64,000 nucleotides of DNA from NCBI GenBank assembly GCA_014871385.1, contig CM026426.1, forward strand, positions 76,187,524-76,251,523. Reading direction: 5' to 3'. Both the position numbers and the translations under genes were made by a program. This document shows positions 1-64,000 of this stretch, piece after piece; within the stretch, counting starts at the first letter, position 1; each line of letters starts with the position of its first letter. The notes under the pieces are model-generated. The model was not told the DNA's origin. It was given only the letters and a program-made list of their open reading frames with translations, and searched no databases. This DNA comes from Ceratodon purpureus (Eukaryota > Streptophyta > Bryopsida > Pseudoditrichales > Ditrichaceae).

Positions 1-2859
1 ATTAAGATACGTACTATACGAAGAAATCAATTGATAGGGCATGTTTAGGGGTTGAAACTTTATACTTGCATATTTAAACTTAGAAATTTATAAAAATCAA
101 TTGATATCAATTTATGTATGAATATTTAATTCCAATTTACTTTAATTATAACCCTAATGAATTTCACAATTATCTTCATTCAATATCATCACATATGACA
201 TAGAATGAAATTAAATATTTATTCACGAATAATTGAAAAATTTAAATGTGAAATTTAGGAGATCAAAGAATATTAAGAGTTATTTCTAGTTATAAATTAC
301 TATAATAAAATAAAATTTAAAGGTTATCCAAACTGAAAATTGTGTGGTAGTTCACCATTTCTTAACATTTTACATATTATGGAATAAATACAGTACTTCC
401 CTACAAAATATTAAAAATTGTGGGTTATAAATAGTTTATATATTCACAGGGCAACTGTACTTCACATAAATGTAAAATTGTGTTTAAATTGATATTGTGT
501 GTGACTAAATTTGAATGAAAGAAAGTTAATTAACAAAACCAATTTATCATCCAAAAAAAATGTTGAATTGTTTTTTATATGCATTATTGAGTGCAAAGGT
601 TTAGGGTATAGGGCTCAGGGTTAGGGTATAGGGTTTAGGGGCGTTCTGCATTTTATTGAATATTGCAGTAACACATGCTAATCCGATATTTATCTGTAGA
701 TTTAAATTAACTACGCGCGTATGTGTATGGCTCTTTATTTTGCTCAATCTTTTAATATTCATGGAGACTATTATATGAAGTGTTTTAAATTATTTTCTAC
801 GTATCACATATTATTCACAGTAATCCTTTAAGCTTCAGTATATCATATTTGATTTACAAATTAATGATAAAGTAAATCATGGCTATAAATTTGAGATTAC
901 ATGTATAAGATCTAAATAAGGTTACCAATTAAAAGAAGTGAATTTATATGTATAGTCATGAAGAATATGGCCATGAATTCATAAGAGAATTCAATGATAT
1001 ATGTAAATGGCCGAAAATCCTCCAAAATAAAAAAATAAAATTGCTTTTAATCCGAACCACCATATGTTTTGTATGTCAAATACATGTTTTAGCAATAATG
1101 GAAGTGCTTGTTACAGAGATCAAATAGTCTATATTAACTCATTTCCCTCATTTGAAGTTATGACTGATGATAAAGTATATCTCTATTTACGATGTAAATT
1201 GTCACGTGGAAATGATTAAAATTTGTGATCATGGACAGACAAATAATGCAAGTATTATTATGCTCATTTTCATTCATTGTCTCAATATGTATCATATTAC
1301 TACGAGCCATACATCAATTATTTACTTAATAGTTCCCGTACTTGCATTAGTTGACGATGGATTGTCTCAATTTTTGCTTATACCTACCATCATTATAATA
1401 CTCGTTTTATCAATAAAATGTAATTTTTCATAGATTATTTTAGTTAAAATTCAAAGTGAAATTACAAAAAATGTAATTATAAACGTATACATCATATTCA
1501 AAGAATATGGCAAAGTGACATAGATTTTTAACAAGCCATAAGTAATAAATATGGACAAACCGCAATTTATTCACAACGTGTTGAAACCTTAATTACGGGG
1601 GGAAGCACAATATTGTGTACCACAAAGTGCAATATGTGATCACTAGGAAGTGAATATGAAGTGTGCTGTCTTTGAAAGCTCAAAGCTGATTTTGAGCATT
1701 TTGGTGTAGTTTTTGAGCATTTTAGTCACTTTTTAAGGTGTTATGAGATATCTTATAGGCATCTCCATTAAAAAAACATCTTCAATTGATACTTAATTTG
1801 ACTGCTAGTTCTAAATCATGAAAATGAACTTTTTCAAAGTCTTAATTTCTTCATTTGGGGCCCACTATTGTCTTTAGAGGATTTTTTTTCCAATTTAAAA
1901 AACAATGTTCGGTGAAAAAAACCCCACAAAAAGTTTCACGGAAAACAGTGTTTTAAAAACATCCCTGAAATACTTCTCGTTCGCCAAATAATGCAGTGAG
2001 GCCATCCCTGAATGGGACCTGCAATTGTCTGTTCAAACTCGTAGTGCATGTTATGGGTTGGTCGTATTCTCATAGGCTTTGATGGGATTTTAGGGAGTGT
2101 GTGAAATGGAAACTGAAGTGGAGTGTCCTATACTCTGTGATTGACAATAAGACGTAGAAGGGACATGTGGGACTGCGTTCACAATGGAGATACTGGAATT
2201 GGGTGGGAAGGGGCTAATCCTATGATTTGGATTCCTGGGCCATCATGGATTTTACTCTACATCATCATGTTGCCCACTACTGTTTCCTATGATCGTGCGG
2301 GTCTCTTCAAATGGGAGACATTGGGTGATATCATGCCTTCACATATACTCGATGTGATTGACCTCGACGAAGCAATGCTTCAGGTAATGATGCAATGCTT
2401 AGTGCTATTGGATATCAGTTCATACTCCATGCAGGTGGTGGTGTCGTGTTGCGACAATATGTGACAGCATAAGACAATCATGCCATCATCAAGGGCTATC
2501 CACCATGCTCCCAGATAGAGTATATAAAACACACCTTGGAAATTAGAGAGGCCTGTTTCTCACAGCAATTCTGCGAAGGAGGGTTGCGTTTCCTTCTAAA
2601 AGCACTCGTTGATCATGCCCGATAGGAGTTGAAGGACTACTCTGCTATCCTGGCGAGTATTCACGGCCTCGTGCGCTAAGGAGGTGAGTTTCTATGGCGA
2701 TACTCCATGTAAATTCCCGAAGTGGAGAAATGTAGAGTCGTGTTTTGGGTATTGAGAGGACCTGCGGCTGAGAGTGTTTTCCGTATCGTGTAGCGACTGT
2801 AAGGTACTGCACCCCGCAGGAGTAGTAGTTTGAAACAAGCATTATAGTCTTGTAGCAGG
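1..2859. other. AT-rich intergenic DNA without a recognisable gene
   Basis: The stretch is strongly AT-rich, with stop codons in all frames. The few short ORFs look random, with no domain, repeat or codon pattern I recognise. The only distinct object is a telomere-like tract near 600-641. From about 1980 the composition becomes less AT-rich and merges with the gene-like segment that follows. Nothing else is supportable. Confidence 0.6.
600..641 (+). repeat. Short degenerate interstitial telomere-like tract
   Basis: About five to six degenerate units of the form TTAGGG, TATAGGG or TTTAGGG follow one another directly. The plant telomere unit is TTTAGGG. The tract is far too short to be a chromosome end and is flanked on both sides by ordinary AT-rich DNA. 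It is best read as an interstitial remnant or chance enrichment. Confidence 0.6.
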
Positions 2860-3004
2860 TTGTGGTCACAACGTGTGCTAGTTGTCTTCATCGTCGCATT
2901 GAATTCGATGACTCAATCTAACATCTGCCTTGTCTCGTTGCCGCAGATTGCCATTGTTTCGCACCTCTTTTGGAGGAGAAGACACCCGCAGCTGAGAGAA
3001 ACGG

Positions 3005-3185
3005 GAGCGCCAATGGTGACCACGCGCAGGATGAGTTTGGAGGAGAGGACTGTCGCCGCAGCACTTGTGGAGCCCCCGGAAGATCGTAGCTTTGGGCCGC
3101 CAATGGTGAGCGCTCGGAGGATGAGCTCCCAGCGGAGGATTGTTGCCGCCGCAGCTGCGGAGCACCCAAAGATCGTAGCAGGTTC
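3005..3185 (+). repeat. Two-copy 90-bp tandem repeat within an ORF
   Basis: The words CCAATGGTGA and GGATGAG recur with a 90-bp period (for example at 3011 and 3101). The copies are diverged. In the plus frame they translate to two roughly 30-residue units that both contain RRMS followed by VAAA and then a Pro/Glu stretch. The period is a multiple of three, so the repeat is compatible with coding. I do not recognise the protein. Confidence 0.55.
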
Positions 3186-3989
3186 GATAAGGTGGTTTAC
3201 GGAGGAACAGGGTCTCAACGGCTACGGCTTCATCCCACGCACAAATTTGGGAGATGAACATTGCTCCCGGGAAGAGTATGTTCAATTTTGGGGCAAAAGA
3301 ACTACCACAACGGCGGCCGTTACAAGAGGAGAGTGTCACCGAGGATGGTTCATCGTATCCGGCACCTGTACTAGCGTTGTTTTCAGCGACCCATCGGAGC
3401 ATCAAACGCAATCCCTTACCACTTTGGGCGTGGCTTGCTGGCGGAGAAGAAGGGATATCCAATCAATTGCGCGGCATACGCCAGGAAGATGACACACAGA
3501 GGAACAGGGGACAGAGCACATCTCCTGGCAAAGGTGCAGCAACCCTCACAGCTGATACGCAAGGGAGAGGTGTTTGAGTTTGTCTCGATGGAGACACTGC
3601 GAACAAAGACAAGCCCAGAGAAGTGGCCGAAAAATGAAGCCCCAATGAAAACGGATGATGAGGATGGTAGCCCACTGGACTAGGATGTGAACGTCGTCTT
3701 CAAAGCAGACCCATCAGATGGCAACAGAGTTATGCGACTCGGCCCGAATGCAATTGTCGCGAAAATTGTGATATTGCGCGAGAGAGTGGAGTACCGGTGG
3801 TGAGGAAAAATCCACGTAAGATAGATTAAGGACTACATCAGCAACTGTCATTTCCTGTATGAATTATAGAGAGTGCATAGAAGGAGTACAGGGTAACTGA
3901 AGGAGAACTTGAGTAGTAGGCTGTGCTGTGTGGGGACCAGGGCTGCATTACAATTTGTGTCGTAATCCCCCCAGAGAACATTGTCACAG

Positions 3990-5022
3990 ATAACGTGGTA
4001 TGTGACAGCTATCGAGAGCACCGTCGATGACAACCCACAAGCACTAGAGGAAGTAAACGATAAAGCGGAGAACGGCCATCGGAAGTGCACATGCGGCATG
4101 AAACGGCGGAAACTCTGGTTTGCTCCGGTGAAGATCGAGGAAGTACGCAACATCTCCATAAACGGAAGCACAGGTGGGTGCATCCCATGTGTTCTTCTCG
4201 TGTGATTCCCGTGCTGAATTCCCTGATATGTAGCATTCGCTAATTACATTCGCTTGCGGTCCAGCAGCGCTTCGTGCGTTATCTAATGCAACATACCCTA
4301 TTTTGCAGGACCGACGATTCCCCCTCCGTTAGTTGTGAAGACGGAGACGCCTGCAGAAAACATAGCCCTAGACACCGAAACGGCAAATTCGAACGGCGCG
4401 GAGTCTTCAAGGACTCAGTTTTGTGGGCGTACTGATCCACAAAAGATAGCTGAAGCGGACGGAGATGTGCCAAGATCCGAGGCGTGCATCACGGGGGCAG
4501 TGTGGAAGAGAGCGTTTCTGTCCAAGACATTGACAGGGTCGGCAATCAACATCCGTGCTTCCACTGATGGGGAGAAAATCACACGTAAGGCTTCAAATTG
4601 GCCATGGTTTTTACGGTTGGATGTATTGTCAACAGATTACTCGCTATCACATTCATAGAGTTCTAGATGCACTCAGTGGAAACTACAAAGGGGTCTGATT
4701 AATATATATGGATCGTGGTCCTATTTGTGCACGAACCGAATGTGTCTTCATAGAGGGTCTTTCCGTCCAAGCATGCCGCCAGTATGTGTCTATCAAGATC
4801 AAGAGGGGTATGCTGGTTCACAGGCAGAAGATGGAGCTCCTCGTCAAACTCTACGGGGAATTGGAAGTACAGGTGGCGAAGATGAAGATGCAGGAGCTTC
4901 GAGTGCAGAAGGCTTTGAGGGAGTACGAGCTAGCGAGGGCAGTGAGGAGACACTTACGTACAACCTCGGCATTGGGCAAATACGAAGAGGACTCCAGGGC
5001 AGACGAAGTGGAGGCCCTATGA
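3990..5022 (+). CDS. Possible multi-exon gene of unknown function
   Basis: I do not recognise this protein. Three open segments can be joined by consensus splice sites whose phases agree: 3990-4173 (donor CAG/GTGGGT), 4309-4584 (acceptor TTTTGCAG, donor ACAC/GTAAGG) and about 4753-5022 (acceptor CTTCATAG). The first segment has a small Cys-rich patch (KCTCGMKRR). The second is acidic and polar. The third is a long Lys/Arg/Glu-rich helix, likely a coiled coil, ending in a stop at 5020-5022. An upstream open segment (3435-3799) may be an earlier exon, but it has an in-frame TAG and its phase does not fit directly. It could equally be a decayed element gene, since everything around it is mobile DNA. 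Confidence 0.27.
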
Positions 5023-5046
5023 GAGGAGGCGGAAGCGGAAGCTGAA

Positions 5047-5307
5047 TTGCTGACCATTGTCACAAACAGGAGCTGTGACAATTGTGATGATATCTGGTTG
5101 GTAGAGGGCGAGATCATAACGCTGGAGAAGATACTGTCCGTGTGGGTGGAGAATCCTACCGGGCGCGCACGGACTTTATTCCGCCACTTGACGAGCCCAG
5201 ACATTACCGAGGAGTCGGCATTTCAGTTGGCCGGACTGGACTGCAAGTGCAGTGACAATAATTGTGAATTCCCCTTTGTAATAGACGACTGTCACCGACA
5301 TCTCTGA
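5047..5307 (+). other. Small Cys-containing ORF, unrecognised
   Basis: This 86-codon open frame lies just downstream of the coiled-coil segment, in a different frame. It carries spaced cysteines (SCDNCD near the N-terminus, DCKCSDNNC near the C-terminus). It may be a continuation of the preceding gene after a splice or a frameshift. No family is recognised, so this is only a possible coding remnant. Confidence 0.2.
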
Positions 5308-5309
5308 AT

Positions 5310-7640
5310 GTAGGGGGTCCGTCTAATTCAGAGAGAACATTCACAGGGACGGCTATATAGAGTCGCAGGATCATGTGCATAGCAGTAGACGTAGTGTGTT
5401 AGTACTCAATGTTACCTTTCTTTTTTGTAAGTACTTAGACGGTCTGAATTTTGAGATCTGAATTCAGTACCTATCTTACAATATAGTAATGGATGTAACA
5501 CTTGTAGGTACTTATGCTTAGTACTTGGAAGTGCTTCAAAACTATCTGCATACTCTAGAGACTGCTACGGTGACTGTACGTCTCCTACGTGGCATTTTGA
5601 ATAGAGTCTTTTATGTTTTTTTTCGTATCTCAAAATTGAGGATTATAAAATCGGCCTGTTATTCAATATTGTGTATTAAAATTGGAATGTTGAGTATGGT
5701 AGAGAGATGTTTGCTTGTTCGTGCATTATGTGTTAACCGTTCAATACGGGGTGTGGTTTTTGGGCTGGCCAATCAACGGGGGAACCGTTCGCCATGTCAC
5801 CGCTGTCCGTAGGAGAACCCCCGGATTGGGAGGACCCTAAAGAAGACGAGTTTCTGTTGGGGAATGGATTAAAATCTTGAATTGATGAAGGAGTTCTGAA
5901 GAATACCCTTCTATGGATTTACTGAGTTACAGTAACGGCCTATTGGAGCGGGAAATACGCGGAAACTGTTTACCCCACCAGGTTAAATGAGCTACGCAAT
6001 TTTGTCGCAATGCTCGTCCCGATGCTCTCAGTAAATGCATAGAACGGTGAAGACGGTGAAAGTAAGCCCTGGCGATACCGGAAACACTACGGGACGCGAG
6101 ACGATGCGAGACACGGAGCGGGAACACAAACGATTGGTCGAAGAGCACAGGCCCTCAAAATGGTTGGGTACTTTTCTACTCTGAGTAGAAAAAAATGGAA
6201 AAGGACTACGCCAGTGGAGAGAAAAAACCACATATTCTACTAGTGAATGAAATACAAGCGTTTCCACCGCTTTCAAAAATTAGAGACTACAGGACACATT
6301 CACTGCCGAATATCTCACCATTAACAACGACTCTAGAAAATTATTTTAACCGTACTTCTCATAGCTTCCACTATCCCCTTGCAATTAGTATCCACCAACG
6401 GTTCGTTGCTGTATTAAATTTGGCTAGGACATGGACGGAAAATTGCATGTAAATAACAAGCAAGATTAGTGGTTTTTTTTCAGCTATAAATAGCCCAATT
6501 GCTACAAAGTTAAACTGGTGGCTAATTGAATCAAAGGAAAATTAAATTTTTTTTTGGAGAAATCGCAAGAAATCGTGCTCATGAAGGCTCTCATAGCCTA
6601 CTAGCTAAGCCTGCACCCAACGAGGTAGCCCAAGTAGGGATGAAGATTGCGAATTGGATTCTCTGGGATTAGCCACATTCATAGAAATTGCAATGAAACA
6701 TCCAAGGGGGCGCGCCAAGTTTCGAACCCCTCCCATTGGCGTGAAGCCCACGCGTTTCTCCCCTGTCCCCCAAAGTTAGCCTCGGCTCTTCTCATGATAA
6801 ACCCAACCTCGCCTTCGACATTTCAGATCATTGTAGTTGTAGCCTTGTTTGTTGAACTCCGCATCTTGCATTTCATTGTGTGGCCGATCTCATTCTGCAA
6901 TGTGTCACCTGAGGGTTCTTTGTTTGTGGGAAGTAGTCTCGGAAGATATCTCTGTGATCCCATAATCTTGCTGTTGTAAATGCGAGGTGGGGGAGAGAAA
7001 GGAAATGGAGGCAGCAGCTGTGTGAGTCTGATCATTGATGCTTGGTTAATGAGTTTGTTTTGTGGTTTTTGTGATTCAATTCTGATTTATGCAATTGCGT
7101 GCTGAGTGCTCGCTCCTTTCAGTGCCTTGTAATATATATTGTGATTCGTGAATTTCTGGCAATGTAATATGTGGCCCAATGAACCTGCTCTGCGCCTCTC
7201 CTGCTGATGGCAGATGGTGTGCAATTTGAACTTCTGGGGTTTTTGTAATTTGATATTGCTCGATTAGAATTCGGATTCTTGAGATTGAGAGTAATGATGT
7301 ATCATGTAGGTCTGAATTCGGAGGGTACTGGAGTGCATGGCGATGGCGGCTGGGAGCGCTTAGGTTTGCTTTTAAACCTGGACCTCCGAGCTGTTTGTCA
7401 CGCAATTCTGTGATTCAGTTTAGGGTCTTGTGAGTTGTGATGCCGTCTCCTTCGATGCTTCTTGCTTGGATTGTGACAGTTGTTTTGCTTGTTCTCGATG
7501 ATTGTTTTGGAAAGGCAAGGGGTTTCATTAGGGTTTGTGTGAATGTGCGTTATTCCAATGTCACACAAACCTTTACGAATGGCCGATTTTATCTGAGTGA
7601 CCTCCTGATCTGTTACCAGTAGAGGAGAATTAAAGTCTCA
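5310..7640. other. Non-coding stretch, nothing recognised
   Basis: Short ORFs on both strands show no known domain and no consistent frame. The sequence is of mixed composition with several T-runs. The right part (about 7000-7640) is TG-rich and may be the 5' flank or an upstream intron of the hAT-type gene that starts near 7646, but no promoter element can be supported. Confidence 0.5.
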
Positions 7641-7645
7641 TTGTT

Positions 7646-8030
7646 GTGTTATTTTTCTGGTGCATGTGTGTCGGATTGGGAGTTGTGATTGTCTGCAGCA
7701 TGGGGCCAAAGAGAAGCTGGATTGTTGTGAAGGGTGTGAGGTCTATGTGGCAGACAAAGATTGTGCAACAGACACGGGCTGATATCTTCCTGACTCCGCG
7801 GAATGCCAATGCACGAGATACACCCTTGCAGTTGGAGGATTCGGTAGCCCGCGTACTGGCGGAGCTCTCTACAAGCGGGGATGTTGTCATTATGGAGCGT
7901 GGTGATTGCTCTGCCTTCGAAGGTGGGGGTGGGACTCTTACTCCGGAACTGCCTGAGAAGGGCCTTCGCAGATCTGCTCGCTTTTCTCAAAGCACAGGGA
8001 GCCTCAGCTTGGAGGTGCTCGGTGAGACTG
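7646..8030 (+). CDS. Candidate first exon of the hAT-like transposase gene
   Basis: The open frame contains a basic and polar segment (PKRSWIVVKG ... RRSARFSQ) with no known fold. It ends at a strong donor (ACTG/GTGAGT at 8030/8031). The exon leaves one nucleotide. An acceptor at 9179-9180 (TTTTGTGAAG) leads into the hAT zinc-finger exon with the two nucleotides needed to keep frame, giving a 1150-bp GT-AG intron (8031-9180). Phase agreement is the main evidence. The true start codon is not certain; an ATG lies at about 7700 (MGPKRSW). Alternatively it is unrelated intergenic sequence. Confidence 0.35.
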
Positions 8031-9180
8031 GTGAGTGTTCCAGAATTTCGGAAGCGCTTTGTTTGTGGTTTGCGGAGGTGTTACTGTGTAGTTACCTTAA
8101 GCTTTTTTACTCAAGTTGTCACGAGTTTTAGAGTTGTTTTTTTGGGGGGTGGGTGCAGTGTCGGGTTCCATTTGTTGCGGTTTATGGTAATGGTGGCATG
8201 TGTATGGTTTATGGTCTTTAGGTTTTGAGTGTATAATGCTGAATCTGTTGTAAGACTGTGCGGTCTGTCATGGATTATAATTAGTCCTGAAATGCTTGAA
8301 ATTAGCGAAAATTGTGAGATTGTAAGGAGGTGAGTACTGTAATCCGAAGGTTGTAGAATTTTGTATGGCCTACTATGGCTCATCTAGTGTGTAAGATCTG
8401 ACTTGTCGTAATTCTCCCTAAATTTCAACAGAGCATTTAGTGTCCATTTTACTTCCTGCTCTTGTTTCAGAGTTTCTATTTTTGTGCTTATCTATGTTTT
8501 TTTTCCTTGGCGATCTCTCTTTCTTAGCCTTGTGTTGTGTTTAGGTGGTAGTGCTTTGTATTTTTGCTTAATTCTGCTTTGTGGGTTGAGAGCCGAGAGG
8601 TCTTTGGAATTTATTCCTTGTGAGAAGGGAACAGATACCTGTATGAATCTGCAGAAAGTGTTCGAATGAGTCCTTTAGTTGTTTTGTGAGTGTTTAACTC
8701 GATCGAGCAAGTCGGTTGAATCACCACATCTGCTCCGTATTTGAGGATTCATAATTTTTTTTTTTCTGTTTTAGATTAGTCTCCAGTAGAATCAAGTCCT
8801 TATTGCAACACTTAGCCATTGGATCATGACAGAGTGTGCTTACCGTTGGTCGATTGGTTCTTGTCTGTCTTTGCTTCTGGACACATAAAGGAAATGCTTT
8901 AGAATTTATCCCTTCCAATTTTCATTGTTTGGTACCTGCCACATGTAAAATGCGGACCACGTTGAGAGTTGACGACTGTTTTAATGTATTCCAGGGCACA
9001 GAGAAGGAGTTTAGGTTTGTTGCATGTGGGATGATTGTTTGACTAGTCACGATTGATTGTGGGAAAGTGCTTGGAATCCTTTTAATCATGTGTAACAAGT
9101 CGGCTTCTTTAAGTGGATAGCGGTCTCTATTCAAATAGCAGCCTCATGGTGCTCAAGGTGTTTCTGTGTGTTTTGTGAAG

Positions 9181-12100
9181 GGGGAGGGTGCCCGCAACGT
9201 GCTGAGAGTGGAGCAAGTTATGCAACCCCTCCGTGGCGTTCTGGGAAGGAGCTCCTTGTGAATGGGCCTGGAGGCAAAGGCACGCGGTCTGACCTGCAGT
9301 GCGTTTCCCCAGAGTCTTGTGGCGGCAAGAAGGTGCAGAAGAAAACGAAGGGCCGGAAGAAGAAGGCCGACCTCTGCCGCAGTCGCAAGTGGCAGGATTA
9401 TTGGGCCGCCTCTTTCTCGTGGGCAGAGAAGCATCGGGAGGAGGGAGAGTTTGTACTTGCTGTCAACTGCGTTGTGTGCACAAGAAGTGAAGGTCGCCTG
9501 AGGACCTTGTGCTGCAAGCGAGACAATTGCAACAAACATGCGGGCTGGTACAAGGCTACGAAGGATATGCCTGATCAGGGAGTGAAGTGTGGTGAGTACT
9601 GACGAGACAAAAACAATCGCCACTACAAGAACGAGAAGCTGTTTGCTGCTTTGACAAAGGCTACGGTACTGGAGCAGCTGAACACACCTGTCGAGATGAA
9701 TTGGTCGAAGAAGAAGTGCCAGTTTGTTGTTGTGCTCAAAATGCTCCTTGCTGGCCGCCCCATGACTGACTATCCCTCCTACCATGATGTTTTATCTTAC
9801 CTTGATTGTCGCTTGGTCCCCTTCAAGCATTGGTCTGTTTCTAGTGGGTGGGGTATTGCTGAGTGTTTGCATCAGGTTGTGCAGTCTCGTGTCAAGTCCT
9901 GCCTTGTAGAGTGTGAGTATTTTTCCATGACTTGTGATGAGGTGACAACCGTGGACAATCAGACTTGGATTTCAGTTCACGTTTATGTTGTCAAAGAATC
10001 TGTGCGTGTGCCGCTTTTACCAACACTGGAGAAAGTTTCGGGAGGAACACGGTCAGATAACTTGACAAAGGTGCTCTTGCATGCTCTGGCCGACCTCGGC
10101 AGTCTCTCTCCCGACTAGATCAAGAGGAAACTCATCTGTTTTGGTGCGGATGGAGCCGCCGTTTTCCAGGGTGTGAGAGGCGGTGTCACAGTCCAATTGC
10201 AAAGGGAGTTCGCCCCTTTCCTCTTGGCGGTGCATTGCAGCAACCACAAGACCAACCTGGCCATGCAGATGCTATCGAAGACACCGTTGGTTCACAGGTT
10301 GGAGTGCCTGCTCTCCGCCTTGCACTCATACTTCTCGAAGTCACCGAAAAAGTCAATGGAATTCTCAAAGCTTGCTGAGATTATGGACTCGAAAGAGCTG
10401 AAGATTCTGAAGCATTGTAAGAACCCGCTGGGTTGGAATGTTAGCTCCTCTGAAGCGCGTTCTCTCTGAATACCACTTGCTGATTGTGAAGCTGGCCCAG
10501 GATTATAACGGCCACCCCCCTCACGCCCTCTCTATCATCTGATGTGTGATGTTGAGACTCTGCTCTCTATGGCGTGTATCCTGCCCTTGTTCGAAGCTGT
10601 CCAGTCACTAATGAAGTTTGGGCAGAGCCGAGATGTGGCTCTGCGCGATTTTGTGGCTGCTATAAAGAAATGTCAGATTGTCCTTGGGCTCCTGTATGTC
10701 ACCTCCGAGACTCGCTACATAGGTGATGAGTTTAGCTTGTTCACTGGAATTGTGAATGCATCTTCTCAGTCTGCTTCGGTGAATGCCGGATCTGAGCACC
10801 GAAGAGAGTGTGGAGCACTTGTGCTTTCAGAGCTCCAAGGTGTCTACAAATATGTTTGCCACCGCTACTAATCCGTCCACGGAGAGTCGCAGTACGTCAC
10901 GGAGACTCTGCTTGGAGAAATGGCTACCAAGGTTCAGTCTTCATGCACTGGGAAGTAGACCTGTAATCAGTCTTTCTCACCTCTCATTTCTGCAGTCAGC
11001 TTGTGACAGCCCCTCCTTCGATATCCGTGGTTTGCATTATTTTCGTTGTCTTTGAAATCTCCAGACATTTGGGTCATGCGAAGTTGAGTCGCAGAATCCT
11101 TGGTTTAAACTTTCAACTGAAGTGGAGGTGTTTACTCATTTCTGAGGTTTTTTAGTTTACTATTGGCTGGAGATTACAGAGTATTCATTGGTGGGCTTAG
11201 AAGTTGGCGGGTATTCCCGGGTGTCAATTTTAATCACTGTCGTCGGAATTTTTTTTTGGGAATATCTAAGGAAAATAGTTTGCTTCTCGGTCGTTGAGAG
11301 CCTTGAGAATGAAAAATGCGTTTTATTTCTGTCATAGAAGAAAACAAAACTTGAGAGTAGCCTGCTAAAGGTGCTGCAGTCTTGCTTTTGGTTCTTTGAT
11401 GCTCTTATGAGAATGCAGCATCTTGCATTCTGGTTTAATAGTGCTGGTTGTGTCCTATCAAGATTTTAGACAATGTTTCGAATATGTGGTCAATACTCCA
11501 ATCAGCTTCTCACCCTGCTCCTTACGTAACGCTCTCTCAAATTCATTCTCCTGCTTCTGGGCTTCTATCTGAGCATGCACAATGCGGCTGTACATCTTAA
11601 TCTGAGCTTGCATGCTTTCCGTAAAGGCGGCTTGCAAGGTTCTGCTAGTGGTTTCTAACATGGCAATATAGGAATCTTTTGGTTCAGCTTCTTCAGCAAT
11701 CGGTGGAGCACTTGGAAGCTTTCGCTTCTTAAGATTTCTTGGCCGTTCTGGTGATATCCCTGCACCACAAGGGGAATCTCGACAGTGAGATTGACAAGAG
11801 GAATCTTGATAGTGCTCGTTGTGTCCTTTCTGTGTGCATCTCCATTTGTTGAGTTGGTTTGGATTTGTTTTCTTGAGCTCAACTTTGCACCCACCTGTGT
11901 TAATGTCTTGACTTCGCATCCACTAGAGATATTCTGTATATAATCCAAGCAAGGTTTCGCACAGTTTGGAATGATGGACATCTGTATACTTAGTAGGCAG
12001 CCAGGAAGTAGGTCACAGAAGTATCCTTTCATTAATCGTGGAGGCATGGCATTATCAACTTGTCTGATTTGGTTTGGCCTTGTGTGAATTCTGAATTCCT

Positions 12101-12870
12101 TGAGCAATTTCCATATTAACTGTTCAATCTACTAGTGCAGAGGTGTTACTGTGTAATCTACTGCTTACATATGTAGTAGTAGCATTTCTGTGTGAAATTA
12201 CGGTATGAGCTCCACCTGCTGAAAGTGGCTTGCGGTATAGTGGCTGATCGTGACCTTGTGCATTGTGCAGACATTGCTGATGCGTTGATTGCGGAATTAG
12301 ACACCCGCTTCCCAGCCAACCATGTTATGGACTCCCTGGGAATACTCTTCCCGCAATACTGGCTGCAAGAAAACGTCGTCAGCAGCTTCTCTGCTCACCT
12401 GTCCATACTGAAGGATTTCTTTGGCACACCATAACCGTGTGTGAATGTGGAAGGGGATGGGGATTGGGTGACGCAGTTCCTCTCTTCAGCAGACCTGGAC
12501 TCTCAAATGGCCATGTTCAAAATGGCCATGAAGAGTAACTCCAAGGGAGTGCTTACCCCACCCTTTACTGTCAATCCTATGACAAAGCTTTGGTAGATTT
12601 TGGGCTCAAATGCTCTTCTTATTCATGATTTCCCTTAATATTTCAAGGTTGCAAAGATGGCGATGACCATTGTGTTAGGGTCTATGGGAGATGAACGTGC
12701 GTTCTCCACAGTTGGGTTTATTAAGGGCAAGCTTCGAAACAAGCTTGGCGCACACCTGCCCTTGTGCAGATGTTCACTCAGAAGTTCTACACCATAAAGA
12801 ACTTCCCCTACAGTGAAGCTATCCAGGCTTGGCGAGCAAACAAGCACCGATTCTGCATGAATCTGCAGTG
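9181..12870 (+). pseudogene. hAT-superfamily transposase (ZNF862/KIAA1586-like), broken
   Basis: hAT transposases excise and reinsert DNA with 8-bp duplications. Visible in order are: a Cys/His-rich TTF/BED-like zinc finger (about 9390-9590: NCVVC ... CCKRDNC ... H); the DDE core with SMTCDEVTT and CFGADGAAVFQG; HCSNHKTNLAMQ; the hallmark TRW in the +1 frame at about 10426-10450; and a C-terminal dimerisation segment (SMGDERAFST ... KLRNKL, about 12680-12750). The frame from 9168 to 10871 is shared by most segments but is broken by TGA at 9600, TAG at 10116 and two frameshifts, one a single extra A just before TRW and one near 10535. After about 10900 the gene is disrupted by roughly 1.2 kb that includes an antisense fragment; coding resumes at 12192. 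No terminal repeats or target duplication were identified. This is an inactive relic. Confidence 0.8.
11458..12107 (-). pseudogene. Antisense Myb-accessory-like fragment inside the hAT relic
   Basis: Two overlapping minus-strand frames (12107-11655 and 11919-11458) make a decayed protein. The left one carries a basic KKRKLPSAPP linker followed by a Gln/Glu-rich helix (about 65 residues) ending in a stop. The layout, a linker plus a C-terminal coiled coil of about 60-80 residues, resembles the Myb/SANT accessory protein of the PIF element at 17.1-18.2 kb, but no SANT core is visible. It lies between the two halves of the hAT gene and so is probably a nested insertion. Assignment to PIF/Harbinger is inference from architecture only. 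Confidence 0.35.
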
Positions 12871-15130
12871 AGAAGTTGAGATCGGTGGCTTCGTTCGCTT
12901 GAATTGCAGCTGCGAGAAACCTAGCTCCTTAGAAGCAAACTGATCGTGTTGTTTTTTTGGATTTCACCTTTTCTGTGCGTAGTTGAGATGTCCAGTGTGT
13001 CTCTTGTTCGTGTATGCATGCAATTGGACCCTTTGCTCAAGGCACTAGAACTTAAGGCTCCAGAGCAGAGAATGCTCTGTTGAATTCGTTGGAAACTCAC
13101 ATTGCATAATTACACGGGCCTTGCTTTAGTGAGGTCTATGCAGCAGAGATGAAAGAAGGCATTTGGGTAGGATTAAAGTGGTAAAAAACTTGTTAGTTTC
13201 CTTGTTATGCATTCTACTATCACGGTAGAGCAGTTTCTCACTGTGTTTTGCTTGATTTCCTTGATTGCAGTTGTTGGGCTCAAGCGAGCTGCAGGAGTGT
13301 TCCTCGCGTGGATGCTGCTGTTCCTCTTTGTAGCTGTAGATTTTCCTAAAAGCTTTCTGCCATTCCTAGCATGTGTGGCATCTTGGTTTAGAGTCCGAGC
13401 TTTACTGTTTCCATCGTCTGCGCAAGTTTTGTGAGATCCAATGAAAACTCTGATTTCCATTATTTCACTCTCTTTGTCCTGTGAATCTATGCTCATGGAT
13501 GCATATTGCACTTGGTTTTCTATATTGCCAATCTATTTGAAGAAATATAGTTATCGAACTCTCTCTTTGCTGTGAATGGGAGCCAGGATCTCTCCCTGTG
13601 GTGCACTGAAAAAGCAAAGAATTTAGATATTTCCATAAACCGTAGCCTGTGACAACTCTAATTGTGAACACTAAATAGCCATCAATTTCTCCAAGGCATT
13701 TCTTTGCATCGCCCGGAAACTGTATTTTGTTCCATTCGGTAGCAAGCATAAGTTTCCTGTCAGAATTTTAAATTAGCCTGAGTTACCGGAGACTAGCTGG
13801 GAGTAGAGCCTGGAGACCTGGCTTTAAAAAATGAATTAATTATCACTGAGCAAGATCGTAGTTATGTCCTGCCAATCTATAAAGGTGCCTACACACCTGG
13901 GCTTATGTAACTTTTAAGAATTGGAGTAAAGACCCCCCCCATGGTGTACAGTATCTCTAGTGACGGTGGGGTCCGTATTTTTACCCACTCTGTATAATAC
14001 GGACGACAAAAATTACTGGAGTGTTCACATATGCATACAGTCTTATCGACATTTGGATGTGACAGTCCACTATGTAATTATGTAAGAATCCCCCGGTCAC
14101 ACCAGGAGGGTGACAACTTTGTGGCTTTCGTGTTGCAACATGGGTATTCATGTCCTGCATGCTTTCTCAGAGGCTCTCTTGTCTTCCTACGCTATAAGCT
14201 TGGTTGTTTTTCTGTGCACATTATCTTTGTTCTCATGTTTCGCTGAGTGTTGGAGGAGCTTTGAGGTGATGTGTTGCGTTTCAGTCAAGGAGCGTCTCGT
14301 AATTCTACAGAGTGGGTTTCAAAGATTTTTTTTTGTGGGAGCGAAAGCAAAAGTTCTTGTTGTCGGAGTGTGTCCATGCAGGGTTCTAAACGTCGGCTGT
14401 CTCTTGCACTTGAGACGGTGCTGGTTGTCGTCGGTGGCGGTCCTTGTATCTTCTTGTTTCCTTTTGAATTTCGTGTGTTCCAGTAGATTTTATTTGTCGC
14501 AATCATGTTGGGTTTGTTCTCTTTGCAGCGGTGCTAGTCGTCACTAATTGGTTGTAGAATAAGAAGTTTGGGGGATTGGATTAGGGTTTTAGAATTTTGG
14601 TTTAAGAGGAGTCCGGGCTTCTGAGCTCATCAGGCGGCACAACAGCTTGAAGGAGGCGGAGGTGTGGTACCAAAGGCGAGGGGAGAGACAAAATTAGGAG
14701 GAATTCCTGGCCACAGGTACGGTAATCTCTCCTACTGTAAGTATTTTTATTTTTATTTATTTTTTGATTTTGGCATGCATACGTCGTGCACATTGAATTG
14801 AGATCCGACCCTTCTTCATAATTCACAGTCTCTCTCTGTAACCATGTGTTCTGTGTCATAGTAATGGAAGTCGTCATGTTTGTGTTGGTCTCTCTGTGTC
14901 GAATTTGTCTCTGATTGATCGGTTAGAGTGCACCAAGTTAAATCGACTTTTGACTTCAACTGCGATGCTTTTGTATGTTGTTGCCAACCCGATCGTTATG
15001 TTGATGGTCTCTTTAATTGTTATCCTTCGCAGGGCTGTCGTTTAGAGAGCACGGAAGGTCCAGTGCATCCCGATCTGAGACAATGGATCCCATACCTGAT
15101 CCGTGGACTCCCATTGCTTTCAGCATCTAG
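12871..15130. other. Spacer between hAT relic and PIF element
   Basis: No domain is recognisable. Long T/G-rich ORFs on the plus strand (for example 14110-14547) are low in charged residues and high in Cys, Phe, Val and Leu, typical of non-coding GT-rich DNA. A run of C lies at about 13931-13938. The right part (14600-15130) likely holds the 5' region of the PIF transposase gene, including a short MDPIPDPW open segment near 15083, but terminal inverted repeats could not be located. Confidence 0.45.
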
Positions 15131-15175
15131 TTGTTGGTCTTAATTCTAAACAATGTAGAAATCCCCCTGAGGCCA

Positions 15176-16450
15176 ATGCTCCTGGAAACAGACGACGAGG
15201 AGGAGGACCCCTTTGTAGCCGAAGCCAAGAACATGAACGCTGGATACGTGGATGCTCAAAGTGACATGCGAGCTACATTGCATCACTTCTGCCTGTGCTT
15301 GGCCTTTAATTTCATAGACAAAGAGGTGGGATTGTGGGTGAAGCCTAGGTCCACCACTTGGTTCTCCAAATTCTTCCTTGAGCGGTACGACAATTCCAGG
15401 TGGGTGTCTATGTTTCGTATGACTAAACCTGCGGTGATTGCTCTATCAGAGTTATTGAAACCCCATATACACAGAGAGAACACTAGATATAGACTGGCAA
15501 TTCCCGTGCTCATCAAAGTAGCTTGCACACTGTTCAAGCTCGCTCAAGGAGCAAACTTGACAGTGTGTAGTGAAATGTTTGCCATTGGGAGGAGCACCGT
15601 CTCCGTGGTGCTTCAAGATGTTGTACATGCTGTGAACGACATATTACGTCATGAGATCCTGTGGCCCTCTGGACACAGACTACTTGACACCGAGTCTAAG
15701 TTCTTCCAGATGTGTAGTCTCCCTGGTGTCGTTGGCGCAATTGATGGCATGCACATCACCATCATTAAGCCAACCTATGGAGCCGCGGATTACTATTATT
15801 TCAAGAACAGGGGCTACACGATCAACTGCCAAGCAGTAGTTGATAGTGAGAAACAATTCCTTGACCTTTACTTAGGTATGCCGGGATCTACTAATGATTC
15901 CAGAATGTTGCGTCGTTCGTCACTTTACTCTTTGGCAATGCAACAAAACATACTCGGCCCTAACCAAGCTTTGAGAGGTTTTGCTCCATATATCATTGGA
16001 GATCTAGGTTACCCTTTGCTTCCTTGGCTCATGGTCCCCTACAAGACTCCGGCATCGTTGAGTGTCTTAGAAACTTAATTCAACAGGAGGCTCAGGCAAG
16101 GTTGGTGCGTGGTGGAGAATGCCTTCGGGATCCTGAAGCAAACATTCAGGGAGTTACTGGTAAAATCTGATTTGCATGTCACTTTTCTGCCTGATGGTAT
16201 TATGTGCTATGTCATACTCCACAATGTTCTAATGGAGCAATCGCACGAGGGTATAGAGGATCTGCTAGAGGTGCTCCATAGCAAGGGTCTTGACGGTGGG
16301 GTGGAAGATGAAGAGGGGGGGGGGGGGGGGGGGGGGGGGGCAGCAGAAGTACCCGAGGCTCAGAGGGATGGCACAGCAACGCCTTCACGTATTGCAAAGA
16401 GACAAGAGCTCGGTGTGTACCTAACCACGCATTGTCGACAAGGACCATAG
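15176..16450 (+). pseudogene. PIF/Harbinger DDE transposase, one nonsense codon
   Basis: Harbinger transposase (DDE_Tnp_4 family) cuts and pastes the element and targets 3-bp sites. The likely start is ATG at 15176, before an acidic leader (TDDEEEDPF). The N-terminal helix-turn-helix region includes FAIGRSTVSVVLQDV. The catalytic core shows the first Asp in GAIDGMHI, NCQAVVDSEKQFLDLYLGMP, the second Asp in IIGDLGYPLLPW, and the Glu in VVENAFGILKQTFR. A single in-frame TAA at 16076-16078 separates FNRRL and the Glu motif from the rest; the frame is otherwise unbroken to 16450. A 26-nt G run (16315-16340) near the C-terminus encodes poly-Gly and is a likely length-variation or assembly-error site. 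The length is normal for the family. The gene faces the Myb/SANT gene at 17.1-18.2 kb. Confidence 0.88.
16315..16340 (+). repeat. 26-nt poly-G homopolymer
   Basis: An uninterrupted run of 26 G lies in the C-terminal part of the PIF transposase. A second run of 15 G lies at 17118-17132, inside the partner gene. Such tracts are prone to slippage and to sequencing error, so the downstream frame should be treated with care. Confidence 0.95.
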
Positions 16451-17097
16451 GCTACTAGGTAAGATTATAAACCCCATTTCCTTGTTTGGTTCGTTGTAAT
16501 CCATCTTGCAACATTTTAGTTGTCCGATCAGATTTGTGTAGCTGGTGAATGAGATTAGATGCAAAGGATATGTTATAGAAGGCATGCAATGCAAGTCTGT
16601 TTAGGGTAGTGATGCACAATTTTTTCTTTTACTGCATGGAGGTGAAGTCACATGGTTTAGTAGAATAGAAATTCAAATGGAAACAGTTCTACACTCTAAT
16701 CCTAGCGCACTTGCAGAGTCGCAAAAAAGCAGGGCCAGTGCACTCTATCTTCTGCAGTACTCGGGGAAGCGTGGCCTGGGTTCGGGGAAAGGGCCTCCCA
16801 CCTCACCGTCTTCACCTGTCATGCCCTTTCAGAGGGGGGGATTGGAGGCCACACCTACACCTGGAGCTTGCACTGCCTCGGTGTGAGTGATGGTGTCTTC
16901 TATTGTCATAGTAGCGTGGATTTCAGGATCACCTGTACCGTATCCTGGAGTTGTAGCCTGGTTCTTGTTGGAGTGTCCATTATGTGTTGAAGGTGCAGCT
17001 GCATTTGCAGCAAATGCCGGAGGCATAGGTACGGCAAAGCCCGGAGGCACTACTGTGCCACCATCCATGAAACCTCGAAGGCCGCTTGAAAAGGAAT

Positions 17098-18210
17098 TCA
17101 GTGCCTCAAAGAAGGTTGGGGGGGGGGGGGGGCATTGTGAGAGCCAAAGGGCTGATGGCCTGTACCTGCTATCTCGGAATGTGGTGTTCCTCCTGCCTTG
17201 CTGAGGCCAGTACTTAACACAGTTGGCAGCTGAGCCAAACAGCTCACCATCTCCTCCTGTTTCATGATTGCCAACCTTGCATTTTCGTTTGCCACTACCG
17301 CGTTTTCATACATGCGCTTGTCCTTTTCCTGCTGATATTCCATCTGCTCGGTGAACAACTTCAATTGAACATCTATCTTTGACTGCTCTAAATCTCTACT
17401 GGCATTAGCTATCTCCTGCATCTGAGCAGCCATAATGGCACCTGTAGCTTTAGTGGCTTTTGCTATCATAGAGTGACCGGTTAAACTTTTCCTCCTCACC
17501 GCAGTACTGCCTGGCCTCATGTGTACGGCAAACTCAGACTGCTCTGATGAACTCATCACCTGCGGGGACACACCTTGATGGAGCCTGTAAAAGGGTCGGG
17601 GAACTTGGCTTCCCTGGGGGTCTGCTTGGTTTGCAGGCTGCGGCGGACAGGAGAAACTCCGTCGAGGCGAGCGGAGTACTGGAGAGGACTCCTCTATTGT
17701 GTCCACAGCCTCGGGCTATGGTGTGTCTATTAAATCATCTGTTTCTGGTTCGCTCATCACCTCGTCTGTATCCTCTATTCGTTCTTGTTGAGTCGGCATG
17801 TAGTTTTGATCATTGTGTCCTAGCAAATCCCTTACGTGAGGCGGTTGGATCTGCGAGCGGTTTCCAAACCACTCGTGGATGGATTCAAAAACATCTTGTG
17901 CTAAAAGTCAGGGGAGGCATTCCGCCTTACGCTCTGCTACATTCAAGTCCCAATAGTCTGCCGAATTTCTTCCAGTGCGATTGAAATAGTCAACGATCTT
18001 CTTGTAATCGGGAATCAAGTGGTTCCACTTAGTCTGGCATCCTTGTCCGTCACGTACACATGGTGAAATATTCAGTCGCATAATGTGATGCGATACTCTA
18101 TTCCATTTGCTCGTATCGGGTGTCATCAAATCTCTGCCATCAATAGTATCCAATTCCTCCAAGTACATCTCCCGCTTGATGGCAGTGAGTGCGACGATCA
18201 TTGCTGGCAA
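17098..18210 (-). pseudogene. PIF/Harbinger Myb/SANT-like accessory protein
   Basis: PIF elements carry a second, Myb/SANT (trihelix-like) protein that binds DNA and helps the transposase enter the nucleus. On the minus strand a single frame runs from 18210 to 17098. Its N-terminal SANT-like domain has W at TSKWNRV, CQTKWNHLIPDYKKIVDY, and a Tyr-Trp motif (ADYWDL). A Pro/Ser linker and a C-terminal Gln/Glu-rich coiled coil (about 70 residues, MQEIANASRD ... EYQQEKDKRM) follow. Two in-frame stops interrupt it, TGA at about 17908 and TAG near 17719. Both are one C-to-T step from CGA and CAG. The tail crosses a 15-nt homopolymer (poly-Pro). The domain may start further upstream than 18210. Convergent orientation with the transposase is typical of PIF/Harbinger. 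Confidence 0.75.
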
Positions 18211-21200
18211 CCAGTTTGGACCTCGGTCTTTTTGTGCACGTTTTGGCTGGCTTGGACCTGGGACTGTTCCAGCATCTTAAGGCGCATGCCTGACAGATGC
18301 TACTGGATTTCTACGGCCGGTTGAGCATGGAGTTCCATGATTTGGCATGTGGTAAGATCCTGTGAAACCATATTTTAAAATCAAAAGACTTGAGCAGCGA
18401 GCTTCTGCATGTGGATAGACGCTGGAAATTTAAAGGTATGACTGACGACAACTTGTGTATGCACCGATATGGACTACTGAACACCTACTGACTTTGGCAT
18501 CGGAGTGTGTGTTTTTTTTTGCAGGTCTTCTTTCTCTACATACGAATGGAAATGGAAAATCAAGATCATAGGGTGTACTTACCTCCAACTGGCATCGCGG
18601 AAGGGCGTATGGGAGCCGTGAAGGGCTGTGAAGGTGCGCGGTTCTCCATTTTAATCGAATTGAGTTACTCAAAACTTGATCATGAGCAAGTTAATAGAGG
18701 TCAGTTTGGTACAATATTAAAATAAACCTACTCCTCTCGCAGGAAATTCAGTCGTGCCTAAATTTGTTTTACATTGATCTTAGGAATCACTGCAACACAT
18801 TGAGTACATGTTCTAACCAGCGAGTATGCATTTTTTTTTTCTATCAGGCTCGGTTTCTATGAAGTACAAAGCGACTGCGAACTAGAAGTTGAATCAGCAC
18901 CTTGCAAAGCTCTGTGCATGACAAGACTGCATGGTACAGAGAGTATTGTGCAGTTTTGAAGGTGCATAGTGTGAGCAGAGCAAGCCTCAAAGAAAGAAAC
19001 AAATCACAAATAGGGCCCACAGAAACTACGTACAAGTATACAATCTGAATGGGAGAAAACACACATGAACGTAGTGAAAAAAAATAACAAGTGAAGAAGG
19101 AACATAAGCGAATCAACAAAGATGAATTGTGCGAAGGTAAGCATTCCGAAGTAGACCATGTCTTTATGTTCACATGACCTCGGCAACTGGTTTGTGCGAG
19201 CTAAGGTTCATGCCGACTTCGATGGCAGGTTTTAAGAGACCGCTCTTTTGTAAAACAACATGTGGGCCTCAATTACATAGGACCCCGGTTCTAACTCAAA
19301 AATCTTCAGTTCTCTCTGATTTGTAACTACATAATGTGTGTCGCTTCTTTTGTAGTGGAACAGAAAGTAATGCCAAAAGATTTGTTTAGCACCGCTCTTA
19401 ACTCAGTGCCATGTGGGCATCCACATAGGCTCGGCGATTACCAACGTCGACTGGTGTGAATGCTGAGTAAATCTTACTCCATATTAGGCTCATAGAGCGC
19501 AGTTTTAAGCACAAGTCTGAACGTACTTTAAGTTTGGATGTGTTTCTTGCGGAAAGTAATTTGCTGCCAACTTATACTAGGGCCACACCAGGGCCCCAGC
19601 TCGGCCAGTTAGGCACAATTGGCTGGCGGACTTACCATGATTGGTTGGCTGGTATGACCATATACTAGTATAGCTAATTGGAGTCTAAAAAAAATTATGC
19701 CTGCCCACCTTATGCGGGCAGGAGGAGTGGCTGCGGGGGCCATTGGTATAGAAGGCACAAAGATTTGATTTGATGAGGGATCAGGGGCATGCAAAGTGCA
19801 TGGCGGTGTAGGCTTCAGTCGGGCAGAATGGGAGGCCGCTGGATGCAGCCCTTCTTCCTTCCCCCAGCCACCCAGCAGCGTCAAAGCGGCTAAAAAAGGG
19901 GCCTTCCTCCCCCGCCACTAATACATGGTTGATGTTTTTTTGTGCTGGAGCTCCAACCCCCTCTGGTGTGGCCTTGGTATTACTGGGACATATGAGATAA
20001 CTAGGTGAAAGGAAGGCGGCTACAGTGCCATGCAGGGTACGTGTCACTCTTTCGAGGCCCGACTATGGTGAAACCACCTATAAGCGGGCATTTAAGGATT
20101 ATGTAAGGAATCTATATTCTTAGATGATGAAATGAGTGGGTTACTATTTTTTAGGGATTAGGAATAGAAAAAGGTAAGTTTTCCCTATTTTTTTGATATT
20201 TTAAAGCACACACATAATTAAGTACAGATTTTTGAAGTGAAAACCTATAAGCGGGCACCCTATTTATTTACACATGAAGTACATGCAAGGGAGGTTATAT
20301 CTTTATAAAGGCAAGAATCTTAGGGCACGCCCATGGGGTGGTGCCCGCTGATAGGTGCTTTCACCTTAACAAGGAGGGGTACTTCTCTCTCGGAGACTTT
20401 TCCCGATTGTAACGTGTTCTAACTCTAGTGACACGTTAGGTTACTGGGACACTAGCAGAGGAGAAGGTATGCTTCGACGAGGTACTGTTTCCAGCACGTC
20501 GCAGAGGCCGTGCAATTCACTTAGAGACAGCTTGAAGCCACTACATCTGCGTACCAGGCGAGGACATCTTGAAGCCAGCAGCAGCGACATTGCTCACGTG
20601 CTTATCGAAAGAGACGGGTCTTCTTGTGGGGTAGTCCTGCACCTGTGTAGCGTAGTACGCCGAATGCGTCAAATGCAACCCTAGATGGAAAGTTGACCCC
20701 CTTGATTTGCCTGCGGTCTCTAAGTAAGTTCTATAAGCACTCTTGTATTGCGCATATGTTCCGTGTACAAATTTTTTATAGCAATAGTTAGAACTCAGTA
20801 GTCCCGGTTGTGTCTATCTATTTTCCATAATTACTATCGTCTGGCTGTTGACGTTCCAACTCCCGTTCAATTCGTTTGTTTTCCTCACCCCCAAAGCCCT
20901 AATTAGGGATGCATATAGATTCTTTATTAGACGACACCTCGGTCACAATGGTATAGAACAGGCGCTCGGTCTCTGCTCAAACCGTGATCTAGGGTTTGAC
21001 AAATGAGTATGAAAACGCAACTACTGTATGTAACCCGTCTGAATTAGCTTTGAACGTTTGACTGTGTCGCAATTGAGATGCCCAATCTCGAAAATTCCGA
21101 GTGGAGGAAGGGGAGTCCGTTTGTTACATTTTCATGGAACATATTCACAGTTAGGTCCAAAACATTGGTACGAAAAGTCATGATACTGGCAGGAACTCCG

Positions 21201-22030
21201 ACGTTCTCGTTCTTGCTTTTGGAAAAATTGCATGCACATGTCGAGCTTTCTCTGATTGACATCATGATGAGGACGGAAAGCGCGGGTTCATTTTCTGTTT
21301 CGCGGCGTTGTTTGTACAAGCCTTCGACACTTAGTACTATTCTATCGCCTACTCGTTTCAACCTAATCCATACTGGACCGACTGACTCTACGCATACTGT
21401 GGCCGTCACCTACGCTTGTCCATCATCATCCCTGTAAGTCCACATACTCTGTACATATCCAGATATTCTTTGGTCTCTCCAACGTGGTGAGCAATCATGA
21501 CCTTTGTCATGTTCCCATTTACGTATGCTGACCAAGATTTCCCAAGAGTTTTAGAGCAGATAACCGTGTCAAGGTCTGCATTTTTGAATTTGATCCTATT
21601 TTTGCTATGTAACTCTCATTTTCCCCCACTAGTCTTAGTCATCTACATGTGTATTAGCTTGTGTGTAATGAAGAAAGGGGTTCCTGGCATATCTCATTTT
21701 AGGAGTTCTAAGTTTGCCTCTGATCTAGCCTCTAGTCGTCTTTAGTTCATTGAAATTCATCAAAGTTTTTATCTAACTTGAAATGATATACTTTCCGCTG
21801 TGAACTTCATGCACTGATTTAAGGGGTAGGTTAACCATTTCGGAGTCCTTCCCTTGTACAAACTTATCATGGCCACAGAGTGCAATCTAAACACAACTCT
21901 GTTTTCAGATTCATTGTTTGCGTGTCATTTAGTTTTCAGTATAATCCTGACACACAGTGTGTTTTATGCCCCCCTGTGACAGTTTACTGCTTCAACTCAG
22001 ATATCCAAAGTGGAAGGAGTAGCATCCACG
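18211..22030. other. Intergenic stretch without recognisable genes
   Basis: ORFs here are short and scattered in all frames. A hexamer-like phrase, TATAAGCGGGCA, recurs twice (near 20080 and 20246), and a related GCGGGCA near 19724. Short Pro/Ser-rich ORFs at 19600-20050 on the minus strand lack any family signature. The left edge may contain the outer end of the PIF element and the right edge the 5' end of the CACTA element, but neither terminus was found. Confidence 0.5.
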
Positions 22031-22037
22031 TCGAGAG

Positions 22038-23511
22038 ATGACACGTAGGAGACTTAGTCCAGCTTACCACATTGAGCGCTCCATCGCCACCCAATTGGGG
22101 TTGGCTGAGTACCCGTGTGCGTGTCAACGCTGCATGGGAGGGAGACTTAGATTAATTGCCACCATTGCTAGACATCACAAAGCCTACGGCCGGGACCCTT
22201 TACTCCCGCATCCGGTGCTCGTACGTCCAGCGCTAACCCCCAGCCAAATCTTTCACTGTTATTTCAGCGCTGAAATTGGTTTTTTATTGCCTTGATTTAC
22301 ACTTTTATCAATTTATCAATTTGCTAACCTATGTTATGTGTATGAACTCAGACTGTGAACGGACGCAGCCTTCGCGGCCCAGCAAGAAATCCGGATTTAC
22401 CATCAGATACTGTTGACAGCGACAATGGACGAAGGAGACGGAGGAGAGGCTTAGGTGCAATAGAGGTCCGGGATATGTTGTACGGGGCTTACGGTATGGC
22501 TGGTAGGCTCCACCGAGAGTCTACACAGGAAGTACAGAAACCTGAATTGGAGGATCCATTACACGGCCCAGAGGAGGGCGGTGATGCTGTTAGAGGAAGA
22601 GGAGATGGGACAACTGCAGTAGTGTTCGGTTTGTGGTCATCGCCGTTACATCCCCGGATCCAACAACATTCCCTACGCGGTCACAAGGTACTTCCTCTCA
22701 TACCAAAATTACAACGTCTGTACAAGTGTCCAAGAATAGCTACTCTTCTTGGACATCACGGGGACACAGAGTTTGATGGCGTCCATATGACATAAGTCGC
22801 GGACAGCCTTCAGTGGAGAGAGATTTCCCGACTGTACCCTGCATTTCAGGACATCGCGACTTACGTGCGGCTGGGATTAGTAGCTGATGGCGTCTGCCCA
22901 CACAAAAACTAAAATTCAAAACACTCTTCCTGGATAGTGCTTATTGCAATGTATAATTTCCCCGGTTGGTTGTCGACGAAGAAGTTTTTCTTGAAATTGT
23001 CTCGCTTGATCCCCGGCCCCAAGGCACCGACATCGGACACCATCGACGTCTTCATCATGCTTAGTCTGTGGTATGGAGTTTCTGCGGTGAACATGTCAAA
23101 ACCATTAGATGACAGGAATTTCACCTTGCGGGCTATTTAAATGTGGACTGTGAATGACTTCCCAACATTGGGTTTACTTTCAGGCCAAATTGTCAAAGGG
23201 TACCTTGCTTGTTCAATTTGCGGGGAAGGCACCTGTTCTGAGCACTCTAGACACTTAAGCAAGATGGTTTACTAGGGCACATGCGTTTCCTCCCACATGG
23301 CCACAGATTTTGGAGAACCCGAGCGCCCTTTAACAATGCAACGGAATATCAGAGCGCCCCAATGAGACGCAGTGGAGCAGAGATTTTAGCCCAAGGAAGA
23401 GAGCGGGCTGAGTGGCTGCGTCAAGGCGGTGTCCAAGACACAGATGGTGATCCAGTCAAGTGAAATGGCGTCAAAAGAGCAAGCATTTTGTTTGCTCTTC
23501 CTTACTGGAAA
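22038..23511 (+). pseudogene. CACTA (En/Spm) Tnp2 transposase, 5' part
   Basis: CACTA transposases mobilise elements that start with CACTA. The first segment (22038-22295) has the transposase-associated Cys pattern (YPCACQRCMGG, then RHHKAYGRDP). After a probable small intron (acceptor GAACTCAG near 22353) the frame starting at 22355 contains PLIPKLQRLY, DSLQWREISRLYP, YVRLGLVADGVCP, the Transposase_21 core MYNFPGWLSTKK and LIPGPKAPTSD, then MWTVNDFPTLGLLSG with CSICG. Stops at about 22793, 22908, 23138 and 23270 and frameshifts near 22640 and 23270 inactivate it. The segment ends at FALPYWK, followed at once by a donor GTGAGA (23512). The family continues this motif with a DLL...DVMHxEKNV segment, which is found at 24808. 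Confidence 0.85.
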
Positions 23512-24807
23512 GTGAGAGAGAATCTAACTTGTTCTCATTTCCCCTTGTTCAATTGCGTGAAATTTCAATTAGGAAGGGACTAATAGGAATATCATGAGGA
23601 CGTACATAGACATTCAGGTTCTATTCAGTCTTGGATACGAGATAATTAATTGAGCGGACCAGTCCCGCTGTTGCTTCGGACTCTGTTCGGATCTAACATT
23701 GACAACTAAATGCCCTCTCTTTGTATTTGTCGTAGATATGTTGTCACTGTCAGTTGATGTCATCTATTACGTTGTACGCCCAAGGATGCTTCCATTTTCT
23801 GTTCATGATTTTTGAGGTCGTCATAGAGCCCGCACCAACGGGATTGAATCTAGACAAACTTAGCGAAATGATATAACCCGTTGAACTCAACCTAATCATC
23901 TAGTCTTATGTGACTTCTCACGCTGTCTGTGGTAAAACTTGGACGTCTCTATCTTTCGGAAGTTGTTCGTATATCATTGTAACATTTTAAGAAGATAGGT
24001 CCTTCAATTATCCACTCAGTCACGTACTGTAATGTCGGGAAACCATAATTTGTTATTAAATCTCAGCGTGTAAGGGGCTATGGTATACGTGGAATAATTT
24101 ACTGAACTCCCTTACCCCCCTCCGAGTGATGTTGTTTTGTCTTTATCAGATCAATGTATAGTAAGGAAGCATCGCTGTCTTTTTAACGGGCTGTGCGGTA
24201 AGAGTCGATGGTAGTAACCCCTTAGCGATTTCAACGGAAAATCCACGCGAATGACCGTAAGTAATACTCTGTTCTATAGGGTGTTAAATGCTAACATTTG
24301 CTTGTTTTGTTAGACAAAATGCATGTTTGATTTACCATTGTTATCTTGACCATAGCATCCAGGTTTTGCTGTTTATTTCTGTAATGAAGTGGTAACCAAA
24401 ATTAATTTCAATGCGTAGATTGTTGTGCCAGCGTTAATTGCATAGAATCTGCTGCTGCTAATTACAGTTTATGATTGACTAATCGGGAGAAATGCTTGTC
24501 TGAATTAGTACTCTTGTTCTGAACGGAACCATTGTCGCACATGTCGTTAGTTAAGTATATGCAAAATCAGGTTAAGAATTCGTTGGGGTGAATAGAGAAA
24601 ACTTGCGAGGTTGTAACCAAATCCTTTTACGCATAGTCTTCCAGCTAGATCGTGCTGTTCTGACAAGGGACTCAAAGAATTTATGATGTTCATTAGCTAT
24701 TCAAAGGCGGCATCATTTTCTTACAAGCACTATGTCGAAGAGTAGATTCGTAGACTGGATAGCACTGGAAACAAAGTTTCTTTAACGTATCATGTGCTAC
24801 CACGCAG
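23512..24807 (+). other. 1.3-kb intron in the CACTA transposase gene
   Basis: The donor follows LPYWK (AAA/GTGAGA) and the acceptor precedes DLLVRN (CCACGCAG/GATC). Joining them reconstitutes the contiguous family motif that links LPYWK to DVMHTEKN, so the junction is supported by homology as well as by consensus. The 1296 bp between contain no recognisable coding sequence. It is unlikely to be an insertion because the edges fall exactly on splice consensus. Confidence 0.7.
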
Positions 24808-25699
24808 GATCTTCTGGTGCGGAACACAGCAGATGTTATGCACACAGAAAAGAATGTAGCCAAAAACATTTTTAGGACGCTGTTTGGAGAGAAGGATGGG
24901 GCTAAAGTTCGGCTCGATTTACAAAATCGAAACATTCGTTGGCACTTGTGGTTGCGGAGGGTGGGAGAACAGGACGCAAGGGCGTACATGCCAGATGCAT
25001 CGTACGTACTGTCAAAAGCTGACCAGGAAGTATTTTTGACAACCCTGAAGCCACTAAAACTCCCAACTCACTACCGCGGTACACTGCACTCCAAAATTTT
25101 GAAAGGCAAGTTGTTTGGACTTGAATCCCACGACTTCCATGTATTAATGCAAGACATCATGCTAGTGTGCTTGAGGAACATTGGTGATGGTTCTCTCACC
25201 AAGGCCATTATAAGACTATCCCAAGTTTTTTTTTTTTTTTTAAATTCTTAAAGACTGTGAATATGAATGAAAGGGAAGCATTGTTCGAAGAGACTGCTGA
25301 GACACTTTGTTTGCTGGAAAAAGAAATGCCCCCTTTCTTTTTTGATGTCATGGTTCACTTGATTATACATTTGGTGGAGGAGCTGTTCATCTTTGGCCGA
25401 GTTCACGTGATGGATGTACCCTTTCGAGAGGTACTCCAAGGCTCTGAAAGGCTTTGTACGGAACTTAGCAAAACCGGAGGGCTGCATGGCAAAAGGATAC
25501 CAAGTGGAGGAGGCGTGTGGCTTTGTTTCAGAGTATCTTCCTCGTCATTCAGGTGTGTGGAGGAGAGCGAGGAGGATCTGATCATGAATGACACAGTCCT
25601 TGAGGGGAAGGGGAAAGATAGATACCTAGATGAAACCACATTATCGGATATCCACGGCTTTGGTCTCGATAATTTGGATGTCGTCGAAGATTCCAGAAG
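24808..25699 (+). pseudogene. CACTA Tnp2 transposase, middle part with DUF4218
   Basis: The segment continues Tnp2 with DVMHTEKNVAKNI, a Leu-rich stretch, SYVLSKADQEVF, and LFGLESHDFHVLMQDIM. A T homopolymer at about 25227-25243 then shifts the frame. DUF4218 resumes with CLLEKEMPPFFFDVMVHL and, after one more shift near 25410, continues in the +1 frame with WMYPFERYSK, KPEGCMAKGY and CGFVSEYLP. The last recognisable residues meet a donor-like AAG/GTGAGT at 25700. Both frame breaks look like small indels in an otherwise well-preserved gene. It is not functional as it stands. Confidence 0.85.
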
Positions 25700-27850
25700 G
25701 TGAGTATGTGCAATTCCTTTTTCTTATTTTAACTACACGTGTCTGCATGTCTCCCTTCGCATCCTTGTTGTAAGTTATGTATTGGTTTTTGTTCACACAC
25801 GTACTATAGTCCTAGCAATTGTTGGTTCGAAGGCTGTAATTGGGATCCTCCTTCTGCAAAATGCCGATTAGCTTGTCCAGCGGAATCACTACAGTTGGAA
25901 TCACATAGCATGCATACAATTTGGACAGTTTGCATTGCAAGTAATCAGGTGGATTGCCGTGGTTTTTTATTATCTTCATTACAGTCGAGTCTACTTTGTA
26001 TTGGGTGAATGGAATCATGTGTTCAAACTAACCTACCGACATTATTGAGTGAGCGCAGGAGGTATGACCAGCTTGTACAAGAGCAGACATCTGCGAGAGC
26101 TGCCTGGAGGGCTCGACATGGGGCTCGACGAGGGTCACGTGCCCCAAATTTTCCAACAGAGTTGGCTGAACATCCTGCAGGTTGCGGAAGGAATTGCCAT
26201 TGACCCTGTGCTAGATGCTGTTTCAAAGTACCCAGAGGCTGTGGCCAAAAAGTATAGGAGTATGTAGGGACACATGTAGCAGGGGTGACCCCCGGCCATG
26301 GCCCCGGGGAAGGGAAGGGGTACATCATCCGACTTGCCCCTTTCCCTCCGTCCACTGGACAGATGCAAAATCCAGTGGACGGATGGTGCCGTCCTTGGAC
26401 GGACGAGGGGATTAATTTAGACTTAAATGGTTTTAATATTCAGACTTAAATGATTTTATTTTCAAATTCATTCTCACTCAATTATTTTCAGTAAAGAGCT
26501 CCTTGACAAAATGAATTTGAATTTGAGAGCGATAAAATAAATTTTAAATTATAATTAAATTGAAGTCGAAAATGATTTGACTTTCAGAACGGAAAAACAA
26601 TTCCAAATTATAATATCAAATTGAAATGTAAAGTATTGTGGCTTTAGAATGAGGAAATGATTCGAGTTTAAAATTGTGGTAAAGTCGCAAACTGTTTGAA
26701 TTTCAAAATGATAGAATATTTTAAAAATGGTTAAATATATTGGAAATAAATGCGGAAGGAATTGTAATGTGATTTGAATTTGAGCATAATTAAGAAGTTG
26801 AAGGATGATTATATATTCCAAAATAAAAAATAAGATTAAGCATCTTATTGATTCGAGAAAGGGTAGGGAATTTAAAAATAACACATTACACTAAATTGAA
26901 AAAAAATTCAAAACAATTAAAAAATTTGGATTCTAATCAAGTATTCTGTAAAACTTTACAATCGAATGAAAAGAGAATCGTCTATTAAGTCTTTTTTTAC
27001 TAATTTAATTTTCATGTGTATATTTAAATATTGCATCACTAATGAACAATGCTAAGTACATGGAGTAAATTTTTAAATATTGATGATGCAACATTATAGA
27101 CTGTAAAAATTCATGTTTAAATACTTATTGAGTTAATCTTTATATATATTATAGTTTTTATTAATTCTTCCAAATTTTGTAAGAAGAATATGTATTCCGC
27201 ACATAATGTGGTGAGAAGTACTATATAAGATTCTATAAAATATATAGAAAATTGTATAAGTTAAAAAAATTACAAAATTACTAAAATTATGAAAAGTTGA
27301 ATATTTAAAATATGCCACATCATTTTATTTGCATAATTTTATTAAATATTGATATTATTATGGGAAAGAATATAGATGAAATAAAAATAAAGATTACTCC
27401 AAATATAGCATATATATAAAATACATAGCATATATACTAAAAATTATGGTAGTATAGATCACTATGAATTATAAAAATAGAAACTATATTAATTAGAGTA
27501 TGTATCCAAAAAATACACTACACATATTAAAAATCACTTGATTATACATTGAGGTGTGAGCTAAAATAGTAAATATACTAAAATAGTAGATATACAAAAT
27601 ATAATAAATATAGTAAATATAGTCAATTTAGTACATATACTGAATATGCTATAAGTATTGAATATACTAAATATACTAAAATGATAAATATAGTAAATGT
27701 ATGAAATATAATAACTATACTAAATATAATAAATATACTAAAGATATACTCAATATCGGTATATCAAATATAATAGATATAATAAATAAAAATATAATAA
27801 TACATTTACCATAAAATCATACTAAATATGAATAATGTCTATAATAGTAA
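25700..27850. repeat. AT-rich insertion or intron sequence with TA-rich tandem-like repeats
   Basis: This block separates the DUF4218 and DUF4216 parts of the CACTA gene. 25700-26270 has unremarkable short ORFs. 26400-27850 is extremely AT-rich. From about 27540 to 27850 near-tandem units such as AAATATACTA, AAATATAGTA and AATATAATAA repeat irregularly. No coding sequence is recognisable. It may be a low-complexity expansion, a nested AT-rich element or scaffold-like DNA. Confidence 0.6.
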
Positions 27851-27858
27851 ATACTACA

Positions 27859-28960
27859 TCAAGGTGCACCATCAATCTCCTTATGGTACTGCAATATATG
27901 CTCTACTACAACGTAGAACGCCCTGCCTAGAAATTGAACAAACTTCCGCCGCCAAATGAACTTTGCGATATAACCATTATAATTATCCTTCACCGTACCG
28001 TACCTAGGCAAAGATCTCTTTACCGCACTCCAAGTCCCCTCAATGGTATTCGTATGAACCCCAATCTCTGGATCTGTGAAATGCAAAGTATGATTCACCG
28101 ACTAACACCATATTCGTTAAATTGAGACTTTTCATAGTCTTAATTTAATGCTTGACTTTAGATTCTTCATTGATTTCTTGATTGATTCTATATTTACGAG
28201 AAACATTTTTACTACATATGGGAAGATTATCTTCGAGTCAAGGATTATCTGTAATTAAAAAGTAAAAAAAAGAGTTCAAATTTTCTCTAAACAATTGCTG
28301 AAATTGTAGGCAAAAAGTCTCAAAGTTCCGAAATTATCTCAAAATAACGAATATGGTCATGACTGGGGAAAATATCCAAGGAGTGAAAAGCGCTCCATGT
28401 TATACGCTCTTCAACAATCACTCAAAATAGTGTATCCGGGCTCAATATACTTGACAATAATCTCCTCTAAAGTCAAGGTCGTCCGGTCTTCTACACTAGT
28501 CAAAAAAACCTTCTTCGAACGACGCTCAACACCACCAAATACCCACTGCCCTTCTACCCTACGACCTCGGTGAAATTTTCATTTGCCAAATTTACTCTCA
28601 TCTATCTCAAAAAACTTTCCACCGCCACCAATTCTCTCCACATCCTCATTAGTCACGGCGAGAAAACAAATCTGTCGGCAATAATTGTATCAGTCAACGG
28701 AAGTGTGGTTATCTGAAACACCTGCATGAAACCTTGCGTTGATCTGCATCTCCCTGTTACTCCAACAATACATCAACGTCAATGCCTGCTTCAAAGTTAA
28801 CTTGGACTTTGAAACTTATGTCCCATGCTTGCCGATAAAACCCGCCGACATGTCCAACGCAAACATCTTCATTGGAATCCGTCAAGGCGTAGCCGCTCAC
28901 GCACACGCCCCATAGCTCTCCCACAATGATCACAATCCCGGGCATTTGGAATTAATCCAA
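27859..28960 (-). pseudogene. Merlin-type (IS1595/ISXO2-like) DDE transposase, decayed
   Basis: Merlin transposases are eukaryotic relatives of bacterial IS1595/ISXO2 (DDE_Tnp_IS1595). Reading leftwards on the minus strand: an N-terminal segment with YALTDSNEDV and the helix before MQINARFHAGVSDN; CFLAVTNEDVERIGGGGKF; the first catalytic motif EIDESKFGK with RGRRVEGQWVFGGVERR; the second Asp in YTILSD (about 28430); and the third motif in HTNTIEGTWSAVKR with IAKFIWRRKF (28098-27859). Several in-frame stops and about 280 bp of extra sequence (28110-28400) break it. It sits inside the CACTA relic, so it inserted after, or within an intron of, that gene. Terminal repeats were not found. Confidence 0.82.
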
Positions 28961-29235
28961 GGTCACCCGCAAAGGCTACACAAGCCTCCAAGGTGGAAGT
29001 GCGGGATGCAAATTTATGCATGGAGAGAGGTTGGACAGTCATTGCACAAGTGAAATTATTTTACCAAACTTCAAAAAAATGTGAAGTAGATAAAACAATT
29101 CAACTTGAAGTGAGAGGGAGTTTTAGTGAAAATTGCAATGCAAATAAAATTGAAACACACTAATTCCTAGTCTAACAATATCGGTTTTAGAGAGTGGAGT
29201 TGAAGAACTTTTTTGGAAGCTCCCAGTTGAACCCC

Positions 29236-29430
29236 TCACTGTCCATGAGAGAGGTTGGGATGAGAGGTCTCGATGGGGTCGGATGAGGGTCGGGATGAGA
29301 GGGGGTCGGAATGAGAGTCGGGATGGAGGTCAAAATGAGTGAGGTCAAGTCGCTGTTGAGAGGTCGGGTCGGGATGAGAGAGGTCCTTGATGGGGGTTGG
29401 GTCGGGATGAGAGGGGTCGCTGCCTGTTCC
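29236..29430 (+). repeat. GC-rich minisatellite based on GGTCGGGATGAGAG
   Basis: Irregular units GGTCGGGATGAGAGG, GGTCGGAATGAGAG and GGTCGGATGAG repeat about nine times with spacers. Translation gives Pro/Thr/Ser-rich nonsense on the minus strand (HPDPT-like), so the apparent ORFs here are by-products. The array lies just before the DUF4216 remnant. Confidence 0.8.
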
Positions 29431-29619
29431 CAAGGCCGGGTCCCCCTGCTCGGACCCGGGGAAAGGGAGGGTGGGATATGGGAGGTCACCGCAGCTACAT
29501 TCTACCCGAGTAGGGACTCCCAGGGCTACCATTTACGTGTCCAAAGCGGAGGTTCCCTTTAAAACTTGCGTTTCTAGTGTAAGTGGTACATTCCTAAGAT
29601 CGTGTTGAGCAGGGGCCCA

Positions 29620-30161
29620 TGACACTAACCAGTTAATGGCACCGTTCAAGTACGAGGAAAGTTGGATGAGATCGCAGTATTGGATTATCAGCTGTTTAAG
29701 CAAGTTGTTTTAGTAGCGACTTGGGTACAAGCTAATTACAGAGGTCCAAACGCTACCGTGAAGAAAGATCGTTGGGGTTTCACTAATGCAAATTTTAACA
29801 GTTTGACAGAATTTGGCCTTGATTCCTTTGCCTTCCGTGAGCATATCTAACAAGTTTATTTCTTGGATTGCTCAAAACAACCAAGATGGAAGGTAGTAAT
29901 TAGAACATAACCTCGGGAAAAAAAGTCGTGGCATCTGCAAATGACAGTCAAGAAGGTTATATTTTTAGGCACGGGAGGGATAATGATTGTGAGGGGCTCT
30001 GGGTGCCAATGGAGATTTTGGAGGAACCTTTGGAGCCACTACCGAGGGGTAGAGTAATCCGAGTTGAGGCTAATGTGGACTCTATAGAACCCAACGTCAA
30101 TCTAGTGTTTGACAGGCACGTCGGTGAATCGTCCGAAGAGGACTGGAGCTGTGCAGCTTGA
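29620..30161 (+). pseudogene. CACTA transposase, 3' part with DUF4216
   Basis: DUF4216 is the C-terminal domain found in plant CACTA transposase genes. Here VRGKLDEIAVLDYQLFKQVV, the motif DRWGFTNANFNSL, then QVYFLDCSKQPRWKVVIRT mark it. In-frame stops (TAA near 29849, and another after VVIRT) and a frame change to the acidic tail (EGYIFRHGRD ... EEDWSCAA, stop at 30161) break the frame. Its upstream neighbour DUF4218 lies 3.9 kb away, so the gene is split either by a giant intron hosting Merlin or by nested insertions. Confidence 0.8.
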
Positions 30162-31960
30162 TTTACCCGCACTTGGGATTAATATTCCACCTCAAGTCAC
30201 TTACTTTTATATGATGTACTTGTAAACTGAAAAATTTGATTATTTACTGTCGCACATGTTTCACATGATAAACATTAAAACTAACCGGCAGTTGTGAACT
30301 GTAGGGGTAGGATGTCAATGTGGCTTCAATTTCCTCATCTTGTGGGGCATAGAGAACTACGCACGGATGATCTTGTTAATTTTTATTTCCGCATGATTCA
30401 ATTGTTTTCATTGTTTCGGTGAAACAAAATGCCGCATAATTATGGAACTATCAATTTTAGAGCAAGGCTGAGAACAGTACTGAATTTTTTCTTGAAGCCT
30501 CCACCAAGTATGGAGTTCATGTGGTGGATGTGTATGAAGTGGGTGGCCTTGGGAAAAACACTGTATGTAAAGCAAAAAACCTAGGTCAGTATGCCGGATA
30601 TAATACGACGGAGTGTGATGTTGAATTCGGTGGGCTCAGCCCAGAGGAGTTGCAGAAACTGGTGTTGCATGAGCTTACGCAACTTAATCCCGACCTTGAG
30701 AAAGACTTGCGAGGAGACAAGGTACTGTCCATTCGTATAGAGTGTGCAACGTCTTATTTGAAATGTGCATCATATGGTATACGACGGATTTTTTCGGGTT
30801 GTATAGCAAGGGAATGGAGGAGACCACGGTCGACCAGGGAGTACTTGATTCTGATGAGGTGCGGTCGTGTCTCCACCTGATGTTTTATGTTTCGCTACTG
30901 TGAGGATTATCTCCCTTTTTAATTTTTTTTGTGACTAATTTCGTTCTGACTGCAGTTAGCATAAAAGTGATTGTAGCTGCTATACCTCCGTGATCGACGA
31001 GAAAATTAAATCCATCATCCTGGATCACATATATGGATTTAAGATTCGAATATGTCCCCTTCATCACTTTGTAAGTTTCGTACTTTGTATTTGATAAATC
31101 TGAGGTTATGATAAATCTGAGGTTATGATAAATCTGAGGTTATGATAAATGATGCCAGTGGAGGCTATTCTACAGTCGCTTCTCAACCAGTTTGTAGAGG
31201 GACTGAACCCGTGGGACAACATGCCGCCCTCATCAGGAGAACCATGGACATCACCGGTTCTATGCACCATTCAAGACATGGAGAACGTAAGGGTTACGTG
31301 CCCAGACATCTGGGACATCATTGACCGCAGTCCGGAGTACGCGGCGCTGCTACTTGCGCGGTGGGACTACGGTCAGGAGCTGAGGAGCCATTGGGAGACG
31401 AAGACCGTGTAGCAGGAACATCTCTTCCGCTACAATTGGGGTGTTTTCAGCAAGTCGTGGTGGATGGCAATCCCCATAACCGACCGCAGGCTTCGAACGT
31501 CCCGCCTCTCCGACCTAACCTGCGAGGAGATGAGTTATTTCCGGGCGCTCCTCCAAGCACACAGAAACAAGCAGCTGTGGGTTGAGGCACAATTCACTCT
31601 ACAACCTTGAGGCTTGGCTTCCAACTAACATGCCGCAAACATGGGTCAGCTGTACACGTGTTCACACCACACCGTGCCTTGGAAATAACACACACCGTCA
31701 ATAAACCCTAACAATAGCATTTGATTTCCGGCCAAGTGTAAATTACTTTTACAGTGATGAGTGAATGTAAGTGTACAATTTTTTTACATTGAGGAGTGAA
31801 TCGGAGGTTGCGGTAAATGTTATTGGACTCAGTAAATATTACTAAGTCCTCGATGGGGTCCCCAATTTCTATATCCCCGGTGGTCTTAATTGCCTCGCCC
31901 TCGAATAGCCGTGCCAGCGCGAGACTGGCCCCACGGCCCTCCTTCACCTTCTTTTCCTTC
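30162..31960. other. Spacer with two unrecognised open segments
   Basis: Open segments at 30521-30880 and 31149-31412 on the plus strand have acceptable amino-acid composition (for example CDVEFGGLSPEELQKLV; NVRVTCPDIWDIIDRSPEYA). I do not recognise a family. Both could belong to a second, TnpA-like CACTA gene or to a captured gene. No CACTA 3' terminus was found. The remainder looks non-coding. Confidence 0.35.
31093..31150 (+). repeat. 17-bp tandem triplication
   Basis: The unit GATAAATCTGAGGTTAT is repeated three times without change (31093, 31110, 31127), followed by a partial fourth copy. The exact identity of the units suggests a recent slippage event. Confidence 0.95.
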
Positions 31961-32463
31961 CGAGACTGATTTCTTCCGCAAGGTCTCGTGTTTTTTTTAA
32001 TCAAAACCTGCCCCTATCTTGCATGGGCCCGCTGCCACGTAGGTCATGTTCAGCCCCTTGCCACCTTGGCAGTCTCGAGACCCCTTTTGACCTTAGTAGT
32101 CTAGAGACCCCCCTTGCCACCTCGGCACTCTTGCCACATCACCTATAGTCTCGTCTGTAAGGGCCTCATCCGAGAGGAGGTATACGAGTGGAGACGCACT
32201 TCCCTCTCGCCATTTTTGTCTCTCTAAAGCGGTGTTGAGACACTAGTAGATTCCTTTAGGGTTATTGTAGAGAGCCTGAATTCAAAGTGTGATATGGATT
32301 TTTCGGCTGCATCCTTTGTTAAACAAGATGTCGTCGATCTTGACGCATGTTAGATTGGTACATACGAGCGACAGTTCATTTTACGGAATCTTATTCCACT
32401 TCAGCTCATTCGAGACTAGGTCCAACAGTGCCCTGACGGTCCTTTCACAAACAAGGATCTGAA

Positions 32464-35120
32464 GTGGGATTACAGGGGTTTGAAGCGTGGTGCAAGCGTT
32501 GCGAGGACTTTGTGCTAGGCGAGTCATCGAAGCGGTCTGATGTGCAGACGAAGTTCATCAAGCGCGAGACAAAGAGACACAAAGGATCCCATCTGCGACT
32601 GGACACTCCATTGTTGTCCATCAGGTATGCTATATTTTGCTTGGTTGTGTATTATTAATTTTTTTTACTGTAGAGATGGGTCTCGTGCATAGTCAGTAAA
32701 GATGGGTCTCTTGCATGGTCAATAGAGATGGGTCTTGTGCATGGTCTATAGTAACGGGTCTCGTGCATGATTCTGTAGTAATGGATGTCGTGCATGATTT
32801 TGTAGCGATGGTTCTCGTTCATGATTCTGAAGTGACCCTTTCGTTGTCTATTAGACTGGAATGTGAGTTCGAGCCTCAAGACAAGTGTGGCAATGTTCTG
32901 GAAGTCACTGAAGAGATGCTGACGCAACGACAAAAGTATACAAAGAAAAAAAAAAAACGTTCCAAACGGGCGAGGTCGGTGGGGACCGAGACTCTCAGCG
33001 GCCATGAAGGGGGGTCTCGGAAGCGTGGCTGCAAGTGTGCCATTTATGTGAGACAGATGTTTTATCTCCAAGACGTTGCACAAATTGTCCTCCAAAATCC
33101 TTGCTACACGAATGGTGAAGGACTGATTGTGCACTGTATCGTGAAGGATGGCAAGACGTCTCGCTTCATGTCCAGCATGTCTCCCAAGACCAGAGCATTC
33201 GTGGAAGAGAACCTGCGTCTCGGTGTCCCGATTGCGAAGATTAAAAGCATGCACATTGAATTGGTGTTGAAACTGCGGGCTCAGGGCGCCCCTCCCTCTC
33301 AGGATCACTTCATGAAGGACTTGGACATTTGCAACATAGCAATGAAGGTGAATCAAGCTGTGTACCAAAAGGACGAGAACGACGCTGAATCGGTCCGCAT
33401 GTGGGTTCATGCAAATTGAGACAATGTATTCTACTATCAAGAATCGAACTCCGGCCCTGTTCCGAGATCTTTAACCGGTGACAACATGCCATTCGTTATA
33501 GGCATTCAAACTAAGTTTATGTTCCGAATGATGCTTGAACACGGCCAAAACAGTGTCGTCTCGATTGATGCGACGTTTAGTACAAACGAGAAGAAGGTAA
33601 GCTGTTACTCGGTCTCGTATCAAGAAGGTAGGAAAACCAAATTTTTGTATCTCATATATTGGCGAGACAAATCTTAACATGTGCTATGATCTTTTCAATG
33701 CAGTTTCCACTATATACCATGATAATCTTTGACAAATGGTAGAATGGATGCCCTGGAGCTTACGTAGTGACGTCTCGCAGTAAGCAGTTGGATCTTGCTC
33801 CGTGGATGCTAGCCCTGAAGACCAAAACGGTTGCAGCTTTTCCTGAGTGGCGTCCAAATTGCTTCATCGTCGACGATGCCTAGGCCGAGATAAACTTCAT
33901 CCGGTAAATTTTTTAAACTATTTCCCTCCAGTGGATTTTTTTTAAAATTTACTTATTTGTTTCACCCTTCGTCTTTCTTCTTGTTCTTATTCCTCTTTTG
34001 TTTATTTTTCTTTATAATTTTTCACCCCTCCTCTTTCTTCTTCTTCTTCTTATTCCGAGACAGTGTTTTTTTTTCACCCTTCTCAATTCTTCTTGTCTTT
34101 AATCCCTTTTTATTTATTTATTTATTTTTACTACTCTTCTTCATATTGATGTTTTTTCAAGACAATTTTTTTTTTTTTTTTTTTTTTCCTCCACCCTTCT
34201 TCTTTCTTCTTGTCTTTAATCCCTTTTTTAATTTTCTTTTTCACTCTTCTTCTTTCTTTTTGATTGTATCCCAAGACAGAGTCAATTTGTTTTTTTGTTT
34301 CATCCTTATCTTTTTTCTTGTTCGTATTTCCGAGACAGATTCCCTCTTCTGTATCGTCTCATTTTTTTCCATTCCGAGACGCAAGCACATATGGCGCAGA
34401 TGCTTGGTGTTTCTCTGCGTATGGCATGTGCGTCGGGCATGACAAAAAAACGCTTGCTCCAAAATCAAAGGAATCGTCACGCATGCATGGGCACTTCGCA
34501 AGCTCGATAACCTCATATACCTCTCAGAATCACCTATACCGGGGATGCCATTACGGGAGTATGCAAGACATAGATTTGCTTTTATCATAACCAAAGTGTC
34601 TGGTGATGCTGCGTTCTAGAGCTATGTAGAAACAACATGCATGAATAAACTTGACATGTAGGTGACGGGCAATCGCAATATCCTACATGCAAGGCAGGAT
34701 ACGAATGCAACAATCTAGTCGTCCCATACTAATTTAAAGGCAGTGTAAAGAGCGTCTCGGGAAAGGCTTGTAGGGAGACGTGTGGACTGACTTAATGATG
34801 AGTTGACGAATGATGTCATAAACCGATACGATTTTAACGCGTAAATAAAAGAGAACGGCTTCCAAAGCAACCGAAAGAAGGAACGTGTGGTAATAAACTC
34901 ACTTTTACAAGCCCAGAAGATCCCGGACCACTGCGTCTCACTTCCAACTGAAGTTGGAGAACCGGCTTATGTTTGTTCTAGCAAGAGGCCACACCTTCGC
35001 TACGGTGTGCACAACCCCGAGACGGAGTGGAGATGTTGTGAATTACCTCACTCAATGAAGGGCAATCTATGCAAACATCACTTAAAGGTGCTTAGGATGT
35101 TGCGCCCTGACCTTGCTTAA
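32464..35120 (+). pseudogene. MULE transposase with SWIM zinc finger, interrupted
   Basis: MULE transposases belong to the Mutator superfamily. The N-terminal open segment has WCKRCEDF and a basic His-rich patch (TKRHKGSH), possibly a zinc finger. 32870-33660 gives a basic tract of K/R, then FVIGIQTKFMFRMM and the first catalytic Asp in VVSIDATFSTN. After a small intron-like gap come FPLYTMIIFD, YVVTSRSKQLDLAPWMLALK and CFIVDDA (second Asp, about 33870). A T-rich intron of about 450 bp follows, then the CVWHVRRA motif (about 34420) and the SWIM-type signature WRCCEL ... GNLCKHH (about 35030-35075), ending at TAA 35118-35120. Stops at about 33418 and 34440 and elsewhere show it is inactive or needs splicing. 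A coiled-coil tail may continue to 35600. Confidence 0.78.
33930..34370 (+). repeat. T-rich/polypyrimidine intron with tandem-like TTC-rich units
   Basis: Between the CFIVDDA and CVWHVRRA parts of the MULE gene lies a stretch of T, TTC and CTT runs with a 22-nt T homopolymer at about 34166-34187. The phrase CACCC-TTCTTCTTTCTTCTTG-type recurs about four times, indicating tandem growth. Despite the low complexity, CGAGAC words remain intact at about 34057, 34330 and 34375. Confidence 0.75.
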
Positions 35121-35390
35121 GGAGACATTGTGAAGGTGTGCGGGACTCTGTATTCTACGTCTCGAGGCGGTTTATTGCAGCTGGTTTAGTTCCCCGAACT
35201 ACCCAAATTCGAACTTGAAGTACAAGCTGAGACATGACGCGAGCCTTCCCCGGATACCGTCTCGTGGGAGGCCAAGCTAGAAGATTCACGTCCACCACCC
35301 CCCCCTACACGAGACGAAGACAAGCGACTCGACGACAGCATCGACCGTCTCGGAGCCGCCATCCATGGCTGAGCCTCAAAGCACCCTCTC

Positions 35391-35603
35391 GTGAAGAGGC
35401 ACTTAGAGTATGAGCTACGCACTATGGATTTGAGACACACTGCTATGGAGCTTCAAATTGCACGAGGTGTGCTTCATCCAGCACAGAGGGAGGCTGCACA
35501 ATTCGTTGGAAACGACGCAAACGGTAGCATGACTCTCCGCCGGCGCCGAGACTTCTTAAGTAGCCCTTTCAGCTCCTCTAGGAACACGAGACAACGCCTC
35601 TGA
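35391..35603 (+). CDS. Possible helical C-terminal exon downstream of MULE gene
   Basis: An open segment with a helical, charged composition (HLEYELRTMDLRHTAMELQIA) ends in an Arg/Ser-rich tail. In-frame sequence upstream (from about 35190) includes a Pro-rich and acidic stretch, broken by stops. It could be the last part of the MULE gene or a separate small protein. No family is recognised. Confidence 0.25.
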   Translation: MKRHLEYELRTMDLRHTAMELQIARGVLHPAQREAAQFVGNDANGSMTLRRRRDFLSSPFSSSRNTRQRL

Positions 35604-35906
35604 ATTTGCAAGAGGTATCTACATTCAATTAAAATCACGGGTGATTTGTGTAGCGGTATTCTCTGCACAAAACATCCATGAACGCAGCAGAGTGACAATA
35701 GGAAGTTAGGAAGGCGGGGTTGGGACAATGAAATGATGAACCATAGAAACTTTGATGTAGTGGATTTTAATTCTTATACAAAAAATGGTATGAGTCTCGC
35801 AATGACTACTTACCCTATCTAGTCTTTGCTCTACATCTCGCTATACAAAGACCAAAAAAATTTCTGCGTATGCACGAAAAGGAAAATCTATGCTTGATAT
35901 ATACAC

Positions 35907-38900
35907 CTAAACCGCGCAGGAGAAGCTGTGTGTACTAAAACCCCCCCAAATCCTATATAGCAAAAAACTTAGACTCGGCGTGGATTCCTCATGACGGAAT
36001 CGAGGAGAGTCTTGAGTCTCGCCCGATAATCCGTCCTCAACTTCAAATCGGCTGCCTCCCTTGCCTTTCTGTCCACCTTCTCTTCTGTCTCTGGAAATAG
36101 AGGTGCCCGAACATCGACATCCCGTATGTCTCGGTTGGGCCCAAAACCTCCTCGAGACAATATATGATGCGATCACCTTCCGGTCTCGCCCAAGTCGGTG
36201 GAATGACTCGCCGGTCATCCACTTTATTCTTGTAGGTGTTAGGCACATATTGTGGTCTCGGATACCTGTCATCTGACCTGACCGTTTCGCAGTACAGGAG
36301 CTCCAAAAAAAAACGAGCCGAGACAGCTCCATCCCATTGCAGCCATTCCATACCGTCCTAGATGTTTGACGACTTGAAGCGGTTAGGGTCTCGCACTTGC
36401 AATCCCCGGGACTACAAGTACTGCAAAAACATAGTCATTGGCAGGTAGCCGCACTCCCAATCCGCTTTTTGTCCGTACCGTTCAATGATCTCCATGGCCG
36501 CGTGACGAGACTGACCCACTTCCTCGAACCTGGCCTAAAACCTCACGCTACACCCCATGCAGACCTGACAATGAGGACGAAGTCATCGAAGGCCTTCGTG
36601 TGGTGTACATGGTTCCGGGTCCCCATCAAGTACGTCCCCTTGTTGTCCACAACTAAAAGACTCCAGTGTAGCTTGTCCACGTACGAAATGATGAGATTGT
36701 TCTCTCTGCCCGAGACCCCTTCTAGCCACTTAATTCCAACGTCGCCCATCCACTCCCAACTGTCTCAATTTTTGCAAATGAAAAAGAGAAGGTATCCAGT
36801 CAGCTAAGCACTTGCGATGTGGATCTTCTCCTTATCCCACTTAGGAGACCGTAGTGCCAATGAACGGAGTGCAAGCTCTTGAAAATGGTCTTCCAACGTT
36901 TGAGATGCCTTCATTATGCACTCCCAGTCTTCTGGATTGGTGGGACTACAACTTGGCGCCGCATGTCTCCCGAGAAGAACACTGCCCAGTCAATCTCTAC
37001 GGTCTGGCTTCCAGACGTAGCTCCATATGGCTTCTTTCTGGGCTTCAACTTGATGTTCGGCTTCTTCAAGATAGCGGACCATGACGAGGCTGCCACTTCT
37101 TTCACGAACTCCTTTCCCATTTCTTCCAGTCTCGTAGTGTTGTTTCGCAATGGAACCTTGGGATTCATGAATCTGTACTTAAGCTGCCTTGGCGGTCTGA
37201 TTCGGAACACCGTGGGGTCTCGTTCCGCCTATGTTGGTGTACTCCGCTGTACCAACGCGAAACCTGAATCTGGGGTCGCTCTAGCGGTGACGGGCTGCGG
37301 TACCATAGTGTCTCGCGCGCGTCCAAGTTTGTCATAGGCTGCAGCAAGCATCTGCATGGGTCTCGAGGAACCTTCTCGTTCTGCCTGACCACCGCAGAGG
37401 TGGCATCCTCCGAGACAGCAGACTGCTGTTCGTACACATGTGGTACAGAGGATGCCACCCCCACACGTATCTTTCCACGTCCACCCTTTGGTCTCGTCCC
37501 ACCGACGTACTTGCGCGCGTACCTACTCCTCCCTCTCTCGATGGACAGGGTTCTGCTTTTTGGCCTGTTTCTCTGGATGCTTGGTAATTTTGGCCAAATT
37601 AGCGAAATGCCTGTGCATCTCAACGCATCCACTTCGTGTCATACTAGCCTTTGCATCTCCACCATCCAACGACAATACGGTGTCATTCACATTCTGCACA
37701 TCCTCGACCGTGTACCTCCCCTGTTGCTGCATAGGAGCCAAACATATAAGTATACGGAAAATCCCAGAACATGTTACATGAATTCTGACGAGACACCCTA
37801 AGCCATCCTCACTTTAGAGTAGTTAAATGTTCACCTTACATTTCAGAGAAGCAAATTTGCCTTCGGCCTAACATAAGGCATCCTCCAAGGTCCCTAGATT
37901 CTGAAAGGCCGAGACCTTCTACAACATCTCCTCAGCTGTCCAGGACGTGCATGCCCTCGTCTCATTTCTCATGAGACGGAACTCCATGAGAAGAATGGCA
38001 AGACCGGTTCTCGGAAGCGGAGTTGGTGGTGGGATGGTGATCTGGGATTTGTGTCTCGGCGTCCTGTTGGAATTGCATGAGAACCTCCTCGCGCTGCAAT
38101 GTTAGGCGCTCCCTCTCCGAGACAAATTCCTCCTCTCCCGCGAATTCACTAGAGACTTGCGAGACAGCTTCCTCGACTACCATGGCATCACCCTAGTAAT
38201 TGGATTCCGTGTCTTGGACACAAGAGTCGACCTTCTTCTTCTTCTCTGACTCGCCGTCTTTGTTGGAGGGCAACTCCTGCTTCTTCTCATTGGCGAGGTC
38301 CTTTGTCTCAGCAACCCTCCTTGACCCTAATGCAAAACTGTTTCGCATTGTCTTTGTCCTCGGCTCGTCTCCAGCCATGCCGTCTCGATTTAAATCCATG
38401 ACTCTCCCCCTGCCATCAGCTTCATCGCTCTGATACTCACACAGGCTCAAGACAGCGGGATCTTCTTGGCCCTTTCCAAAGCCTTCACCACCTATCTGCA
38501 ATCTTGACATGTTTGGCAGTGCATCTCAGAGCGAGACGCGGAAACCCGAGGGAGATGGCGTACTTGGCTCACACCTGCTCAGAGGTTGAGGCAATATGAC
38601 TGGTCTTGCAGGTTCAAGCGAGACAGCACCTTGACCCTACTCGTCCCCTTCGTCTAAGTGCAAGACTCGCTGAGGCTTTCGATTAGCCTTGTCTCGCAAT
38701 TTCTTTGACCTTTGGAATGTGACTTCCTCGAAGTCGTCGTCATCATCTGCGTCGACAACGGGCTCGCGCTTAACCTCATTCTTTGGAATTGTGCGTAGTG
38801 GCTGACCGTCTGGATGCTTTGTCCACCACTCTACGATCAGCTCCCTCAGATTCTCTTGTCCCTTCCAACCAACAGGTTTGGCCAATTCTGCTCCAATGCT

Positions 38901-39070
38901 GTGGGGTAGAACTTCAAACCATTGTGATCCAATCGGCGGTGGTTGTTGAGACGGTGTTTTTGCATCAACTTCTTCCAACTGTGAGGACACTCCTTGCAGT
39001 AAAAAATTTTGTGGTCAAAGAATATTGGAGGCGTGTGACATTCGACGAGCATTCAAGCCCATTCCGCCTG
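35907..39070 (-). pseudogene. ULP1-like (C48) cysteine peptidase gene, frameshifted
   Basis: ULP1 peptidases process or remove SUMO-like modifiers. Reading leftwards from about 39070: a Cys/His/Lys-rich segment (FYCKECPHSWKKL), EWWTKHPDGQPL and an acidic patch (DADDDDDFEEV, 38990-38637); a Lys/Glu-rich coiled region (38510-37962); and a basic segment (37632-37165). A peptidase-like core follows: the His motif KLHWSLLVVDNKG (His codon at about 36663-36665) and, after a frameshift, the Cys motif ADWECGYLPMTMFLQYL (Cys codon 36451-36453), spaced as in ULP1. A C-terminal extension (36351-36043) has WTERQGRQP. The catalytic Asp is not obvious. Multiple stops and frame changes, partly real introns, make the product doubtful. 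Convergent to the MULE transposase and equally rich in GTCTCG/CGAGAC. Confidence 0.6.
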
Positions 39071-39451
39071 GGTCCACGTCTCTAGGTAATGGTTCTTGTC
39101 TATGATGATTCGCTCCTGGACAACTCCGTCTTGCCACAGAATCCTAAGAAACTGCAGGTCAGCGTCGCTGAAAATTTGATGCACCATTCTGTCCTACAAA
39201 TATGAACTCCCTAAAACATGCCATGGGCTATGGTTAGTTGAAGGAAATATAAACGAATAGTCAAAAGTTAGCCAGACATGAGTCAACTCATTCACGAGAC
39301 CCAGGGACCATACTAAAATTGCGTGTGACATTTTCAACGTCGAAAATAAGTCTCGATCATTCATTTAACAAGACTGATGGATATAGAATGATGGTGAACA
39401 CTCCAACAAATACTGCGAGACGCGAGCCTCGGAGAAATAATCCGTACCCCA

Positions 39452-40560
39452 CACTACAACAAATCCAGCCCAATGTGACTATGTTTTATGACTGGAATAG
39501 GGCATAAACCATAATGTGACTTATACTAATTCCAGTCATTTTGAGTCAGTCGCTTAGGACAATCTGACAAGCGGTCACATCGGACATTTTTTGTTCCCGA
39601 TACTGCGTTCCCATGGTGTTTTGGGACCTCAAGTAGGGACCTGCTCTGGGACTTGGGAGAATATGACTGTGTAAAGGCATGTATTATTGACTATACATCA
39701 TCATCAATATGGTATCCATGACTCTTTCCACTTAACAATATATGACTATGTAGAGTCACCAATACGAACTGAGTGTCATGATTGTAATGACTAATTGTAG
39801 TGATGTATTAGTCAATAAATGAATAGATTTATCACCACGCATAGTAGGAAGATGGTGACTAAGTTGAGTCAGACAATGAGTGGAGAAAACACGACTCATT
39901 GGAGTCATATCTATTTGACTACCCATAGTCACAAATACTGAAATAGCTTCTGCCTGATCTGACTAAGCGTAGTAAGTCTTAACTAAAAATATCAACAATT
40001 TTATCACTAGCTATAGTACTGTGCTGGTGACTATATCTAGTCATTTACTTCAAATAATATGACTATGTAGGGCCATATGGTGGTGACTATACGTAGTCTT
40101 CAATGCTGAAATCACGAAATAGACATGACTAAATGTAGTGAGGTGTCAGTGATGTGACTGATGGTTATATCACTACGCATAGTGATGTGGTTGTGACTGT
40201 ATTGCGTCATATTTAGACTTCAACTAATACGACTCTTCAGAGTCATATATATTTTACTACACATAGTCACCCATATCATCTGATGACTACGTAGAGTCCT
40301 TTTATAGTTGTTTATTTCACTACCGTCGGTCAAATTTCAATCTTCAGTCGGTGTTTCAATGACCAGAACTTGACTGTCTGTAGTATAATTTAAACGTATG
40401 CCAGTCACTGGAATCTATCTTTACTACTGTGCGTAGTCAAGGATTTGAATTTTACATTAGGGTGATCATGCGGAGTGGTGACTAATACAAGTCAACGATG
40501 CGGTTGTGAATACTATGTCAAATCATGCAAATGATATTCAAACATTTCGTTGGAAGAGAA
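39452..40560 (+). mobile_element. CACTA-type terminus with subterminal palindrome array (fragment)
   Basis: The segment opens with CACTACAACAAATCC at 39452, matching the usual CACTACAAnAAA start of plant CACTA elements. It is followed by about 1 kb without coding sequence but dense in GACTA/TAGTC, as expected of the subterminal repeats that bind CACTA proteins. No matching opposite terminus was found before the LTR at 40654, so it is either truncated or interrupted there. Which transposase it belongs to is unknown. Confidence 0.6.
39470..40520. repeat. Array of about 15-bp imperfect palindromes TGACTA-N(4-5)-TAGTCA
   Basis: Clear members lie at 39744-39759, 39916-39931, 40028-40043, 40083-40097, 40171-40184, 40231-40245, 40253-40270 and 40282-40297. 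The outer halves TGACT/AGTCA are conserved, while the inner 4-6 bases vary (CTATGTAG, TACCCATA, TATATCTA). I counted about 20 GACTA or TAGTC words in 1.1 kb against about 2 expected. Spacing is irregular, so this is a dispersed palindrome cluster rather than a satellite. It fits paired binding sites for a dimeric protein. Confidence 0.75.
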
Positions 40561-40653
40561 AATTCTCAATCAAACAAGATGCACTTATACTGTTCCTCGA
40601 TCGGTGTAAACTGCTCGGGAGAAGGACTGATCAATGTCAATGAAATCTGTGGG

Positions 40654-41051
40654 TGGTAAAGGGAGGATTTCCTATAAAACCCTAGCCTTCACAACCCATC
40701 AAAACCCTACGAAAACCCAACTAGCTTAGGTGTTGAAACAATCATATAATGCTGGAAACACTCAAAAGAAGTGGAAAAGTGAGTCAAAACTGTATAAGGA
40801 GGGTCAAAAATGCCCCAAAATCACGGTACAGTAGCTCATAAAGTCTCTCCAATCTCTCCTAACTCTAAGTGCACCAGTGAGGAATGATCTCAAAAACCCT
40901 AAAACCTGCCTTAAGAGTCTAGCTGAATTCATCTAGTCGGCTACGACAGAGTTCATCCAGCCGACTGGATGACTGTCGAAGTCATGGATGGAAAACTGAA
41001 AAATGCTACTAGAAACTAGGAAAGGGGAGATTGATAAATTTACGGTTAACA
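40654..41051 (-). repeat. 3' LTR of E1, 398 bp
   Basis: It runs from TGGTAAAGGG to GGTTAACA on the plus strand and aligns throughout with the 423-bp LTRs of E2, with scattered substitutions. It lacks one copy of a 24-bp unit that E2 has duplicated. It is followed by TTATCCCCTTTTTCC, the plus-strand image of a polypurine tract, which sets the minus orientation. Confidence 0.88.
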
Positions 41052-41185
41052 TTATCCCCTTTTTCCGGTAGTTCAGTCTTGAGAACGGGAGGGCGGGGAG
41101 AGAAGAGGGACTGGAAACATGGCCCGGGAGAAAAAAAAATAAAAAATGAAAAAGAAAACAGTAAAACGGGACGATAGCCTAACAA

Positions 41186-43786
41186 CTACAAAGTTGCGCC
41201 GAATGTGCCTGTGATCTTGGGGGTCGGATTCTGCTCAGGGGGTCGGTGTGTCGAAGTCGGCCTTGCGGCTGAGGCGTCTCCGTCTTCCAGCCATGGCTCG
41301 AATGTGGGGTCTCGCTCTTCAAACCTGCGGAGCCATCGCTATTGGCGTTCAAAGTCCTCGCGGTGGGCGGTGAGGGCTATCTCCAGGTCGCGGTGTTTGG
41401 GGGTGGCGTCGTCACGTACTGCTTGGCTGAGTTCCCGTGGAGGAAGAGTCAGAGTGGCCAACTACAAGGTAAGCTTTTGATTTTCGAGCATGAGAATATC
41501 AGCTTGTTGCAAGCGGTGGCTGACTTGCTGTTCAAGCTCAAGACGCCGAAGAGATGGCTCAGGATGGCTGTGTTGAATGGCGGCAGCGGCTACTTGGTCT
41601 TGTAAGGTGGTGACGGTGGCTCGCAGCTCGGTGTTGTCAAGGAGCAACTGTTCGCGAGCAGTCCCGGAGACTTGAAGCTGATGTGTAAGACCCGCGACCT
41701 GGGTTGACAGTCCACCAAGGGTGAATTCAAGCTCAGTTACTCGAAGATCGCAAGCAGAGCGGGTAGCCTCCAATTGTCGAGCCGCTGCACGTGTCATTAC
41801 AAGGACAGTTGCCATGGCGTTCAGATTATTCAGCAGGAGCTGAAAATCTGTGATGGAAGTAGCATCAGCTGGGAGGCTCCCCAAGGAGTCACTAGGTGGC
41901 CCGCCAGAAGATCCACCTGATTGTTGGCGTAGACTTTGGTTTGGCCGTGAGGGGCCTGCAGTGTCGCGGCCATCAGTGGTAGTTGGAGGAGGCAGATAGT
42001 AACTTGGGTTTGGGGGTGAAGCCGGGCCGGGTGCAGGTTGCGAGACTGCTGCAGACTGGACGATGTGCTGAGGGTGACGATTAAAGATTAGGAATGGTCG
42101 CCACGGGATGATCGCCCAGTTACGGCCCTGCATATCGGAGGTCGGCACTGCTGTAGACGAAGGCGTGAGCTGTGTGATCACAGTCAGTGCCGTGTGAGGT
42201 GAGTGCCTCGGGGAAGATGGGGGCGACGTATCCATTGCAAGAGACTCGCTAGAGGAGCTGTTGACCCGAGCGAGAGGGACTCGCGAAGGGGCGATAGTTC
42301 GACCTATAATGAGGGGCTCAGAGTCGGTTGAGATGGTGGCCGCGACTGGCATGGGTGTGCGGGACCGTAAGGGGTACCAACAAGATGGGGACCCTGTGGC
42401 AATTGGCGGTGTGTCCTGCGCCATGTTGTCCGGGGGTGGCAGAAGGTCGTTGAGGTGACGTCAAAGAGCTTGTCGTGTGAGGGGCTGAGTAGAGCGGCTC
42501 ACGTTGGATGAACCCTCCATAGACTTGGAGGTTGGGGTAGTGGCCAATGCCGGATCCACTGAAGCGCTGACCGTGGCGGGTAAGTCGGCTCCGCTTGTCC
42601 GGTTGCGTAAGGATGAGCCGACTTTAGGTGGAGGCGGAATGTCAGTGACTGGAGCGCCCTCATGACTGCCATCGACAGTATCAAAGCTCGAAGAAACTAC
42701 GAGAGGGGCCGTGACATCCTGCCGCTCCGGGAACCAGGTGGACAGAATGGCGTCCATCTCCGATGCCCCTCAAAGTCGTCTTGTGCCGGGAGCCTAGGAA
42801 TGAATATAGATGAGATGGCGACGAAGGTTGGTCAAGACGAAGTGGGACCAATCAAACGGTTGCTGCTGAGCTCCAACCTCCTCAGCCGCAAACATGTGCT
42901 CCAGCATGTCATTGCTCACAAAAATGTGGCGCTCCTTGAACCCAATGGCGTCTCCGAGTGCTTGAACACGAACCTGATGTGCCGGGTGCAGAGATGTACC
43001 TGGTGTACCGTCATGTTTGTGGTCGGCGGCGCTAAGACTATACCTCGAGTAGCGGCGGTGATAGCCGTGGACAGCTTTGCGGCCCGCTAGATCAGTCCTA
43101 GACTCAAAGCCTAACGCCGCCCAAATGACAATGGCTGTGATCTCCACAGGCTGGCCCCGTACCATAGACCTGATCGGCCCCCCAAGTTCTGCAGCGGGGC
43201 GACGTTTTCCTGCTGCTGGCTGTACGTACTCGAAGCCCTCCACAAAGTCAAGTAAGAGCTCGGTGCGGGGTTCAGGCGAGCTGAAGTTGTAAAAAACTTT
43301 GACGCTGGTCTGAGAAGCCCAGTCCTCATCCGCCATCGCTGTCCACTGCATCTAGTAGGTGAAAGGTTCAAATTTAACCTTCCATCTGCGCTGAAACTTC
43401 CGCGGAATCCGAAGGCGCTTAGGTAAACGACCATCAATTGGGGTGAGTTTCCGCTTGATCCCTCGACGCTAGGTCTTCGACGAGGGTGTAATGGCTCCTG
43501 TAGGGGGGGCAGGCTCGGAGAGAGGGGGCGCTGAATCGGCCGCGGTGGGAAGGTCGTCCTCCGGTGCAGGCGGTCGATCGCTATCACTGGCGACAGCCAC
43601 TGCCATCTCTGGTGGGGGTTGGCTTGGTCCACCAACCTCCATGGATTCTTGGGTGGAACCCTGCTGGAGTACTCTCTGGAAGAAATAACGCTCCAATGTA
43701 GCGAAATGACCTCGGCGGAGTCGCCTGCCGCTGCGTGGTGGTCGGTGCGGAGCAAGGTTGGCTCGAGCGAATGCGAAGTCAGGCAA
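41186..43786 (-). pseudogene. Decayed accessory protein of E1 (homologue of the E2 C-terminal region)
   Basis: One minus-strand frame, broken only by stop codons, matches the last roughly 1250 residues of E2. It contains a basic segment with TLERYF and ESMEVGGPSQ, the globular domain ([46 protein letters not shown]), a Pro/Ser-rich stretch, a coiled coil, and the terminal [15 protein letters not shown]. The frame ends at 41186. Stops at about 42794, 42776, 42461, 41464 and 41288 interrupt it. Several sit exactly where E2 has Gln or Arg codons (CAG to TAG, CGA to TGA). The protein's function is unknown. The globular part resembles, in my judgement, the plant transposon-protein domain (Transposase_32-like). 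Confidence 0.75.
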
Positions 43787-44919
43787 GCCAACAGTGCGGA
43801 CAGGACCCTGGGAGCTGTGCGTGGGGAACTCGAGTGGATCCGAACTACTGCTATCTTCCGCTGTCGAGGCCGAATGGTCAGTCTGCTAGAAAACGATTGG
43901 TCGCACACAAGGGACGCACGGAATTGACAACGTGTGGAAAACTAACAAAACTTGACTGTGCTGACAGTGCCGACTGCGGCCAAAAATTAGGGTTAGGTTG
44001 GGGGTGAGCAGACAGAGAAGGATTGAAAAAACAAGGATGTGAAGAGAAGAAATTAGAAGGACTACAATCAAAACTCAGAGCAGATTCTACCTTGACTAGG
44101 GAAAGAGCCGAACCTGAGAGACCTGGATGTCTAGCCAAAACCCTAGATGGAAGACATGGGTAGGGTGACGACGAGGGAATAATTGGATCAGACTGAAAAG
44201 AGAAAAGACACTTGGGTCCGGAGGCTGACAAAGAACCTAAGGGTAACCGACATTAAGGACCACTACATGAGGCTGGAGAGGACGAGAAGACAGTTAAGGG
44301 AGTCGGAGTCGCAAGGGGGGTGGGCGACGTCGTGTGAGGAGGAAAGTGGGCTGGTGGTGGGCGCCTAGAGCAGTTGGCGGAATGCGCGGATCTTGAAGTA
44401 AGGGCGCTGTCCACCTGAACGCCCTCCGAATAAGGTTCAGAAACCCTAAGACCAACAATGGGGGAGAGGGGCAATGGGCAAGGAATGCCACCAAGATGAT
44501 TAGGAGCAACCCGAGGAGGAAGAGATGGGCGAGGTGGGAGAGAAGCAATGTACTACCGAGGCGAAGGGGGGGGGGGTGGAGGAGGACGAAGGAAGGATTA
44601 ACTGCGGAATAGAAGAGATGTAGCACGACGTGGTATCCATATTCCTCCGGCAGGCACTTAATTCACTCTAATTACCCTCCAAAGTAAACTACTCCGTGTT
44701 CGTTCCCACGAAGACCTATAGTTTTCTTCCTTTTAGATCATAACAGAAATCACCACCCAAATCCAACCGTATTCCGTCTTTCGACCGGTTGGCCTGATCC
44801 GGTAGTTTTTGCCTCGTTCCTATTTTCCGGCTTTTTAGACTAGTGGCCGGTTCCCACTGATCCGTCTATCCTTTCAAGTGGCTGGATTCTCCACCGTCCC
44901 GTGACTTAGAGTGGATGGA

Positions 44920-45342
44920 TGGTAAAGGGAGGATTTCCCATAAAACCCTAACCTTCACAACCCATCAAAACCCTACAAAAACCCAACTAGCAATGGTGCT
45001 GAAACACTCATTCAATGCTGGAAACACTCAAAAGAAGTGGAAAAGTGAGTCAAAACTGTATAAAGAGGGTCAAATCTGCCCCAAAATCATGGTACAGTAG
45101 CTCATAAAGTCTCCTCAATCTCTCCTAACTCTGAGTGCACTAGTGAGGAATGGCCCAAGAAACCCTAAAATCTGCCTTAAGAACCAAGCAGAAATCATCC
45201 AGTCGGCTACGACAGAGTTCATCCAGTCGGCTGCGACAGAGTTCATCCAGCCGACTGGATGACTGTCGGAGCCAGGGATGAAAAACTGCGAAAAAGGCTA
45301 CTGAAACTGAGGGAGGGAAGATTGAGAAATCTCCGGTTAACA
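44920..45342 (-). repeat. 3' LTR of E2, 423 bp
   Basis: It starts TGGTAAAGGG and ends GGTTAACA on the plus strand and reads the same as 56960-57382. It contains three AAACCCTA telobox-like words on the plus strand and a direct 24-bp duplication (45196 and 45220) containing CATCCAGTCGGCT. The second copy forms a perfect 13-bp inverted repeat with AGCCGACTGGATG (45249-45261), a strong hairpin with a 16-nt loop. Confidence 0.95.
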
Positions 45343-45358
45343 TTATCCCCTTTTTCCG
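45343..45358 (-). promoter_or_regulatory. Polypurine tract of E2
   Basis: On the minus strand the sequence GGAAAAAGGGGATAA directly precedes the 3' LTR. This is the expected primer site for plus-strand DNA synthesis and confirms the minus orientation. The same core recurs three times in the 5' part of the element (55666, 56165, 56469). Confidence 0.85.
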
Positions 45359-45526
45359 GTAGTTCTGTCCTCAGAACGTAGAGGCAGTGGAAGAGGGAAT
45401 AAGAAAACACGACCTCGGTGCAGGAAAAATAAAAAGGCCTAAAAAGAAAATTTAAAAGGGTAGAAAGAATTTAGTCAAGGCGAACTAAGGCTGAGAAGAA
45501 CAAAAACAGGGTGCTGCCAACGGTCT

Positions 45527-48500
45527 TCAAGCAGTCGGCGATGGCGAAGTCGGCTCTGCGCAGGTTGGTTCCTCATCCTCCAGCCAAGGCTCAAACGTAG
45601 GGTCGCGATCTTCAAAGCGCATCAGCCACCGTTGCTGGCGTTCGTAGTCGGCTCGGTGAGCAGTGAGAGCCGTAGTAAGATCATACTGCTTAGTAGCAGC
45701 ATAATCACGAACAGCACGACTAAGCTCCCGTGGCGGGAGTGTTAAAGTGGCTAACTCAGTCCGGAGGCGCTGGTTCTCTATCAGAAGGTGGTCGGCTTGT
45801 AACAGTCTGGCGTTGATGCGGTGCTCCAGCTCTAAGCGGCGGGTCGAAGCTGGGGGCTGTGTGGACTGAGGTGGTTTAGCTGTCAACTCTGACTGTAAAG
45901 CTTCGACAGTGTGACGGAGCTCGGAATTCTCCCGTCGTAGGTTATCCCGAGTGGACTCCGCTGATTGCAGTCGAGTCGTGAGGTCGGCTGCCTGTGAAGT
46001 GAGCGCCGTGAGCTGTGACTCGAGCTCAGTGGCTCGAGTAGCGGTCATCTGCCGTGTGGCTTCAAGCTGACGAGCTGCTGTTCGTGTGCGAACCAGTACC
46101 GTAGCCAAAGCATTCAGATTGTTCAACAAAATGTTGAATTCGGGCACTGGGTGAAGACTCACTCCAAGACTGTCAGGTGAATCATCGGGCGGTCCACCTG
46201 AAGGCCCAGTTGCATTGTGTCGAGTGGTTCTGGTTGGTGGCGGTGGTGGTGAAAGAGGTCGTGGCGGCGGCTGTGTTGGCGGTGCTGCTGACTGCCGCTG
46301 GCAGGATGACGACGGGTCGGCTGCGGTGGTAGGTGCTTCGGGCTGTGTGAGCCGACTGAAGAACGGGTTGGGTCGCCAAACAATGATCGCCCTACTAAGT
46401 TGAGGGTGACTCGTGCCTGTTGATACGGGAAGAGTGTTGGGAGCCAGGCCAACTGAAGGTTCGTCCATAGGCAATTGAGCCGGCGATATGGAGGGCTCTG
46501 AAGGAGGCTGGGGCGGCTCGGCCGATGCTGAGGATGTACAGGAGGAGCTGCAAACCATAACTGGGACCTGTCGGGTCGGGGCAACTGTTCGGACCGCCAC
46601 TAATGGAGGTTCAGAATCGGAAGAAGGGACCACATACCGTATGAGAGGTGTGCGGGAGCGCAGTGGATATCTGCAGGACGGAGATGCACCTGCTGTTAAA
46701 GGGTCGGGTGAAGGGAAGACGTCGGGTGTAGTAGTCAGGTCCACTGGTGCACCCGGTTGCCCGATCCGTCGCAAGCGTTTACTTGGGCGACCGACGTCTG
46801 AAGATCCTTCGTGAGAGCGAGCTGAGGTGGGTGTAGTCGGCTGTGGGTCCACAGAGTCTGTAATAGTGGCTGCGAGTCGATCACCGCTGGTTTGGGCCCG
46901 TAGTGCAGAGCCGACTTGAGGGGGGTGGGAAGGAGCGCTGGTAGGAGGGCCTTCGTGGCTGCCGTCGGCTGTGTCAATGCTGGAAGAAACGTGGCGGGGT
47001 TCTATGACCTGTTCCTGCTCAGGAAACCAATATGACAGAATGGCATCCATGACCGGGGCTCCTCTGAGGCGGCGCTTACCCGGGGCTTGTGAATGGATAT
47101 ACACCAGGTGCCGTCGAAGGTTGGTGAGGACAAACTGCGACCAATCAAATCTCTGATCTTGAGCCCCAGCGGCCTCGGCAGCGCAGATGTGGTCCATGAG
47201 ATCGTTGCTGACAAAGAGTAATCTCTGCTTGAAACCGATAGCATCACCAATCGCCTGGGTTCGTACCTGGTAATCGGGGTGTAGTGCCGTGGCTCTGTTG
47301 CCATCGTGCTTCCAGTCTTCTTCTTCTAAGCCGTACTGGCTGTAGCGCAGCTGGTAGCCCGTAACCTGTTTGCGACCAGTCATGTCCCTACCGGCCTCAA
47401 ATCCTAGGGCAGCCCGGATGACATAAGTAGTGATCTCCACCGGCTTGCCTCGAACCATAGAACGGATAGGGCCGCCCAACTCGCTTGCAGGTCGTCTGGT
47501 TCCCTTGGTCGGCTGTGTATATTCGAAACCTTCGATAAAATCGAGCAACAACTCTGTTCGAGGTTCCGGCCACTGAAAGTGATAGAAGACCTCCAGACTA
47601 GTCTGGGCCGCCCAGTCCTCATCTCCCATCTCTATCCAGGGTGTCCAGTGTGTGTAGGGCTCAAAGACGACGTCCCAGCGCCGATTCGTGTTACGGGGGA
47701 CCTGAATGCGTTTGGGAATGCGTCCATCCACAGGGGTAAGCTTACGCTTAGTACCCCTTCTCTGATCCTGGCTGGGTGGCGGTGTAGTGGCAGTTGGCGG
47801 TGCTGTCACTATTGCTGCAGTAGGGCTTAATGGAGGCTCAGCGTGCTCCTCCATACTCCTCGGCGTATCCGCGGTTGGCTGAGGCTGGCTCGGGCCAGGC
47901 GCCTCCATCGATTCGTGGCTGTCTGGAGTGGGCAAAATGCCACGAGCAAAATATCGCTCAAGTGTCCCCAATCGGCCGCGTCTCCGTCGTCGATATTGGT
48001 GTCGGGGCTTAGCAGGGGCGGGAAAAGCTCGGTCGGGGATGGCGTCGCAGCGAACGGAGGGAGCCTGGGAACAGTGAGGTGGAAAGTCCAAGAGATCGGA
48101 CTGGATGCTTCGTGCCTGCGAAGCTGGGGACAGGTCGAAGCCAGGGGCCCAATTCGTAACACAAGGGGTGTGTCGATTAAGCGCAGGCTCAACAGAAGTC
48201 AAGGAACCAGCAGGGTGCTGAGGTGAACACGAAACCCTAACGCTGTGGTGAAACTGAAACTCCGTAGGAGAGTCTGTAGACGCTGGAGGAGGCGGATCGG
48301 GGACACGAGCTAGCGCCGAGGTGGCTGCAAACTCGGACTTAACCGCTGCCAATAGACCTGACCATGAAGATGGAAATACAGACGCAATACCAGGAACCGG
48401 CCGGGCAGGCGGGGGTGCAAATTGAAATGAACCAGCAGCAATCGATGGCGAACAAGAAGATGCAATGGACAAACCCTTATTGGGTAACTGACCGGAGCTA

Positions 48501-51500
48501 TGGTGAGTCGCAGGTGGCGGTGGTCGGAGAAGCGAGGTGTTCGGTGGAGAGTCGGTCGGGTTGGAAATCAATGGCGCTGCCCTGGGACTGCTGCAAAACG
48601 AGGAGCCGAGAGAGCTACAAGCTGCTTGGGCGGATACTAAAGCTGCAAACTGTGCGCCGCCAGCAGGGACCGATCCTTCAATGCTCCGAGCAGAGGCGCC
48701 GGCTGTTGGAAACTGCACTTGGTCTGAACTCCGAGATGAAGCCCAGCCGGTGACACCTAGGGCGATCGGGGACGAAAACTGGCGCACCCGACCACACTCT
48801 ACCACTGGAAGACAGTTAGAGGGCGGGGACGTGGAAGGAAACCCTAATTCGTATAGAGAAGGGAAAGGGGATGTAGCTGGAGAGGGTGTAACTGAATTGG
48901 GTGGGCTATGGAGCTTGCGGGGTAGGGGTATAGGGGGAAATGGAGAGGAGAGAGGAGTAGCAATGTCCATCGGTTCAACTGAAAAGCACCCGATTGTAGA
49001 AACAAGGGTCGGGCTGAGTGGAATGTCATTACTACTGGAATGGTTGTTTAGAGTACTAATGGCGGGGCCGTGCGTAGAAGTGGGTTGACACGCAGAATCC
49101 GCCATTGTAAGTGTTGAAGGGTTGTTGGAGGAGAGTGATTGACCCGTGGCTGGTTTGTCTGTATGGGACTGTTGCGAGTCCCGAGTCGTTGGTGCAGTCT
49201 GTCTGTCGTTAGGGTTTGCAGTTGAGCCCTGTGGCAGTTGCTTGGGCCCGACAGTGACCAACTGGTCCTCTGAATAAAACCTGTATGGTTTCAGCTTATT
49301 AATGTTGACAATAATTGGGTTGGGTTCAAAATGCTCCTCAGTCACTAATAATGCAGTATTGTTGGGGAGACGGTACTGAACACGGTAGGGCCCAAACCAC
49401 CGGCTTTTAAATTTTCCAGCATGCTCTTTCTCGCCCTTCGGATACCACAGGACATGGTCCCCCACTTGAAAATCCTTCTGTCGGTAATGCTGTTGGCTCC
49501 ACAGAGACCGGGTCCACTGTCGACTGCCAGACTGTTCCTGCGCTGCCAACCTGTGACTATCAAGCTGTTCCAAGTCGGCTGTGCGAGCCTGCAAGACTCG
49601 AGTAGGGGTAAAATCGATCTCGCCATCAGTTCTGCGGGTAGGGACAGTATACTCAGTGGGCATAAGTGGGTGTAGCCCGTATACCAACTGAAAGGGGGTG
49701 TATCCAGTGGTGACTTTAAACGCTGTCCTATAAGAGAGTAAGGCAGTAGGTAAATGCTCGTCCCAGTCGGTTCTGTTGTCACTGACGAGTTTGGTAAGCA
49801 GCCGACCCAAAACCTTGTTAGTCGATTCTGCTTGTCCATTGCCCTGTGGGTAGTAAGTCGTGGATGTCCGGTGTTGTAGGAGAAAATGCTGTACCAGGTA
49901 CTCAATGGCTTCGTTGATGAAGTGAGTACCCTGGTCACTGACCAGAGTCAAAGGACAGCCATAGCGAGTCAGGATATTCTCATACAGAAACTTAGCAGTG
50001 ACAGCCGCCGTATTCGTGCGGAGGGCCCTAGCTTCCACCCACTTTGTCGCATAGTCGGTTGCGACTAGAATGTACCTGTTACCCGTCCTGGCTGCTGCTG
50101 GCTTGATGGGCCCCACAAAATCCAAGCCCCACTTCATGAACGGCTCCGCAGGTAAGCTGGTGACTAATTGGGCTAGTCCTGTGTTGGCCAATCCTCCGAC
50201 CCGTTGGCACTTGTCACAGGCCCTGCAATACTCTGAAACATCTTTATGGAGGGTCGGCCACCAGTATCCAGCATCCAGAATTTTCCGGGAGGTGATATCC
50301 TGGGAGAAGTGGCCACCGGCGCAGCCATCATGCATCTCCCTCATCACTGTATCAGCTTGAACAGGGTCTAAAACCCGTCTTAGTACCAAATCCTGCCCCT
50401 TCTTATGTAACACTCCCTCCAGTAAAGTATAAGGAAGGGCCCGCAACAGTAACTTCCGCTTCTCATCCTTAGACAGAGTGGCAGACGGCTCTCCAGTACG
50501 CAAGTAATCCCGAATGTCCTGCAACCACTCAGGGGATACGTAAAATAGGCCAGCATCAGGCAGTTGGTCGGGGACTCCGGTAGGAGGCTCGCCGTTGGGA
50601 AGTCGGCTGAGTAAGTCGGCTGCGCCATGCGTCCGACCGGGCTTGTACACCACTGTGAAATCATACTCCTGAAATAACAAAAGCCATCGGGCAATCCGTC
50701 CAGACACTTGAGGCTTGTTAACCAAATACACAAGAGCCATATGATCTACATAAAAAACCACCTTGTTCCCCAAAAGATAATGACGATATTTTGTAAGAGC
50801 ATAAACCATAGCCAGGGCTTCCTTTTCTGTGGTGGTATAATTCTTTTCAGCAGAATTAAGCAATCTAGAAGCATAGGAGATCGGCTGGTCACACTTCCCT
50901 GTCTGGTTCTGAGCCAGCATAGCCCCGACGGCTATGTCAGAGGCATCTGTATGGACATGAAACTCCAAATCCCAGCGGGGGGCAACCAGGATTGGTGCCT
51001 TAGTATATCTGTCCTTGATCTCCAACCATGCAGCTTCACACTTGTCCATCCACACAAACTCTTCGGATTTTCGCATCAGTTTGGTTATTGGCTCCATAAT
51101 GTGAGCATAGAATTTAATGTAAATTCTGTTGAACTGTGCAAATCCGTTGAAAACCTGTACGTCGGCTCCGTGCTGTGGTCGGGGCATCTCCTGAATAACT
51201 TCAATCTTCTTAGGGTCTGGCATCTTGCCTACCTTAGAAACCACATGGCCTAGTATAATGCCAGAGGTGACCAGGAATACACACTTCTCTGGATTTAAAC
51301 TGATGCCATACTGTCTGCACTTCTCGAAACATAGGCGCAGTTTCTGTAAATGGTCGGCTAGGTCGCTGTACACTGTGAAGTCATCAAGGAATAGCTTCAT
51401 AAATCGCCCCAAGTATTACTTGAACGCTTTGTTCACAGCCCTCTGATAAGTCGGCGGTGCATTAGTCAGGCCGAAAGGCATGACCACCCAGACAAAGGCG

Positions 51501-54500
51501 CCCCATTCCGTGATGAAGGCAGTCTTATGCCTATCCTCAGGAGCAATCGAAATCTGATAGTAACCAGACCGACCATCCAGGAAGGAGTACATCTCATAAC
51601 CTGCCACAGCATCTAACACCTCTTCAGTAAACGGTAGAGGGTAAGGGTCCTTTTTTGTAGCAGCATTTAATTTTCTGTAGTCAATACAAATCCTTAATTG
51701 ACCATTTTTTTTAGGAACAACAACAATGGGTGAAAGCCAGGTTGCTTCCTCGACTGGTATGATGAACCCTGCTGCCAACAGCTTGTCAATATCCTGTTTG
51801 ACAATGCTAGCATAGTTCGGATTCATCCTGTAACGGGCCTGATGAATAGGCGGAATGTCTTTCTCCAGCACAATCCGGTGCTGAGCTACCGATGGAGGTA
51901 TGCCCTTCAAATCCTTGTATGTCCAGGCAAACACATCTGTATACTCCCTCAACAGGTCCTCAGCTGCCTTAGCCATGGCTGGCTCCAATTGAGCTCCAAT
52001 CTTCAAGATCTTGGGAGACTCCTCAGTGCCCACATTGATCTTGCGTAACTGCTCCTCTTCAGTCAGGTTCCATGCTGCCACCTTCATATCCCCTAGCTTG
52101 TCTCTTACAGGTGTTTCATCCACCGGCATGTCACCCTCCGTGAAGGTGTAAAAGTGTTCTGGGTAAGTGGCAGAATCCGGAACTGGTGTAGGTACCTTCG
52201 CTAAGTCGGCGGTGCCCAAGTCGGCTCTTATGTCGGCTGTGGTACAGTCGGCTTTGCGAAGGTCGGCTGGGGGTTGGTTAATCCCGTTGTTAAGTGGAAG
52301 ACACAAACCCTCCGGTAGTGTAATAGTCCCCACTGCGAATATATCCTCTTCTGTCCTCAAAAACCGATCCTCCTCCTCATCCGTCAGCCCTTCAGCTAAA
52401 TTGTAACATACCAGTACTTCTGGCAGCTTGGGCAGGGGGCCTTTTCGTTGGTTGATAGATATCGTCTTGACTGTGCCGTTGCCCCGGATAGTAACCAGTT
52501 TGTTTCCCCAATCATGTGTAACCTTTGCATCTATGAGCCAAGGACGGCCCAGTAGCATGCTGTAGGCTTCGTTGACCTCCTTGTTCCTGATAACAGTCAG
52601 ACTGATGTTGTACGGAATACCATGGATATGAATCCGGACATTCCTTATCAACCCCACTGGCTCCACCACGGCCTGATCAGCCATACGCAATCGATAAGGT
52701 GCTGGTGACGGCTCCTTCAACCCCAACCGAATTCTCTCCTCCTCAGTAATTAGGTTGACTCCAGACCCTCCATCCAGAAGTACGTTATCCAATGTTAACT
52801 GCCCCACCTGCACAGAAATGACCGGAAGGCCTCGATCAATATCTACTGCACCAACAACCAGGTTAGGGGGTACCGATGATCCCTGGGGATTCTGGATATC
52901 CACTGGTGTTGTTGTAGGCTGTGTCTTTGTTGAAATCTGCTGATGCTGAACCGGCTCAAATGACAGTCTATGTTGTCTCTGAGTATTGGGAAATACTTTC
53001 GCTCTGACATACTCAGTAAGGTTGGGGGCCACTTCGAGCAGTTCTCCCAAGGACACAGTAATGGGTGTCTGTAAAATCTGTCTGCTCACAGTCTTAACGG
53101 CTGTTGAAGGCTGGGAAGTAGTCGGCTCTGTCGAAGTCCCAGTCGGCACCAGCTTGGGTGTCTCCTGCAAGCAGTCCGCATCAGGAAACCCTGCCCAGTC
53201 ACTATCTAGTACTGGTCCATCTGTAACTGTGGATGTAGAGTTGTCCACATTTGCTTTTTGAAGCTCCTCTTCCTTTTGCTGTGCCAACTCATTCTCCCGA
53301 TTAATCTCCTCAGTTAAAGCAATGAATTCTTTCCGGAGCCGTTCCTCCTTCTCCCAGTCTGCCTGAGTCTTGGGCAGTCGTGGTTCTGGCTCTTTCAGTT
53401 CCTTATCTTCCAGTGGAAGTCCGGCTCGCACCCTAGCCGCCCTGGTTAGTATAGTGGCCACTTCAGGGTTATCCAACTCCTGCAACTCCACACTGTTGAC
53501 ACCCACAGAGTTAGTTCCTAGCTTTTCAGCAGCCAACATTTGCTGAAACTTTAGACGTAAATGGCAATTACGCATCTGATGGTCAGTGCCCAAACACAAG
53601 AAGCACCCATCAATCCTGCCAGCTCCGCTGTTTTGATATCCTCCAGGTCTACTGTTGAACTGTCTTCCTGAGCCACTAGTCGGCTGTGTAGCCGATACTT
53701 CGTGAACTCCTACAGTCGGCTTCCCATCTGCCCTGGGTAGCCTGTTGTTTGGGTTATCTGGGTTCACGAAGCAGTATTTGTCTTCATGCCCAAATTTCTT
53801 GCATACCGTGCAGAACCTGCGGTTGACTGTCTCCACCTGATCTGCCTGGGCATTTGCAGTACTGGCCCGACTATTAGTCGGCTCTGTCCTCTTGGCCTGA
53901 AAGTATAACTTCTTCCCCGAAGCATCAGTACAATTAGTCTCACAGCGCCTAGCCAACTCCTTCAGTTCGGTAAGAGTGTTTGCTGTGGACCCACTGGTAG
54001 TCACCTTCAAGTAATCAAGTAGACCTGCCCTGAAATATGTGAGCTTGAACCCTTCTCCCACTTCTGTCTGCAGGCACTTGATCAACTTCATAAAACGTTC
54101 ATAGTAATCTTGTACCTTCTCTCCCTCACCCTGTTTGAAGGTCCTGAGAGTCATGTAGACCTGCTCATCTGAATCCTGCTCTCGATATCGCAGTTTGAAA
54201 GCTTCCTTAGCCTCTTCCCATGTGCAGTAAAGATGGTGATCCAGCCAATCATCAAACCATTTCTGGGCTTTATCCACCAGAGTCGTCCCGAACAGTGTGA
54301 TAATCACTTGTTCATCAGTTTCCCCATTGAACCAGGCACATTTATCGAAGTAGCGGAGATGGGCATCTGGATCACTACCTTCCTTGTAGGCTCTGTACGG
54401 CAACTGCTTCCGTTGAGTACTGACAGGGGGTCGAGGAGGCGCAGAGGTGAAGTCGGTTGTGCGGGCTGTGGGCACAGCAGGAGGTCGCACGACTGATGTC

Positions 54501-55921
54501 ACTGTGGGATACCTCGGAGGTTGTGGAGTAGGTGCAGTACTGTGAGGGCCTCCGGGGACAGTAGCTGGGCCGTAGCCTGCTGGGGCAGAGGATGAGGTGT
54601 GAACTGTAGGTCTCCCCCCATAAATCACTTCAGGGACGGATTCCCCAAAAGTGGGTTCTGCTATTCTGACAGGGATCTCTGTATGCTGAGTCGGCTGGGC
54701 AGAGTGATAGGTGTCGCCTGTAAGGTGATCCACATACGCAAGCGGTCGATGGACTGCCGAGGGAGCTGCAGTTGGAAGGGGTCCAGGTGTCTTTCTATCC
54801 TCTGGCACCTCCGAAGTTGGGTCGGCTAAGTAGGGGGTCCTGACCGGAATCCCTTCAGTCTGTTCCTGTTCGCGCTCCCGTCTCTGTTCCTCCCATAGAT
54901 CGTGCAGCTGCGCTAGCTCCTGCCTTTCCCTTTCCACCCTTTGTTGCTCTCGTTGCTGTGCCGCTAACTGCTGAGTGGCTAACCTCTGAGCTGTCTCCTG
55001 GACCCGTCGGTTGAACTCAAGCTCCCATGCAGTCTGAGACGGTTCTGGCGGCCACTGTGGCTCAGTATGCCAGTGATGCAACGACGCCTCGCCCGAGGGT
55101 GCAGCCTGCTGTAAAGCTTCCAATTGCTGGAGGTATTTACCTTGATCAGGCCTGCCGTGAGTGTGGGTCGTAGAAATCTGTCTAGCTCTCTCTCTTCTAG
55201 CTTGTAAGTCGGCTTTGAATGCTTCCACAGCTCGCCTGTCCTCCTCTTCTTGCTCCCACTCAGCCCGGAGTCTGAATTCGTCCAGAAAATGAACATTCCT
55301 GCTGGGTCCACCTTCTGTGGGATTTGCAAGTCCCTGTTCCTGGACTGATCGACTCTTGGTCTCTTCCAGCTTCTGCTTCAAACTCTGAAAAGCAGCAGGT
55401 AAGGTTTCCGGGGTTTGTGGCAGGTGTCCAGGAGAGACTGGTCGGCTGCGCCCCCGAGTGGGCTCTATGCCCGCGTCGGCTCTGCCAGTGACTGTACTGG
55501 GCCACTGGGTTGGTTCTGCGAAGACCTCCTGCGTCTGTCTGCGTTCTTCTCTGAAAGTGTTGTAATCATCTGCAGCAGTGGAAAAATCCCTCCTGAATGA
55601 TGATGTCCTCTTCATGTCTTGATACTTCCAGGGTGTACTAGTTGGGTCAGGCTGGCGGCTCAGCCTATCCCCTTTTTCGAACTGTGTCTCCCCTCCAAAT
55701 CTGCTCTCTCTGGTTCTGCCATCTGATGATGACAGGTCGTTTTCCACCTCCATGTCAATGAGTTCTCCTACCTGCTTAGCCGCACTGCCCTGTGAGCTAA
55801 GTCGGCCATGTCCTTCCGCTGGAGTTGGCTCTGTCGCCCGTTCATCCCGTTGCATGTAGCGTCTGAATCGTTCCCTGGCCTGCCTTTCTGCTCGCAGGTC
55901 ATTTTGGTCCCCCTCCTCCAT
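45527..55921 (-). CDS. E2 Gag-Pol-accessory polyprotein, one in-frame stop
   Basis: A single frame of about 3465 codons starts at ATG 55921. A Gln/Glu-rich leader (to about residue 480) precedes the retrotransposon gag core (about 505-670, [10 protein letters not shown] ... WFDDWL). Two CCHC knuckles follow ([14 protein letters not shown] about 700; [14 protein letters not shown] about 772), then an aspartic protease ([11 protein letters not shown] about 1046) and RT ([27 protein letters not shown]). A TAA at 51416-51418 falls before the RT motif FLDDFTVY. After it come RNase H (HTDASD, TTEKEAL, YVDHMAL), the integrase HHCC finger, the DDE core ([22 protein letters not shown]) and a GPY/F module (WFGPYRV). 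Then come about 500 Pro/Ser-rich residues, a globular domain (about 47,680-47,080), another Pro/Ser-rich part, a coiled coil (about 46,140-45,700) and an acidic tail. Fusion of the accessory region to pol is unusual. Confidence 0.9.
51416..51418 (-). other. In-frame TAA splitting the reverse transcriptase of E2
   Basis: The frame before (…AVNKAFK) and after ([13 protein letters not shown]) the stop is the same, and the two sides are contiguous parts of the RT palm. It separates the MPFGLTNAP motif from the catalytic Asp-Asp motif. A programmed stop is not expected here, since it would split one domain. A nonsense mutation (for example CAA or GAA to TAA) is simplest. Confidence 0.85.
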
Positions 55922-56959
55922 GGATGTTGGTTGTTGACTGTTGAGTTGTTCTGCTGCTTGTATGGTGCTACTTGCCTCTGCTGTTGACTGATTGCACTTC
56001 TCCCTTCACAGTCAGTCGACTGTTCACTGTCCTGAGTCTTCCTGCCAATACAACACTCACAGACCGCAGCCCCCTAGCTGTGTGGCCCGGTTAGTAGTAC
56101 CATCTTTTTCCTTACTGAAAATTTTTACTGAACATGTTCTGGGGTATACTTCCCAGCTGTTTGCTATCCCCTTTTTCGCAGTGTATTATCTCCTACGGAT
56201 TTTTAATCCTGTGGTTAACTGTCCTTACAGTTTTACCTAAAACACAATTCAATTGCAGACTCAAGTACTCCACACTATCCTTCAGTCTGTCCAGGTCCCA
56301 ACTTCGAGATCCGCAAGGCTGACTGAGGTGCCAATCGATATACCCAAATTCAAAATTCAAATTCCTTAACAGCAATTTTTCTGGATCTGTAACTTTGAAT
56401 CTAAAATACTAGGGTTACAGTGACTTACCTTCACCTCCTCTCCCGTGATGAGGTTGCAGATCAGCCTGTATCCCCTTTTTCGATCTGTGAACTGCCCTCA
56501 GTTCACTGTGGTGGGTGATGAAAATTCTGCCTCAAAAAAATGTCGCAGCACCTACGCCCTCCAGTCTGCAACAGGTCCGCTCTGCTGTCACTGCGCTCTG
56601 GACGTGTGCTGGTCTGCCTCTGTAACTGCACCAGTGCCTCCACCTTGGAAACACCTGAGTACTTGTTGTCCTCTGTCTACTGCCCCAGTGATGTTGAGTG
56701 AAAACACCAAAGATTCTGCCAGTGCTGATGGTGCAGCCTGCCCCCAATGCAGACACTTGCAGTGACTCCCAACACCCAATCAAAAACTGTGCAGTCTGTG
56801 AACTTGAGAATGAACAACGATCAGCACTACTAGGAAGTCGTAACAGCTCCTGCTGCACCCCTGCAGCCCTAATGAGTGTACTTTCTAACCCTTCTAGTGT
56901 GTGGACAGCCCCCAAACAGCAGGAGATTCACATGGAACGAACTAGAGCATGGTCGCCAA
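55922..56959 (-). other. E2 5' leader with primer-binding-like site and repeated polypurine motif
   Basis: The roughly 1-kb leader between the 5' LTR and gag has no supported ORF on the sense strand. Directly inside the LTR the minus strand reads T-TGGCGACCATG. The TGGCGACC part is what a tRNA with acceptor end GGTCG-CCA (as in some plant tRNA-Arg) would prime, but the match degrades after eight bases. Two copies of the sense motif CGAAAAAGGGGATA lie at 56165-56178 and 56469-56482. Confidence 0.55.
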
Positions 56960-57382
56960 TGGTAAAGGGAGGATTTCCCATAAAACCCTAACCTTCACAA
57001 CCCATCAAAACCCTACAAAAACCCAACTAGCAATGGTGCTGAAACACTCATTCAATGCTGGAAACACTCAAAAGAAGTGGAAAAGTGAGTCAAAACTGTA
57101 TAAAGAGGGTCAAATCTGCCCCAAAATCATGGTACAGTAGCTCATAAAGTCTCCTCAATCTCTCCTAACTCTGAGTGCACTAGTGAGGAATGGCCCAAGA
57201 AACCCTAAAATCTGCCTTAAGAACCAAGCAGAAATCATCCAGTCGGCTACGACAGAGTTCATCCAGTCGGCTGCGACAGAGTTCATCCAGCCGACTGGAT
57301 GACTGTCGGAGCCAGGGATGAAAAACTGCGAAAAAGGCTACTGAAACTGAGGGAGGGAAGATTGAGAAATCTCCGGTTAACA
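56960..57382 (-). repeat. 5' LTR of E2, 423 bp
   Basis: It is the same sequence as the 3' LTR by direct reading, with the same 24-bp duplication and hairpin. It is followed on the right by the target duplication ATGGA. Being upstream of gag on the minus strand, it should hold the promoter. I could not pick a convincing sense TATA box; a TATAAAG word exists only on the plus (antisense) strand. Confidence 0.93.
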
Positions 57383-58146
57383 ATGGACACCACACAGTTC
57401 CTATCTACCACCCGGGAAGTGGATGTATTAATCCTTCCGTATGGCTAGGTACCGGTCCGGATAGCTACTCAGTGCCAGTTATGGATACGGAAATCATACT
57501 ACAATGACATCACCTTACGGCTGTACGGCATTCTAACTATATCATCTCCCTTCCGGATTGGTTAACAGCGGGACATCCAGCTTTTATCCCATCTACAGGA
57601 AGCGACCGGTCCGTTTCCGGATCCCGATGTACACACGGCCCTCTGTGTCCTTAAGACTACGAGCCCTGCTGCAGTACGTCTCGCCTTCCCTCCGGATACC
57701 TTCCGGGAGTGAGAACCGTCAACACTCGACGCTTGACACCTCCCCAGTCTCTCCGGGCGCTCTCCAAACTATCCCACTGTTCAACACTCCTCCGGAACCC
57801 TACTGAAGACAATAGTACCAACAAACCATTACGGTAACGGACCTGTCAGCCAGCCGGTCGACACAACAAATCCAAAAGTATATTCTCAATTGCAACAACA
57901 AAACGGCGTACAAAACAAGGCCCCAGCCTTGGAAAAATGTCCAGTTGAAATACTTAAACCTATCGATCCTAAAGCGACCAAGTGGCCCACCAAGATCCAG
58001 AAATTCCGGATCTTGGATCCAGGAGTCCCGGACCGGTGGCCGCCTTCTGTTCCTAGTTACTGCCGCTATCTATCCGGATTGACAGCCGGGTGCACTTGAG
58101 CCCCATCGTTAGTCGCTGCCATTTTATCCGGTCCTTATCCTAACTT

Positions 58147-60020
58147 CTACTGCTTGTTCTTATCGAACCGGGGAGTGTGCCGGGTTCCGTCCAACCGTTC
58201 CTTCTTCTGTAATCCCTTCTTCAGCCTCTTTAGCGAGGGGCCTTCTTCCGGAGTATCAGCTGCCGGCTGGTCGATGGCCTTCCGGGAACGTTCTGCTTGA
58301 ACCGCCGGGGATGGAGATCGTGCCGCCACCGAAACTGCGTTGAGATCCACCTGGAGATGTTCCGGAGATCCCTGTACCGGCACGAAGTCTTCCGGTGGTG
58401 GGCCTTGGTCCGGTTCCAAAGGGATGTTTCCGGGGTTAACAGTCTCGATTCCAGCCAGTGTGGGCAGATTGTGCAAGTTGCTCAAAGAATCCGGGATAGG
58501 ATCCTCCAGCGGTTGTCCTAACTCTGGTTGGACTGGCGGGATGGTCGACCGTACCGGAGAGGCTGGAAGTGGCACCTGTGTCGGTTCCCTGGTTGGTGCC
58601 GGTGGTCTGGGCTCCTCCTGATCTGCCGGTGGCTCTGGTGGTCTTGACAGACCGTCCTTTCCGGCACTGATGATCTCCACAAAGTGCCTCATCTGCACCC
58701 AAGTGTCCTTTATCACCTGCGTCCGGTCGTGCATGAATTTCACGATCTTTGAGGTTACCGGATTCGGTTGATGGGTCAAGAAGGCTTGGTAGACGGCGCA
58801 CTGATTGGCCACATCCACCGGAAGGGCTAAAGTGCCCTTGACCTCGACGACCGACTGGATGGCATAGGCTGCTCGGTCACGGGCGGTATTGAAATCCCTT
58901 TGAGCATCACGTACCTCCTGCTTGAACTTGTGAATCCTCTCCCGGTACTGCTCTATCTTGTCGATGTGCTTGGTCTGTGGACTGACTAAGTCCCGGTGCT
59001 TGCGAAGGATACCCAGGCACTCCTCCAACCGGTCCGAGCCCGTAAGGGAAATTACCTCATTAGCCAACCGGCCCTCCATCTGCCTAGTTGACTGTAGGAA
59101 CTGAGCATACACCGACACCTGCTCCGAAAGGTTGACTAAGTCCTGGCACGGGTCCCCGGTGTGCTCCGGTGGTCCGGTGGGTTTGAGGACTTCCGTATTC
59201 AGGGTTCGCTTGGTCGGGGTGGGAGTCCGAGGTGATCCGGACGGCTGCCCATTCTCCGGGCTAGGACGGGGTCTCTTAGCCGGCGTGGGAGAGACCTCGA
59301 TACAATCCTCATCATCGTCTTGATCGGACACCTCTTCCGGTTCGGCGTACTGCTGCAGGCTCTTGAGTTCATCGTACTCCAGGATCTCCTTAGGGTTCAA
59401 CAGCCCCCGGTGACGGTAGAGGTGAATGAAGAAAGACGGAAGGCAGGTGGCCTGTTTCTTGGTCTTCGGAGATTGGCTACCTGCCGGTCGACTATCGTCT
59501 TTATCATGAGGCCCTAGTCTACTGAGAACTCACTGATCATGGCCCCAATGAAAATGGACGCCCACTTGATGGTTATCCGTTTGGGCTTTTCCGGATGAGA
59601 AATAGGGTTCATAGACCCTACGACCCTCCGGGCTTCCGGATCCTTGATGTCATCCAGGTCCCACCCTTCTCTCCAGTCTTCGGGCCCCTTGATATACGTC
59701 CACACAAACTCCCGGGTCTCCGGTGCTGAGATCTCCCCAACTTTCTTGAAACCATACGTATCCCTCCAGTCTTGTGCCGTTCACTGCTCCGGTTCTCCCC
59801 GGATGGTTCCTCGATTGTCGGGGTTCTTGATGAGGATCTCCTGGGCCGGAAGGGAATGTTTCCAACCCCACGCCTTGTCCAATAGGAGCGCACAGCCCAT
59901 GGCATCGAAGGCGGTCCGGAGAAGCTCCTTCTCGTCGTCGTCTACCGGCATCAACGGCATGACCCGTTGTACCCTGAACAACTGTCCTTCCTCCGCGGGT
60001 TCCTTCCCCTTTCTACCCAT
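58147..60020 (-). pseudogene. LTR-encoded accessory protein of E3
   Basis: About 625 codons run leftwards from ATG 60020. The N-terminal globular part has LLLDKAWGWKHSLPAQEIL, DWRDTYGF, WTYIKGPEDWREGWDLDD, WASIFIGAMIS and, after a frameshift near 59510, SFFIHLYRHRGLLNPKEILEY. Next are an acidic stretch, a Pro-rich part, a long coiled coil (EQYRERIHKFKQEVRDAQRD), a second Pro-rich part and a basic tail (SLKRLKKGLQKKERL). A TGA near 59781 and the frameshift break it. From about 59500 to 58147 the frame is intact (417 codons after the internal Met at 59400). Domain order parallels the accessory part of E1/E2, and I infer distant homology. It lies inside the LTR, about 200 bp behind a TATA box. 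Function is unknown. Confidence 0.65.
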
Positions 60021-60223
60021 TCTGCTAAGTCCTCCTCACCGTCACTCCGGTAACACCTGCACGCACGATCCTCACCACAATCCCTCAGCTAACGGAAACA
60101 CTTCCGTCTCACCGTCTCTCTCTCCTACCGTCCCAACCCTAACTGCGCCCTTCGCCGTGGAACACAAGGATCCAGCGCGCCACAAAATGACTAAAGAAAG
60201 GAGGAGCACGGCTGCTCTTCCTC

Positions 60224-60231
60224 CTTTTATA
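60224..60231 (-). promoter_or_regulatory. TATA box in the U3 of the E3 LTR
   Basis: The minus strand reads GGTATAAAAGGAGG, a strong TATA match, 380 bp into the LTR and about 200 bp before the accessory ATG at 60020. A GC-rich inverted repeat (GGAGGAAGAGC / GCTCCTCC arms) follows immediately. Start of transcription about 30 bp further left would place the coding region in R/U5, at the very front of the element RNA. Confidence 0.6.
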
Positions 60232-60610
60232 CCTGCACTCACTCCCGCCCGTTCGTAGCTCATCATGACGGACGGTCGTAACCTTTCATCATTGGACGGT
60301 CGCGGCCGGCGGCGCTTTAATGGTCGCAGCCATTCTTCCCGCGTGCATTGTACCCTCTGGCGGTTATCCTTAAGTCCGCGGTGTCAGGTTTCTGTCACAT
60401 GGACGGTGCTTCCTCTCCTTCGCCTCAGACGACCGGATCTCACCCGGCTGACCTTCCGGTTCTCTTATTTATTTGGCCAACCGTCTTAACCGGTTGTTTC
60501 ACTTATCTAAGTAGTACTTCCGTATTCCTAACACAATATTTTTAAATTTTTATCATTTTCTTACCGGAATTAGTATTCCGGTGTGCAAACTGTGGAAATC
60601 ACTTTCCACA

Positions 60611-60621
60611 TTATCCCTTTT
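60611..60621 (-). promoter_or_regulatory. Polypurine tract of E3
   Basis: The minus strand reads GAAAAAGGGATAA directly before the LTR edge (TGTGGAAAG). It touches the pol TGA stop at 60622-60624. Its similarity to the E1/E2 tract supports the LTR border at 60610/60611. Confidence 0.78.
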
Positions 60622-63600
60622 TCACCCGTGAGCGTCCTCGCGAACGTCATCCGGTCTGTACAGTTTGACCGGGGATCCATTCATACTAGTGTCCATTGGG
60701 TAGCCTTCTAGATTTGAAAGTTGTAATGACCCATTGGATTAAATTTTATCAACGCGGAACGGTCCCATCCACCGAGTATGTAACTTACCCGGAAAATTCT
60801 TGTACCGGCTGTCATAGACTAGAACAAACCCCCCTTCTTCGATCTCTTCGTCTATTGTGATCCGCTTGTCATACACTTCCTTCCTCTTGGCTTGGACCTC
60901 CTTTGTTCTTTCCAACGCCTCCATCCGTTCTTCCTCCAATCGGTCGATAACCTGTAGAAGGTGGTCGAGGGCATCCGTTTTATCTCCGTGGTTGGCTGCG
61001 AGCACCCTCAACGTTTCTACTTCCGTTTCGATGGACTGAAGTACCTCCTGTCCGTATACCAAATAATATGGAGTCCGTCCGGTCGAACTCTTGTGTGCCG
61101 TGTTATACGCATAGACGGCTGAGGTCAGTTTCCGGTCCCAGTCTGTCTTATGTGAGGTAACTACCTTGGTCAGAATCTTACAAATTATTCCGTTGGCACG
61201 TTCCGTCAATCCGTTTGCCTTGGGATTGTACGGTGTGGTCTTCCGGTGTTTGACTTCGTACTGGTTGGTCAGACCGGCCTCCACTTCGTTAAGGAAATGG
61301 GTTCCCCGGTCACTCACTATTTCCAACGGATGGCCAAACCGCATCATTATCCTTTCGAATATGAACCGGGCGGATGTGTCGGCGTCATTCTTCCGGGTGG
61401 CCCTAGCTTCTACCCACTTGGTGGCGTAGTCCGTCGCCAAAATGATGTACCGGTGCCTCTGAGTTCCTAATGGTTGAATTGGCCCAATAAAATCCACTCC
61501 CCATTTTTCAAACGGTGCTTGGGGGACAATGGGAGTTAGCGGCCAGTGATGCCGGACGGCAGGGCTCCTATCCGTTGGCATGGGTCGCATTCTTTTATAA
61601 ACTGATGGACATCACGGTGAAGATGTGGCCACCAGTATCCGGCATCGCGGATCTTCTGTACGGTGATGACGAATGCATAGTGTCCTCCGGCCGGTCCGTC
61701 ATGCAGAGTCCGGATGACCTTCCGGCGATAGATGGGTTCTAGGCAGCGCCGGAGTTTTTCATCCGCCCCTAACTTGAAAAGCAATTCTCCGACTAGAAAG
61801 TACGGTGCCACCCGGTGCTGAAACACACTTTTCTCCTCCCTACTCAGCCCTTCCGGATACCTCAGAGTCCGGAGATAGTTCTTAATCCGCTGAAGATCCA
61901 AGTCCTCCCCTTTGTCCTCCTGAATGCGGTAAACGAAAGTTGCCTCTTCTACGACCGGAAGGTTGCGAGGGTCCGGTATATCTTGTATACTAGTACCAAC
62001 CGGGTATTCTTCCGGAAACTCATCCGGAAATTCCGAAGATATCTCCTCCTTGCTCTTTTCACCCCTTTGTTGTGACAAGTAATCCGCATTGAGGTTAGAT
62101 TTCCCGGATTTGATAATGACTTCGTAATTGAACTCTTGTAGAAGTAATATCCACCTGGCCAGCCTTCCGGACAGGTCCGGTTTGTTGACTAAATACTTCA
62201 GCGAGTTATGATCCGTATAGAAGATGACTTTGTACCCCAATAGGTAATGGCGAAACTTCTTGCACGCATAGATGACGGCTAGAGCCTCCCGTTCGGTTGT
62301 CGTATAATTCTTCTCGGCCGGATTCATCTGCTGGCTGGCATAATAGATTGGTCTTTCCCGGCCCTCGTCATCCAATTGCCATAGAATAGCTCCCACGCAC
62401 CAACTGGAGGTGTCCAAAGTGACATGGAAAGGTTTTGACCAATCCGGTGGTGCTAGTATAGGGGCTGTGACCAACCGTCTCTTCAATTCTTCGAAGGCCT
62501 GTTGACGGATTGCCGTCCAGAGGTACTCCTCTTCCTTCTTGAGCAGCTCCGTCAGTGGCATTGCCAACCGGGCATAGTTCTCAATGAACCTCCGGTAGTA
62601 TCCCACACACCCCAGAAATCCTCTGAGTTCCCGGAGGTTGGTGGGAGCAAGAAGGGCCAACATGACTATCACTTTTGCTACGTCCACTGCTATTCCCTTG
62701 CGGCTGACTATGTGTCCGAGCAAGAGTCCGGCTATCATACCGAAAAAACACTTACCCGGATGGAGCTTGAGCTTAGTCTCCCGGCATCGCTGGAACGTCT
62801 TCTGGAGATAGTCCAGATGTTCCACCCATCGGCTAAACACCGCAAAGTCGTCAATGAAGACTTCCAAGAAATGTTTTAAGAAGTCCTGAAATATGTCCAT
62901 CATCAACCGTTGAAAAGTTCCGGGAGCATTGCATAACCCGAAAGGCATCCGGTTGAAGGCGTAGGTGCCCCAATCGGTGGTAAAAGTAGTTTTCAGTTGG
63001 TCCTCCTTCCGGATGGATACCTGATTGTACCTGGAAAACCCATCTAGGAAACTGAAGCATTCTTGACCGGCCACGTGGTCGAGCACCATGTCGATGAAGG
63101 GTAAAGGAAAATGATCCTTTTTCGTGGCCGCATTCAGCTTCCGGAAGTCCAGACATACCCGGATTTTGACCTTACCATCCGGCCCTGACTTTTTCGGTAC
63201 CACCACAATGGGTGACACCCACTCGGAGTTATTCACTGGATAGATAAAACCGGCTTCCAGCAGTTTATCTAATTCCTCTTTTACCATCATCGAGTATTTT
63301 GGGTTGAGCCGGTACTGCCTTTGGCGAACCGGAACCGCTCCCTCCATTAGGTCAATGTGGTGTTCGCCCAGTTCCGGTGGTATACCCACCAGGTCCGATG
63401 GGAGCCAGGCGAAGACGTCATCGTATTCTGTTAGCAGTTCCAAATATTGCGCCTGTTGCTGGTCCGTCAGTCCCTTCCCCAGATAGAAAGTCCTACCGGC
63501 TTCCGTCTTCACTGCTTCGTAGTCCTCTGGTGCTACAACGTTCTTAACTGGTTCAGTAGCGTCTTTCCCTACGGACCCCGGTAGGGTTGACCATGGTAGG

Positions 63601-64000
63601 TGAGTGGTCCTCAATCCGGATGTCCCTGTCTTAATTGCCCCGGACGTGAACTGCTCCTTAATCCATTCGGAGGTCAATGGGACGCTTGCTTCTCCTAAGG
63701 CCCTGTCATCGTCCTTCCTGACTTCCGGCGGTTGGTTCGGTACTTCTGTCCCATCCGGCTTCTGTTCCGGTACCGGGTTATGGAAACCCAGATCTTCTTC
63801 CGATATCTCCCGAAACTCTTGGACATGATATGACTGCAGGGAATCCGAGTTTTCCGACCCCGTCCAGTCAGAAGTGAACCCATCCGTCTCACTTGTTTCC
63901 CCAAGGTGGAGCTCCGGTTTCCACGATAGCAAAACAGCCGGATCTCCGAAAGTAAAAGCCTTCTTTGCCCAATTTACTTTGACTCCGGCTAGATATAGCC
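60622..64000 (-). pseudogene. E3 pol (RT, RNase H, integrase), partial at window edge
   Basis: The frame enters from beyond 64000. An acidic linker after the protease region leads to RT (VPKKSG, RVCLDFRKLN, MPFGLCNAP, FIDDFAVFS at about 62840), RNase H (TTEREAL, FYTDHNSL) and the integrase HHCC finger (HDGPAGGHY ... CDPCQRIG). At about 61550-61590 a one-base frameshift moves the integrase core to another frame (GVDFIGP, SDRGTHF, NGLTERANG). The core runs to MGPFRVDKI, a TAA at 60739-60741, and a short in-frame tail to the TGA at 60622. Order RT-RH-IN with GPF marks Ty3/gypsy. Unlike E2, no accessory protein is fused after integrase. Two breaks make the copy inactive, but the coding sequence is otherwise well kept. 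Confidence 0.88.

Follow-up and report, generated by a model that had tools for sequence, protein, structure and literature searches.

Mobile elements at the locus

The window, the whole stretch of 64,000 nucleotides analysed here, carries from position 31,901 to its right end a row of adjoining mobile elements and element fragments. The features are as follows, with the basis of each entry in brackets:

31901–39450, no strand: MULE-like element, word CGAGAC/GTCTCG, 57 sites (counts; ends without TIR or TSD definition)
33420–33677, plus strand: transposase fragment of the MULE-like element (profile match below curated cut-off)
36543–36764, minus strand: fragment read as ULP protease in the initial annotation (SENP2 matches not significant)
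39452–40647, no strand: CACTA end with its CACTACAAC terminus at 39452; subterminal repeats with 18 TGACTA sites (terminus and counts)
40648–44919, minus strand: E2b, truncated sister of E2, 4 AGCCGAC (LTR region 81% identical to E2)
44920–57382, minus strand: E2, gypsy-type LTR element, word AGCCGAC, 35 sites (LTRs and target duplication; limits from flanks)
44920–45342, minus strand: 3′ LTR of E2, three AGCCGAC, partly in a 24-bp tandem array (identical to 5′ LTR)
45527–51415, minus strand: remaining pol of E2 (RNase H, integrase) and C-terminal extension of about 1400 residues (domain matches)
46910–47749, minus strand: accessory domain of E2, candidate reader (genome relatives; no Pfam match above cut-off, no PDB match)
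51416–56005, minus strand: gag and start of pol of E2 in a single frame (ended by an in-frame stop inside RT)
56960–57382, minus strand: 5′ LTR of E2 (identical to 3′ LTR)
57383–64000, minus strand: E3, gypsy-type LTR element, word CCGG, 128 sites (domains; extends past the window end)
58147–59529, minus strand: accessory ORF of E3, 460 aa, candidate reader (Cullin_binding match below cut-off)

We assign E2 to the gypsy type since RT and RNase H precede the integrase and the element has LTRs and a target duplication, which measures 5 bp (ATGGA). The E2 frame had no relatives among viral contigs. The domain order RT-RNase H-integrase of E3 is likewise that of the gypsy type. A copy of its segment 57400–58100, 95% identical, lies at C6:76255316-76256015 and is probably the other LTR of E3.

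Both parts of the label MULE-ULP, which the initial annotation had given to the leftmost of these elements, go back to weak matches below cut-off. The transposase fragment matched the ZSWIM1-3 RNaseH-like profile with E 6e-4 and 20.1 bits (cut-off 27.2), and the putative ULP fragment gave four SENP2 chain sequences at E 0.47–0.53, which is not significant. None of the 17 inverted pairs in the region 31000–39480 links both ends of the element; VANDAL-type MULEs are not known to have TIRs. In a Pfam scan of pieces of E2 and E3 and of 12 pieces of the MULE-like element, whose frames are broken, no match to VANC (DUF1985) was obtained.

At 39452–40647 a CACTA terminus and a repeated subterminal motif are both present at one end, and this end has 55 matches across the genome. 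According to PMC2613891, a repeated motif next to the terminus is a known feature of CACTA elements, is bound by TNPA-like proteins and varies among CACTA families. The CACTA word is enriched as initially claimed, and it represents the ordinary subterminal repeat of the superfamily.

Words that change with the element

The initial annotation had claimed that each of the four elements is saturated with a short word of its own, with hand counts of about 56, 20, 35 and 127. Our recount on both strands agrees well with these numbers. Densities per kb are compared below with the first 31.9 kb of the window, and the best single interval over the window is given for each word:

CGAGAC: 57 in the MULE-like element (31901–39450); 7.55 against 0.41 per kb; interval 31920–39416
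GACTA: 19 in the CACTA region (39300–40650); as TGACTA 15.0 per kb in the CACTA end against 0.44; interval (TGACTA/GACTA) 39688–40479
AGCCGAC: 35 in E2 (about 44919–57382); 2.81 against 0.06 per kb; interval 40936–57289
CCGG: 128 in E3 (57383–64000); 19.3 against 1.47 per kb; interval 57373–63985

For all four words the density inside the home element exceeds that in the leftmost 31.9 kb by a factor of 13–45. The switches fall near borders that were fixed independently by the LTRs and target duplication of E2 and by the CACTA terminus, and the best intervals and density contrasts demonstrate that the words change at or near the element borders, as had been proposed. The AGCCGAC interval takes in E2b (0.94 sites per kb), and therefore the left border of this word is soft.

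We also scored all words against a background model in which 3-kb stretches were resampled at order 2, 60 times for each word length; the highest scores there were 11.9 and 11.8. CGAGAC scored 30–36 in four 3-kb steps lying wholly or almost wholly inside the MULE-like element, and AGCCGAC 11–24 in most steps of E2. In the E2 steps 46501–49500 and 48001–51000 AGCCGAC was not the top heptamer, and E2 has two stretches of about 2 kb free of this word (47509–49573 and 55476–57241). CCGG was not prominent against these resamples, since the trinucleotides it is made of are raised as well; in a ranking of all words it comes first among the tetramers of E3, and AGCCGAC first among the sense heptamers of E2. 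Near-duplicate flanks were found at none of the 57 CGAGAC sites, at 6 of the 35 AGCCGAC sites and at 2 of the 128 CCGG sites. The flanks of the dispersed sites are thus mostly unrelated, and the words are mostly not tandem.

Copies lacking the word would have spoken against a family property, and in the MULE, E2 and E3 families every copy fetched has the word of its family: CGAGAC occurs 14–48 times in four MULE relatives, AGCCGAC 18–29 times in nine E2-like stretches, and CCGG 75–199 times in six stretches of E3 type, each about 10 kb long, and 91 times in L034. E4, a sister gypsy family of E2 (stretch taken at a fixed coordinate), shares 68% identity with E2 across 1518 codons. In the comparison of E2 with E4 we count 14 versus 1 AGCCGAC and 4 versus 25 GACCAG, and the word therefore differs between sister families. 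GACCAG is common to E4 and E5 (16 and 14). This fifth word is without CpG, so that CpG as a common property of the words must be rejected. In a nested case, L039, 30 of 32 GACCAG sites and 3 of 112 CCGG sites lie within 1820–6032, flanked by E3-like DNA. The observation of element-specific saturating words is confirmed.

A system general to all elements, as initially envisaged, does not emerge. No dispersed word of such strength was found in the leftmost 31.9 kb, which contains a Harbinger-type transposase (DDE_Tnp_4), or in the non-E3 parts of L036, L037, L038 and L040. In L043 the word is accounted for by a 117-bp tandem array. Words are present in the stretch L044, too. Insertion into DNA already tagged was likewise rejected: the flanks of E2 LTRs (L001-L020) hold 6 AGCCGAC in 30.5 kb, and this density of 0.20 per kb is somewhat above the 0.06 of the left part of the window and far below that of E2.

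A further null model consisted of synonymous shuffles keeping protein, codons and dinucleotides (300 per element). Coding frames in the MULE and CACTA regions are short or absent, and this null was applied to E2, E3 and E4. The E2 frames hold 29 of the 35 AGCCGAC sites, mostly far from the LTRs, against a null mean of 4.1 and a maximum of 10; the E3 frames hold 92 CCGG (mean 72.6, maximum 82), and the E4 frames 40 GACCAG (null 28.7). None of the 300 shuffles reached any of these three counts. This demonstrates more of these words in coding DNA than codons and dinucleotides can account for, and the enrichment in E2 and E3 did not vanish after correction for codon use and composition. No element exceeded this null for the word of another one: every such count was matched in 52 or more of the 300 shuffles. 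Together with the density contrasts this shows that the words are family-specific.

Relation to known systems

According to PMC5735166 and PMC10398659, VANDAL MULEs of Arabidopsis carry dense short words that are family-specific, rare in other families and different between related families, and the VANC words are found for the most part outside coding DNA and expand via tandem repeats. Our elements share with them the dense family-specific words that are rare elsewhere, the differences between related families and a MULE among the carriers. In contrast, the words described here run through coding DNA (29 of 35 in E2), their flanks are for the most part unrelated, and gypsy LTR elements make up the majority of the carriers. 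The CACTA/TNPA system, with its family-variable motif repeated beside the terminus, corresponds to the CACTA part of our finding; its motif is limited to the ends, whereas the words of the MULE-like element, E2 and E3 span the body. For Sireviruses PMC2829016 describes a high-copy symmetrical motif with a CGG-CCG core in the LTR and in the region upstream of ENV. This resembles the word arrays in the E2 LTR, but Sireviruses are a copia lineage with integrase before RT, and our words occur body-wide in coding DNA. The DNA uptake sequences of Neisseria and Haemophilus are short words dispersed in coding DNA by a recognition process, and in this they are similar; they are, however, a whole-genome signal for bacterial uptake and no tag of mobile elements.

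Short-word tagging has thus been described for VANDAL MULEs and CACTA ends. Here it appears to extend along the coding part of gypsy elements, and sister families within a single genome differ in their word; a literature search (titles and abstract openings) gave no report of dispersed family-specific words in retrotransposon coding DNA. The finding makes it testable how selfish elements hold a private identity against host silencing, and it yields pairs of words and candidate readers for binding and methylation work.

Possible function of the words

We give about even chances to the reading that the words tag the double-stranded DNA of each family for recognition, VANC-like in logic, by a candidate protein. 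The reader would most likely be a DNA-binding protein with sequence specificity, probably element-encoded, that coats the DNA of its own family and keeps it expressed or mobile; by analogy with VANC in VANDAL MULEs the benefit to the family could be anti-silencing. Tag-richer copies would be favoured in an active family, and point changes within the tolerance of the coding constraint would let the word accumulate at many positions unrelated to each other, in coding as well as noncoding DNA. A change of reader would bring about a change of word, and the words of a dying family would decay. At the CACTA end, going by the known biology of the superfamily, the reader is a TNPA-like protein. We are more doubtful of a wider version, in which gypsy LTR elements, MULE and CACTA would each run a word-plus-reader system, family DNA including its coding part would be rewritten with a private word recognised by the family's own protein, words and readers would be exchanged as families split and the word would even shape the proteins (EPT, xAD and DQ runs). 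From the cross-class system proposed initially, the element-specific words and their change at or near element borders stand; the CACTA word as a part of it, the CpG, the accessory readers and the generality are not supported in the form given.

The proposal that accessory proteins read the words found no support. The C-terminal domain of E2 and the accessory ORF of E3 gave no Pfam match above the curated cut-off (E3 against Cullin_binding: E 0.0036, 18.1 bits, cut-off 27.9), the E2 domain gave no PDB match and structure models of both, with pLDDT 34.0 and 45.5 (E3), were too poor for use. This counts against tag reading, as do the word-free stretches in E2 and the elements and stretches without any word. 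The E2 accessory domain has at least 139 matches in the genome at 59–100% identity (138 of 666 candidates scored). In favour of tag reading, pairs of AGCCGAC number 2787 genome-wide versus 837 for the reversed pattern; they occur near elements whose accessory domain is 62–67% identical to that of E2. Pairs of CGAGAC, to the disadvantage of tag reading, show no genome-wide excess (2112 versus 3149 in the control).

The words could be neutral relics which arose once, by short-repeat expansion or another past cause, and then only decayed; we regard this as rather unlikely. In most cases (not in MULE versus L030) copies share word sites at a higher rate than other k-mers, a comparison that is biased; in the 12 of 23 comparisons re-tested the excess was gone against neutral one-branch survival (lowest P 0.09), and position-level conservation was dropped as proof of selection. 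Site sharing thus fits neutral decay from word-richer ancestors, which favours relics over tag reading. The MULE-like element has 89 one-mismatch neighbours of CGAGAC (42 expected) and 28 of its CpG-decay products (6.2 expected), so that the words are decaying there; small tandem arrays, present in this element and in the E2 LTR, also suit a relic. However, the flanks of dispersed sites are mostly unrelated, the AGCCGAC pairs lie near elements with related accessory domains, and E2 is young, with identical LTRs, yet still dense in its word.

It is unlikely that the words act as RNA tags, sense-strand sites in retroelement transcripts to which the element's Gag or some other protein would bind so as to package or protect the RNA, even though AGCCGAC in E2 is biased 30 to 5 and GACCAG in the E4 frames 35 to 5 towards the sense strand. 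CCGG is a palindrome, and the MULE word is strand-neutral (27 plus, 30 minus). Antisense words are raised over the codon null as well, with 12 versus 3.2 for E2, E4 and E5 together; the individual numbers are small (3 versus 0.5, 5 versus 1.9 and 4 versus 0.8), with the first two inside the range of the shuffles. The antisense excess and the strand-neutral MULE word fit duplex DNA, and RNA packaging as sole cause is disfavoured. Host transcription factor sites driving element expression seem improbable. The E2 word matches (G)CCGAC, a DRE-type motif, and each E2 LTR has three copies. As a precedent, PMC2829016 describes LTRs with arrays of stress boxes. On the other hand the coding frames, far from the LTRs, hold the majority of the E2 sites, the word is lost in E4 and no single host factor can be named for the four other words.

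We hold it to be very unlikely that codon use, composition or repeated peptides generate the words. EPT/QPT, xAD and DQ peptides do recur where the words lie, and the dinucleotide-keeping null by itself yields most of the CCGG count in E3. Under the codon-pool null 14.9 of 26 GACCAG are expected in E5 and 14.4 of 35 in E4; peptides and codon pools account for much of the word in E5 and for part of it in E4, which also weakens tag reading. The synonymous nulls nevertheless reject codon use and composition as the cause in E2, E3 and E4, and of the 14 sites where E2 has the peptide in common with E3, it shows CCGG at 2.

Dense words and element borders

The right half of the window had been described in the initial annotation as four adjoining segments, each dense in one short word, and counts on both strands bear this out.

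Words per segment, counted on both strands (in brackets, the count in the left 31.9 kb)
31901-39450, MULE-like element, limits not set by structural ends: CGAGAC, 57 (13)
39451-40647, CACTA end: TGACTA (TAGTCA), 18 (14)
40648-44919, E2b, truncated sister of E2
44920-57382, E2, gypsy-type LTR element: AGCCGAC, 35 (2)
57383-64000, E3, gypsy-type LTR element: CCGG, 128 (47)

A scan of the window without preset words, for anything but runs of C (3-kb steps; 60 resamples for each word length, scoring at most 11.9), gave CGAGAC a score of 30-36, TAGTCA 16 and AGCCGAC 11-24 in most E2 steps, the latter not being the top word in two steps; E2 is free of AGCCGAC at 47509-49573 and 55476-57241. CCGG was not picked up by this 3-kb scan because its trinucleotides are themselves raised; it was picked up by the codon nulls described below. 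The same scan found no dispersed word of comparable strength in the first 31.9 kb, where the best scores were 14 (an AT-rich heptamer) and 13 (within a tandem array). No word saturates the DNA around a Harbinger-type (DDE_Tnp_4) transposase frame at 15131-16078 (+ strand), and C runs are common at 16-20 kb (27 places with eight consecutive C or G in 16001-20000, overlapping counts). The enriched heptamers of the stretches holding the E2 LTRs (44920-45342 and 56960-57382) include AACCCTA, which resembles the plant telomere repeat.

The words were also said to change at element borders. This holds, at or near the border, for the CACTA terminus, the start of E3 and an insertion outside the window, but not for the border between E2b and E2. 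The E2 LTRs are identical over a 424-nt block (one flanking base included) and the target duplication ATGGA is present on both sides, so that the limits of this element are fixed independently of the word. The last CGAGAC (39416-39421) comes about 30 bases before the start of the CACTA terminus at 39452, and from the E2 border it is 73-74 bases to the first CCGGA/TCCGG of E3. In the fetched stretch L039 E3-like DNA (1-1800 and 6792-10000) is broken by an insert, E5; 30 of the 32 copies of a fifth word, GACCAG, but 3 of the 112 CCGG fall in 1820-6032. The E2b/E2 border is not marked by AGCCGAC because the two elements are sisters (81% identity in an alignment of 539 bases around the LTR).

Excess beyond codon use

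Correction for codon use and composition leaves the excess in E2 and E3 in place. Under a synonymous shuffle, which keeps the protein, the E2 frames hold 26 sense AGCCGAC against 3.5 (highest of 200 shuffles 9) and the E3 frames 92 CCGG against 48.8 (highest 65); in a ranking of all words these are the top heptamer of E2 and the top tetramer of E3. With a stricter shuffle that keeps dinucleotides as well (verified on 5 shuffles per set) we obtained 29 AGCCGAC against 4.1 in E2, 92 CCGG against 72.6 in E3 and 40 GACCAG against 28.7 in the sister family E4, counts attained by 0 of 300 shuffles in each case. Another element's word was never above this null in any element (300 shuffles). Under the codon nulls repeated peptides and codon pools account for much of the GACCAG count in E5 and for part of it in E4. 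AGCCGAC in E2 is spread over three reading frames: EPT/QPT/KPT (8), xAD (16) and SR (2). The excess sits in the DNA, beyond the codons.

AGCCGAC is strongly biased to the sense strand of E2 (30:5), which we read as what the encoded proteins allow; CGAGAC in the MULE is divided 27:30. Antisense words exceed the codon null in E2 (3 against 0.5), E4 (5 against 1.9) and E5 (4 against 0.8), small numbers that sum to 12 against 3.2 (Poisson P 1.3e-4). Near-duplicate flanks were seen at 0 of 57 sites in the MULE, 6 of 35 in E2, 2 of 128 in E3 and 2 of 18 in the CACTA end.

Related copies and sister families

Relatives of E2, the MULE and E3 were fetched from the genome (362 Mb, 151 contigs; the window is C6:76187524-76251523 on the 110.5-Mb contig C6), in which CACTA copies were located as well, and these fetched relatives carry the word of their family. 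With other DNA included in all these stretches, AGCCGAC occurs 18-29 times in each of nine E2-like 10-kb stretches, CGAGAC 14-48 times in each of four MULE relatives (9-9.5 kb) and CCGG 75-199 times in each of six E3-type stretches (about 10 kb) and 91 times in the 5.5 kb of a further one (L034). Even outside its alignment with the window MULE, the MULE relative L031 contains 18 CGAGAC against 2.5 expected. The MULE query gave only six matches in the genome. The non-E3 parts of L036, L037, L038 and L040 showed no dispersed word of comparable strength.

Genome-wide, AGCCGAC words 2-32 bases apart form 2787 pairs, and the reversed pattern gives 837; for CGAGAC no excess of pairs is seen (2112 against 3149). 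On contig C1 six of nine places with the E2 accessory domain lie inside the listed part of the pair table, and by eye five of these six have an AGCCGAC pair within 2 kb, four of the five elements being just 62-67% identical in this domain; at the sixth the nearest pair among those listed is at least 7.7 kb off. AGCCGAC also forms arrays of a second type, spaced at about 22 bases, which turn up repeatedly on C1 away from E2-type elements (1260217, 5725264, 8775420, 12867716, 12900856, 16861815, 21353404 and others).

In most comparisons between copies, word sites are shared at a higher rate than ordinary k-mers. A site present in one copy was, however, probably inherited from the ancestor, so that sharing should be judged against survival along a single branch; by this standard none of the 12 comparisons that were re-tested, out of 23, had an excess (lowest P 0.09). 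In the MULE one-mismatch neighbours of CGAGAC (89 against 42) and its CpG-decay products (28 against 6.2) are raised, and the words here look like relics that are decaying.

Four 10-kb stretches were sampled at fixed C6 coordinates (L041-L044), and the first contains the gypsy element E4, which over an alignment of 1518 codons is 68% identical to E2. Within these codons AGCCGAC occurs 14 times in E2 and once in E4, GACCAG 4 times in E2 and 25 times in E4. Over 648 codons E5 and E4 share 67% identity and have 14 and 16 GACCAG; E5 lacks AGCCGAC. At 14 of the 58 aligned CCGG sites of E3 the peptide is the same in E2, which uses CCGG at 2 of the 14. The word scan found nothing strong in L042 and candidate words in L044; the word in L043 is accounted for by a tandem array. 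E4 itself has an 18-bp tandem array (L041 353-456, unit TTGGATGAAAACTGGTGG) that has TGGATGAA, not E2's word, in common with a 24-bp array in the E2 LTR (opposite strand).

Known systems and candidate readers

According to PMC5735166 and PMC10398659, VANC21 binds YAGTATTAY, VANC6 targets bear AGTTGTCC/AC, each of these anti-silencing proteins of Arabidopsis VANDAL MULEs acts on its own family, and the sites are noncoding and expand through tandem repeats. PMC2613891 describes TNPA-like proteins that bind CACTA subterminal repeats, which diverge among families, and PMC2829016 a repeated CGG-CCG motif in the LTRs and upstream of ENV of Sireviruses. Among the titles and abstract openings listed by our literature search, in which subscription journals were thinly covered, none described words that are dispersed through the coding DNA of gypsy elements and differ among sister families.

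The initial annotation had proposed element-specific tags across element classes. The observation of family words is real, holds under the stricter controls for E2 and E3, and is extended by the fifth word. The CACTA part is an ordinary feature of an already known kind. A system of tags and protein readers is the most likely reading but unproven; its benefit may be anti-silencing.

By parallel with VANC, candidate readers are a conserved domain of E2 (46910-47749), within about 1400 residues past the integrase, or a 460-residue ORF of E3. The E2 domain had no Pfam match over the cut-off and none in PDB, the E3 ORF had in Pfam only a Cullin_binding match below the cut-off, and structure models of both were too poor for use. 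With 138 of 666 candidates scored, the E2 domain has at least 139 genome matches at 59-100% identity; some twenty of those listed lie in open frames of at least 3400 residues. In L025-L029 its identity to the E2 domain is 70-87%, in part over short alignments, against 89-94% for the N-terminal part of gag, with the tail at 73% in L025-L027; from the lower identity of domain and tail the accessory part evolves faster than gag. The long frame of E2 is broken by one in-frame stop inside RT (51416-51418, - strand), and in several relatives the frame enclosing the accessory domain stays open for about 3500 codons.
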